A DNA stretch of 64,000 nucleotides from Trichobilharzia szidati. Taxonomy: Eukaryota; Platyhelminthes; Trematoda; Strigeidida; Schistosomatidae. Shown in pieces: positions 1 to 64,000 of the stretch. The DNA lies in the NCBI GenBank assembly GCA_944472155.2, contig OX235275.1, positions 27,332,865-27,396,864 on the forward strand. The letters are read 5' to 3'. The notes beneath the pieces were generated by a model. It did no database searches, was not told the DNA's origin, and saw only the letters and a program-made list of their open reading frames with translations. The position numbers were made by a program, and so were the translations under genes. Position 1 is the first letter of the stretch; every line of letters begins with the position of its first letter.

Positions 1-385
1 TAATCAATTTCACAAGCGCTATGACTTCATTAATGATGTAATTAAGAAGACTATCATACTTCGAGGGTCCTCGAAGTGTATGCCATGATATATCAGGCAA
101 ATTGAAGTCACCTCCAATTATATTATAACTGAAAGGAAAATTGGATGCAACATTAAATATGTTGCTGAGTACGTTATCGTATTCACAGTTGGATGATGGC
201 GGTCGGTATGCACAACCTATAAGGATAGGTTTACTTCTGAGAACTTTTATTTCAACCCACACCGAGTCATTAAGTTGTGACAGAATAGGGTGACTAAAAT
301 GCGCTGCACAAATGGGTTGTTTAACGTATATAAGTGTTCCACTCCCACGACCTTTTACCCTATCCCCTCGAAAAAGATTGTACCT
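1..385 (-). pseudogene. CR1-like retrotransposon ORF2, endonuclease domain (C-terminal part)
   Basis: On the minus strand this stretch reads as the second half of an apurinic/apyrimidinic-type endonuclease of a CR1-like non-LTR retrotransposon. Visible motifs are CAYRPPSS followed by IGGDFNLPDISW; the GDFN box is a catalytic-site signature of this endonuclease class. The frame stays open to the window edge, so the element continues to the left. It joins in frame with the minus-strand ORF that resumes at 2216: one side ends in DSLWID and the other continues RYNLFRG, which shows that a single ORF2 was split by the RTE insertion at 397-2204. The domain would nick target DNA for reverse transcription. 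No function is expected now because the ORF is interrupted. Confidence 0.8.
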
Positions 386-396
386 ATCAATCCATA
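386..396. repeat. Target-site duplication, left copy
   Basis: ATCAATCCATA here is repeated exactly at 2205-2215, on the other side of the RTE-like element. Both copies fall inside the same codons of the interrupted CR1 endonuclease ORF, which is what a target-site duplication predicts. Confidence 0.85.
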
Positions 397-2204
397 CAGC
401 AGGCAAAGGAGACCTCGCAACACTCTACCAAACAACTAGGTACCTCTCAGGCAAAAATTCGTCACAAATTAAGCCAGTGAAGGATGACAATGGAAAGTCA
501 CTCAACAAAGAAGTGGAGCAAAGGAAACAGTGGGCTGAACACTTCAAAAGACTCCTAAATCGACCACCACCTACAACGAGCTCAACAATACCAACGACGG
601 AGACAGAGCTACCAGTGAACACCAACCCCCCGACGAAATCAGAAGTCCTAAAGGCAATCAAGATGCTAAAAGCTGGAAAAGCAGCAGGACCAGATGGAAT
701 CCCAGCAGAAGCATTGAAAATGGACCCAGAGACAACAGCGGACTTGATGGCGCCACTACTGGAGAAGGTGTGGAAAGAAGGCAAAGTACCCGAGGATTGG
801 AAGAAAGGATACTTATTCAAACTACCAAAGAAAGGAGACTTAAGTCAATGCAAGAACTGGCGCGGAATCATGCTCCTGTCCATCCCAAGCAAAATACTAA
901 GCCGCATCATCCTGGAGAGAATCAAACATGCCCTGGATGAAAAACTTCGACCAGAACAAGCTGGATTCAGTAGAAACAAGTCATGCATTGATCAGATAGC
1001 CACATTACGGATCATCACTGAACAAAGCTTGGAAAGGCAGTCAGCTCTCTGCCTCACTCAACTTCATCGACTTTGAAAAGGCCTTCGATAGTGCAGCGTC
1101 GATCGAGAGGTGTTTTGGTAACTACTCCGCTACTATGGGGTGCCACCGACAATTATACATCTCATCCAACAGCTGTACGACAATGCTGCATGCCAAGTAA
1201 TCCACAACGGGAAACTTACGGAATCCTTCGAAGTGAGGACAGGAGTAAGACAAGCTAGCTGCCTACTATCGCCAATGATTTTCCTGATTGCAGTAGATTG
1301 GATAATGCGACAAACAGTGGGCAATGAGGAAACAGGCATAAAATGGACTCACACAAAAAACTTGGAGGATCTGGACTTCGCCGATGATATATGTCTGATT
1401 TCCCACAAATTGGAAGATATGTAAGCGAAAAGCAACAAGTTGGCAGAAGAAGCATCAGAGACAGGACTTCCTTCAGGTGAACATAGAGAAAACAGAGGTG
1501 ATGAAGATTCCTGGGCAACGCCACCAACAGCAACAACAACAGACAACAGTCAGCATAAATGGAAGGAACCTGAAAGAAACAACCTTCTTTACCTACTCAC
1601 CTACCTGGGAAGCATCATTTCAACTACAGGCGGAACTGACGAGGATATCAAAGCAAGAATAGGAAAAGCAAGACAAGCTTTCACTACTCTCAAGTCTGTG
1701 TGGAGGTCAACAGCACTCAGCATCAAAAATAAGATCCGGATTTTCAACTCCAATGTGAAGTCAGTACTACTATACGGATGAGAAACTTGGCGTGTCACAA
1801 AGGGCACCTCGAACAAGCTACAGACCTTCATTAACAGATGTCTTCGCTCAATACTCAAGATCAGATGGCCAGCTAGAAAAGATCAGCAACAAAGATCTCT
1901 GGGAGCGAATCAACCAGGAACCGATTGTGAAACAAATATGCAGGAAGAAATGGAGATGGATTGGCCACACTCTGAGGAAACCAGCAAGTGACATCACTAG
2001 ACAAGCCCTCGAGTGGAACCCGAAAGGGAAGCGACGAGTTGGTCGTCCAAGGGTGACCTGGAGGAGATCATGCGAAGAAGAGATGAAAGCATGTGGGCAG
2101 ACCTGGAGCCAGGTGAAAACTCTAGCAGAGGACCGAACGCAATGGAGATGCATGGCTGAAGCCCTATGTTCCTCTAGGAATTAAAGGAAATAATAATAAT
2201 AATA
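397..2204 (+). mobile_element. 5'-truncated RTE-like non-LTR retrotransposon (SR2/RTE type)
   Basis: A 1.8-kb element inserted into a CR1-like element. It starts inside the linker before the reverse transcriptase domain, so the endonuclease is missing (5' truncation). It ends in a short AAT/TAA repeat (2186-2204), the usual kind of simple-repeat tail of RTE-clade elements. An 11-bp target-site duplication flanks it exactly. The good preservation of RT motifs, compared with the RTE relics inside the tandem array, makes this one of the younger insertions in the window. Confidence 0.88.
402..2184 (+). pseudogene. RTE-like reverse transcriptase, frameshifted
   Basis: The coding remnant of the RTE-like insertion spans at least three frames. 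In order one sees the pre-RT region (KAAGPDGIPAEALK near 680-715), the motif FIDFEKAFDS (about 1060-1090), a GVRQ..CLLSPMIF block (1240-1285), the catalytic LDFADDI box (about 1370-1390), an LGSIISTTGGTDEDI block (about 1605-1650), and a C-terminal region with KWRWIGHTLRKPASDITRQA (about 1950-2010) and GRPRVTW, ending in TAA at 2182-2184. Frameshifts lie near 1040-1075, 1420-1480 and 1590, and there is an in-frame TGA after YG (about 1780). Family knowledge: RTE elements encode one protein with endonuclease and RT; here the endonuclease is absent and the RT is broken, so the copy is dead. Confidence 0.85.
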
Positions 2205-2215
2205 ATCAATCCATA
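2205..2215. repeat. Target-site duplication, right copy
   Basis: Exact second copy of the 11-bp ATCAATCCATA found at 386-396, directly after the simple-repeat tail of the RTE-like element. Confidence 0.85.
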
Positions 2216-2990
2216 AGCTATCATCCGTAATATCACTTGAGCACCAGGCTTCAGTGATCATGATCAACGATGGATTGCATATAGAGGCTAACGTACATAA
2301 TGCTAAGTTTTTGTTAAGAATTGATCTAGCATTTATTAGGATGACGGATAGACTTTGACTACGTGGTTTTACTGTATGAGCGATGTCGTAATAAAATACT
2401 CTATGATTATCAACTGAATACATGCCGTCGTCATCGAACTCATTACTTACTACCTTTTGATCACTAGAGATGTTTTCATCAATTTGATACTTAGGGATGG
2501 GTTGTGAAAAGTCACTCGTGCGTAGTTGGTCGTTTAGATATTGCGTGCTATGAGAGATACTAGTATGATAATCTAGAGTATTACTGTTGGTATTAGGTGA
2601 GGATAAGGTATTTGCTATCTGCTGGAGAGGAAGCAGTTTCCCTGTTGTAAGGTGTTCGATATACCAGCAAGGAATTGGTCTGATATCATGCGTGCTACGT
2701 GCATGATCCCTGGCGTTTCTGCCAGTTGTCGCTGGAGAAAATTTTGGTCATATGAGTTAGCTAGAGCCGTGTTATCTGCATAGTTATAACCGAAATGTGT
2801 GATCGGCGTGTTGTTGTGTGCATATGATTTAGATCCCTGTGTCTGGTAAAAGTTCTTCCTAGGCCATGATGAGCATTGTGCTGCAATTGGCATTTGCCCC
2901 CTACTGAATGCATGGGAAGTATGACAGGGCACTATATGTGTTTTTGACCTAATGTCTGTATTCTCAGACTGGGGTTTCCTGTGCATCATA
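2216..2990 (-). pseudogene. CR1-like ORF2, N-terminal region and start of endonuclease
   Basis: Minus-strand continuation of the CR1-like ORF2. Nearest the RTE insertion it encodes the start of the endonuclease, with VILINARSILNK (equivalent to the common TNARSL..K motif that opens CR1 endonucleases) and SLIMITEAW (the ITE(T/A)W motif, with a catalytic Glu). Upstream, 2615-2989 has an open frame of about 120 codons with no recognised domain that may be the N-terminal extension of ORF2 or a linker. It reads on through the 11-bp duplication into 1-385. The two pieces together cover most of an endonuclease domain. Confidence 0.72.
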
Positions 2991-3439
2991 GTTGAGGGTG
3001 CATTCGTGAGGGGCTAAGTAACTCCGTATTTTCGAAGTGGTTGAGTAGGTATGTAACTATTATTTTTTGTTGTCATAGGACTGGCAATGGTAGTCGGAAA
3101 TGAGTAAGCTCCTATGGTTTGTGAATTATGTCTAACTTGAGTAACATGACTAAGTTTGGATGACTGTTCATTTTCCATGATGCTACATCTCTGCAGTATT
3201 GGTATTATTGCACTGCAGACACTCCTGAATTTTCTGATTCGTATGCTGTTGCTGTAACTGGTCTTTTAAGCATTCAGCTATTACACATCATTAAAATTTT
3301 CGTTAGAGGTAATTTAGACTTGGCGAAAAAAGTACCTAAGGAGTCTGTAAACTAAAAAGAACGACATACCTTCTCGAACTGATTTTCTGGTACATGCATT
3401 TTCCTCTCTAACAGGAAATATCCACTTTTGTGAATTATT

Positions 3440-5330
3440 CGTTTGGAAAACCTGATCTTCTTATCCGGCGAAATTTATTCAACCAATTCTTCTTCACCGA
3501 GCCTGTGTGTGGTACTTCCAGCTGTCTCGAACTACTGCCTAAGCTTCAGGTGCTACTTCTGTAGCAACATCCTCCTCACTCTTTCAAATATACAGGACTT
3601 GTTGGTCTATTACGTGATTGCTGTGAAGCCGAATAACCCGAAAGTTACAGTTAAAGTCAAAAGCTTTTACTTATATACTTTATCTTTCTGTTCTGTGCTT
3701 TCTATTGTCTTTTGCTGTCAGTCTATTGGACAAAATAACTCCACTGTCTCTTATTATTTAATCATCAGTATTAATTTAGGAGTAATATGACTATAGATTC
3801 TCACCCTAAGATAAGTAATGGGAGACCATACTCCGTAGTCACCAGGGCTTCAGCCAAATTAGGCAAACAGGAGAAGGTGATGGACTCTCGCATACCGGTC
3901 TTGAAGACCAGGGCAAATATTCCCTGCTCGGACAGATTGCCCATGTCGCCACAGTCCTACAGTGAAACTGTGCTAAGTCAACCAAGTGGATGTGGCTCCA
4001 TCCCTGTTAACATGACTAGGTTAATAGAGCCGAGTGGTAAATCTGCACTTAGTCAGAATAGTACAACACCCATCTCCATCGTAGGCCATGAAACAAACAG
4101 GAAGGCCAAAAGAAACGTTCACGACGTTGCAAGACGACGGAAACGTTCCCCAAAAAGGCAGACGATTGCAAGGTATGCGACTCTGTTATCGAACAAGTAG
4201 ACTCTGCCTTCGAATGCAACTTTTGCAAGCAATGGGTACATTGTAGATGCGACACCGGGGTACCAAAAGTATATTACGATTTTATGCGTAAGAACCCATG
4301 CCCATGGTTCTGGTACATATGCCCAAGTTGCCGTCCTGATGCAGCCTCGTGTAGTTCTTTGAAAGCTAAAGATGGTGTAGAAGTATCAGGGAAAAACGTG
4401 AAACGTTCTACTCCCACCAACTCGGAAAATAGCACAATTGCACGTAAATCGGGGATACCAAAATCCACACCGGTTAAACTTGCAATTCTTGCCATAACCG
4501 CTCCAGACACAAAGGCTGAAGCACCATGGGTATCTGTCTCTGGAAAAAGACCCTTATCGTCTGCCAGTAATAGTGGCCACGCCACTGAGACACACAACAA
4601 TATCCTGTTGCACCAAACGAAACAAAATGGTCTTAAATGGGATGACAAATGTGCGAGGACCGAACCTAAGTCCACGGTTAGTACATCAAACTGTGTTATC
4701 CTCTTTAATGTACCAGACTGTAGTAGTAGTCTGCTGGAAAATAGGGCCCTGTTTGATCAGGAACAGTGGTCCAACTTATGTAGCACACTAGGTCTGGACA
4801 TCCAACCAGTAAAACTAAGCAGATTGTATAGGGGCACTGCTGCACCTCAAGGCAAACCATTCCCACTGAGGGTAACACTGGGCTCTACCGAGGATGTCGA
4901 AAAAGGTTTACTGACTTCTCAAGTCCTTCCTATAGGGAGTGCCTGCAACATACGTGTTAGGCCAGACAGGCCATGGAAGGAAAGACAGATGGCGAGGGAG
5001 TCGTCAGAGCTTATTCCTTCTGCCATCCTTGGTTGTTCACGTCATTTCCGAACTGGTAACTGGGATCGCTTGTGGAAAGCACTGTCACGATGTACAGCAA
5101 TGGAGATGGTTGGCATGCCAGATGGCTCTGGGAAGTACAAGGGCTGTCTCTGTTTATAGACTGCCTCGACCCACTCACCTTATGTCAATTAACACGCAAC
5201 GTGTGTTAGCTGTCAAGTTCAGCTCCCGAGACCAGTTGACTACTGCTCTCCAGAGATGGTACGAGACCGAGGAAAACGTCAGCGGCTGCGAGAGCCGGCT
5301 TCGTACCTTTTCAAACTGGACCTGAGTATG
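3440..5330 (+). mobile_element. CR1-like element 5' half, inverted relative to its ORF2
   Basis: Plus-strand block with a possible 5' leader (3440-3786) and a CR1-like ORF1 (3787-5325). The endonuclease-bearing ORF2 part lies immediately to the left on the opposite strand (2990 down to 1). Reading the minus strand from right to left one meets ORF1 C-terminus, ORF1 N-terminus, a junction around 3300-3440, then ORF2 N-terminus and endonuclease. This is the geometry of a 5' inversion such as that produced by twin priming. Two independent insertions placed head to head would look similar, so the single-element reading is an inference. Confidence 0.5.
3787..5325 (+). pseudogene. CR1-like ORF1 with PHD-type zinc finger, frameshifted
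   Basis: Starts at ATG 3787 with a basic N-terminal region ending in RRRKRSPKRQT. A frameshift near 4140-4200 moves the reading into a second frame that carries a PHD-like finger, about 4167-4335: CKVCDS, then FECNFCKQWVHCRC, then WYICPSC (Cys/His spacing C-x2-C ... C-x2-C-x4-H-x2-C ... C-x2-C). Known biology: several CR1-type elements have an ORF1 with such a finger, thought to bind nucleic acid or chromatin. The second frame ends with a stop at 5157-5159, and the first frame stays open to 5325 (RTFSNWT), implying a second frameshift between about 4940 and 5160. The middle region is Ser/Thr/Lys-rich. It is a degraded, probably inactive copy. Confidence 0.65.
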
Positions 5331-5354
5331 AAGATTGTTGGCGTATCTCGTCGG

Positions 5355-6441
5355 TTAAAGATACTGGGGAATAAGTGAACACAAATTTTGTAGGTTCGTC
5401 AGGAAATTCACCGAATATATATCAACTTGTTTGCAAAGAAACGGTCGCAGTCTGGCACAACCCAGCTCAAGAACAACCTTCAGCAGATGAAATCTCACGG
5501 TAAATTTACTGACGAACCCACAAAATTGCTTTCTGTGCTCGGCTGAAATCAATCTTTTGACGTTTGGTTTTGTGTTGATGTACTGATGGCAGGTATTCAA
5601 TACTGCAGACCTGAATCGTTCATATGATTTGTTGGACACTGGGAGAAGGTCATTTTACTGTTTTCAGTGCTTCAAACTGGACTTTAGTATACAAGTCACT
5701 TAAAGTTGTCGAAATATCACAGAATTTTGGACCCAACGACAAAACTTGCAATTGGACAGGAGTCAGTGATGTACTAGAGTAATTGAAAACGTATTTCTCT
5801 GGTGTGGCAGGAAAAAGTGAATAAATGTCAGCGGCTTTGAGGCTATTCGCGAGTTTCAGGTTTACATCTTCACAGCGTCTTCTTGAAAATGAATCGATGT
5901 AGTCCATGAAATTTCTCTGCTAGTCCTCCGTCAGTTGACATAGAGCATGTGTTCTTAGTGAAGAGCGATGATTTAGGCGGATATGATTGCGACGAAGACA
6001 TTTCCAGTAGTGCTTGGGATATTCTTTCTTATCAATACAGCCCTTCAGAAAACTGATTCTTTTATTCGCTATGGCAATTTTGACAGAAAACTTAAGAAAC
6101 GTATCAAGTTCCTTCACTGTCACAGTTTAAAAATTTTCATAGTTTGTGCAGCGGTAACCAGTTGTATTCGCTAAGAAATGTATTCTGGAATAATCTAGAT
6201 AGCCTGAATGTAGTAGATTCGTCGAAAACTGACGCCTCACTATCAAGTCCCAGTTTCGTGACACGGCTTCATTTAGAGTAAGAATTAGGAGCACTGCTTT
6301 TAATTCACTGAGATTTTCTTTGAATTTTATCGTTGAAATAGCATAAGAAAATACGAGTGTACTTTGATTCGAATATGGCCACGAGCTGACTTTATTTAGA
6401 GAATCACTGGAAAGCCAGAGCTTACTAGACAGCTGTTTCAT
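5355..6441 (-). pseudogene. Penelope-like element (PLE) ORF, N-terminal region
   Basis: The minus strand read from 6441 to 5355 carries adjacent ORF pieces typical of the pre-RT part of Penelope-like elements. They include a stretch with KRISFLKGCIDKKEYPKHYW followed by KCLRRNHIR and LRTHAL (5920-6123), then LTPVQLQVLSLGPKFC (5650-5907), and a further piece to 5355. The 6127-6441 piece is upstream and unrecognised but in the expected place. The order on the strand is right for one ORF broken by at least three frameshifts or stops. RT and GIY-YIG parts are missing here; sequence switches to the CR1 block at about 5330. PLE fragments from other parts of the ORF occur at 45960-47220 and inside the tandem units. 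Confidence 0.62.
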
Positions 6442-7074
6442 TTTATTTTGAGAGACTCAGGAGTACGAAGCCATCAGGGTTCGAAGCCATGAATTATGAA
6501 TCAGTAAATGTTTTTATTCACGGGTCGCAGAACCGAGAACCAATGTTCTTGTAGGCGGATGACCTTGGGATCCATCTCTGGTGGGTGCGCACTCCTGAAT
6601 TGTCCTGAACTAGTACTCCATGGTTTTCCAGTGGTTCTCTCAGTAATGTAAGCTTTTCAGTAAACATGAAATAAATCGAATACCTGCACACTAACTGTTG
6701 AAGACTTCAGTTTGCCTTTTCACATCCAGTAGTCAATGGTGAATTTCTAGTATCGATAAATGGCTTGCAATTTCTACAGTGGCATAATTAATGTTATTTC
6801 TTGTACGATGAAGAATGCTTCCGTTGGCTATATTCCTTAGCGGCAGAGAAGATCTACACAACGAAGATATCTTGAAATTTTAAAGAGCAATATACGAGGG
6901 ACGAACGGACTTTTAAGACTTCGGGCATTAATGTTATGATACTCAAGTAATTTCAGATATGATTGTGGTTGAAAAGAAATTCGAAAATATTTCACGACAA
7001 TATTTCAATAAACGAAGCGAACAAGAAAAAGTTGCTTAAGAAGGATTTAAAATATTCACCAAATTCACTAGAAC

Positions 7075-7240
7075 TCTTCATATGAATACGCTGCATCCTG
7101 AGACAAATATGCCATTCATGTTACACTGAAAACTGATATGTTTACTCCAGTCTTCAATGTTGTTCAGTTCATGTTCGAATAGACAGCGGGAAGGGACTAT
7201 GAGGTATTAAAATTGTGATAAAATGCATTACGGTTTATTT
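7075..7240 (+). repeat. Diverged inverted repeat, left arm
   Basis: The reverse complement of this stretch aligns with 8150-8335: shared blocks include TGAAGAGTTCT, TCAGTGTA, GAACATGAACTGAA and AGTCCCTT in the same order. By eye about 70% identity, with about 900 bp between arms. No coding capacity recognised. It may be an old fold-back or two inverted copies of an uncharacterised repeat. Confidence 0.6.
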
Positions 7241-8149
7241 CCACCTCTATGATAAAAAATCAGTCATCAGACAAGGAACTTAAATATATTAAGAATTACT
7301 AGTTGAGTAATGCCAAAAATAATAATAGGAATAGTAGCGTTAAAATAATTTTAAGCCAAAAGTACTGATAAAGGACGGTTTTAAATGAATCAGAAATAAT
7401 AATGAGTGGCTGAATAGAATATGATCATCAATATTAATAGCAGTCAATACGTAAAACATGTCATTGTGGTAGATTCAGAATGACCAACACTTCCTCTTGT
7501 ACACAGAGACCTGGTTTATAAACACTAAATCCACAAGCCTCTACACCTGCAACCACATTTCTGCTTATTTCTCAGCTGACAACATCATGACCGTTGTCAA
7601 CAAGGTGCTCAGTTATTGAACTTTTCGGTTCTTTGACTTCAGCTGTTTTCAACCACTTTATGTAATGCTGCTTCACGAGATTGCTGGATCATATTTCTGC
7701 ATGACCTGTGTATTCGCTTCCACAAACACACATGCGGTTTGAAGTGTTGAGAATCGGCGACTGCTCTTTCACAGATTGTTGAAGCACTTTCTAGTTGTTG
7801 TTGTTGAGGAAGACGATTATTGCAGCAAAATACATTTTGTTCCAATCCAATCTGAAAAGATCTTAGTCAGTACATTGAATTGTAGTACACGAGAAATTTG
7901 TTCCGACAGTGCAACTGAACAATGAATGAAGACACTGAAAGATATTTCATCTAGGAAGGGATATCCTTAGATGTTCATTCATAAATGCTCTAAAGAGATA
8001 AGCCCCTGTGAAACTATCCAAAACAGTCCCGAAGAAATTGGGATATATCAATTTCTCATTCAATGGAGCTGATTTCAGCGAAGTGGTCAAACGAAGACTT
8101 CACAAATTTGTCAAGAGAACTTAATTGTAATTGTGGTATGATGCATTTT

Positions 8150-8335
8150 GATGCCAATTTTAATATCTCGTAGTCCCTTGTCGTTATCTATTTGAACATG
8201 AACTGAAAAACATTCAAAACTGGCGTTTATCCTAATGTGGTTTATTTACTTATAAGTTTTCAGTGTAGTAAAAATGGTTTATTTATTCGAGTATGTAGAG
8301 TGTTCATCTGAAGAGTTCTGTTGAATTTGATGAAT
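8150..8335 (-). repeat. Diverged inverted repeat, right arm
   Basis: Partner of 7075-7240 in inverted orientation, with the same ordered sequence blocks. Confidence 0.6.
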
Positions 8336-11300
8336 ACGTTGCATCCTGCTTCATCAACTTCCATCACTAGTCTTGAATTCTTATCAGGAGATAAATATCA
8401 TCATAGAGCACACCAGCGACAGGAATGGAATACACACAGATATCTTTGAATATCTACGGCGAGGCTGGACATCTTAATTGAGTACACTGTTTATGAATTC
8501 GAACGCGAGCTAGCGAATTAGCTATCCACTTAATGGATCACTTCGATTTAACACCTTTCAAGTACTTGTGTTTAGTGTAAATGGTTCTGAACTACTCATA
8601 TCGGGTACTAGTAGTAGTAGCAGTAGTGTGTGTGCTGTTGCACCACATACCTAATACGCTACAGTTGCTTCTTTAACCAGATGATTTCTCAGCGAAACTG
8701 CATTGTCTATAATGTTATTGATTTATTTTAGCATTATTCCTTTGTATTCATGTGTCGTGATGAACGCCAGTCATTCGCTTCGTATGTTACTCTGTTCTTT
8801 CTGAGGCTGACTTCTCTCTCAGGGTTATTTGTAATCACCAAACACGCGTAAAGTGCACGTCTGATGCATGTTAACAGACATTGATTACCTAATATCAATA
8901 TATTATTCTTAAAGCAAATTTCGTATTTTCGTATTACGTGAAATATTTCGTGTACTGATAGTTTATCGTTTTTGTTATTTTTAGATCATTAATTGTGTCA
9001 CGCAGAAGAGGAATGTGAAGATCGAAAGGTGTAACAGACACCACACTAATGAACGCTTCTCATTAAAAACAAATGATAAGCGTTTCATATTATTTAACAA
9101 AATCTATTCAGTTTTATATAGGCCAAGAATGCTTCATAGAAATGTGAACATCAGGAAGATTTTCATAAAAAATGAGAGTGTGTTTCAGATATCTGATAGT
9201 AAATTACATTTTCAGGAGTGGACTATTATATCTAATGTTCGAGTAAATGTCATGAGACCAATAATGATTATTGCCAGTTGAAATGCCTAAAAGTGCCTAC
9301 ACTTTATTCAATGAATAGCGTTGGTGATTGCCGAGTGGTTAAAGATACCATGACTCCAGATTATTCCCATATCTGCCATCACATAACTTCAAAAATACTG
9401 GTTACTTTCCGATGAATGGAATTAAGCAGTGTAAGATGTGGTTTGTTTTTGCATTTTCGACCTCGTTGCGGTTATCGGTTGGCACCGGCTTTTGAAATCT
9501 GGGCACTGGGATAGTTTGTAATGGCGTAAAATTTATGATCGGCCGGATATATCTCACAGCGATTCAGTATTGTTTACTGGATGACCGGACAAAAATGTAT
9601 TATTGCTAATAATTGATTGTTACCTGGAAACGTGACTCCCATAGTATTTTCCTTGTTCTTTTCCATTTGTTGTAAGGGCAGTAGAATTTCGCCTCATGAA
9701 AAGACGCATGTTAAGTCATTCCAATCGCACGTATTTTCCGTTGAATCGATAAATAGATGTTCCGTCATCAACGGAGATCTGGCGACTGACGTTTGATCTA
9801 GTCGTATTGTATGATTGTGTGTAATTGCATGTTGTGATATATCTGAAATATTTTCTTGATTTCTTGTCCCCATCAAAGGAATCGGATGAGTCTTCGGATT
9901 TGATATAGTACAGTTGAATGAGAGATTGATAATCGAGTATTCATTTATTTACTCGAATGAAGGTATGCACAAAACTTCATCCAGTGAATAATTTTTGTAC
10001 ATCCAATAAATAAGCTAAAATGAATTTCCTGGTTTTCAGTGCGAAAGTGGTTGAGTGACATATCGCTGGCCTGACTCTCAGGTGATCCGAGTGAATTAGA
10101 TGCTGAAACAGGATCACGCCGCCCCTACTTAACAAGTTGACATAAGGCCTGAAAAAGAGAGGAGAATACGCAAGAGGATAGCAACCCCACACTGAAAACG
10201 CAGGCTATGAGACAAAGCCATCATGGTCTTATGTTCAATCCCAATTAAAAAGTGCTTATTAGAAATCAAATGAATGCTGTTTGAAACAGTTGTGCAACTT
10301 CATTCGTTAATTTAGAGATTGTACGCATACATAACACAAGGTGACATCCATCGACTAGGAAGCTGCCTAGACTCATACAGGGACATCTTCCAATATATTT
10401 GTTGGAAGCAGAAATAAGACGAAGCAATAGTTCAATTCCTGAAGAAGATTATTCTCGTTCTCATATCAGAATGATTGAATACTGAGATTGCTTACAGCAG
10501 CTTCAAAGGGTGTTGCGTTGTTCACTAAGTGATGTTAGTCCTGTGACTTTACTGGGCCTTCTCTACACTGCCTCAAACACGTTTCCGATTGTGAGTAGTA
10601 ATTCAGTGTAAGTCGGATTTTCGGAAAGGTGAGCGGTATGTTCTCTTTCTGTTCCACTGGAGTAAATCCGTCTTTGATAGAATGTGAGTCTTTAGTACCA
10701 ATTTACTTGTTTTATTTATTCAAAGTCGTGGTCAATCACTGTAGATTATGCATTCTGTGGCATCAAATCTGGAGATCTTGTGCGATGTATTAAAATGCAG
10801 TGAATATTGGGAGCATTCCACTCATTACGAAAACTACTTTTTACGTATAAACATTTATTCAATAAGCGTTGTTGAGACCTATTTACAGCTGGTTCTCAAC
10901 ACAATTTCATCTACACAGTGAGTGAATCAAATTGTTTCTCAGCTAAAGTTCAATGGAGATTATTCTGATTCCATCACATTGTCTTCACTCAAACATAAGA
11001 GGACTGACCATCTGGTCAATTATATTGTTAATCGTTCTCACTACTAAGCCAATCGACATCAATCACAGCACCACTCACCACATATGCATTGGGTGTAAAA
11101 TCACTTTTCTATGTAATTGAGTTAGTTGATGCTCAACTTACAGGAAACATGCCCAACAGTTTACTGTGTAATTTCGTCGCCCAATGCCTTCACTCGATAT
11201 TCAGAATGATTTGATCAGTTATGATGGATGAACTAAAATAAACGCTTGTAGAAAAAAATGTCATCAAGTAGATATTCACCATGAAGAAACCACTGGGCGA

Positions 11301-11947
11301 CTTCCTCTATCAAGCTTTCTGATATATCCTGCATGGTCAGAGACAGGTTGGGCGTCCGACAGTGACCTGACGGCTCCTATATGAATAGGAAAGAGGAGCT
11401 AATGAGAAGTCGTGAATCTATGTAACTACGACGATGTGTTGTTGAGGGCCTGAGTTCCATTCAGAGTGCAAGCGACTAATAAAACGGAGAATAAACATTA
11501 GATCATAAAAAATAATTAAAAGTTTGCAGTACCAGATGTCTAATAAAATGCCGCATTTGTGCGTCCAGATCTTCATCTGGGATTTGATAGTTTCTTGTAT
11601 AAAACCTTGAGCCAGGCTAACGAAAATGTTTTAACCACCCAAATTTGTATGCAACAAACGAAAAGCAACGTTCAATAATACAATGACGAATATTCCACAA
11701 GGATATTAAAAATTGGTTTCTCTAAACGTATAATATGCTTACATGAATTAGTTTTGTAAGCGTTAATGTAGAACTAATATAGGGCCTTACAGCCTCACTT
11801 CTATTCTTCTTTTGCTTTCGACGTCAAGTCGTTTTCAAGAGTGCACCATACAAGTAGATGTGTGTGAAGGTTATTTAAAATAGCTTGACAGGAGCAGATG
11901 AACTGCTACAAGCATGGTGATGTGACCTAATCTCACAGTTTTTCCTG

Positions 11948-12447
11948 NNNNNNNNNNNNNNNNNNNNNNNNNNNNNNNNNNNNNNNNNNNNNNNNNNNNN
12001 NNNNNNNNNNNNNNNNNNNNNNNNNNNNNNNNNNNNNNNNNNNNNNNNNNNNNNNNNNNNNNNNNNNNNNNNNNNNNNNNNNNNNNNNNNNNNNNNNNNN
12101 NNNNNNNNNNNNNNNNNNNNNNNNNNNNNNNNNNNNNNNNNNNNNNNNNNNNNNNNNNNNNNNNNNNNNNNNNNNNNNNNNNNNNNNNNNNNNNNNNNNN
12201 NNNNNNNNNNNNNNNNNNNNNNNNNNNNNNNNNNNNNNNNNNNNNNNNNNNNNNNNNNNNNNNNNNNNNNNNNNNNNNNNNNNNNNNNNNNNNNNNNNNN
12301 NNNNNNNNNNNNNNNNNNNNNNNNNNNNNNNNNNNNNNNNNNNNNNNNNNNNNNNNNNNNNNNNNNNNNNNNNNNNNNNNNNNNNNNNNNNNNNNNNNNN
12401 NNNNNNNNNNNNNNNNNNNNNNNNNNNNNNNNNNNNNNNNNNNNNNN
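11948..12447. other. Assembly gap (500 N)
   Basis: Exactly 500 unknown bases, the usual placeholder size. It sits directly at the left edge of the tandem array, so the true left boundary of unit 1 and the 5' exons of the first gene copy are not visible. Confidence 0.99.
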
Positions 12448-12838
12448 TGAAAATATCAGGCGCCAAATGATGGATTTCTCCTGATTTGGGACCCGCCTCA
12501 GACGGCTGCAACAACAGCAACAATATCATCAATTGCCCCAAGTATGGGACACGCCTCGTTCGCGATGCTGCCACTAAGGTGGAATTGAGCAACCTCTTGA
12601 ATTCGAAAATTCTTACTCACGGATCCGAGACTGTCAGCAATCAATGCCATAGATGAGCATGCAGATTTCTGATGCCGCTGGCGTTCGCTGATTCAGTCTG
12701 AAAAATTGGTGTTGTTGTTTTGAGACAGCACTTCAGAGATAATAAGCAGTGACATTGTCATCTCATGGTGAAATACAATTCGCTCACGAAAAGCCTTCAT
12801 CTAAGTCAATGTGCCATTTGTTTATTTCATTTCCACAG

Positions 12839-12871
12839 ATATTCGAAAGAATAAGGCTTATGTTCCACAAG
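12839..12871 (+). CDS. Micro-exon a, copy 0 (33 bp)
   Basis: Acceptor ATTTCCACAG before 12839 and donor GTAAGCAAG after 12871. It is 33 bp, phase 1-1, encoding (D)IRKNKAYVPQ(G/D). The same exon recurs at 26426, 27421, 39776 (+) and 56122, 61850 (-), always 33 bp with intact AG/GT. Confidence 0.82.
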
Positions 12872-14934
12872 GTAAGCAAGAAGCAACCGAATTCATCGCC
12901 TACTCGCTCGAGTAGTGAAAGTGTCTCCATTACACTATTTACCGTCCCAGTATTCAAGGATACCAATTCATTGAGACAACAACACACAAGGCGGAAATAG
13001 AAAGTGTATTCGGTGGAATACAGTTGAGCTGTAAGACATGTAATACTTCGATTGGACACAGACTGATGTCATGCCTGTAATCCTTGGCGTTTGCTGCAGA
13101 CTGAATTGTATCGGTCAAGTTTGCAATGTGGCCACCAACAAGCTGGGTGGATCTCCAACACAGTGCACTCAGAATTCTTGTTATCAGATGATTGGAGGCA
13201 ATTGACAGGAGGCTTTCCTAGGCTCAGGCTTTCGTGCTTGTTGACTGACACTAGTGAGCAATGCAGTCCTGCAGGATGTCAGTCACGGTTTCGAATAGCC
13301 AACTGGCTCAGTGTCGACGCCTCTGACTGCAGGAGGCATGAGATCCTTGAGGATCGCAAATGCGCCTTGTTGACTGGTGATTGCCAACAAGCAGGAGACC
13401 TAGGTGAGTCAGGGCTTCCTTCAGATGAATCCATCAAACCATTTAATAATAAAAAATGTAATAGCAGATGGTTAATTCTGATTGGCGTTAGAATGAGGCG
13501 AACTGTGGATAGTCAAATGTTCTTTCAGACAAATAACTCGCGAACACGCTTCGAATTTAACTACACGAATGTAGTCAACAGGAATGAGAATCAGTCGACA
13601 CTAAGAAAGATTCAATTTGTGTTTGTGGAATCATAGTCTACACAGTTTCCTAAGGTGCTATCGTTCGGATAGGCAGAGACGTGTCTATCAGTCAGTTGGA
13701 ATGCTCAACACATCAGTTGACGCAGTCATGAGAGAAGTTTACTGAGTAAGGCTGGTTGAAAGTAAAGGAAATATCACAGTTTTACACGGTCTTCGCAATC
13801 AATGCTGACTGTTTCGATCAAATTTGTGAAGAATCATGCCTGTGAGTACAACCGATGCCCTCTGTCCTAGGATCGTTCTCACTTATGTGAAACATTTCAC
13901 ATCCCACAGCAATCAGATGTGATGTGCCATGATTGATTGACTGATCTCATCAGAACTCCTCACACGTATCAGCCGATATTTATACTTCAAAATATCATGC
14001 TATCATTTCATTCTACGTAACGTAACTTTCATGTCACTGCTTCCAGTGGCCTGTGCCGAACACGTGACAGCTCCTCTCCAATTGGTTTCATTCTTTTCAG
14101 ATGATCCGAATGCAAGAGAAAAACTTGCCAAAGCAGGTTTGTACACGTGGATTTTCTCCTTCTTCTTCTCCTTGTTCTGCTGCGTCAATGTTCATTATAC
14201 CCTCCTGAATCTGTATTGTCTGTTAACATAAGATGATCCACTTGTCAGTTCATCCACCAGTAGTTCATCGGTCAAACTGAGGATGACCCACTTGGACTAC
14301 TCATGTTAACTCAACACATTTCGATGTAGAGTGTGTTTTTGCCAGCGATTCTCTGACAGTCTACACCTACCCAGAATCTCCACTTGCCAAATAACCACGG
14401 GTTTCGCCTCGGATTAAGATCTAAATAAGATAGATACGGAGGCATGCGATTCGGCCAGCTTTGGCCAGCTTTCTGTGTCAATGAAATGGAGAAGCAGATT
14501 TTCTGAAGGCTCTTTTACAAGGTAAAGATTCATTTGACGCTACTTATCAAGAGAGTGATTGAATCCAATAGATGAATGGAAGTTTGTGTTGACGTAATTT
14601 GTGATCTGGATAGGTTGTTAGGAAGGAGTTGATTGTCTCGCCAGGCAGGATATTCAGCGTCGACTTTGCAGTTGAACCGTCCAGCTCACAGTGAACTCAA
14701 GAACTGCAATTTCATTCGCCAGAGCGCAGAATTGAAGCAACATTCTCATTTGATTCCTAGACAACTTTCATGTTGTGTATGAAGTAATCATTTGCAGGGA
14801 TAAGACTGGCAACACGACTGATCACGAGTCGAGAACTATTGAAAAATACGCATGGCGGACTACACAGCTGTTTCGTCAGCCTAGTTTTCGGCTCATCGCC
14901 ACTACACACATGCTCGCGTTGGAGACCAGAATAA
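12839..14934 (+). CDS. Micro-exon gene (MEG-like), copy 0, 3' half only
   Basis: Exons a (12839-12871, 33 bp), b (14101-14136, 36 bp) and a tentative last exon (14798-14934) on the plus strand. The upstream exons expected from the other copies (signal peptide, c, d, e, f) would lie left of 12448, in or beyond the 500-N gap. Known biology: schistosome MEGs encode small secreted proteins from many symmetric micro-exons; I infer the same role but cannot name the family. Both micro-exons are phase 1-1, so the peptide would run ...D-IRKNKAYVPQ-D-DPNAREKLAKA-G.... The last exon is the weakest part of the model. Transcription evidence is needed to decide whether this truncated copy is expressed. Confidence 0.55.
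13285..13420 (+). repeat. Possible degraded tRNA-derived SINE
   Basis: A TGGCTCAGTG stretch near 13310 resembles a Pol III A box (the unit-3 copy near 40290 reads TAGCTCAGTGGCAAGG, closer to consensus), followed about 30 bp later by a weak B-box-like GAGATCCTTGAGG. Schistosomes carry tRNA-related SINEs (Sm-alpha family). Copies lie at about 26872, 27870 and 40285 (+) and near 55330-55400 and 61390-61450 (-). The hallmark B box is poor, so this is tentative. Confidence 0.3.
14101..14136 (+). CDS. Micro-exon b, copy 0 (36 bp)
   Basis: Acceptor TTCTTTTCAG ends at 14100; the donor is GTTTGT (14137). It is 36 bp, phase 1-1, encoding (D)DPNAREKLAKA(G). It is repeated at 28678, 41077 (+) and 54555, 60604 (-) with the same length. 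The donor is weak (GTTTGT/GTTCGT) in every copy. Confidence 0.82.
14798..14934 (+). CDS. Candidate last exon, copy 0
   Basis: Acceptor ATTTGCAG ends at 14797. Entered in phase 1 after exon b, the frame stays open for 45 codons (starting G-IRLATRLITSRELL) to TAA 14932-14934 and includes LHSCFVSLVF. The corresponding positions in three other copies (29374, 41756 and minus 53902) keep an acceptor and an open frame although their peptides differ. No clear AATAAA follows closely. Confidence 0.33.
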
Positions 14935-15933
14935 TGTGATTACGAGACGAGCTCATAGACAATTCAGCAACTATGATCGGCACCATGGCCCATGAAATAC
15001 AGCTTCTGTCATTTCAGAATGCTTATTGAGCGCAAGCGCCAGCCAGTGTGACAGGAGTGTAACTATCCTCTTGCCTGACGCGGTGTACATCACTGTCAAC
15101 ACTGTTTGTTGCACCACATGCATATCACAATATGACGGACGTTGGAATAAATGGGACATTGGGTCAGTCGCCACTGGATTAATAACCGGAATGTGCTGGC
15201 TTGACACCTCTGCAGTGGATTTGTACCGCTGGAAAGTACAAAACGGGGCTGGTGATACATCTGTCCGCAGTCACTGTTGGTTATGCAGTGCTTCTCTAAC
15301 TGATGTGAACTCAAATTCACTCCTGCAACTTTCACAATACACTGTGAAAAAATCCATTACCAAACATTCCTATTAATTACTGATCAATTTGTCTCCTCTT
15401 ATCAACTGATGCAGATTTCCTGAACAAATTTATGAACAGTGAGCATCAATGTTTTATTACGTGATTTGTGATAGTTTACATCTTTGAATATGAATATGTG
15501 GCCTGCAGAAGAGAGGGTGTCCACACACATGTAGACACGCGATGCATATCACGACATCGCCGGTCATCTGAACAAGTGTTCGATTGACCATTCAACACGT
15601 CATCAAAGATAACATCAGTACTGATACTCAATCAGTACTTTCCATTTCAACATCACTCACTGCGATCACTCAGCACCATAACGACTGTGAATCTTCTTGT
15701 AAATACAGCATACTTCGACTCAGAATGTTTGCTTGATCATCTTTTCCTGATAGAAAAGAAACGCGGCAGCCTGAAGCAAACGTCAGCAGAATTCATCTCA
15801 CACTATCAGATTGTATTGTTTGTTGTCGAGAAGAAATGCTGTCAATAGAAGGCGTAGAAGCATTCAGTGATTCGTTTCCATTACCGGAGAGAAACACCAT
15901 GTGTAGTGCAGAGACGTGATACTCAATGAGTTG

Positions 15934-15975
15934 ACGAATGCATGAATGAATGAATGAATGATGGATGAATGATTG
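15934..15975. repeat. GAAT tetranucleotide microsatellite
   Basis: Short run of GAATGAATGAAT-type repeats, kept in the equivalent place in unit 2 (30516-30550), unit 3 (42895-42935) and the inverted arm (about 52710-52760), with length differences. Confidence 0.8.
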
Positions 15976-16179
15976 AATCGAGGAATAATGCACCTTGATA
16001 GAAATTCGAAATATATGAGGTACATCAACCAGGTAGTTAGAAAAGCTTGAGGGTGACAAGAAGCGATAGGGAAATATCTCAACTGTGGTTGTTAGGATCT
16101 GCTGTAACACTGTGGCGTGCACCAAATATTCATCAAGCTCATTCAACAGCTAGTCATGTGACAGGGGTATATATCAAAT

Positions 16180-17030
16180 GATCTACAACGGAAAACTGGG
16201 TGAGGCGTCTGAAGTGAAGACAGCAGTAAGCCATTGGTGCCTGCCCACCATCACCGGTGACATTGCTGATTGCATCGGAGTCGATTGAGCATCCGATTTC
16301 ATGGAGTGAGAAGGCAGTGATATGCTGGAACACCGATAAGAAGACTCAAGAAGATGCGTACTTCGCGGATGATTTATGCCCAATGTGATAGTAAATCCAA
16401 AGACTTACAGGCGAATGTCGACAAACTGGCAGAAGAGAAAGGGAGGCATGGACAGGACTTTACCGGAACAACAGGCAACAGTCACCATCAGCCAGAGTAA
16501 TTTGGCAGGATATATTCGCTTCACTCATATAGGAGGTGTCACTCGAACTGCAGGCAGACAGAATGCATGAAGATGTGAATGGGAAGGGCAAGACAATCCT
16601 CCGTTACTCTGGAATCAGTTTGCGAATCTCCTGCACTATCCTGGAACGAGTTTTAGACCCTCAACACGAATGTGTAGTCTGTCAATTCTTCTACATGGAT
16701 CAGAGACTTTCAGCCTGAGTCACGCAGACCATTTCCAATAGACTACTTCTGACCTTTATCAGCAGCTCTCCTCTTCACTGGCTCCGTTCCGAAGACTATA
16801 CGGCCAGCCTGAAAGAATTAGTAGCAAGAAACCATGAGAGGAAACCCACAAGTGAGAACTTATTTCTCAACAGATATTTCAAAGGGGATGGAGATGGATC
16901 AGACACACTCTGGGAAGACTGTTGAATGACATCGCGTGGCAGGCCAAGACACGCTTGGAACTCGAATTGGAAACAGTGAGTGAAGAGTGATTGTGAGGGT
17001 GACATGAAGGAGGGGCCGTGTGAGGAGGGG
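16180..17030 (+). pseudogene. RTE-like reverse transcriptase relic, unit 1
   Basis: Multiply broken but recognisable against the fresher RTE at 397-2204: YNGKLGEASEVKTAV (equivalent to HNGKLTESFEVRTGV), a region around FADD replaced by a frameshifted remnant, STRMCSLSILLHGSETF (equivalent to NVKSVLLYGSETW), and a C-terminal block resembling KWRWIGHTLR. Many stops. The same relic sits at the matching place in unit 2, unit 3 and the inverted arm, so it predates the duplications. Confidence 0.65.
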
Positions 17031-17554
17031 GTTAGAGACTATTAAAAATTTTGGGACCGGATGAAGAGGAACACAGAATATATGACAGATTCCTAGGGGT
17101 GTTGTTGAAGCCATTCCTTTCCCTCGGAAGCCTAGACAGCCATAGTAAACGCAATCATATAACAGCTTGCAAAGATAATGCTGTCTGCATTCAGGCACTC
17201 GACAGCATTAGGTGTGGAGAGGAATAAACAGACTTGAGGTTGAATCTAGTATTCGCCAACAGAGGCGTGTATCATCCAACTTCAAAGTGCGAAGAAACCG
17301 ATCGAATTCAGACACTCTTCACTGTATTCAAGCAACCCAAGAGAAGAATTTGATATTATGATGTGGGATAGTAAAACCACCTATATAAGGCAAGACAGCT
17401 GATAGACTCGGTGGAAGGCGAAGCACCTAAATCAATGTCAAATATCCAGGCGAAATGGAACACGTGGGTCGGGGAAAAGACTTAGGAAAATGCCGTGAAA
17501 ATACTACATTATTGAGTGTAGGTTTGCAAATATTTGATTGGAACCATCACATTT

Positions 17555-18215
17555 ACATATAGCTATTTCGTGTGTGAGTACAATAGCATTCTGAAACAAA
17601 AGTAGAGTTAAAGTTAGCTAGGTTTACTGTTCACGCCATCGAAATGTTTCTTAATTGTGACGAATAATGAGAATTGTAACTAGAGTGGTGACGATTTGTA
17701 ATTGTTGACAAGGGTTTCGTAATATGGAATAGGAAGTAAGTGGAGACAATTGCCCAAAAAATACATAATGTAATGGGTGAAAGGAGAAAATAAAGATTAG
17801 TTAGGAAGAAGATGTTACTAAGATGCAATACAAAATGGAAAGCAAAACAATGCCGTCGAACTTGGAATCATACTCAAAGTGAAGGGGAATTGTGGAGACG
17901 TTTCTTCTGTGTGCATAAGTCAATGTTTTCTATCCTGATTGCTTAAGCCTCAGCAGTGCAAAGTGAACAGAAGCTTCATTTACTCTTTCTACCCATTACA
18001 TAATGTATCTTTTGAACATGTGTCTCCTTTAACTTCCTACTTCATATTATGAAACCCTAGTCAACAATTACAAATCGTCACCACTCTAGTTACAATTCTC
18101 ATTATTCGTCACAGTTAAGAAACATTTTGATGACGTGAACAGTAACCCCAAATAATTTTCACTCCATTTTAATTCGACAATCCTTATGCTTTCACACACA
18201 AAATAGTTATATGTT
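17555..18215. repeat. Fold-back (inverted repeat) just upstream of exon SPx, unit 1
   Basis: Left arm 17555-17770 and right arm 17995-18215 are reverse complements by eye at roughly 85%, with a loop of about 220 bp. Shared blocks include TTACTGTTCACG, GACGAATAATGAGAATTGTAAC, TAGAGTGGTGACGATTTGTA and ATACATAATGTAATGGG. The right arm ends only about 25 bp before the ATG of SPx (18239). The structure is conserved in unit 2 (32140-32790). Confidence 0.8.
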
Positions 18216-18238
18216 AGTGCGATTGTACAGCCAAGGGA

Positions 18239-18293
18239 ATGAATTCGTCGAAAAGAGACTCTACACTGAACTTCATTGTTCTTATACTTCCAG
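18239..18293 (+). CDS. First exon SPx, copy 1 (signal-peptide-like)
   Basis: ATG at 18239 opens MNSSKRDSTLNFIVLILP, a short basic start followed by a hydrophobic stretch, and ends one base into the next codon at the strong donor GTAAGTCGAG (18294). Phase 1 matches all downstream exons. The frame and length (55 bp) are kept at 32820-32874. The hydrophobic part is short for a signal peptide, so cleavage could depend on exon c. Confidence 0.65.
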
Positions 18294-21200
18294 GTAAGTC
18301 GAGAAGTTAGTCACCTAAGTCTTCCTTATTAAAATGAATCATTTTGTCTGCTTCTTCCCACTATCAGAATTCGGAGACGACTTGTCAGGCCTTGCAAGTG
18401 AGTGTGAATCATAATTTCTCTCATGATAGCTACCTTCAACCATGTGAATCAGTATATTAACATCAATACTAAATCATTTCCTCATATTTGGCCAATAATT
18501 TCGTGGAATTAGGAAAACAAGGGTCGCCTGCATCTTCCTCCTTTACTGCTTGTCAAAACCACTCCCTTATTTTCCATGGTTTTGTGAAATTTCATAAGAT
18601 ACAAACAGCGCATATGCTTTCGCACAGTCGAAAACCACACTCACAATCATATTGTTGACTGGATAATGCCACAGACTGTGTGTCCACAAATACAGAAATA
18701 CGTTGGACCGATAGGAAGACGGTAGAAGATCAGGACTTCGTGGACGACTAACTTTTAGTGTTCTATGGACTCAGGGACTTCCAATTGCAAGCCAACAATT
18801 TGTAAGAAGAAGCAGGAAATACAGCACTTCCAGTGGAGATCCAGGTGGTGAAGGTAACTGAACAACAGGGAGTTCTCTTCCGCTGCTTATTCAGGGCAGT
18901 GTCGCTTCAACTCTAGGCAGCACAAATGAATATGTAAAGGGCAGGACCAAAAAAGCTAGACAGATTTTCAGATTTCTTTCTGAAATCGGTGTGGAAAGCC
19001 GCTGCACTCAGGATAAGGAAAACGATTCAGATTTCCAACACAGATATCCAATCAGCGCGTAATTCTGGTTAAGAGACTTAGCATGTGTACCAGAGGAAGC
19101 GTGGATAACCGAATTCAGAGATTTCTTGGCTGCTGCCTTTCACTGCACACTGATAACATCATGGTTAGAAAGGGTGAGAAACATGAAAATCTGCCTACAC
19201 AGTTTGATTGGATCGATGTGTGCTTTCTTGTGACAAATGACAATGGACGGGCAGTTCGATTCACCAGTCAGGAGCGTTTTCACAGTCGAAGAAGTGGACA
19301 ACCAGAAATGAATATTTTGAGTCGTCTACAGATTCAGAAAATTTATTCAGCTCTACAGGCTCCATTGCGATCAACTCTCCACTGTCCATGGAAAGTGTAG
19401 TCTATATTCACATGCATTCTCCTCACAGGTTTGTGTTATCAAACGACATCTCATAAATCACTGCAAGACTATTCAAACCTTCACCAGTTGACGTCGTACA
19501 TAAACTTAGCTCTTTGTCAGCCGAAAGACTCAACAGGATAAGGAGATAAAATCAACGTCACCCACACAATAAATTTCAACAACCGCGAGAAACACTAAAT
19601 TGACCAAAGTGGACGTCCCTTTCGTCTTCATATTCATGAACATAAACTGGTCGCTGCATACAGACGAACACAGACATCAATTTGACTGAGACGAAGTTCA
19701 AATATTAGACAGACGAAACACCAAGAATGCTGCAGAATTACTAGGAGCCTGCTTTTCCAGCGAATCGTCAATGAAATAACACAAACAATACGGAGGAAAT
19801 ATCACGCAAAAAGGATGAAATTTCAGGTGAAGCAAACAATCAGTACAAATACAAGTAGCCTGGAGGGCGGTAAAACACACAAATCAACCAATCACATTGA
19901 AGGTGACCAGGAGAGGTGACTGAAAATCTCATGGAGGAATCTGAAGCTCAATTGTAATTGAAGTACGCGTTGAAGATGTTGCTTCGTGTGGCAGTGAAAG
20001 CTTCACAAATAAATCATCCAACTCAGATAACAAAACCACATCAAAATCATCAACCTGAGCTAGACATCGTCTACATCATATTTCTACACCTATAAATAAA
20101 ATCTGTAACGTAAAGGAATCTCACTATTTACTATTCGTGATTAATTTGTGTTCATGTTTGAATATTCGTGTATTGCTAACCCGATTTCGCACACTACAGG
20201 ACATCCGAAAACAACAGAACCGCCAGTGGTGACTTGTAAGTTGAACTGCAAGTTAAACAACACCCTATTCCGACTAACAAATTAACTTGCTTCTCATGAG
20301 ACACGCTCCTTGTAATTTTTGGCAGTGACCTGCCATCAACTTGAGCCTTCATTCATCTACGTACTTTCAGACTCCACTATAGTTGCAAGAAATCAATAGT
20401 GGATACGTGGGTTTCTGATGAATCTACAACAAATGATCTGTTCATATATAGCGACATAAGGAGTTGTAGGATTCAATCTACATTCTGAGGTTTGAAATGT
20501 CACAATCAATACTGACAACGTGGATTGTGAGCCTTGCTTTCGTCTGTGAGTAGGTAATCTTGCTACTTGAAACACAGCCGAAGAATGTGAGATCATCATA
20601 ATGATAATGACACCTGTCTCCCGTACAAAAGCTTTGCACGATATGTAGAGTACACTGCATATTTTATTGTACTACAGGTTTTCTCCATTCATTGGTCTTC
20701 CATATGAAGTATAGACCAATCGCATCTATAAACATTTGAAATAATTTGAGTCGAAGAGAATGTGTTCGATCGTGTTGGATGCAAGTTCAGATGGGACGAT
20801 TATTCGAGCTGGCCAACAAGGGATGGAGCAGGATGGATATGTCAAATGCACAAGCATACTCAAATTGCGTCACTGAGAGATCGTCATACTCGCCAGACAA
20901 GACAAAGCATGAAGTCGCGTCACATTTGCATGTACTTGTAGAATCACGCACGATCTTGTGATTGTGGCAGAGAATGCTTGCAATTTGATATCCTCCTATT
21001 TTTGATCTACCTGCATTTTCTCGTAAATATTTCAGCACCTGGCTCTTGGTTATTTCGTTCTCAGCATTTTCTTTCGACTAATCCTTTCTTGCGATTCAAT
21101 TTTCAATAAGAATCGGAGGCATCTGTTGACACACTTGTGTTGTCTGTTGGTAATGCTTTAGGTTACCGGCCGAATTTTGACTCTTTTCGGAGCACCGACT

Positions 21201-24200
21201 CCCCACTTGTAGTGAAAATCCGAATCCTGTTCATTATACTGGCTGAGTGCGGAGGATTTTCGTGCTGGCTTCAGGTTGTTGAAGGCCTATCTTGCATTTC
21301 TGATTCTGGCTGCTTTTGTCGGACTCACCCGTCATGCCTGTGGTTGGAACGACACTCGCTGTCAGATGTCACTCGTTGACGGTGTTCGGTGCTGGTTGTT
21401 GTTGCTTTTGTGGGTTAGTTATCTTCGTCATCTTTGTTTTCTCTGTTTTCACTTGAAATCCTGTCTTCGTTGCAAGTCGTCAAGTTTGTGAGACATTGAA
21501 TATAAATCATCAGCGAAATTCAGATCTTCCAGAGACTTCTTGTCGCCTCAGCGTATTTCTGTCTCCCCCTACGCCAATCACAGTCTGACGCATATTCAAG
21601 TCCAACATTGATAAAAATATCATCGTTGAGCATAAACAGTTTTGTTTTGTCTTGCTCCTGTAGTCGCTTCGAACGTCTCGCTGTGTTTCCAGTTGTGGAT
21701 CACCTGACAAGTGCCACTGTCATATGGTCATCTGTTGAATGGGGTCGATAAAGAATCAGCCACTTGACGGTTGTGAGGAGATGACGCAGAGTTCAAGTTA
21801 CTTTCCGTGAACTTCGATTTTGAAGTCAATGAAATTAACGTTCGGATTCGACTGCCGAATAGAGTAACTCTTTGCTGAACGCCTTTTCTTTTCTATTCTA
21901 CGAATTGTTTGATGACAACGCGTGCAGTTGCTTCGTGAGGAATTCCATCCGGTCACGCTGCCTTCACGACTGAACTTTGGTAGCTTGATCGCATTCAAGG
22001 TTTCCACTTTCGTTGAAGGATTGATATCTATTTGTCGGCAGTTATGGGCGTGATATTGGTGGTACCTCTGGGCGAGTTGCAGGTGATGTTTGACTCAGGA
22101 GTCCTCTACAGTGATCAGACCATTGTTTTATTTGCTTCATCTGCTTGATAATTAAGTGCTTCTTAGCATCTTTTATCGGTTTCATTACCTGTATTGATCT
22201 CTTTCTGGATAGAGACCTGGATATCTGATACAGTGTCCTGAGGTCTGTTCAACCTGCGGTCTGCCTGTTTTGCTTCAGTTGATAGTGTGTTAGCGAATTG
22301 TCGTTTTCTTCCCTAGCACTCTGACAGGCGAAGTCCACGTTGCTCTGTGTATATCCTTGTGCTTGTACACACCGCATCCGATCATCAAACCTCTGAAAGC
22401 GCAGAAGTCTGCGAATAATTCTCCGTTCTCATTCATTTCTCCGAACTATTGTCTCCCGACCCATGATTGACTTCTCTTCCTGTATTATCTCTTTCTGTCT
22501 AGACTGACGTAAATACCACCCATAGGGATTTCGACGTATCCATTCAGGATGTTGTCCGTGACTATTTGTAGTTGTCTATACAAATCCTCCTTCATCTCTT
22601 GTTCTGAAATGTGTGTAGCCTTGTGTGAAGCATTGGATAGATGTAAACTTCCTTTCTTCATTCCGAGTGGAACCTTGCTGTCACCATCCGACCGGAGGAG
22701 ACTGTCCCTCACTGGCATACTGCTCTGTCACCTATTGGGAAAATTATGAAAGTCATTCTCTGCCTCAGTGTGTTTGTGGTTGTCGTCTGGTCACCGAGAA
22801 GACAAACGATTACTGACACTCCAGTGGATAGTTTTGAGAGATCTCATTCATTCTATCTGATGAAGCAGATTCCAAGCACTTCTTTGCGGTTTCTTCGCCT
22901 TTCTTTGACTACCTGAACAGTTTTCGCAAACTCGTACATCGGGCGTACATTTCACGTCCTCATTATAATTCCTGCTGTCATCAGGAGAAGAGAGATAGTC
23001 TGATTGACTTCCTGAAGGCTTCTAGCAGCCAGACTCATTTCTCTTTACTGAATCCAGCGAATACAGTGCATTTTTCAAATTTTTGTGTATTGTCACACAT
23101 TGTTGGTGCAATGAGTATTGCCCAGAAGTTTGATAGCTTTGCGATTTAAAGTTGATAAAGTCACTCCAAAATTACACTCTCCAGACAGGCTAGGTACAGG
23201 CTAGGAAACTAGCACAACATTAATACAGGTGAGGCTAGAAATCCTAGTCTGTCACTGCACACAAACACCCACATGTGTTTCTCTTGCCACTGACGATACT
23301 TTCTTACTCGCTTACAGATCGGTGGATGAAAATAAACGACAACACCATGAGTAAGACAATATACTATTTTAAATATGTAAAATATTGTGCAATTTTGTCA
23401 GGGGATGGAGGAGTAGTAGCCAAATTAAACTGCCATAACAATTTCGCATCTATATTTGACTAACGAAAAACACGAACGAGAAATTCATATCGAGGATTCA
23501 GTCAGAGGAGCAACTGAAATTCTAATCACAGGTGATTCTTCAAACATTGTGATGCTGGACACCATCTGGTGTTCATATGCCAGAGACATCAGTATTATTC
23601 ATAATGATTTCGGAATGCCGCATTCGCAATACTTGAACACTCACGACGCTTCCAATAGACGAAGGAATAAGAAACACTGTATCAGGACACTTTCAATGAA
23701 AAGAAGGTGGAGAAAACTTTGACGTCACTTGGCGAAATGTGATGGTTGTTCACGCACAGCTACGTGGAGCAATGGCGGTCGGATCGTCCATCTCACAGGC
23801 ATTAGGTGAATAGGTGACATATTCATGGATTTTAGGCAGGAAAATGCACCTGAACCATTCATATCATCAATGAAATCTTGATAGAGGTGTGCAGATGACG
23901 CTTGAGTAATAATGAGAATGACTGATACTGACAAATTCGTCCCACACACAAACAACAGTCATGTAGACTCAGTGTGGAGATTCACTATGGAAACAGAGGA
24001 TGAAATTGAAGGAAATCTTGTGCTAGCTTTACTGCGAAGTACAAAGTGTGACAGATGACAGCATAAAATTGCGACGTTTTACCTTCAAGAAACCTGCACA
24101 TTCCGGGAGATTCCGTGATTATCTATCACTCAGTTGATCCACTCAGAGTAAATCGAGGATTAATACAAGTTCTTGCATACAGAATGCTCAGACTTTCAAC

Positions 24201-27200
24201 AACAGTAGATAACCGAAGAGAAGAAATAACTGTCTTTTTGAAAGTGCTACTCGGAAGCAACAACTCAAAATAATTTATCCGAGATACCATGAAGATGCAT
24301 AGAAGGAGGTTGAGAACAGGTAATGACAAGAAGGAAGATGGCATAACCACAGCGACAATACCATACGAAATGGGTTTATCAGAGTCGCTGTTGGACTAAT
24401 CCTCTGAATGTTGGGATTCATACCACGTTTAACCTAATGAATCCAACTAACCAGAAATAAAATAAGTCAGCTAAACGGTCCAAAATCAATGATGGAATAA
24501 ATTAGCAGTGTAATTTACAAAATGATATCGTGTGCTGAATGTCGAACTAAATATGCCGGTTAGACGTCTAGATCATCGTTGAAAATAAGAGCGAATGGAC
24601 ATATACGACTGACTGAGTGTTATCCAACAAGGAAGCAAGTGTACAATAATTCAGAAGAAAATTCGTCCACAGCTGCACATGCAGAGAACGAAATCCACAG
24701 CAATGATTGTGACGAGATTTGCATTCTGGAATCTAATATGAACAAATGAAAAGAGAGACTATTAACGACGGAGTCTGTATTACTGAGAGACGTCACTCTG
24801 GATACATGTGACAAGGCTGACTTAACCTCACGACTGTCAGCGACCTGGAATATAATTCACGATACAGAAAACTGAGTGGAACGAATCTGAACTAAGCACA
24901 CACAAATGACTACAAATCACAAATGTGTGAATTGAAGCAAATATCAAAACAACAACTCATCATCATTTTGTGTAAAATATCGATATACAACTACAATTAA
25001 TTTGGTCTACTCTATATTGCGCAGACGTTCAACTGACATGAAATAATATCACTTCACCAGCCGACACCATGTGCAGGAAATCGGCACGCATCGAAGTCAA
25101 GAAGGTGCTTTCAAGTGCCAAACAGTTGTTTTCTCAATATCTTCTGAAGAATATTGTGCGAAATTTGTTTCAATGTATTTCATAGTGTACGTTCTGCGTA
25201 ACTACACACAACAATTCTTTTGACAGAATACTTATTCCTTTTGAGAAATTCATCAACAGGTAAGCACGTGTGCATTGAAATAATTTCAGTTACCTGACTT
25301 CATAATCCCTGGAGGTGGAATTAGCGGAACCAGCACCAATGTGTTCACTGGCTTTTCCCCAACGTTCCCATGGAGTTACTGTGTATCACGAATGCATTCA
25401 ATCAATGAACATGAAGATATTATTTATGATTCGCCTATCAGTTAGTCAGTTGATTCGATATTAGTCAGAATGTTTCGTGACTGCCTAACTACAGGAACAC
25501 AGAGTTGCATCCACTTGAGAAGGTATTTGTCGGTGAAACTGTGCACTGAACTTCAGTCAATCATTGCGACAGAGATGCAGACGCATTCGCGAATAGTCCC
25601 TATCCAGACATTAGCGGAAATAAAAACAAGCACGTAGTTCAGGGAACAGTTTCTTTCGGAGACGAATTGACTCACTTAGCTCTACAGTGGAATTATTATC
25701 ACAGAACTAGATAACGCATGTGCCGAAATATTTGTGCATGCATCAGTTCAAATGTCACTGCAAATCACCTTCCGGCGGTTTCTCAACGTGACTAAAATCT
25801 TCATGACAAAAACGCAATGATACTTCCACTTCCTTTACAGATGAATGGAATGAACTGAATACAATCGTATTTGAATGTGAGTGATTTGAAGTCTGGTTTA
25901 GAAATTTTCATCTAGTTATCTTCCTGATGTTCTATGATGGCATTTCTGTGTTTCGATGTTGCGCTTGTGTGGGTCATTGTATTTATTTCAGTGAAGAATT
26001 CGCCACGAACCTGATCAGTGGATGAGTCACTGAATGCAAATATCAAGAGGCAAATGACGGATTTCTCCTGATTTGAGACCCGCCTCAGACGGCTGCAACA
26101 ATAGCAACAATATCATCAATTGCACCATGGATCGAACACGCCTAGTCCACGATGCTGCCACTAAGGTGGAATTGAGCAACCTCTTGAATTCGAAAATTCT
26201 TACTCACGGATCCGAGACTGTCAGCAATCAATGCCATAGATGAGCATGCAGATTTCTGATGCCGCTGGCGTTCGCTGATTCAGTCTGAAAAATTGGTGTT
26301 GTTGTTTTGAGACAGCACTTCAGAGATAATAAGCAGTGACATTGTCATCTCATGGTGAAATACAATTCGCTCACGAAAAGCCTTCATCTAAGTCAATGTG
26401 CCATTTGTTTATTTCATTTCCACAGATATTCGAAAGAATAAGGCTTATGTTCCACAAGGTAAGCAAGAAGCAACCGAATTCATCGCCTACTCGCTCGAGT
26501 AGTGAAAGTGTCTCCATTACACTATTTACCGTCCCAGTATTCAAGGATACCAATTCATTGAGACAACAACACACAAGGCGGAAATAGAAAGTGTATTCGG
26601 TGGAATACAGTTGAGCTGTAAGACATGTAATACTTCGATTGGACACAGACTGATGTCATGCCTGTAATCCTTGGCGTTTGCTGCAGACTGAATTGTATCG
26701 GTCAAGTTTGCAATGTGGCCACCAACAAGCTGGGTGGATCTCCAACACAGTGCACTCAGAATTCTTGTTATCAGATGATTGGAGGCAATTGACAGGAGGC
26801 TTTCCTAGGCTCAGGCTTTCGTGCTTGTTGACTGACACTAGTGAGCAATGCAGTCCTGCAGGATGTCAGTCACGGTTTCGAATAGCCAACTGGCTCAGTG
26901 TCGACGCCTCTGACTGCAGGAGGCATGAGATCCTTGAGGATCGCAAATGCGCCTTGTTGACTGGTGATTGCCAACAAGCAGGAGACCTAGGTGAGTCAGG
27001 GCTTCCTGATCAGTGGATGAGTCACTGAATGCAAATATCAAGAGGCAAATGACGGATTTCTCCTGATTTGAGACCCGCCTCAGACGGCTGCAACAATAGC
27101 AACAATATCATCAATTGCACCATGGATCGAACACGCCTAGTCCACGATGCTGCCACTAAGGTGGAATTGAGCAACCTCTTGAATTCGAAAATTCTTACTC

Positions 27201-29510
27201 ACGGATCCGAGACTGTCAGCAATCAATGCCATAGATGAGCATGCAGATTTCTGATGCCGCTGGCGTCCACTGATTCAGTCTGAAAAGTTGGTGTTGTTGT
27301 TTTGAGACAGCACTTCAGTTATAATAAGCAATGACATTGTCATTTCATGGTGAAATATAATTCGCTCACGAAAAGCCTTCATCTAAGTCAATGTGCCATT
27401 TATTTATTTCATTTTCACAGATATTCGAAAGAATAAGGCTTATGTTCCAAAAGGTAAGCAAGAAGCAACCGAATTCATTGCCTACTCGCTCGAGTAGTGA
27501 AAGTGTCTCCATTACACTATCTACCATCCCAGTATTCAAGGATACCAATTCATTGAGACAACAAGACACAAGGCGAAAATAGAAAGTGTATTCGGTGGAA
27601 TACAGCTGAGCTGTAAGACGTGTAATACTTCGATTGGACACAGACTGGTGTCATGCCAGTTATCCTTGGCGTTTTCTGCAGACTGAATTCTATCAGTCAA
27701 GTTTGCAATGTGGCCACCAACAAGCTGTGTGGATCTCCAGCATGTTTTACTCAGAAATCTTGTCACCAGATGGTTGTAGGCAATTGACAGGAGGCCCTTC
27801 TTTTCTGAGGGTTTCGTGCTTGTTGTCTGACACTAGTGAGCAATGCAGTCCTGCAGGATGTCAGTCACGGTTTCGAATAGCCAACTGGCTCAGTGTCGAC
27901 GTCTCTGACTGCAGGAGGCATGAGATCCTTGAGGATCGCAAATGCGCCTTGTTGACTGGTGATTGCCAACAAGCAGGGGACCTAGGTGAGTCAGGGCTTC
28001 CTTCAGATGAATCCATCAAACCATTTAATAATAAAAAATGTAATAGCAGATGGTTAATTCTGATTGGCGTTAGAATGAGGCGAACTGTGGATAGTCAAAT
28101 GTTCTTTCAGACAAATAACTCACGAACACGCTTCGAATTTCACCACACGAATGTAGTCAACAGGAATGAGAATCAGTCGACACTAAGAAAGATTCAATTT
28201 GTGTTCATGGAATCATAGTCTGTACAGTTTCGTAAGGTGTTATCGTTCGAATAGGCAGATACGTGTCTATCAGTTAGTTGGAATGCTCAACACTTCAGTT
28301 GACGTAGTCATGAGAGAAGTTTACTGAGTAAGGCTGGTTGAAAGTAAAGGAAATATCACAGTTTTACACGGTCTTCGCAATCAATGCTGACTGTTTCGAT
28401 CAAATTTGTGAAGAATCATGCCTGTGAGTACAACCGATGCCGTCTGTCCTAGGATCGTTCTCACTTATGTGAAACTATCACATCCCACAGCAATCAGATG
28501 TGATGTGCCATGATTGATTGACTGATCTCATCAAAACTCACACGTATCAGCCGATATTTATATTTCAAAATATCATGCTATCATTTCATTCTACGTAACG
28601 TAAATTTCATGTCACTGCTTTCAATGGCCTCTGCCAACACGTGACAACTCCTCTCCAATTGGTTTCATTCTTTTCAGATGATCCGAATGCAAGAGAAAAG
28701 CTTGCTAAAGCAGGTTTGTACACGTGGATTTTCTCCCTCTTCTTCTCCTTGTTCTGCTGCGTCAATCTTCATTATACCCTCCTGAATCTGTATTGTCTGT
28801 TAACATAAGATGATCCACTTGTCAGTTCATCCACCAGTAGTTCATCGCTCAAACTGAGGATAACCCACTCAGACTACTTATGTTAACTCAACACATTTCG
28901 ATGGAGAGTGTGTTTGTGCCAGCGATTCACTGACAGTCTACACCTACCCAGAATCTCCACTTGCCAAATAGCAATGGGTTTCACCTGGGATTAAGATCCA
29001 AATAAGATAGATACGGAAGCTTGCAATTCGGCCAGCTTGGGCCAGCTTTCTGTGCCAATGAAATGGAGAAGCAGATTTTCTGAAGGCTCTTTTACAAGGT
29101 AAAGATTCATTTGACGCTACTTATCAAGAGAGTGATTGAATCCAATAGATGAATAGAAGTTTGTGTTGGCGTGATTTGTGATCTGGATAGGTAGTCAGTA
29201 GGGAGTCGATTGTCTCGCCAGGCAGGATATTCAGCGTCCACTTTGCAGTTGAACCGTCTAGCTCACAGTGAACTCAATACTGCAATATCATTCACCGGAG
29301 GGCAGAATTGAAGCAACATTCTCATTTGATTCCTAGACAACTTTCATGTTGTGTATGAAGTAATCATTTGCAGGGATAAGACTGGCAACACGACTGATCA
29401 CGAGTCGAGAACCATTGAAAAATAAGTATGGCGGACTACACAGCTATTTCGTCAGCCTAGTTTTCGGCTCATCGCCACTACACACATGCTCTCGTTGGAG
29501 ACCAGAATAA
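18239..29510 (+). CDS. Micro-exon gene (MEG-like), copy 1, most complete model
   Basis: Plus-strand model with exons SPx 18239-18293, c 18368-18397, d 20200-20235, (alternative first exon SPy 20497-20545), e 23318-23350, f 25227-25259, a 26426-26458, a' 27421-27453, b 28678-28713 and a tentative last exon 29374-29510. All internal exons are multiples of 3 and phase 1-1; no stop arises within any of them or at any junction. The coding length is only about 0.4 kb over 11 kb. Known biology: this layout defines schistosome micro-exon genes, whose products are secreted from glands of intramammalian stages and vary through exon skipping. The hydrophobic first exons fit secretion. Peculiarities: two possible first exons, exon a present twice through a local duplication, and introns carrying RTE and PLE relics. 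Two overlapping genes (one starting at SPx, one at SPy) are an equally valid reading. Confidence 0.68.
18368..18397 (+). CDS. Micro-exon c, copy 1 (30 bp)
   Basis: Acceptor CACTATCAG, donor GTGAGTGTG; 30 bp, phase 1-1, encoding (E)FGDDLSGLA. The intron to SPx is only 74 bp. Its counterparts are 32949-32978 (identical) and 44972-45001 (strongly diverged, same length). Confidence 0.8.
18640..19160 (+). pseudogene. Second RTE-like relic, in intron c-d, unit 1
   Basis: Plus-strand remnant with pieces matching DLDFADDL, an EIQVVKVTEQQG block and KSVWKAAALRIRKTIQISNT (equivalent to KSVWRSTALSIKNKIRIFNS). Frameshifts and stops throughout. The same relic lies in unit 2 at about 33225-33740. Confidence 0.6.
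20200..20235 (+). CDS. Micro-exon d, copy 1 (36 bp)
   Basis: Acceptor TTTCGCACACTACAG, donor GTAAGTTG; 36 bp, phase 1-1, encoding (R/G)HPKTTEPPVVT, a Pro/Thr-rich peptide that could be O-glycosylated. It is identical at 34779-34814. Confidence 0.8.
20497..20545 (+). CDS. Alternative first exon SPy, copy 1 (signal peptide)
   Basis: ATG at 20497 encodes MSQSILTTWIVSLAFV, a convincing signal-peptide core (ILTTWIVSLAFV), and ends one base into the next codon at donor GTGAGTAGG (20546). It lies in the intron between d and e, 261 bp after d. Same length and phase at 35049-35097; a remnant lacking the ATG remains on the minus strand at 60191-60218. It could start a separate gene (SPy-e-f-a-b) or serve as an internal promoter's first exon. 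Confidence 0.7.
21100..22720 (-). pseudogene. RTE-like element relic, minus strand, unit 1 only
   Basis: On the minus strand, in order: an endonuclease-end block DLYRQLQIVTDNILNGYVEIPMGG (22485-22718, equivalent to QLQ.V.D..PR.DI.I.MGD.NAK), then a CSTMIFLSMLDLNMRQTV block (about 21600, equivalent to LSPMIF...DWIMRQT), then a piece resembling ARIGKARQAF (about 21300). It has many stops. Units 2 and the inverted arm lack it: SPy to e is 2.8 kb here but 0.9 kb in unit 2, so it is a unit-1-specific insertion (about 21000-23200) into that intron. Confidence 0.62.
23318..23350 (+). CDS. Micro-exon e, copy 1 (33 bp)
   Basis: Acceptor TTTCTTACTCGCTTACAG with a strong pyrimidine tract, donor GTAAGACAAT; 33 bp, phase 1-1, encoding (D/Y)RWMKINDNTM. 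The counterpart in copy 2 (35961) encodes SWMTVGNDIE: only a WM pair and the acidic/Asn character are kept, while length, phase and splice sites are intact. Confidence 0.82.
23740..24860 (+). pseudogene. Penelope-like element relic with GIY-YIG part, unit 1
   Basis: Plus strand, in order: an RT block ADIFMDF (around 23815-23840, the start of the PLE signature GSPxSPxxADIFMxxxE, clearer in unit 2), a stretch LRVNRGLIQVLAYRMLRLST (about 24140-24200) typical of the post-RT part of PLEs, and a C-terminal CAEC..KYAG.TSRSSLKIRANGH block (about 24530-24600) that matches the GIY-YIG nuclease region. Stops and frameshifts throughout. It lies in the intron between e and f and is shared by unit 2 and the inverted arm. 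Confidence 0.65.
25227..25259 (+). CDS. Micro-exon f, copy 1 (33 bp)
   Basis: Acceptor CAATTCTTTTGACAG, donor GTAAGCACG; 33 bp, phase 1-1, encoding (E/K)YLFLLRNSST. Copy 2 (37849) encodes YSHFLRNLSR and the minus-strand copy at 63530 encodes YLFLLRNSST. Confidence 0.82.
26009..27006 (+). repeat. Local tandem duplication, first copy (about 1 kb)
   Basis: Begins with GATCAGTGGATGAGTCACTG and is followed at 27007-28003 by a second copy beginning identically. It carries an extra copy of exon a (26426). Most of it (about 26170-27000) appears identical to 12570-13410 of unit 1, whereas its first 120 bp match the second copy instead. Confidence 0.88.
26426..26458 (+). CDS. Micro-exon a, copy 1, first of two (33 bp)
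   Basis: Same splice sites, length and sequence as 12839-12871 (peptide IRKNKAYVPQ). Being followed by a second exon a at 27421, it would lengthen the protein by 11 residues without a frame change. Confidence 0.8.
27421..27453 (+). CDS. Micro-exon a', copy 1, second of two (33 bp)
   Basis: Acceptor ATTTTCACAG, donor GTAAGCAAG; 33 bp, phase 1-1, encoding (D)IRKNKAYVPK. One residue differs from the neighbouring copy at 26426. Confidence 0.8.
28678..28713 (+). CDS. Micro-exon b, copy 1 (36 bp)
   Basis: Acceptor TTCTTTTCAG, donor GTTTGT; 36 bp, phase 1-1, encoding (D)DPNAREKLAKA(G). Confidence 0.82.
29374..29510 (+). CDS. Candidate last exon, copy 1
   Basis: Acceptor ATTTGCAG, phase 1 entry, open to TAA at 29508-29510 (45 codons); it keeps VSLVFGSSPLHTCSRWRPE as in copy 0. 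Tentative. Confidence 0.33.
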
Positions 29511-30756
29511 TGTGATTACGAGACGAGCTAATAGACAATTCAGCAACTACGATCGGCCCATGACCGATGAAATACAGCTTCTGTCATTTCAGAATGCTTA
29601 TTGAGTGCAAGCGCCAGCCAGTGTGACAGGAGTAAAACTATCCTCTTGCCTAACGTGGTGTACATCACTGTCAACACTGGTGGTTGCACCACATGCATAT
29701 CACAAGATGACGGACGTTGGAATTAATGGGGCATTGGGTCAGTCGCCACTGGATTACTAACCGGAATCTGCCGGGTTCACACCTCTGCAGTGGATGTGTA
29801 CTGGTGAAGAGTACAAAACGGGGCTGGTGATACATCTGTCCTCAGTCACTGTTGGTTATGCAGTGCTTCTCTAACTGATGTGAACTCAAATTCACTCCTG
29901 CAACTTTCACAATACACTGTGAAAAAATCCAATACCAAACATTGCTATTAATTACTGCTCTATTTGTATCCTCTTATCAACTGATGCAGATTTCCTGAAC
30001 AAATTTATGAACAGTGAGCATCAATGTTTTATTACGTGATAGTTTTGTGATAGTTTGCATCTTTGAATATGAATATGTGGCCTGTAGAAGAGAGGGTGTC
30101 CACACACATGTAGACACGCGATGCATGTCACGACAACGCTGGTCATCTGAACAAGTGTTCGATTGACCATTCAACACGTCATCAAAGATAATATCAGTAC
30201 TGATACTCAATCAGCACTTTCCAATTCAACATCACTCACTGCGATCACTCAGCACCATAACGACTGTGAATCTCCTTGTAAATACAGCATACTTCGACTC
30301 AGAATGTTTGCTTGATCATCTTTTCCTGATAGAAAAGAAACGCGGCAGCCTGAAGCAAACGTCAGCAGAATTCATCTCACACTATCAGATTGTATTGTTT
30401 GTTGTCGAGATGAAATGCTGTCAATAGAAGGCGTAGAAGCATTCAGTGATTCGTTTCCATTATCGGAGAGAAACACCATGTGTAGTGCAGAGACGTGATA
30501 CTCAATGAGTTGACGAATGCATGAATGAATGAATGAATGGATGAATGATTGATTGATACGAGGAATAATTCACCTTGAAAGAAATTCGAAATATATGAGG
30601 TACATCAACCAGGTAGTTAGAAAAGCTTGAGGGTGACAAGAAGCGATAGGGAAATATCTCAACTGTGGTTGTTAGGATCTGCTGTAACACTGTGGCGTGC
30701 ACCAAATATTCATCAACCTCATTCAACAGCTAGTCATGTGACAGGGGTATATATCA

Positions 30757-31600
30757 AATGATCTACAACGGAAAACTCGGTGAGGCGTCTGAAGTGAAGA
30801 CAGCAGTGGGCCATTGGTGCTTGCCCACCATCACCGGTGACATTGTTGATTGCATCGGAGTCGACTGAGCATCCGATTTCATGGAGTGAGAAGGCAGTGA
30901 TATGCTAGACCACCGATAAGAAGACTCAAGAAGATGCGTACTTCGCGGATGATTTATGCCCAATGTGATAGTAAATCCAAAGACTTACAGGCGAATGTCG
31001 ACAAACTGGCAGAAGAGAAAGGGAGGCATGGACAGGACTTTACCGGGACCAACAGGCACCAGTCACCATCAGCCAGAGTAATTTGGCAGGATTTACTCGC
31101 TTCACTCATATAGGAGGCGTCACTCGAACTGCAGGCAGACAGAATGCATGAAGGTGTGATTAGGAAAGGCAAGACAATCCTCCGTTACTCTGGAATCAGT
31201 TTGCGAATCTCCTGCACTCTCCTGGAACGAGTTTTAGACCCTCAACACGAATGTGTAGTCTGTCAATTCTTCTACATGGATCAGAGACTTTCAGCCTGAG
31301 TCACACAGACCATTTCCAATAGACTAAATCTGAACTTTATCAACAGCTGTCCTCTTCACTGGCTCCGTTCCGAAGACTATACGGCCAGCCGGAAAGAATT
31401 AGTAGCAAGAAACCATGAGATGAAACCCGCAAGTGAGAACTTATTTCTCAACAATTATTTCAAAGAGGATGGATATGTGACAGACACACTCTGGGAAGAC
31501 TGTCGAATGACATCGCGTGGCAAGCCAAGACTCGCTTGGAACTCTAATTGTTAACAATGAATGGAGAGTGATTCAGAGGGTGACATGAAGGAGGAGCCGT
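30757..31600 (+). pseudogene. RTE-like reverse transcriptase relic, unit 2
   Basis: Copy of the unit-1 relic at 16180-17030 with the same blocks (YNGKLGEASEVKTAV, frameshifted RT core and the YGSETW-equivalent) and the same kind of damage. Confidence 0.62.
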
Positions 31601-32139
31601 GCGAGGAGGGAATTAGAGAATATTAGAAATTTAAGGACCAAATGAAGAGGAACACAGAATATATGACAGATTCATAGGGGTGTTGCTGAAGCCATTCGTT
31701 TCACTCGGAAGCCTAGAGAGCCATAGTAAACGCAATCATATAACAGCTTGCAAAGATAATGCTGTCTGCATTCAGGCACTCGACAGCATTAGGTGTGGAG
31801 AGGAATAAACAGACTTGAGGTTGAATCTTGTCTTCGCCAACAGAAGCGTGTATCATCCAACTTCAAAGTGCGAAGAAACCGATCGAATTCAGACACTCTT
31901 CACTGTATTCAAGCAACCGAAGAGAAGGATTTGATATTATGATGTGGGATAGTCAAACCACCTATATGTGGCAAGACAGCTGATAGACTCGGTGGAAGGC
32001 GAAGCACCTAAATCAATGTCAAATATCCAGGCGAAATGGAACACGTGGGTCGGGGAAAAGACTTAGGAAAATGCCGTGAAAATACTACATTATTGAGTGT
32101 AGGTTTGCAAATATTTGATTGGAACCATCACATTTACAT

Positions 32140-32790
32140 ATAGCTATTTCGTGTGTGAGTACAATAGCATTCTGAAACAAAAGTAGAGTTAAAGTTAGCT
32201 AGGTTTACTGTTCACGCCATCGAAATGTTTCTTAATTGTGACGAATAATGAGAATTGTAACTAGAGTGGTGACGATTTGTAATTGTTGACAAGGGTTTCG
32301 TAATATGAAATAGGAAGTAAGTGGAGACAATTGCCCAAAAAATACATAATGTAATGGGTGAAAGGAGAAAATAAAGATTAGTTAAGAAGAAGATGTTACT
32401 AAGATGCAATACAAAAAGGAAAACAAAACAAAGCCGTCGAACTTGGAATCATACTCAAAGTGAAGGGGAATTGTGGAGACGTTTCTTCTGTGTGCATAAG
32501 TCAGTGTTTTCTATCCGGATTGCTTAAGCCTCAGCAATGCAAAGTGAACAGAAGCTTGATTTACTCTTTCTACCCATTACATAATGTATCTTTTGAACAT
32601 GTGTCTCCTTTAACATCCTACTTCATATTATGAAACCCTAGTCAACAATTACAAATCGTCACCACTCTAGTTACAATTCTGATTATTCGTCACAGTCAGG
32701 AAACATTTGGATGACGTGAACAGTAACCTCAAATAATTTTCACTATATTTTGGTTCGACAATCCTTATGTTCTCACACACAAAATAGTTA
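32140..32790. repeat. Fold-back (inverted repeat) upstream of SPx, unit 2
   Basis: Same structure as 17555-18215: arms of about 220 bp around a loop of similar size, ending about 30 bp before the SPx ATG. Confidence 0.8.
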
Positions 32791-32819
32791 TATGTTAGTG
32801 CGATTGTACAGCCAAGGGA

Positions 32820-32874
32820 ATGAATTCGTCGAAAAGAGACTCTACATTGAACTTCGTTGTTCTTATACTTCCAA
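32820..32874 (+). CDS. First exon SPx, copy 2
   Basis: Encodes MNSSKRDSTLNFVVLILP. Against copy 1 there is one residue change (I to V) and the last exon base is A instead of G; the donor is still a good GTAAGTCGAG. Length 55 bp and phase 1 are kept. Confidence 0.65.
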
Positions 32875-35800
32875 GTAAGTCGAGAAGTTAGTCACCTAAG
32901 TCTTCCTTATTAAAATAAATAATTTTGTCTGCTTCTTCCCACTATCAGAATTCGGAGACGACTTGTCAGGCCTTGCAAGTGAGTGTGAATCATAATTTCT
33001 CTCATGATAGCTACCTTCAACCATGTGAATCAGTATATTAACATCAATACTAAATCATTTCCTCATATTTGGCCAATAATTTCGTGGAATTAAGAAAACA
33101 AGGATCGCCTGCATCTTCCTCCTTTACTGCTTGTCAAAACCACTCCCTTATTTTCCATGGTTTTGTGAAATTCCATAAGATACAAACAGCGCATATGCTT
33201 TCGCACAGTCGAAAACCACACTCACAATCATATTGTTGACTGGATAATGCCGCAGACGGTGTGTCCACAAATACAGAAATACGTTGTACCGATAGGAAGA
33301 CGGTAGAAGATCTGGACTTCGTGGACGACTAACTTTTAGTGTTCTATGGACTCAAGGACTTCCAATTGTAAGCCAACAATTTGTAAGAAGAAGCAGGAAA
33401 TACAGCACTTCCAGTGGAGATCCAGGTGGTGAAGGTAACTGAACAACAGGGAGTTCTCTTCCGTTGCTTATTCAGGGCAGTGTCGCTTCAACTCTAGGCA
33501 GCACAAATGAATATGTGAAAGGCAGGACCAAAAAAGCTAGACAGATTTTCAGATTTCATTCTGAAATCAGTGTGGAAAGCCACTGCACTCAGGATAAGGA
33601 AAACGATTCAGATTTTCAACACTGATATCCAATCAGCGCGTAATTCTGGTTGAGAGACTTAGCATGTGTATCAACAGAAGCATGTATAACCGAATTCAGA
33701 GATTTCTTGGCTGCTGCCTTTACTGGACACTGATGACATCATGGTTAGAAAGGGTGAGAAACATGAAAATCTGCCTACACAGTTTGATTGGAACGATGTG
33801 TGCTTTCTTGTGACAAATGACAATGGACGGGCAGTTCGATTCACCAGTCAGGAGCGTTTTCACAGTCGAAGAAGTGGACAACCAGAAATGAATATTTTGA
33901 GTCGTCTACAGATTCAGAAAATTTATTCAGCTCTACAGGCTCCATTGCGATCAACTCTCCACTGTCCATGGAAAGTGTAGTCTATATTCACATGCATTCT
34001 CCTCACAGGTTTGTGTTATCAAACGACATCTCATAAATCACTGCAAGACTATTCAAACCTTCACCAGTTGACGTCGTACATAAACTTAGCTCTTTGTCAG
34101 CCGAAAGACTCAACAGGATAAGGAGATAAAATCAACGTCACCCACACAATAAATTTGAACAACCGCTAAAAACACTGCATTGACCAAAGTGGACGTCCCT
34201 TTCGTCTTCATATTCATGAACATAAACTAGTCGCTGCATACGGACAAACACAGACATCAATTTGACTGAGACGAAGTTCAAATATTAGACAGACGAAACA
34301 CCAAGTATGCTGCAGAATTATTAGGAGCCTGCTTTTCCAGCGAATCGTCAATGAAATAACACAAACAATACGGAGGAAATATCACGCACAAAGATGAAAT
34401 TTCAGGTGAAGCAAACAATCAGTACAAATACAAGTAGCCTGGAGGGCGGTAAAACACACAAATCAACCAATCACATTGAAGGTGACCAGGAGAGGTGACT
34501 GAAAATCTCATGGAGGAATCTGAAGCTCAATTGTAATTGAAGTACGCGTTGAAGATGTTGCCTGGTGTGGCAGTGAAAGCTTTGCAAATAAATCATCCAA
34601 CTCAGATAACAAAACCACATCAAAATCATCAACCTGAGCTAGACATCGTCTACATCATATTTCCACACCTATAAATAAAATCTGTACCGTCAAGGAATCT
34701 CACTACTTACTATTCATGATTTATTTGTGTTCATGTTTGAATATTCGTGTATTGCTAACCCGATTTCGCACACTACAGGACATCCGAAAACAACAGAACC
34801 GCCAGTGGTGACTTGTAAGTTGAACTACCCTCTATTTCGACTAACAAATAAGCTTTTTTCTTGTCTGTCACACTGCCTGTAATATTTGATAGTGGCCTGT
34901 CATCATTTTGAGCTTTCATGCACCTTCCTTTTCTCAGACACTTCAGGTGCAATAATACTTGAATTTCCGATGAATCTACAACAAACGATCTGTTCATATG
35001 TAGCGACAGAAGGAGTTGTATGATTCAATCTACATTCTGAGGTTTGAAATGTCACAATCAATACTGACAACGTGGATTGTGAGCCTTGCTTTCGTCTGTG
35101 AGTAGGTAATGCTCCTGTTGGATGAACACAGTCAAATAATTTGGGGTCATTATCACCAAAATAATTATAATAATAAGAATAACAAATGTCTTCCGGGCAA
35201 AATCCCTGCATGTCACACAGAGTTCACAAAATATTTGTTTGCACTACATTTCCAACTCATTCATTGCTCTTCCATATGAGGTATAGACTGATCAGCATGA
35301 CGCATTTTCTTCGCCTTCCTGAAAAGTGATAAACGGTACTTCACAACCCAATTAAAACGTGCGTATGCACATTTCGATATTCAGGGAAATAACGATTGAA
35401 AATGCAAAGTAATTTGAATCACAGAGAATGTGTTACACCGTGTTGCATTCACATACAGGTATGACAAGTATTCAAGCTGGCCACCATGGACCGCAAGATA
35501 GATATGTCAAATGCACGAGCATCCTCAGGCTGCGTCACTAAGAGAATGGCATACTCGTCAGAAAAGACCAAGCATGAAGTCATCTCACATTTGCATATAC
35601 TTATAGAATCACTCACAATCATTTGATCTTCGCAGAGAATGATTGTAATGTGATATGTCTGAAGGCTTCAGATAGACACTGCTTTGCCTACTGCTCAATC
35701 ATTTATTTCAGCTACATTCTCACTACCTGGATGCTGAGGAATGGGTTTACAACTTCATTCAGATCGTCTTCATACTTCACCACGAAATGTGCCTTTCCAG

Positions 35801-38800
35801 TGTAAGAGGTTTGTGACTCAAATACACAGAAATGATTGATTGCACACATTGGATTCATTTGAAACCTATTCATCGTATGATGGAGCCTACTCTGCAACTG
35901 CACACAAACAGCCACATGTATTTCTCTTGTCACTGATGACACTTTCTTACTTGTTTACAGATTCGTGGATGACTGTCGGTAACGATATCGAAAGTAAGCG
36001 TATACACTATTTTAAATATTGTGCACCCATGATAGGAGAAGGAGGAGTAGCCTAATGAAACTGATACAACACTTTTTTCGCTACTTTGATTGACGAAGAT
36101 CATGTATGAGAAATTCTTATCGAGGATTTAGTCGGCTGAGTAAGCAGAATTCGAATCACAGGTGAATCCGCATACATAGTGAAGTTGTTCCCCATCTGGT
36201 GTTAATTGGTTAGAGGGGTCAGTGTTGTTCATGATGATTCCGGAATAGCTGACTCAATACCTGGACAATAATGACGCTTCCAATGGACGAATGAATCAGA
36301 AACACTGTATCAGGACACTTTCAACTAAAATGGGATAGAGGGAACTTTGACGTTGATCGGCAAAATCCGTTAGGTGTTTACGAGGAACAAAATGAAGCAT
36401 TGTCCTCGCGGATCGCCGACCTCATCAATAATAGCTGACATATTCGTGGATTTTAGCGAGGAAAGTCCACCTGAACCATACAAACAATCAACGGAGATGT
36501 GCAGATGACACGCGAGTAATAGGAAGAAAGAATGATACTGAGAGGATTGACTCACATATAAACAGTAGTCATGTAGACTCAGTATGGAAATTCACTATAG
36601 AAATAGAGGAAGAAATTGAGCAACTATCTGTGCTAGCTGGACTGCACAGCACAAAATCCAACAGATGACAGCGTAGGAATGACGATATAACTAGAGGAGA
36701 TTCTGTCGTTATGTGACATTCAGCTCATCCACTCACAGCAAAAGGAGGGTTGACACGGACTTGCAGACAGAATGTGCAGACCTACAACAACACTAGATCA
36801 CCGACGAAGAGAAATAATAGTCATATTGAAAATGCTACTGGAAAACAACCACTTAAAGAATTTATCCGAGGTGCTTTGAACTAGCATAGAAGGAGCGTAG
36901 AAGGAGATCATGACATGAAAGAGGATGGTGAAAGACGGTGACAACACCAAGCGAAAAGAGTTTCTCAGAGGCAGAATTCAAAAAACAAATGTCAGGATTC
37001 GTGCCACGTTTAACACAGCGAATCCAACTACCCAGAGATAAAATGAATCAACTGAAAGATCCACTAATAATGATGGAGTAAATTAGTGATGTAATTTACA
37101 AAATGATATCGTGTGCTGAATGTCCGACTAAATATGCGGTCAAACGACTAGATCATCCCTACAAATAAGAGTGAATGAACGTAAACGGTTGACTAAGGCT
37201 TATCCCAAAAAACACAAGCGTAGAAAAATTCGGAAGAAAATTCGTCCACAGCTGCACATGCAGGCTACGAAATCCACAACATTGATTGCGACAGTACTCT
37301 CATTCTGCCTTCTAATATGAACAAATGGAAGAAGAGACTGATAACAACGGAATCCATATTCAGGCTGGTCACGCTGGATACATGTGACATGAGTGACTCG
37401 GCAGCACTTCTATCGGCCACCCAGAATACATATTTCACCACACACAAAAATAAATGAAACAAAACTCAACTATACAAATCGCAAATGCGTGATTTGAAAG
37501 AGAACAATTCCAACAATCACTGGCTGTGATCGACAGCAGTAAGTGCGCTCGAAATATTAAAATATGTCAAACCAACAACTCATCATAATGTGTAGCTATC
37601 GAAATAAAGCTACAATTAATTTGATCTATTCCACAATGCGCTGACGGTTTACTGACACGAAATAATAGTAACACTTCACCAGCTGACACCATGTGCAGGA
37701 AACCAGTATGCGTCGAAGTCAAGAAGGTGCTTTCAAGTGCCGAACAGTTGTTAACTCAATATATTCTGACGAACATCATGCGAATTTTATTCAAATGTAT
37801 TTCATTTTGTATGTCCTGAGTAACTAAACACAACAATTCTTTTCACAGAATACTCACATTTTCTGAGGAATTTATCTAGAGGTAAGCCTATTTGATATCG
37901 AATGATTTCAGTCACTCGACTTCATAATCACTGGAAGTGGAATTAGCGAGACCAGCATCAATGTGTTCATTTGTTTTTCCCAACCTTCTGATTGAGTCAC
38001 TGATTATCATGAATGCTTTGTTATATCAATCACCACCAAGACATTATTCTCGATTCGCCTATCCACTAGGCAGTGAAGAGGAGTATTTCATCATACTCCC
38101 TCCTGTCTTCGACAGTTGATTCAATCGTAGTCGGAATGTGTTTGTGACTGTCTGACCACAGGAACACAGAGTAACGTGGAAGTCATCCACTCGTGGAAGT
38201 ATTTTTCGGTTAAACCACGCGCCGACCTTCAGTCGACCCTTGAGACTGACTCGCAGATGCATTCATGAGTAACACTCATCCAGACACTAGTGAACACAAA
38301 AACCACGTAATTCATCAAAGAGTCTCTTTTCGGTGGCGAATTCATTCACTCAGCTCTACACTCGCATTATATCTAATCATTGTTGTACGCGTGTGTGTGT
38401 GAGTATGTTTGTGCGTGTACATTGGGTTTGTCAGAGAAACAAGATTAAACATTAGTCAGGGTTATTGTTCACGACATCAGAATACTTCAAACATTTGATG
38501 AGTAATGAAGTTGTGACTAGTGGGTTCACGATTTATTGGAGGGTGGTGGTTGTTGGTTGCCAATGCATCACAGAAGTTGGACAAGTGTATTACAGCTACT
38601 AAATGAGGTGAATAATTTAATGAGTGACTTGTGATCTGGATGCACATGGAAACGAGGGAGAATATTGAATTGCGTAAAAGTTCTAGAGAAATGCAAGAGT
38701 TTCAGGGGATCAGAAAGACAAGTACACAAATCACAAGTCAGCAGAAATCAACGCCTTTGTTACCATGAAAGTAGGAATGGTTGAGTGATTTCCTCGTGTG

Positions 38801-41800
38801 TGAAAGACTAAGATATCAGCAGTACTAAGGAGATGAAACGCTATTGCCTTATGCAGGTTATTCTTTATTCTGTAGATTACTTTGAAGCAGGAGGCGTTTG
38901 TTCAAATGGAATGGGCAGTGTTGATGAGGTGTTCGATAATCACACCGCTCGCAGATCCAGTACAACATATCTGCAGCCATGCTGGATATGGGTTCTCAAA
39001 CACCAAGTATAACACTTCTCATACACACAATTCTTCGTGCAAATATCAGTTCACCTGTCACCGCTGAGCACGATACACCGCTTGCTCGACGCGAATACTT
39101 TATACTTGCAGTCTAACTCGAAATTCGTCTCTTTCTTTTTACAGCTGAACGCATTGAACTAATGAAAATCGTTGTTGGATGTGAGCAAATCTAAGTTTGA
39201 TTTGAGAATTTTATCGAGTTATCTACTTCAGTTACTGTGGTGGCATCTCTTACCTTAGATGTTGAGCTTTTGAGGGTGACTGTATGTATTTCAGTGAAGA
39301 ATTCTCCACCAACGCGAATCTGTGGATGGAATCATCAGGCGCCAGATGGCTGTGTTCTCCTGACTTGGGACCTCTCTCAGTCCACTGTGATCACAGTAGC
39401 AACACCAACCACACCAAGGATAGAACACGCCTCGTCCACCACACAGGGACTCAGACAGGAATCCAACAACCTCTTGAATGCAAACTTTCTTCCTCAAGGA
39501 TCTAGGACTGTCTGCAATCGATGGTTTGAGTGAGTATGCAGGTTTTGATGACGCTGGCATTCACTGATTTCACCTGTAAAATTGGTGTTGTTTGTTAACA
39601 GCATTTGACAAATAATACGCATTGACATTGACATCACATGTTGACATGCAGTTCTTTCACAAACTTGATGAAGTGTCCAAGGACATCCACGTGTTTCAGA
39701 TATCTCTTTCGTATCATTCATCTTATCAACGCATTTATCTAAATCTATGTGTGTTTGTCTAATTCATTTGCACAGATATTCGAATGAATAAAACTTATGT
39801 TGTAAAAGGTAAGCAAGAAACCACAGACTTCTCCGGGCACTTGCTCGAGTACCAATAGTGTCCACATTACGTCATCTAAATAAAGGAAATTTTACATGTA
39901 TAATGATGAGTACTACGCACCGTCTCAGTTTTCGATGATACAAAGTTTTCAGTACAACGACGCACAAGGCGAAAATGAAAGATGTATTGTGTGGAATGCA
40001 GTTGAGCTATGAGACATGTAATACTTCGATTGGACACAGACTGGTGTCATGCCTGTAATCCCTGGCGCTTGCTGCAGACTGAATTCTATCAGTCAAGTTT
40101 GCAATGTGGCGACCAACAAGCTCGGTGGATCTCCAGCACGGTTTACTCAGAATTCGTGTTATCAGATATTTGGAGGCAATTGACAGGAGGCCACTCCTGG
40201 CTCACAATTTCGTGCATGTTGGCTGGCACTAGTCAGAAATACAGTCCTACAGCAGGTCGGTCAATCACGAGCGCGAATATCTAGCTAGCTCAGTGGCAAG
40301 GTGTCTGACTGCAGGGGATATGAGATCCTTAAGGACTGCAGATATGCCTTGCTGACTAGCGAATACCAACAAGCAGGAAACTCTGGTGAGTCAGGGCTCC
40401 CTTCAGCCGTTTACCTACATCCATTTAACAAATGAGACAGGTAATTGGAGACAGTTAATTCTGATTAGGATTTGAACGAAGGAAAAATATGGATAGCCAA
40501 ATGTTCTTTGAGACAGATACCTCACGAACATGCTTCGAATTGACTCACATGAATGTAGTCAACAGGGATGAGAATCAGTCGACACTAAGCAAGATTCAAT
40601 TTCTGTTTACGGGATCATGGTCAATTCAGTTTCGAATGGTGTTGTCATTCTGATATGCAAAGACGTATCAAGAAGTTACATGAAATGATCGACATTTCTG
40701 TTGACGCAATCATGAAAGAAGATTACTGAGGCAATATGATTGAAATTAAAGATGATATAGCAGTTTTAGGTGGTTTTCCCAAATCCTACTAACTGTTTCG
40801 ATGAAATCTGTGAAGAATCGTGTCTGGGAGTACAACAGATGTCATCGGTGATAGGTTCGCTCTCAGTAATGTGAAACACTTCACATTCGACAGCAATCAC
40901 ACGTGATGTGTAATTATGCATTGACTGACCTAATCAAAACTCAAATGTACTCGTCAATATTTATCTTTCAAAATATCATCCAATCATTTCACACTATGTA
41001 ACTTTCATGTCATTGCTTCCAATAACCTCATAGAAACACGTGACAACTCCTCACTAATTGCTTTCGTTGTTTTCAGATGATCCGAATGCAAGAGAAAAGC
41101 TTGCCAAAGCAGGTTCGTTTACAAGAGTTTTTCTCGTCCTCTTCTCCTGCTGCGTCAGTGCTTATTATTCCTCTCTGAACCTTCACCGTCTGCCAGCGTA
41201 ACAGAATTCGCTTGTCAATTAATTCACCAGTAGTTCACCGCCCACACTGCGGATAACCTACTTGGACTACTAGTGTTAACTCAACTAATTTGGATATGGA
41301 GTTTGCTCGCGCCAGTGATTCAGTGACTGTCCACACCTACCTAGAATCTTCACTGACCAAATAGGCCCGCGTCATGCATGCATTTAAGATCCAAATAACC
41401 CAGACACGTGAGCAAGCGATCCGGATTTGGCCAGCCTTCTGTGCCGACGGAACAGAGAAGCAGATTTTCTGAAAATTCGTTAGAAATGTAAAGATTCATT
41501 TGAATCCTCTACATCAAGAGAGTGATTGAATCCACCAGATGAAGGGAGCTCAGCGTTGACGTCATTTCCGCGCTGGATAGGTTATTAGGAAGGCGATAAT
41601 TGTCTCTCCAGGCCGGATATTCAGCATTCACTTTGCAGGTGAGCCGTCCAGCTCACAGTGAAAATAATATCATTCACCTGAGCAGGGGATTCAAGCAACT
41701 ATCTCAATTGCTTCCCCGATAACTTTTATGTTATGCATCGACTATTCACCTGCAGGGGTTTCATCGGCAACAGGATTGATCATGAGTCGACAACCATTGG

Positions 41801-41910
41801 AAAACAAGCATGGCACACTACACAGCTGTTTCGTCAGCCTAGTTTTTGACTCATCGGCAGTACACACACACACGACCGTTCGAAAGCAGGATTATCTTGT
41901 TACGAGGTGA
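32820..41910 (+). CDS. Micro-exon gene (MEG-like), copy 2
   Basis: Plus-strand model: SPx 32820-32874, c 32949-32978, d 34779-34814, (SPy 35049-35097), e 35961-35993, f 37849-37881, a 39776-39808, b 41077-41112, tentative last exon 41756-41910. Every internal exon is a multiple of 3 and phase 1-1, as in copy 1, and all AG/GT pairs are intact. Compared with copy 1, exons SPx, c, d and SPy are nearly identical, while e, f and a encode different residues. There is one exon a instead of two. The product would be a small secreted protein (about 140 residues); function unknown beyond the MEG-type inference. Confidence 0.68.
32949..32978 (+). CDS. Micro-exon c, copy 2 (30 bp)
   Basis: Identical to 18368-18397: acceptor CACTATCAG, donor GTGAGTGTG, peptide FGDDLSGLA. 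Confidence 0.8.
33225..33740 (+). pseudogene. Second RTE-like relic, in intron c-d, unit 2
   Basis: Counterpart of 18640-19160, with the VEDLDF.DD box and the EIQVVKVTEQQG block followed by the same frameshifted tail. Confidence 0.58.
34779..34814 (+). CDS. Micro-exon d, copy 2 (36 bp)
   Basis: Acceptor TTTCGCACACTACAG, donor GTAAGTTG; identical in sequence to 20200-20235 (HPKTTEPPVVT). Confidence 0.8.
35049..35097 (+). CDS. Alternative first exon SPy, copy 2
   Basis: Identical to 20497-20545: MSQSILTTWIVSLAFV, then donor GTGAGTAGG. The near identity of units 1 and 2 ends within a few dozen bases downstream. Confidence 0.7.
35961..35993 (+). CDS. Micro-exon e, copy 2 (33 bp)
   Basis: Acceptor TTCTTACTTGTTTACAG, donor GTAAGCG; 33 bp, phase 1-1, encoding (D/Y)SWMTVGNDIE. 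Confidence 0.82.
36300..37440 (+). pseudogene. Penelope-like element relic, unit 2
   Basis: Clearest copy of the array's PLE relic. GSPTSSIIADIFVDF at about 36410-36454 is the PLE reverse-transcriptase signature; an ISCAEC..KYA block at about 37105-37130 marks the degraded GIY-YIG nuclease; both are on the plus strand in the expected order. Multiple stops. Confidence 0.68.
37849..37881 (+). CDS. Micro-exon f, copy 2 (33 bp)
   Basis: Acceptor AATTCTTTTCACAG, donor GTAAGCCTA; 33 bp, phase 1-1, encoding (E/K)YSHFLRNLSR. Confidence 0.82.
38420..38800 (+). repeat. Diverged single copy of the fold-back arm
   Basis: The stretch from TTATTGTTCACGACATC onward resembles the left arm of the fold-back at 17622-17700 and parts of its loop, so the fold-back derives from a dispersed repeat family. 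The inverted-arm copy is near 57120-57470. A GT-rich microsatellite (38385-38420) precedes it. Confidence 0.5.
39776..39808 (+). CDS. Micro-exon a, copy 2 (33 bp)
   Basis: Acceptor AATTCATTTGCACAG, donor GTAAGCAAG; 33 bp, phase 1-1, encoding (D)IRMNKTYVVK. Confidence 0.82.
41077..41112 (+). CDS. Micro-exon b, copy 2 (36 bp)
   Basis: Acceptor CGTTGTTTTCAG, donor GTTCGT (weak); 36 bp, phase 1-1, encoding (D)DPNAREKLAKA(G). This is the most conserved micro-exon peptide of the set. Confidence 0.8.
41756..41910 (+). CDS. Candidate last exon, copy 2
   Basis: Acceptor ATTCACCTGCAG, phase 1 entry, open for 51 codons to TGA 41908-41910. It shares LHSCFVSLVF with the other copies but has a different tail. 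Confidence 0.35.
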
Positions 41911-43099
41911 GCTGATAGACAATTTAGAGACTCGGACCCAACTAAATGGTCCATGTATCTCAGCTTCTGCATATTCGTGATGCGTAAGGGGCGCAAGCGC
42001 CAGCCAGTGTCACAGTCAAGTAACTGTCCTCGTGTCGGAATGAGTGTAAATGGCTGGTCGCACTGGTGGTTGCGCTCGGTACGTATCGCGGATAGGCAGA
42101 AGTTGGAATTCACCGACAAATGGGACAGGTGTCAGTGGTTGAATGGTCTACCAGCTGGCGTCGTGACCGGAATGTCCTGACTTCACACTCCTGTCGTGCG
42201 TGCGCACTGCTGAATAGTACAAAACTGGGTTGACGAAATAGCTGTCCGTACTCCCCGTTGCTTTTCCAGTGATTCTGCAAATGATGTCAGATCGTTTTCA
42301 CTCCTGTTACTTCCATATTACCCTGTGGAAAATTAGATACTAAACATTTTCATAAATTGCTGATTTATTTGCCTCCCTTTTTCAACTAATGTAGAATACT
42401 TGGATAAAATCTTGAAGCGTGAGCGAAAATTTATCATTACATGAATTTAAATGTTGTGAATATAAATCAATGATTCGTCGTTAAAGAATATCCACATAGA
42501 TGTGTATATGTGATGCATATCATGCCATTACTGGTCATCTGCAAAAGCGTTCGATCCTCTACTCAACATGTCGTCTAAATATAATTTCACTACCGATACC
42601 CGGTCGATACTTCTCCATGGAAAGTCAGCCATTGCAATCACTGAGCACCATAATGTCCTTGAGACTACTCACAACTACAGAACACTTCAACGCAGAATGT
42701 GTGCTTGATCAGTTTCAGTTAGGGGAAAGAAAAGTGACATCCTGAAACAAACTTCAGCAGATCTCATTTGACACTATCGTATAGTATTGATTAATGCCGA
42801 GATGAAATGCCTTCATTGGAGAGCGTAGAATCAATCATGGATTTGTCTTCGTCATCAAGGCGAAATTCCATGTGCAATGTGGAGATGTGATGATGAATAA
42901 TCGAATAAATGAATGAGTGAATGAAGGAATGAGTGAAGAGGTGAACAATGCACCTTGATAGACATCAACCAGGTAGTTAGAAAGACTTGAAGGCGACATG
43001 AAGTGATAGGGAAATACCTCACCTGTGCCTGTTAGCATCGAGTGTAGCACTGTGGTCTGCACCAGGTATTTGCCAGCCTCATTCATCAGCTCCCTATAT

Positions 43100-43980
43100 G
43101 AAAGTCGTATATATCACGTGATCCACAACGGACGAATCATTGACGTGTCTGAAGTGAAGAGATTAGGAAGACAAGGCTGCCTGCCTGCCTGCCATCACTG
43201 ATGACACTGCCAATTTCATCGGACTCGACTGACCATCCGATTTCGGGGAGTGAGAAGACAGTGATATGCTGAAACACTGATAAGCAGACTGACGAAGATG
43301 TGGACTTCGCGGATGACTTACTTATGTCTACTATGAGACAAGCTCGAAAACTCACAGGCTGCCAGAGGAGGAAGTTGTCAAAGACAGTACCACACCTGAA
43401 CATCAAGCGCCAGTCACCATCAACTGGATGGATTTCGAATTGATCACCTCCCTCACTTGTACAGGAGGCATCACTACAACTGCAGTCACACAAGACGGAT
43501 GCAGATGTGAATATCAGAATTGGAAGAGAAAGACAAAGCTTCATTACTCTGAAATCAGTTTGGAAATCTCCTGCACCCACTCAGCACAAGGAACAAGATT
43601 CAGATCTTCAACACAAATGTTCAGTCAGTCAGTTCTTCTCTATGGGTCAGAGACATGGCGCCAGAGTCAAGGGGGCATTTCTGACAGACTAATTTAGATC
43701 TCTACGAACAGCTGCCCCCTTCTCTGGCTCCAGTACGAAGATCAACTGGCCAACCTGAAAGAATTAACAACAAGCGACCATGAGAAGTAACCAACTGGCG
43801 AGAACCTACTGCTCAACAGATAGTTCGAAGTAAATGGAGAGCGATTGGACACACGCGAAGGAGACCATTGGATGACATCACGCGTCAAGCCATCACCCGA
43901 ATGGAACTCGAGTGGGAAATGACGACTGGAGAGTGATTCTGAGGGTTACATGTAGGAGGCCGTGTGAGGATGACATCAAA
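43100..43980 (+). pseudogene. RTE-like reverse transcriptase relic, unit 3
   Basis: Broken RTE core with STQMFSQSVLLYGSETWRQS near 43610-43660 and a downstream KWRAIGHT-like block. The inverted arm carries the mirror copy at 51746-52600. Confidence 0.65.
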
Positions 43981-44399
43981 GACTATGAACAATCGTGGTA
44001 CCAACCAGATGAAGGGGACCAGAGAGAATATGACAAAGTGAATTTGTGCTGCTGACGCCCCACTTTTTACTCAGAATCTGAGATTGAGGTTTCTTCTTGT
44101 CTTCGTCAACTGAAGTATGTATCATCCAACTTCAGGGTGTGTGTGCAGAAACCCACAGAATTCAGACAGTCCTCACTGTATTCAAGCAACTGAAGTGAAG
44201 CTTGTGATATTATGACACAGCATATTATTACCACCTTCATGTGGCATAATAATCAATAGACTCATAAGAAGGTGAAGCACTGAAAGCAATATCAAATATT
44301 CGAGCAAGATGGAGCACGTGGGTTGGAGAAAACCGTATGAAGATGCCTTGACAAACACTACATCATCAAGTGTGGGTTTGCAGGTGTTCGATTGGTTAC

Positions 44400-44830
44400 G
44401 CGTTCTATTGCCAACTAACATCAATTGGAAAACCATTGAGTATCCTAGGAGTTCTGGATACCTGTTTCATCCTAGTTTGATCAGTCACTCTCCTATGATG
44501 TGGGCGAGTGGTTGGATGGTCTGCGAGTTTGCCTCCAAACCACGAGGCCCTGGTTACCAAACCCAGTGTGAGAGTATCACTGAAGGGTCTCAAACTAGAG
44601 GGAGGAGGAAGCTTGCCAGTACTGCCTGTTGGTTTCCCACTGCTCTCCAACCGATGTCAGCTCGTGATAAACCTGAAATACTAAATTTTGGTCATGATGA
44701 TGGAAAACGAGTGTGTCATTTATGCCTCTAGGAAATGTGAAATGCAAGACTACTTCTTGAATAGAGCGATCAGGCTATCAATTACTCTAGGGCTACAAGG
44801 CACTACACGCTTACGAGACAGTGGATATTG
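44400..44830 (+). mobile_element. Probable tRNA-derived SINE insertion
   Basis: Unit-specific block breaking the homology with units 1-2 between the RTE relic and exon c. GGGCGAGTGGTTGG at about 44502 resembles a tRNA-Ser/Leu-type A box, and GGTTACCAAACCC at about 44553 sits where a B box (GGTTCGAATCC) would be. It replaces the region that carries the fold-back and the SPx exon in the other units. Ends are not sharply defined. Confidence 0.45.
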
Positions 44831-44971
44831 TCGTATTTACCACTCGACGTGCCCATCCAAGTCCGAGTGGAATGACTTTCGTGAGTACCTCGAAGTCAGT
44901 CAATAACCAAATCGTCTACGTCTCCCCCGATAAAGGAAATAATTATTTTGTCCGTTTCTTTGAACTATTAG

Positions 44972-45001
44972 TATACGAAGAAAATTCGTCAGCACTCAAA
45001 G
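44972..45001 (+). CDS. Orphan micro-exon c, unit 3 (30 bp)
   Basis: Acceptor TTTGAACTATTAG, donor GTGAGCATG; 30 bp, phase 1-1, encoding YEENSSALK. It aligns with exon c of units 1-2 by position and length, but the peptide is almost entirely different. No SPx is recognisable upstream and no d or later exon follows, so it is likely a gene fragment. Confidence 0.6.
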
Positions 45002-45130
45002 GTGAGCATGAAATTGAATTGCTTCGATGAGCACTCCATTTACCCGTGTGAATCAGTGTGTTAACATCAATACTAAATCATTTCCTGATAGTTAGCCAGT
45101 AAATTTGTGGAATTAGTAGACTAACAGTGG

Positions 45131-45959
45131 CTTGCATATCGATTCTTTAGTGATTCCTTTTTACCATTCTCTGATTTTGATCTTTTTCCTTTTATTTCTT
45201 TAGGATATTTTATTATTTTTTATATTCTTCGTCTTTGCCTTGACTTATGTAATTGTGGGAGATAGGACACACTCTTGTGTGCATAGCTTGAAATGTTATA
45301 ATCGTACTAGCTCAAATAATAGTTTTTCTATTTATTCATAGACTTTTATTGATTATGTTGCACTTTTATGCAATTAGTGAACACATTCCTTATTATTCTT
45401 TACTTTCAAATCGCTAATCCGTACTTTGCATATTTTCAGGGAAGTAATTCTCGTGCCTCTGTTGAACTCAATCGGTGAAATATGTAATTTGATAGTGTTT
45501 CTTTATAATAACGATGTAGTTATTCTATAACTAATTTAACACAATTTGTATTTTCTGTAATCACTTAGTGAATAAATTCATTTCTGAATCAGTCTGTCTT
45601 GCACAATCTTTCATAATTTCATTCTCGTATTTTAGAAAAACACGCCTTTACGTAATACTAGGTTTTGCTGTTGAATAGATCACAATAAATTCTCTTTGTA
45701 TGAAGAGCGCGAAATATCGTTTAGCATTAGTCTCTTCATCAAATACCCTATTATTGATAAGGATCTCAACTTCTCAACTGTCTTCAACTAGATCCCCTTC
45801 ACATTTCTTTCTAAAGCATACAGTTATGTGTATAATAAAAGTCGACAGTTGATAGTGAATTTGTGAATCAAAACTAATGTGTTACATGATTTGAGTATCA
45901 GCAATAACGGTGATTGCAATCGTAGAAAACTAATGATAATGAAAACAGTGATAAAAGAA
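45131..45959. other. AT-rich spacer without recognisable features
   Basis: Between the end of unit-3 homology and the PLE fragment I see only AT-rich sequence with short ORFs. Confidence 0.6.
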
Positions 45960-47220
45960 ATTACTAGATGTTTATGCAAGGGTCGATTAGAACGACGAAT
46001 TTAGTGGCAGAACAAGGTATGTCGCTTACAAATACACTGTTGTCGACATATCTTCTATAAAACGATGCAGTTTCGATTAAGTCTTCCAATAAACTTTCAG
46101 GACATGACATACAGGTATCTGCTAAAAAGGGCCTCAACAGACTTCTCATAGCGACACCATCGAGCTGACGAAAACAATCACCTTCGAATGTAAACCTAGC
46201 ATTGCTAGTACATAGAAGTAATGAATCCTTTAAATAAAATATGTGGAATGCAATGAAAAACTTATATGTGGAAATGTAATGTAATGTCGATTGTCTTAAG
46301 TAATGGCACATTAATGAAAAAAGAGTTCACATAAAAAAGCACAAATTTTTATTCATAATATTAATATCATCAAGACAATTAACCAGTCCAGATGTATCTT
46401 TTAATACACACGTACAGAATTGTGGTTTGACTAGGTGCAATAACTCTACAAACCATTTGGCAGGTTTATGCGTTGTCATTATATGACATAGAGCATTATT
46501 GGCCTTATGTGTTTTACGTAAACCATACATATGTTTGAATTTAAATTCTGATGGTTTCAAAGAGTCAAATGTATCTTCACTTACACTACTGAGGCCAAGA
46601 AGCTTCACTAGATTATCTGTCACTGTGCCTTGCAACAGCTTAATATCTTCTGAAGAAGGATAACGTCTGAATTTATTTTTGTCAGCAAGAATAGTTCACA
46701 TTTTGTATTTGTAGTCACTATTGTACATGATGACGATTCCAGAACCTTTTTCAGGTTTTGTTATTGTTGTATTATGGTTTCAATGACTGTAGCTATTTCA
46801 GTGCCTTGAAATGATGGGATGGTGAAATGCTTTCCTATTTAGAATTGTTCTCTGAAAATCAGTGAGCTACATTCACCGTCTTGGCTTAGAACCAACCCTG
46901 ATCTTCATTGGATGTTGCAAAAAGAGGTTCGCTTTTGTCGTACAAGTTTTCGAACTCAGGATGGATGACTAAATCCGCAAATCGCATATGAGGAGCACAA
47001 AATTTCGATCGAAGAGAAGAAGCTTCTCTCTAATGATTAGACAGAGTAATGACCGAAATATTTGTCACACATCTTTATCTGGATTCACCGAGAAAACATC
47101 CACGAGGTTTCTATCATCAACTGAACTTTTCAACTTATTTTTACACTTGTCTTTGTTTTCTGAGGATCACTGCTACCAAACTGTGGCAGTTTTATGTGGC
47201 ATATTATTGATAATTCAGCT
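45960..47220 (-). pseudogene. Penelope-like element, reverse transcriptase part
   Basis: Minus strand, in order: KGSGIVIM and SDYKYKM with LADKNKFRRYPSSEDI (about 46780-46640), then FKHMYGLRKTHKAN (PLE IYGLPKxHK motif) and KPAKWFVELL (46327-46635), then FRQLDGVAMRSLLRPFLADTCM (the PLE YRQ.DGVAMGSPLGPLLADIFM block) and YRRYVDNSV where YVDDT is expected (45964-46311). The catalytic second Asp of YVDD is replaced by Asn in this reading, and frameshifts or stops separate the pieces. Inactive copy, not part of the array homology. Confidence 0.7.
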
Positions 47221-47655
47221 AAACTAAATGATGCCACGATATGAAGGGCAAGTAACCCATGTAGCTTTTGTTAGGCATTTTCGATAATCGAATGCATTGT
47301 TGTTCCGTACGGGTGAGTTGATTAACACGTAGAAAGCTATTTGTAAGCCATTTTAGATCAAGGGTACTGCTTTTATAGGATGATGTACAGCGTCCTGATA
47401 TGGTGATGGTGGATATTCCAAGGATTCTGAGTCATTACTAGTGCAAACCTTGAAGGATGGTATATAAGTGTCTTCAGGTCCTGTTCAAATTCAGTCTTAC
47501 TCCAGATCTGTGCAAATTCCATTACAAAGCAAATAGAAGAGAAGAGGTGAGCAACGAAAAACCAGAGAGTAGAGGAAAAGTATGTGGACACGAATAGGAC
47601 CTTAGTGTTTGTATATATATGTATATGTCTATATTCGTTGTACATTGCCATCTAG
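47221..47655. other. No recognisable feature
   Basis: Likely the upstream remainder of the PLE or plain spacer; nothing can be supported. Confidence 0.4.
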
Positions 47656-47674
47656 TATATATATATATATATAT
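47656..47674. repeat. TA dinucleotide microsatellite
   Basis: Uninterrupted TA run at the 3' end of the adjacent minus-strand CR1-like fragment, where such elements often have a simple-repeat tail. Confidence 0.85.
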
Positions 47675-47699
47675 GGTTCGTAGAGCAACAAGGGAATTT

Positions 47700-50190
47700 A
47701 TGTGCCTTCTCTAGGTATTGCAGTAAATTAATATTTGATTAGTTCTAGAAATAAATATTTTGTTAGTGAAATCAGTAGAGTGAAATAGTCTGTACATAGA
47801 GCGTTTGAAACTTATAACCGAGGTGCAGGTTCTGACTTCTAGGGACAGGCTGTTCTATATATTAGAATACATGACTGCGATGAAATTTTCGTGGATTAAT
47901 AATTTGAAGGCTGTTATTGTCAAAGTGCAAGTTTGGTAACGCAGATCGTAAGAGCCTTCCGGTGGGAACTGTATGTCCTCATAGTCTGAGAATGATAGTT
48001 TTTGAAGAACCTTAAAGAAGAATATTAAGTTCGTAATAGGCCATCTTATTCAAAGTGGGTCGAGATCTAGAGTCATGCACCGTGAGATATAGTCTTTCCT
48101 TCGATTGTAGTTAAGTGGCTTGGACGTGAAATATCGGTGGATAATTTCTATTCTCAGCTTGTCACATTTGCGAGTGCTGCTTATAATAAATGGATAGTAG
48201 TCTAGTAGTGGCCTTACCCACGTTTCGAATAGAGTGAGCTTGGCTTCATTGTCATGAAAGTTCCGAGATCATCCTTGACTTTAGGGTCTGTGATAACACT
48301 CGCTCAGAGAATGTTAAGTCACTAGACTACCTCACGTCTAAGTCAACGACATTTCGGAGTCTGGGTAGGTTAGGAGATTGAAGCGTTAATTTTATGTCGA
48401 TTGAGGGTGCACCGAAGAACATCCAAGCACATTTGTCCGGATTGAATTGTAGATTCCATAAAGATGATCAAGCAGTCACTTTATCCGATTCATTCTACAC
48501 AACATTCCGGAAGGGCTGGACTTATCCGGCATGTTGGTTGAAATTTCGCTCGGCAAATTTTTTTTGTCAATAATTTTTAAATAAAATTTTGTTATATGTT
48601 TTCTGGATTGATAGGAATTCTCATTTCCTGGCTAGTTATGTTGGTGTCCGCGTCATTTAATCTGACTGCGACACACTTAGCATATTGGTTGTAATGATTA
48701 GTGTTTCATGCTGAATGCGTCAAAACATCTCTACAATGAAGAAGATGGGGTAGCTGGGGGGTAATGTCATCTACACAAATAGTTTATTTCTTGTAGAAGC
48801 TGCAGCTTTCGACATAGTGTCATTCAATGAAGACTACGTCAAAATGTGGCTATTTTCGTGTGAAGAACAGTACTATGTGTTTAATCAGTACATGGTAATC
48901 ACCCATAAATGCCAACAGAACGTAAAACCAATGTGTAAACGAACGGCTACGGAACTGTAATCCAACATAACCGATTAACATGGACGAAAATGACCTTTGA
49001 GCGTCTCACTCCATCAGTGACCTTGAGCATGCGGGATAATTTCAGCCTCCGGAAGTACCAAGGGTCATCATACTGGAATGTATAAGCTCCTTTTGGGTCA
49101 TCTGCAAAGATGAATGGTTTCGCATGTGAGAAGCAAGTGCAAATGTCGTTGTTGTAAGGTGTGAATATGAGGGGCTCAATGACACTACCTTGAACTCCAC
49201 CAGAAGTAATTGAACTAGGTTTGGAAGTCTCAGATCTTAGTTTAACCATTTGAGACCTGTTGTTAATGAGTGATTCAGGCCATCCTAATAGTGAGTCACA
49301 TATTCCTAAAATGTTGAGCTTATGTATCAGCAGTAAATGGACAACGCGGTCGAATGCCTTAGGAAAGTCAAAGTAGATGACAAGTACTAGCTGTCTTCTG
49401 TCATGACTGCCGGTCACAAAATAAAAGTAGTCTGGGTGGCTTGTTAAACATGATTTGGATTTCAGGAATCCATGTTTGTTTGTACTTACAATATTGCAGA
49501 TAAGCATATGCTTGAGTGGGTGATCTTTAACTAGTCCCTCCATAATTCTAGGTGCTATAGGCGTGATATTTATCGGCCTGTGGTTGTTGACTTCCGTTTA
49601 CAAGCCGCATTTACGTTTATGTATGATAAATATTGTTTCCCATGTACCCGGGTAAGTTTGGGTTTCTACGGACATTTTGAATATTTTGAGGAGTAGTAAG
49701 GGAATGTCAGGACCATCATAATTATAGGAATACGGTGATATACCATCAGTGCCAAAACGTTTCGAGCATTTGAGAATTCTAATAGTTTGGTTATTGTTAG
49801 TATAAGTGAATTCAACGGTACTAATTTGTTTTAGTCTGGGTAAAGATGGCAGTTGCTCCATATTATTGACAGGGTGCATGCCGAGTAATGGGACTGTAGG
49901 CTGCAGTTGTCTGCAAATATTTTGTTGAATAATTCATACACGCCTGGAGAGTCAGTGTATAGCCTACCTTTGTTTATGAGGAGAGGAATGCTGTCATTTT
50001 TGCGATTCAGTTGCTTCTTCAGTATTTTTGTGAGAGTGTAGTGTACATTGTACCTTTGAACTTTTGTTTGAATGAACTCAGCCTGACCTTTAACCCCACT
50101 TCCACTTTGTATTCCTGAGCCTCCTGTACGGTTTCGGTTTCGCTCTCTCGCTGTGCTTTCAGCTAGCGCACTCTCTGAGCTGACCACCGT
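47700..50190 (-). pseudogene. CR1-like ORF2, reverse transcriptase and C-terminal region
   Basis: Minus strand, in order: a pre-RT block (49831-50187), an RT start with RFGTDGISPY (49598-49879), then IYFDFPKAFDRV (motif A with catalytic Asp), GGVQGSVIEPLIF (GVPQGSVLGPLLF block) and FIFADD (catalytic box) within 48947-49543, followed downstream (about 48240-47790) by a C-terminal region with RIEIIHRYFTSKPLNYNRRKDY and YDLRYQTCTL. Frameshifts break it into at least three pieces. It could belong to the same family as the endonuclease and ORF1 fragments at 1-5330, since it supplies the part missing there, but they do not overlap and this cannot be tested here. Confidence 0.72.
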
Positions 50191-50199
50191 CTCACCTGC

Positions 50200-50600
50200 A
50201 GATAAGTGCGTACCTCTTATTTCTTATCAAATTCTATATCTCTTTTGTGTAAGTGCAATTCTGTTCCAGTGACGCTTGCCATCTCAAGTCTTTTAACCTT
50301 GATTCCGTTTGTTAGTACTTGCACGTTAGGCAGAGTACTATTAAGGCCATAAGCGGTGAAGAAGTTTTGTAGGAGTGGTTACTTTTAGGTCGAAGTTAAT
50401 CTAAGCCTAACTCTTACAAGTGGTGAGTCTGAGTTTTCACCGTTTGCCTTCTTAGTAGCCTAACGTGTAAATAGTCCTCTTTCATATTGGCAATTTGCTT
50501 GTCACACAGAGTTATAAAATTTTACTTGCCTTGTTTTTACTTGTATTTTTTTGTTATCATATTTGGTATCATTTTATTAATATATCGTCCCCTGTGTAAA
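50200..50600 (+). promoter_or_regulatory. Possible Ty3/gypsy LTR end and leader
   Basis: Non-coding block directly upstream of gag. Around 50417-50440, TTACAAGTGGTGAGTC has the look of an LTR end followed by a tRNA primer-binding site beginning TGG. No second LTR is in the window, so this is only positional inference. Confidence 0.3.
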
Positions 50601-51245
50601 ATGACTGACACCAGTTCCGCCTCAGAAATGGCTATTACCTTGCAACTCCCCACCTTCTGGACTCATCATCCTGTTCCATGGTTCGGCCACATCGAAGCTA
50701 TGTTCGCCCTACGAAATGTACACTCACGAGAGACTAAGGTGAATCTAGTTATCGTAAGTCTTCCTGAGAACGTCATGGAAGAAGTATCTGATGTCCTCGC
50801 GGACCGATCCCCAGGCTTGTACGAGCGTCTCAAGCAGGCGCTTATTAAGCGCGTTGCACTTACCGACCAACAGAAAGTGCAGGAACTATTCAGAGATGTT
50901 CAGCTAGGTGATAGAAAGCCCACCCAACTGTTACGTCAAATGAGACAGTTGGTGGCTGACTTCAAAATAGACGACGCCTTCTTAAAACAGCTGTGGTTAC
51001 AACGATTACCACAGACGATTCAGACCATTTTAGCTCCAATCAACCATTCCCCCTTATCTGAACTAGCTGAAGCAGCCGATAGAGTAGTAGAGACTACTAC
51101 ATCCAACACGAACATCTCGGCTGCCGTTACAGTTAGTCCCACGCAGACTAAGAACTCCTCTGCCGAGGGGTCACCAAACGTTGATGTGGTGGCCCACATA
51201 ACTAAGCTATACGAGGAGATATGTAAGTTAAGACTCGATATGAGA
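50601..51245 (+). CDS. Ty3/gypsy-type LTR retrotransposon gag (5' part)
   Basis: The frame opens further upstream, but ATG 50601 (MTDTSSASEMAITLQLP) is the likely start because the residues before it are hydrophobic and unlike gag. After about 15 residues comes the typical capsid-like region: FWTHHPVPWFGHIEAMF, then VIVSLPENVMEEVSDVL, RLKQALIKRVALTDQQKVQ and LGDRKPTQLLRQMRQLV, which is the conserved gag core of flatworm and other animal gypsy elements. The reading stays intact for 215 codons until the gap at 51246; the zinc knuckle and pol would lie beyond. It is the least damaged retroelement ORF in the window, so it may be young. Confidence 0.85.
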
Positions 51246-51745
51246 NNNNNNNNNNNNNNNNNNNNNNNNNNNNNNNNNNNNNNNNNNNNNNNNNNNNNNN
51301 NNNNNNNNNNNNNNNNNNNNNNNNNNNNNNNNNNNNNNNNNNNNNNNNNNNNNNNNNNNNNNNNNNNNNNNNNNNNNNNNNNNNNNNNNNNNNNNNNNNN
51401 NNNNNNNNNNNNNNNNNNNNNNNNNNNNNNNNNNNNNNNNNNNNNNNNNNNNNNNNNNNNNNNNNNNNNNNNNNNNNNNNNNNNNNNNNNNNNNNNNNNN
51501 NNNNNNNNNNNNNNNNNNNNNNNNNNNNNNNNNNNNNNNNNNNNNNNNNNNNNNNNNNNNNNNNNNNNNNNNNNNNNNNNNNNNNNNNNNNNNNNNNNNN
51601 NNNNNNNNNNNNNNNNNNNNNNNNNNNNNNNNNNNNNNNNNNNNNNNNNNNNNNNNNNNNNNNNNNNNNNNNNNNNNNNNNNNNNNNNNNNNNNNNNNNN
51701 NNNNNNNNNNNNNNNNNNNNNNNNNNNNNNNNNNNNNNNNNNNNN
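51246..51745. other. Assembly gap (500 N)
   Basis: Exactly 500 unknown bases between the gypsy gag and the inverted arm. The gap size cannot contain the rest of a typical gypsy element (about 4 kb), so the true distance or junction is unknown. Confidence 0.99.
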
Positions 51746-52600
51746 GTGATGGCTTGACACGTGATGTCATCCAATGGTCTTCTTCTAGTGTGTTCAATCG
51801 CTCTCCATTTACTTCGAACTATCTGTTGAGCAGTAGCTTCTCACCTGTTGGTATCTTCTCGTGGTCGCTTGCTGTTAATTCTTTCAGGTTGACCAGTTGA
51901 TCTTCGTACTGGAGGCAGAGAAGGGGGCAGCTGTTCGTAGAGATCTAAATTATTCTGTCAGAAATGCCCCCGTGACTCCGTAGCTATGTCTCTCACCCAT
52001 AGACAAGAACTGACTGACTGAACATTTGTGTTGAATATCCGAATCTTGTTCCTTGTGCTGAGTGGGTGCAGAAGATTTTCAAACTGATTTCAGAGTAATG
52101 AAGCTTTGTCTTTCTCTTTCATTTCTGATATTCACGTCTGAATCCGTTTTGTGTGACTGCAGTTGTACTGATGCCTCCTGTACAGGTAAGAGAGGTGGTC
52201 AATTCGAAATACATCCAATTGATGGTCACTGGCGCTCGATGTTCAGATGTGGCCCTGTATTCGACAACTTCCTCTTCTGGCAGCCTGTGGGTTTTCGAGC
52301 TTGTCTCATAGTAGACATAAGTAAGTCATCCGCGACGTCCACATCTTCCTCAGTCTGCTAATCAGTACTTCAGCATATCACTGTCTTCTCACTCTCCGAA
52401 ATCTGATGGTCAATCGAGTCCGATGAAATTGGCAGCGTCATCGGTGATGGCAGGCAGGAAGCCTTGTCTAACTGATGTTTTCACTTCAGATACATCACTG
52501 AGTCGTCCATTGTGAACCACGTGATATATATGCCTTTCAAATAGGGAGCTGATGAATGAGGTCGGCAAATACTTTGTGCAGGCCACAGTGCTACACTCAA
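51746..52600 (-). pseudogene. RTE-like reverse transcriptase relic, inverted arm
   Basis: Minus-strand mirror of 43100-43980; YHVVHNGRLSDVSEVKTSV at about 52470-52530 is the clearest block. Broken by stops. Confidence 0.65.
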
Positions 52601-53804
52601 TGCTAACAGGCACAGGTGAGGTATTTCCCTATCACTTCATGTCGCCTTCAAGTCTTTCTAACTACCTGGTTGATGTCCCTTACAGTTTCGAATGTCTATC
52701 AAGGTGCATTAATCACCTCTTCACTCATTCGTTCCTTCACTCATTCATTTATCCACTTATTCATTATCACATCTCCACATTGCACATGGAATTTTACCTT
52801 GATGATGAAGGCAAATCCACGATAGATCCTACGCTCTCCAGTGACGGCATTTCATCTCCGCATTAGTCAATACTATACTGTAGTGTCAAATGAGATCTGA
52901 TGAAGTTTGTTTCAGGATGTCACTTTCATTTCTCCCAACTGAAACTGATCAACACACATTCTGCATACAAGTCTTCTGTAGTTGTGAGTAGTCTCAGGGA
53001 CATTATGGCGTCCATTGATTGCACTGGCTGACTTTCGATGGAAAAGTATCGACCAGGTATCGGTAGTGAAATTATATTTAGACGACATGTTGAGTAGAGG
53101 ATCGAACGCTTTTGCAGATGACCAGTAATGGCATGATATGCATCATATATACACATCTATGTGGATATTCTTTAACGACGAATCATTGATTTATATTCAC
53201 AGCATTTAAATTCATGTAATGATAAATTTTCGCTCACTCTTCAAGATTTTATCCAAGTATTCTACATTAGTTGAAAAAGGGAGGCAAATAAATCAGCAAT
53301 TTATGAAAATGTTTAGTATCTAATTTTTCACAGGGTAATATGGAAGCTACAGGAGTGAAAACGATCTGACATCAGTTGCAGAATCACTGGAAAAGCAACA
53401 GGGAGTACGGACAGCTATTTCGCCAACCCAGTTTTGTACTATTCAGCAGTGCGCACGCATGACAGGAGTGTGAATTCAGGACATTCCGGTCACGACGCCA
53501 GCTGGTAGGCCATTCAACCACTGACACCTGACCCATTAATCGATGAATTCCAACTTCTGCCTATCCGTGATACGTAACGAGCGCAACCACCAGTGCGACC
53601 AGCCATTTACACTCATTACGACACGAGGACAGTTACTTGACTGTGACACTGGCTGGCGCTTGCTCCCCTTATGCATCACGAATATGCAGAAGCTGAGATA
53701 CATGGACCATTAAGTTGGGTCCAAGTCACCAATTTGTCTATCAGCTCACCTCGTAACAAGATAATCTTGCTTTCAAACGGTCGTGTGTGTGTGTGTACTA
53801 CCGA

Positions 53805-53902
53805 TCAGTCAAAAACTAGGCTGACGAAACAGCTGTGCAGTGTGCCATTCTGGTTTTCCAATGGTTGTCGACTCATGATCAATGCTGTTGCCAATGAAGT
53901 CC
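53805..53902 (-). CDS. Candidate last exon, copy R1
   Basis: Acceptor ATTCACCTGCAG (minus strand) before 53902; phase 1 entry; open to TGA at 53805-53807 (32 codons), keeping LHSCFVSLVFD. Shorter than the other copies by an earlier stop. Confidence 0.33.
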
Positions 53903-56900
53903 CTGCAGGTGAATACTTGATGCACAACATGAAAGTTATCTGGGAAGCAATTGAGAGTGTTGCTTGAATCCTCCGCTCAGGTGAATGATATTGCAGTTTT
54001 GTGTTCACTGTGAGCTGGATGGTTCAGCTGCAAAGTGAATGCTGAATATCCGGCCTGGAGAGACAATTAACGCCTTCCTAATGACCTATCCAGCGCGGGA
54101 ATGACGCCAACACTGACCTCCTTACATCTGGTGGATTCAATCACTCTCTTGATGTAGAGGATTCAAATGAATCTTTACATTTCCAACGAATTTTCAGAAA
54201 ATCTGCTTCTCTGTTCCATCGACACAGAAGGCTGCCCAAATCCAGATGGCTTGCTCACTTCTCTAGGTTTTCGAATCATAAACGCATGCATGACCCAGGG
54301 TTATTAGGTCAGTGAAGATTCTAGGTAGGTGTGGACAGTCAGTGAATCACTGGAGTGAACAAACTCCATATCGAAATTAGTTGAGTTAACACTAGTAGTC
54401 CGAGTAGGTTATTCGCAGTGTGGGCGGTGAACTACTGGTGAATTAATTGACAAGCATATTCTGTTACGCTGGCAGACGATCAAAGTTCAGAGAGGAATAA
54501 TAAGCACTGACGCAGCAAGAGAAGAGGACGAGAAAGAAACTCTTGTAAGCGAACCTGCTTTAAGAAGCTTTTCTCTTGCATTCGGATCATCTGAAAAGAA
54601 TGAAAGCAATTAGTGAGAAGTTGTCACGTGTTTCTATGAGGTCATTGGAAGCAATGACATGAAACTTACATAGAATGAAATGATAGGATGATATTTTGAA
54701 AGATAAATATTGACGAGTACATTTGAGTTTTGGTTAGATCAGTCAATGAATAATTACACATCACGTGTGATTGCTGTCGGATGTGAAATGTTTCACATTA
54801 CTGAGAGCGAACCTATCACCGATGACATCTGTTGTACTCACAGACACGATTCTTCACAGATTTCATCGAAACAGTTAGTAGGATTTGGGAAAGCCACCTA
54901 AAACTGCTATATCATCTTTAATTTCAGTCATATTGCCTCAGTAATCTCCTTTCATGATTACGTCAACAGAAGTGTCGAGCATTTCAAGTAACTCATTGAC
55001 ACGTCTTTGCATATCCGAAAGACAACACCTTTCGAAACTGAATTGACCATGATCCCGTGAACAGAAATTGAATCTTGCTTAGTGTCGACTGATTCTCATT
55101 CCTGTTAACTACATTCATGTGATTAAATTCGAAGCGTGTTCGTGAGGTATCTGTCCCAAAGAACATTTGGCTATCCATATTTTCCTTCGTTCAAATCCTA
55201 ATCAGAATTAACTGTCTCCAATTACCTGTCTTATTTGTTAAATGGTTGCAGTGAATCGACTGAAGGCAGCCCTGACTCACAAGAGTTTCCTGCTTGTTGG
55301 TATTTGCTAGTCAGCAAGGCATATCTGCAGTCCTAAAGGATCTCATATCCCCTGCAGTCAGTCACCTTGCCACTGAGCTAGCTGGATATTCGCGCTCGTG
55401 AATGACCGACCTGCTGTAGGACTGTATTCCTGATTAGTGCCAGCCAACATGCACGAAATTGTGAGCCAGGAGTGGCCTCCTGTCAATTGCCTCCAAATAT
55501 CTGATAACACGAATTCTGAGTAAACCGTGCTGGAGATCCACCGAGCTTGTTGGTGGCCACATTGCAAACTTGACTGATAGAATTCAGTCAGCAGCAAGCG
55601 CCAGGCATAACAGGCATGACACCAGTCTGTGTCCAATCGAAGTATTACATGTCTCATAGCTCAACTGCATTCCACACATTTCATTGATATAAGAATAAAA
55701 CTTGGGCACTGTGGTAGAGTGTAATTCCATTATGGGTAAATTTTTATTTTGATAGAGTCTCACAGTGTTATACAGTAATATTTACTGATGACGTTTCGAG
55801 CACAAACTATTGCTCATAATCATATCAACTTGATATGATTATGAGCAATAGTTTGTGCTCGAAACGTCATCAGTAAATATTACTGTATAACACTGTGAGA
55901 CTCTATCAAAATAAAAATTTACCCATAATGGAATTCCACACAATTCATCTTTCATTTTCGCCTTGTGCGTCGTTGTACTGAAAACTTTGTATCCTCGAAA
56001 ACTGAGACGGTGTGTAGTACTCATCATCATACATGTAAAATTTCCTTTATTTAGATGACGCAATGTGGACACTATTGGTACTCGAGCAAGTGCCCGGAGA
56101 AGTCTGTGGTTTCTTGCTTACCTTCTACAACATAAGTTTTATTCATTCGAATATCTGTGCAAATGAATTAGACAAACACACATAGATTTAGATAAATGCG
56201 TTGATAAGATGAATGATACGAAAGAGATATCTGAAACACGTGGATGTCCTTGGACACTTCATCAAGTTTGTGAAGGAACTGCATGTCAACATGTGACGTC
56301 AGTGTCAATGCGTATTATTTGTCAAATGCTGTTAACAAACAACACCGATTTTACAGGTGAAATCAGTGAATGCCAGCGTCATCAAAGCCTGCATACTCAC
56401 TCAAATCATCGATTGCAGACAGTCCTATATCCTCGAGGACGAAAGTCTGCATTCAAGTGGTTGTTGGATTCGTGTCTAAGTGCCTGTATGGTGGATGAGG
56501 CGTGTTCTATCCTTGGTGTGGTTTGTGTTGCTACTGTGATCGCAGTGGACTGAGAGAGGTCCCAAGTCAGGAGGACACAGCCATCTGGCGCCTGATGATT
56601 CCATCCACAGATTCGCGTTGGTGGAGAATTCTTCAATGAAATACATACAGTCACCCTCAAAAGCTCAACATCCAAGGTAAGAGATGCCAACACAGAAACT
56701 GAAGTAGATAACTCGATAAAATTCTCAAATCAAACTTAGATTTGCTCACATTCAACAACGATTTTCATTAGTCCAATGCGTTCAGCTGTAAAAAGAAAGA
56801 GACGAATTTCGAGTTAGACTGCAAGTATAAAGTATTCGCGTCGAGCAAGCGGCTTATCGTGCTCAGCGGTGACAGCTGAACTGATATTTGCACGAAGAAT

Positions 56901-59325
56901 TGTGTGTATGAGAAGTGTTATACTTGGTGTTTGAGAACCCATATCCAGCATGGCTGCAGATATGTTGTACTGGATCTGCGAGTGGTGTGATTATCGGACA
57001 TCTCATCAACACTGCCCATTCCATATGAGCAAATGCCTCCTGCTTCAAAGTAATCTACAGAACAAAAATAACCTGCATAAGGCCATACCGTTTCGTCTCC
57101 TTAGTACTGCTGAAGTCTAAGACTTTCACACACGAGGAAACCATTCAACTATTCCTACTTTCATGGTAACAAAGGCGTTGATTTCTGCTGACTTGTGATT
57201 TGTGTACTTGTCTTTCTGATCCCCTGAAACTCTTGCATTTCTCTACAACTTTTGCACAATTCAATATTCTAATTCGTTTCCATGTGCATCCAGATCACAA
57301 GTCACTCATTATATTATTCACCTCATTTAGTAGCTGTAATACACTTGTCGAACTTCTGTGATGCATCCACCACCCTCCAATAAATCGTGAACCCACCAGT
57401 CACAACTTCATTACTCATCAAATGTTTGAAGTATTGTGATGTCGTGAACAATAACCCTGACTAATGTTTAATCTTGTTTCTCTCACAAACACAATGTACA
57501 CGCACAAACATACTCACACACACACACGCGTACAACAATGATTAGATATAATGCGATTGTAGAGCTGAGTGAATGAATTCGCCACCGAAAAGAGACCCTT
57601 CGATGAACTACGTGGATTTTGTGTTCACTAGTGTCTGGATGAGTATTACTCATGAATGCATCTGCGCGTCAGTCTCAAGGGTCGACTGGAGGTCGACGCA
57701 TACTTTCACCGAATAATACCTAAACGATTGGATGACTTCCACGTTGCTCTGTGTTCCTGTGGTCAGACAGTCACAAACACATTCCGACTACTATTGAATC
57801 AACTGTCGAAGACAGGAGGGAGTATGATGAAATACTCCTCTTCACTGTCTAATTTATAGGCAAATTGAGAATAATGCCTTGGTGGTGATTGATTTAACAA
57901 AGCATTCGTCATAATCAGTGACCCAATCGGAAGGTTGGTAAAAACAAATGAACACATTGATGCTGGTCTCGCTAATTCCACTTCCAGTGATTATGGAGTC
58001 GAGTGACTGAAATCATTGGATATCACATAGGCTTACCTCTAGATAAATCCCTCAGAAAATGTGAGTATTCTGTGAAGAGAATTGTTGTGTTTAGTTACTC
58101 AGGACATACAAAATGAAATACATTTGAATAAAATTCGCATAATGTTCGTCAGAATATATTGAGTTAACAACTGTTCGGCACTTGAAAGCACCTTCTTGAC
58201 TTCGACGCATGCTGGTTTCCTGCACATGGTGTCAGCTGGTGAAGTGATATTATTATTTCGTGTCAGTAAACCGTCAGCGCATTGTGGAGTAGATCAAATT
58301 AATTGTAGCTTTATTTCGATAGCTACACATTATGATGAGTTGTTGGTTTGACATATTTTCAGATTTCGAGAGCACTTACTGCTGTCGATCACAGCCAGCT
58401 ATTGTTGGAATTGTTCTCTTTCATATCACGAAATTGCTCTTTGTTTAGTTGAGTTTTGTTTCATTTATTTTTGTGTGTGGTGAAAAATGTATTCTCGGTG
58501 GCCGATAGAAGTGCTGCCGAGTCACTCATGTCACATGTATCCAGCGTGACTAGCCTGAATATGGATTCCGTTGTTATCAGTCTCTTCTTCCATTTGTTCA
58601 TATTAGAAGGCAGAATGAGAGTACTGTCGCAATCAATGTGCAGTCTAGCTAGCACGGGTAGTTGTTCAATTTCTTCCCCTTTTTCTCTAGTGAATTTCCA
58701 CACTGAGTCTACATGACTACTGTTTATGTGTGAGTCGATCCTATCTGTATCATTCTTTCTTCCTATTATTCATCTGTTATCTGCATATCTCCGTTGATGG
58801 TTTGTATGGTTCAGGTGGATTTTCCTCGATAAAATCCACGAATATATCGGCTTTTATTGATGAGATCGGCGATCCGATGAACAATGCTTCATTTTGTTCC
58901 TCGTGAACACCTAACGGATTTCGCCGATCAAAGTCAAAGATTCCTCTATCCCCTTTTAATTGAAAGTGTCCTGATACAGTGTTTCTGATTCATTCGTCTA
59001 TTGGAAGCGTCGTGGGTGTCCAGGTATTCTGAGTCAGCCATTCCGAAATCATCATGAATGACACTGACGCCTCTGGCCAATGAATACCAGATGGGGAACA
59101 ACTTCACTATGTATGCGGATTAAGCTGTGATTGGAATTCTGCTTACTCAGCCGACTAAATCCTCGATAAGAATTTCTCATACATGATCTTCGCCAATCAA
59201 AGTAGCGGAAAAAGTGTTGTATTAGTTTCATTAGGCTACTCCTCCTTCCCCTATCATGGGTGCACAATATTTAAAATACTGTATACGCTTACTTTCGATA
59301 TCGTCACCGACAGTCCTCCACGAAT
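53805..59325 (-). CDS. Micro-exon gene (MEG-like), inverted copy R1
   Basis: Minus-strand exons in transcription order: e 59293-59325, f 58037-58069, a 56122-56154, b 54555-54590 and a tentative last exon 53805-53902. All micro-exons are phase 1-1 with AG/GT intact. Its natural 5' part is lost: SPx, c and d fall in the deletion at about 60298 and SPy survives only as a 3' remnant (60191-60218) without its ATG. It could be expressed only if transcription comes from upstream gene copy R0, to which it can be spliced in frame. A palindromic insertion (55685-55932) lies in the intron between a and b, about 190 bp from exon a. Confidence 0.55.
54555..54590 (-). CDS. Micro-exon b, copy R1 (36 bp)
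   Basis: Minus strand: acceptor CATTCTTTTCAG, donor GTTCGC (weak); 36 bp, phase 1-1, encoding (D)DPNAREKLLKA(G). Confidence 0.78.
55669..55684. repeat. Target-site duplication of palindromic insertion, left
   Basis: ATTCCACACATTTCAT here and ATTCCACACAATTCAT at 55933-55948 (one mismatch) flank the palindromic insertion. Unit 3 has only one copy of this site, near 39990-40005. Confidence 0.6.
55685..55932. mobile_element. Palindromic insertion, probably PLE-end derived
   Basis: Absent from the matching place in unit 3. 55723-55935 is a 213-bp palindrome, apparently perfect, with arms of 106 bp around a single base at 55829; 38 bp outside it on the left are not palindromic. The arms contain CTGATGACGTTTCGAGC / GCTCGAAACGTCATCAG, a motif type often seen near the ends of Penelope-like elements, hence the tentative assignment. 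Confidence 0.65.
55933..55948. repeat. Target-site duplication of palindromic insertion, right
   Basis: Second copy (one mismatch) of the 16-bp site at 55669-55684. Confidence 0.6.
56122..56154 (-). CDS. Micro-exon a, copy R1 (33 bp)
   Basis: Minus strand: acceptor TTTGCACAG, donor GTAAGCAAG; 33 bp, phase 1-1, encoding (D)IRMNKTYVVE. Confidence 0.8.
58037..58069 (-). CDS. Micro-exon f, copy R1 (33 bp)
   Basis: Minus strand: acceptor CTCTTCACAG, donor GTAAGCC; 33 bp, phase 1-1, encoding (E/K)YSHFLRDLSR. Confidence 0.8.
58450..58990 (-). pseudogene. Penelope-like element relic, inverted arm
   Basis: Minus strand: IGSPISSIKADIFVDFIEEN at about 58885-58826 is the PLE RT signature, and 58640-58460 carries the C-terminal ESIFRLVTLDTCD part. 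It is shorter than the copies at 23740 and 36300 by an internal deletion of about 0.6 kb. Confidence 0.65.
59293..59325 (-). CDS. Micro-exon e, copy R1 (33 bp)
   Basis: Minus strand: acceptor CTTACTTGTTTACAG, donor GTAAGCG; 33 bp, phase 1-1, encoding (D/Y)SWRTVGDDIE. Confidence 0.8.
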
Positions 59326-60190
59326 CTGTAAACAAGTAAGAAAGTGTCATCAATGACAAGAGAAATACATGTGGCTGTTTGTGTGCAGTTGCAGAGTAGG
59401 CTCCATCATACGATGAATAGGTTTCAAATGAATCCAATGTGTGCAATCAATCATTTCTGTGTATTTGAGTCACAAACCTCTTACACTGGAAAGGCACATT
59501 TCGTGGCGAAGTATGAAGACAATCTGAATGAAGTTGTAACCCCATTCCTCAGCATCCAGGTGGTGGGAATGTAGGTGAAATAACAGACTGAGCAGTAGGC
59601 AAAGCAGTGTCTATCTGAAGTCTTCAGACATATCACATTAAAATCATTCTCTGCGAAGATCAAATTATTGTGAGTGATTCTATAAATATATGCAAATGTG
59701 ACTTGACTTCACGCTTGGTCTTGTCTGACGAGTATGCCAATCTTTCAGTGACGCATTTTGAGGATGCTTGTGCATTTGACATATCCATACTTCTCTGCCA
59801 CTAGATGGCCAGCTTGAATACTTATTATACCTGAATATAAATCAAACGCGATGAAACTCATTCTGTTTGACTAAAATTACTTTACCTATTCAATCATTCA
59901 TTTCTTTGAATATCGAAATATGTTCAGACACATTTTAATTGTGTTGTGAAGTACCGTTTAACACTTTTCAGGAAGGCGAATACAATGTGCCATGTTGGAT
60001 CAGTCTATAACCCTTATGGAAGAGCAATAAAGGAGTTGAAAATATAGTGCAAAAAAATACTTTGTGAACTCTGTGTGACATGCATGGCTTTTGCCAGGAA
60101 GACATTTGTTATTCTTATTATTATGATGATGGTAAAGATAACTTCAAATTCTTCGTCTGTGTTCCTCAAGCAAAAGCATTACCTACTCAC

Positions 60191-60218
60191 AGACGAAAGC
60201 AAGGCTCACAATCCACGT
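60191..60218 (-). pseudogene. Remnant of first exon SPy
   Basis: Only the 3' part of the SPy exon (encoding W-IVSLAFV) and its donor GTGAGTAGG are left; the start codon and first residues are replaced by unrelated sequence. Confidence 0.6.
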
Positions 60219-60289
60219 GAAAACTCATGATGATGGCAGGTCGCTATCAACAATACAGCCAGTGTGACAGACAAGAAAAAAGCTTATTT

Positions 60290-60305
60290 GGTAGGCGGAT
60301 GGCGT
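60290..60305. other. Deletion junction in the inverted arm
   Basis: To the left the arm matches about 34850 of unit 2, to the right about 28990. The missing 5.9 kb would contain the last exon of one gene and SPx, c and d of the next. Confidence 0.75.
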
Positions 60306-60603
60306 GCTTACGCGTCCACGTTATTTGGATCTTTAATACATGCGAAACCCAAGGCCATTTAGTCAGTGAAGATTCTAGGTAGTTGTAGACTGTCAGCGAA
60401 TCGCTGACCTAAACATACTCTACATCGAAACGCGTTGAGTTAACATGAGTATTCCGAGTAGGTTATCCCCAGTTTGGGCGGTGAACTACTGGTGGACGAA
60501 CTGACAAGTGGATCACGTTATGTTAACTGGCTGTACAGCTTGAGACACGGAAATGTATAAAAGATGTATAGAAAGGACTGAGAGAAATTATAGCTTCACA
60601 AAC

Positions 60604-60639
60604 CTGATTTGAGAATCTGTGCACCGTAATTCCTTCCAT
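60604..60639 (-). CDS. Micro-exon b, copy R0 (36 bp), highly diverged
   Basis: Minus strand: acceptor TTCATTATTTTCAG, donor GTTTGTG; 36 bp, phase 1-1, encoding (D)GRNYGAQILKS(G) where all other copies have DPNAREKL(A/L)KA. Confidence 0.72.
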
Positions 60640-63562
60640 CTGAAAATAATGAATCCAATCAGTGAGGATTTCTCACTTGTTTGTCAGAGGTCATTGGAAG
60701 CAGTGACATGAAGTCAACATAGAATAAAGTTATAGGATGATATTCTGAAATATAAACATCAGCTGATACATGTGAATTGTGATCAGATCAATAAATGGAT
60801 TGTTATACAACACGTCTTATTGCAGTGGAATGTGAAATGTCTTACATACGTGAGAACGAACCTATGACTGATGATATGCTTTGTACTCTTCGACACGATT
60901 CCCCACAGATTTGATCGAAACAGTTAGCATTAATTGGGAAAACCACGTAAAATTGCGATATCTCCTTCGCTTTCAACTATCTTGCTCCAGTAATCCTCAT
61001 TCATCATTACGTCAGTCGAAGTTTTGAGCATTCGAACTACTTCATAGACACGTCTTTGTACATCCGAATGACAACACCTTACGAAACTGTATAGACTATG
61101 ATTCCATAAACACAAATTGAATCTTTCTTAGTGTCGACTGTTAACTACATGCGTGTGGTTGAACTGGAAGCGTGTTCCTGAGTAATTTGTCTCAAAGAAC
61201 ATTTGACTATTCGTAGTTTCCTTCATTCAAATCCCAATGAGAATTAACCCTCTGCCATTACATGTCTTAATTATTAAATGGTTGGATGGATTCCTCTGAA
61301 GAAGTCCCCTGAATCACCTAGGTCTCCTGCTTGTTGACAATCACCAGTCAACAAGGCGTATCTGCGATCATCAAAGATCTCATATCCTCTGCAGTCAGTG
61401 ACGTCAACACTGAGCCAGCGGGCTATTCAAACTCGTGACTAAACTCCCGCAGGACTGCATTGCTGACTAATGTCAGCCAACAAGCACGAAACCCTCAGCC
61501 AAGAAGGGCCTCATGTCAATTGCCTACAACCATCTTATTACAAGAATTCTGAGTACACTGTGCTGGAGATCCACCCAGCATGTTGGTTGCCACATTGCAA
61601 ACTTGACTGATAGAATTCAGTCTGTGGCCAGCGCCAGGGATAACAGGCATGACACCAGTCTGTGTCCAATCGAAGCATTACATATCTCTTGGTTCAGTTG
61701 TAGTCCACCGAATACACTTTCTATTTTCACCTTGTGTGTTATTGTCTCGATGAATAGGTATCTTTGAATACTGGGATGGTAGGTAGTGTAATGAAGACAC
61801 TTTCAGTACTCGAGTGAGTATATAATGAATTCCGTTGCTTCTTGCTTACCTTTTGTAATGTACAACTTATTATTTTGGATATCTGTGGAAATGAAATAAA
61901 CAAATTGCACATTAACTTAGATGAAGGCATTGAATAATTCAATCGAATCAAAGACATATCTTGAAAATCTTCACAACTGCGTTTTTTGAACAAATTGTAT
62001 GTCACCATGAGATGACAATGTCAGTGATTATTATTTCTGAAGTTCTGTTTACAGAAACTACCAAATTTCCAGACTGAATCAAAGAATGCCAGCGTCATCA
62101 GAAATCTTCATGCTTATCTATGGCACTTATTGCTGACAGTCCCTGATCCATGAGGAAGGATTTTCGAATCCAAGAGGTTTCTGAAGCATCGTGGACGAGG
62201 CGTGTTCGATCCTTGGTACAATTGATGATATTGTTGCTGTTGTTGCAGCCATCTGAGGCGGGTCTCAAATCAGGAGAAATCCGCCATTCGACGCTTGATG
62301 TTTTCATTCAGTGACTCATCCACTGATCAGGTTCGTGGCGAATTCTTCACTGAAATAAATACAATTACACACACAAGCGCAGCATCAAAAGTCATAAATG
62401 TCATCACAGAATATCAGGAAGATAACTAGATGAAAATTTCTAAAACCACACTTCAAATCACTCACATTCAAATGCAATTCTCCCTAGGAGACGGCGTGCA
62501 TCTATAAATGAAAACATGAATTTCGTGGAAAATATGAAGCCAAATAGCTACGTTTCGGAGTATAATTTACAGGCCTTTACACATACAAAAGAAATGATAT
62601 ATGCACAAATAAATCAGCGGAAGAGTGATATTATCCTGAAGGCTTCTGGGGGTCAGTGGCCGACTGGAGAACACTACACTTAGCCTTCGTCGCTTGATGC
62701 GTTTCCTTCTGAAATGGGTTGAGAACCACTTTCCTGCATGTCTGCAGAAATGTGCTAGTTGCTCTGCAAGAAAGGCGGTTTTCGAAATCCTGTTCACACT
62801 GTCTATTCCATCTGAACAAACGCCTTCTGATTCACGTTAATCTACAGAGTCAACAATAACCTGCCTAAGGCGATACCGTTTCGTCTTCTCTGTACTGCTG
62901 AAGCCTAAGTCATTCACATGGAAAATCCAGGGTCATGAATAAAAGAGGAAATTACCCAGCCACTTCTCATATCCTGGTAACCAAAGTGTGGATTTCTACT
63001 GCCCTAAGATTTGTATGTTTTTTTTCCTGATTCTTTTTAACTTTTGTATTTCCCCCGAACTGATGCATGCACAAATATTTCGGCACATGCGTTATCTAAT
63101 TCTGTGATAATAATTCCACTGTAGAGCTAAGTGAGCAAATTCGTCTCCGAAAGGAAACTGTTACCTGAACTACCTGCTTGCTTTTATTTCCGCTAATGTC
63201 TGGATAGGGAATATTCGCGAATGCGTCTTCATCTCTGTAGCATAGATCGACTGAAGTTCAGTGCACAGTTTCACCGACAAATACCTTCTCAAGTGGATGC
63301 AACTCTATGTTCCTGTAGTTAGGCAGTCACGAAACATTCTGACTAATATCGAATCAACTGACTAACTGATGGGCGAATCATGAATAATATCTTGGTGTTC
63401 ATTGATGGAATGCGTCCCATGGAAACATTGGGAAAAGCAAGTGAACACAATGGTGCTGGTCTCCCAAATTCCACTTCCAGGGATTATGAAGTCAGGTAAG
63501 TGAAATTATTTCAATGCACACGTGCTTACCTGTTGATGAATTCCTCAGAAGAAATAAGTATT
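60604..63562 (-). CDS. Micro-exon gene (MEG-like), inverted copy R0, internal part
   Basis: Minus-strand exons in transcription order: f 63530-63562, a 61850-61882, b 60604-60639, all phase 1-1. Upstream exons would lie beyond 64000; the last exon is deleted at about 60298. Exons a and b encode peptides very different from all other copies, yet no stop, frameshift or splice-site loss has occurred. Without its own last exon it could only produce a complete frame by splicing into copy R1 (exon e at 59325), which phase permits. Confidence 0.58.
61850..61882 (-). CDS. Micro-exon a, copy R0 (33 bp), diverged
   Basis: Minus strand: acceptor ATTTCCACAG, donor GTAAGCAAG; 33 bp, phase 1-1, encoding (D)IQNNKLYITK. 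Confidence 0.78.
63530..63562 (-). CDS. Micro-exon f, copy R0 (33 bp)
   Basis: Minus strand: acceptor TTCTTTTGACAG, donor GTAAGCACG; 33 bp, phase 1-1, encoding YLFLLRNSST, the same peptide as copy 1 (25227). Confidence 0.8.
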
Positions 63563-64000
63563 CTGTCAAAAGAAATGTTGTGTGTAGTTACGCAGAACGT
63601 ACAGTATGAAATACATTGAAACGAATTTCGCACAATATTCTTCAGAAGATATTGAGAAAACAACTGTTTGACACTTGAAAGCACCTACTTTACTTCCATG
63701 CGTGCGAATTTCCTGTACATGGTGTCAGCTGATGAAGTGATATTATTTCATGTCAGTTAAACGTTTTCGCACTGTAGAATACATCAAATCAATTGTAGTT
63801 ATATTTTGATGGATTACACACAACGGTGAGGTGCTGTTTTGAAATTTTAATATTTCCAGCGCGTTTACTGTACGAGATCACAGCAAGTGATTGTTGGATA
63901 TGTTATGTTTCAGTTCACACGTTTGTGATTTGTAGTCGTATGTGTACGTATGTTTCAGTTGCCACTCATTTTTGTGTATTGTGAATTATATTCCAGGTCA

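Follow-up and report, generated by a model that had tools for sequence, protein, structure and literature searches.

Here, we describe an array of 31 predicted micro-exons in a window of 64,000 bases (40% GC; by window we mean the whole stretch of DNA that was analysed) from the genome of the bird blood fluke Trichobilharzia szidati, a member of a genus that is described as tied to cercarial dermatitis (PMC4749378). Twenty-seven of the exons are 30, 33 or 36 bp long and four are 24 bp long. They fall into eight kinds, here lettered t (36 bp), x (33 bp), y (33 bp), z (36 bp), w (33 bp), v (36 bp), r (24 bp) and u (30 bp), and all 31 are open, bounded by AG and GT and symmetric in phase (1-1). 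The kinds recur in the order t-x-y-z-w-v-r-u in cassettes, three on the plus strand and two on the minus strand (Table 1), with all eight kinds present in cassettes 2 and 3; some are missing from cassettes 1, 4 and 5, each of which is cut by a gap or by the window end. The interval from one cassette to the next is 12-15 kb on the plus strand and 5.5-6 kb on the minus strand, and t lies 1.8 kb past u and 1.1-3.1 kb ahead of the next x. We found no r, u or t in the stretch that separates v of cassette 5 from x of cassette 4, and no x of cassette 5 between its y and the end of the window. ARAGORN found no tRNA in the 64-kb window and no Rfam family reached threshold there. An earlier note on this DNA had counted at least 29 micro-exons of 30, 33 or 36 bp; their existence, place (12839 to 63562) and order stand, whereas the count comes to 27, and the orphan exon “c” of that note could not be identified. 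The four 24-bp exons (r) were absent from its exon set.

Table 1. Positions of the predicted micro-exons, candidate first exons and assembly gaps in the window. P0008 is a homologous T. szidati protein (see text); “below” marks a splice score under the cut-off (given for v, r and t).
Feature	Peptide or sequence	Cassette	Positions	Strand	Remark
500-N assembly gap			11948..12447	.	directly ahead of cassette 1
w (33 bp)	IRKNKAYVPQ	1	12839..12871	+	
v (36 bp)	DPNAREKLAKA	1	14101..14136	+	below
r (24 bp)	FLNKFMN	1	15415..15438	+	via P0008; below
u (30 bp)	FGDDLSGLA	1	18368..18397	+	
t (36 bp)	HPKTTEPPVVT	2	20200..20235	+	opens cassette by P0008 order; below
candidate alternative first exon	MSQSILTTWIVSLAFV		20497..20545	+	phase-1 donor
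x (33 bp)	RWMKINDNTM	2	23318..23350	+	
y (33 bp)	YLFLLRNSST	2	25227..25259	+	
z (36 bp)	EWNELNTIVFE	2	25841..25876	+	
w (33 bp)		2	26426..26458	+	tandem copy 1/2
w (33 bp)	IRKNKAYVPK	2	27421..27453	+	tandem copy 2/2, inside 998-bp duplication
v		2	28678..28713	+	below
r		2	29990..30013	+	via P0008; below
u		2	32949..32978	+	
t		3	34779..34814	+	opens cassette; below
candidate alternative first exon	MSQSILTTWIVSLAFV		35049..35097	+	copy 2, identical 49 nt
x	SWMTVGNDIE	3	35961..35993	+	
y	YSHFLRNLSR	3	37849..37881	+	
z	ERIELMKIVVG	3	39145..39180	+	
w	IRMNKTYVVK	3	39776..39808	+	
v	DPNAREKLAKA	3	41077..41112	+	below
r	YLDKILK	3	42395..42418	+	via copy alignment; below
u	YEENSSALK	3	44972..45001	+	
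500-N assembly gap			51246..51745	.	parts every plus-strand exon from every minus-strand exon
r	YLDKILK	4	53238..53261	-	via copy alignment; below
v	DPNAREKLLKA	4	54555..54590	-	below
w	IRMNKTYVVE	4	56122..56154	-	
z	ERIGLMKIVVE	4	56750..56785	-	
y	YSHFLRDLSR	4	58037..58069	-	
x	SWRTVGDDIE	4	59293..59325	-	
MSQ-type exon remnant			60191..60223	-	ahead of cassette 4; without start codon and upstream block
v	GRNYGAQILKS	5	60604..60639	-	below
w	IQNNKLYITK	5	61850..61882	-	
z	ARRLLGRIAFE	5	62466..62501	-	
y	YLFLLRNSST	5	63530..63562	-	

The exons were scored with a generic splice-site score, whose cut-offs were fixed after looser candidate listings and thereafter left unchanged. On the sense strand, 18 of the 25 candidates of 12-90 bp were open, phase-1 exons of 30, 33 or 36 bp, against none of 12 on the antisense strand and none of four in the left flank (both strands) at identical cut-offs. 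Dinucleotide shuffles (n=100) gave a mean of 0.18 such candidates and a maximum of 2, and a single unit (20497-35048) holds five candidates, a number reached in none of 300 shuffles. The AG/GT borders, the 1-1 phase and the recurrence in a fixed order, all previously claimed, are confirmed. The 13 exons below the cut-off (five v, four r, two t, one x and one u) are based on conservation between copies or on a homologous protein; thus r was revealed by P0008 in cassettes 1 and 2 and by the alignment of copies in cassettes 3 and 4. A further 36-bp candidate at 16816, open in copies A, B and D, was rejected, since its counterpart in copy C contains a stop and has GC at the donor. By our reading of the ORFs, it sits in a retroelement-like stretch.

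Could these be chance open stretches that recur merely because whole units have been duplicated? Units have indeed been duplicated: 12448-20725 and 27030-35298 are 94% identical, 37279-43896 has a match in reverse orientation at 51746-58639 (92-95% identity), and a 998-bp tandem duplication (26010-27007 and 27005-28002, 95%) gives cassette 2 its two w copies. The earlier note had named such recurrence as the finding that would count against it, and we tested it with a retention test over 11 overlapping, non-independent pairs of copies, in which r and t were omitted (for t, no alignment to copy C was possible). Exon borders and frame were retained in 26 of 28 checks at the matched positions of other copies, compared with 24 of 200 sense decoys and 42 of 226 antisense decoys, the exon set having been chosen partly by conservation, which favours the exons. 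Both misses (A to C and B to C) concern an extended, 36-bp version of u that uses a donor 6 bp further downstream, and without this longer reading 26 of 26 exons proper are retained. Together with the shuffle and antisense controls and the exon-for-exon agreement with homologous proteins, of which the match to P0008 speaks strongly against chance, the decoys make chance recurrence an explanation that we consider negligible.

Exon lengths are also kept where the surroundings change. Between copies g2 and g3 there is no indel in 201 compared exon nucleotides versus 47 in 2601 flanking nucleotides, and in divergent copies the introns that flank the exons diverge by 9-43% and carry 2 to 10 indels for each pair of exons compared. 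These figures bear on the idea that the array consists of duplicated pieces of a formerly active gene that has lost its expression. The incompleteness of cassettes 1, 4 and 5 would fit decay (each of the three, however, is truncated by a gap or by the end of the window), as would the lost start of the MSQ-type exon ahead of cassette 4 and the retroelement ORFs that adjoin the array. All 31 exons, however, are open, keep their AG/GT borders and have kept their length between introns as divergent as those above, and we regard decay as improbable.

The 21 plus-strand and 10 minus-strand micro-exons form two uninterrupted symmetric series in which every adjacent junction is open. Joining all 21 plus-strand exons (12839-45001) yields 225 codons with zero stops, and the 10 minus-strand exons yield 110 codons. 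Ordered pairs of exons are free of a junction stop in 198 of 210 cases in the plus chain and 42 of 45 in the minus chain, and 1,448,959 of the 2,097,151 exon subsets of the plus chain have no junction stop. If spliced as predicted, each exon would begin at codon position 2 and lengthen the frame by whole codons, and nearly any exon could be joined to any later one with the frame intact. In the same manner, unequal duplication would insert new cassettes and exons without breaking the frame.

Proteins built from the same exon kinds are found in the databases. A first search with short spliced peptides returned nothing at E<=1 among 566 candidates, its accepted lengths lying outside those of the relatives found later (213-405 aa). 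A second search, with a 280-residue query and a wider length range (960 candidates), which is confined to relatives 154-490 aa long with short exact words in common, found five by sequence: P0008 from T. szidati (239 aa, E=1.9e-57) and P0009-P0012 from T. regenti (405, 339, 213 and 302 aa, with E from 3.4e-32 to 2.3e-13; UniProt A0AA85IYH5, A0AA85IS33, A0AA85ISH6 and A0AA85ISU3). In the database these are named only as unnamed or uncharacterised proteins. Pfam gave no family for two window proteins, sub-cut-off matches only for P0008-P0011 and none for P0012, and a comparison with solved structures found nothing significant for one window protein and P0009.

P0008 consists of a 47-residue N-terminal part followed by t-x-y-z-w-v-r-u, t-x-w-v-r-u, t-x, t and the residues CKLANN. 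Its 17 window-type exons span residues 48-233 (186 of 239), with peptides that are exact in 11 cases and one residue off in six; cassette 2 (exons x to u) and the first cassette of P0008 are identical at 66 of 68 residues. The residues at all 16 junctions are among those predicted from window exons, a prediction that combines the final base of an exon with the two opening bases of the exon that follows and that allows one residue at nine junctions and two or four at the other seven. Two exon skips are contained in the protein, from x to w (giving N) and from x to t (giving R). P0008 joins u-t-x across cassette boundaries twice and uses t internally three times and terminally once; since it joins t to x three times, we did not treat t as a purely terminal exon.

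The T. regenti relatives share the exon peptide kinds and their order with P0008 and the array, and the junction residues of the array are shared by P0008. P0009 holds two cassettes, and P0010 and P0012 correspond to P0009 minus internal blocks, so that they resemble isoforms as far as these database gene models go. The relatives differ from the window in their terminal parts: compared with the window, neither the N-terminal parts of P0008, P0009 and P0011 (e.g. MKIYCFLCLFLIVVIHA) nor the C-terminal ones of P0009 and P0011 gave a convincing match (best E 0.085, against 3e-5 for a micro-exon control). Hydrophobic stretches occur in the N-termini of P0008 and P0011, within these parts.

In light of P0008, how many genes does the array represent? 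Because t splices to the x of the next cassette in this protein, a single long micro-exon gene (MEG) most likely contains the copies as its cassettes. We therefore propose, with a probability of roughly two in three, that the window holds a predicted micro-exon cassette array that likely belongs to one very long Trichobilharzia MEG (or two if the scaffold join is right), the product of which is probably a secreted repeat protein varied by exon skipping. On this proposal, a single transcript would carry the cassettes of the window, its product would be secreted, and different proteins would arise by skipping. By the u-t-x joins of P0008, the five gene copies of the earlier note are more likely cassettes of one or two long genes.

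Several points speak against a single gene. P0008-P0012 are database models, and a gene predictor could chain the exons of neighbouring genes. Conserved exons of the MSQ type, which lie ahead of x in two cassettes, could mark separate gene starts, and P0008, which finishes with t and then CKLANN, shows that models can place t last. Moreover, 13 of the 31 exons, including both t, score below the splice cut-off, and the window shows three cassettes (1, 4 and 5) only in part. One option is therefore five separate tandem micro-exon genes, each running from its own MSQ signal-peptide exon to a terminal t. The two signal-peptide-like first exons noted earlier are indeed present at 20497 and 35049, each with a phase-1 donor, and lie in a block that is identical between copies at 145 of 153 positions versus some 75% in its flanks (99 of 133 before the block and 322 of 430 after it). 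When t is read past its donor, a short open tail follows in both window copies, beginning CKL in the copy at 20200..20235 as in the C-terminus of P0008, and one AATAAA/ATTAAA signal occurs after the second t, at 35351. Against five genes, cassettes are joined within the single proteins P0008 and P0009, the MSQ peptide is found in none of the five homologues, the MSQ exon of cassette 4 has lost its start, and no AATAAA/ATTAAA lies on the plus strand between t (20235) and x (23318). Hence we consider five genes unlikely.

A mixed design, in which at each cassette boundary t (read past its donor) could serve as an alternative last exon and MSQ as an alternative first one, so that one long gene and short single-cassette genes both result, overlaps with our preferred explanation. 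The internal (three) and terminal (one) uses of t in P0008 and the conservation of the MSQ block argue for it, and the MSQ exons could serve as alternative starts; the MSQ peptide is nevertheless missing from all five homologues, and the exons are predicted ones. On balance this design is possible, if doubtful. It would be equally tentative to regard the locus as a “mega-MEG”, that is, a single gene, well over 30 kb long, that consists of eight-micro-exon cassettes, possibly with an alternative last (t) and first (MSQ) exon at each boundary. If true, such a locus could be read either whole, as a giant combinatorial gene, or as a large number of short genes.

Returning to the single long gene, its number and direction of cassettes hinge on the assembly. 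All plus-strand exons lie to the left of the gap at 51246-51745 and all minus-strand exons to its right, so that their relative orientation depends on one scaffold join, and the inverted duplication previously proposed is not shown. With the right-hand piece flipped, every cassette would run in the same direction.

Is the array then a MEG? By a published rule, MEGs have at least four consecutive exons that are under 70 nt and divisible by three, and at least seven exons in all, of which micro-exons make up at least half (PMC7653826). Here, 21 and 10 predicted exons, all of 24-36 nt, stand in a row on the plus and minus strands, which also amounts to at least seven exons, the first and last exons not having been found in the window. 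MEG exons are described as symmetric, with the frame kept on skipping (PMC4350168, PMC5825161), and as 6-36 bp long and making up about 80% of the coding region (PMC5825161); in the array, all 31 are of phase 1-1. In keeping with the restriction of MEGs to flatworms, all five relatives at E<=10 among the 960 candidates of our search were from Trichobilharzia. Further hallmarks of MEGs are an N-terminal signal peptide or membrane anchor and variant proteins made by alternative splicing, which the predicted product may or may not share. The two series of symmetric micro-exons and the Trichobilharzia proteins made of the same exon kinds thus support the MEG-type architecture that had been suggested, and we would class the array, from DNA and database models, as of the MEG kind, a cassette-repeat form of a known gene class and not a new category. 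That it matches no named MEG family also holds as far as we tested: the motifs FLxxFX6Wp(K/H/R), FxxLFL..., CGGLppG and CX5/7/9HX3/5/7C (four of six published in PMC10526429, with residue classes for the published symbols that were our own choice) are absent from all five homologues, and no named family appeared in the protein searches.

Compared with the MEGs described for Schistosoma and other flatworms (PMC5825161, PMC4350168, PMC7653826, PMC10526429), the array has in common short symmetric exons divisible by three, tandem clusters and nearby retroelements, and would share exon skipping and secreted products, both of which are predicted here. It differs from the S. mansoni MEGs described as having 10-20 short exons, mostly of 15 bp (PMC10526429), in its exons of 24-36 bp, 21 of them in one direction, and in its eight-exon cassettes. 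Internal duplication that repeats a pattern of exon lengths within one gene is likewise described for S. mansoni MEG-26.2 and MEG-26.4 (PMC5825161), where, comparing by description, a motif is repeated rather than cassettes kilobases long. Outside flatworms, the aphid bicycle and megacycle genes, which are fast-evolving putative effectors, are said to have many micro-exons starting from codon position 2, as in the array, and more than 100 in megacycle (PMC9168663); these belong to an insect lineage and are, by description, an analogy only. For Trichobilharzia itself, MEG transcripts have been reported by BLASTp to six GenBank references, 10 in T. szidati and 4 in T. regenti, which may or may not include the family of the window (PMC6362228). 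Our searches of the literature on Trichobilharzia MEGs, micro-exon cassettes and internal duplication returned no title or abstract opening that describes this family, which leaves its absence from the literature unproven.

The cassette types seem to be shared between species. Cassette 5 has a v that agrees with the first v of P0011 from T. regenti at 8 of 11 residues and with the second at 3 of 11, whereas its agreement with the other copies in the window is only 2-3 of 11. Because its v is closer to that of P0011 than to the window's own copies, this comparison of sequences suggests that the cassette types predate the split between T. szidati and T. regenti. In some pairs the exons are more divergent than the introns, as in g2-g5 (43 of 138 versus 387 of 1790 positions, Fisher p=0.014) and in v of g1-g5 (16 of 36 versus 117 of 455, p=0.019). 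They are not more divergent in w of g1-g5 (p=0.17) or x of g2-g3 (p=0.14), and v of g1-g3 is more conserved (1 of 36 versus 117 of 458, p=0.0008). With such mixed tests, and dN/dS of 0.15 to 2.29 over seven pairs with small counts, we did not retain strong positive selection and conclude nothing on selection; since the cassette types seem to be common to both species, recent selection would be a weak reading. Amphipathic helices were likewise dismissed, the maximal 18-residue moments being matched by 486, 98 and 274 of 1000 shuffles and thus ordinary.

In addition to its bearing on this locus, the array would show how MEGs grow, with whole cassettes and single exons such as w copied in tandem and the frame unbroken. 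It also provides a fixed exon key, in which each of the eight kinds has its junction residues known and with which a family of Trichobilharzia “uncharacterised proteins” can be annotated, and an example beyond Schistosoma in which it can be tested whether skipping truly yields protein variety.

Lastly, retroelement ORFs lie beside the array, to the right of exon u of cassette 3. A gag ORF (50583-51236), which enters the gap at 51246-51745 from its left side, shares 92% identity with a T. szidati protein and 68% with one from Heterobilharzia.

Retroelement ORFs lie beside the micro-exon array, two of them with a reverse-transcriptase match (RVT_1) and one of gag type (DUF7041), the last sharing 92% identity with a protein of T. 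szidati and continuing into the second assembly gap, a run of 500 Ns between the plus-strand and minus-strand exons. Cassette 4, a minus-strand unit of the array, contains a palindrome of 221 bp that is near-perfect, agreeing at 109 of the 110 positions compared; it is flanked by short similar sequences and, on comparison of the copies, not present at the matching place in cassette 3. By its look, we regard it as a foldback or MITE-like insertion.

The r-u intron carries a 256-bp inverted repeat (arms ~82% identical, spacer 172 bp). In part of the w-v intron, copies A and C share 84-91% identity, as against ~72-79% in its surroundings. Just upstream of exon u, two cassettes hold a short open stretch (MNSSKRDSTLNFIVLILP in the first copy) starting from an ATG and having a phase-1 donor, possibly by chance.

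Further features in and around the array (window positions)
Feature	Position	Strand	Location
RVT_1 ORF	294-1076	+	left of array
RVT_1 ORF	48947-49597	-	between cassette 3 exon u and second gap
Gag-type ORF	50583-51245		
Palindrome	55719-55939		between exons w and v, cassette 4
Inverted repeat, arms	17543-17798 / 17971-18226		r-u intron
Inverted repeat, further copies	32.1-32.8k		
Higher-identity stretch	13010-13270		w-v intron
Related stretches	near 26.6k, 27.6k, 40.0k		
ATG-started open stretch	18239-18293 (first copy); 32820-32874		upstream of u
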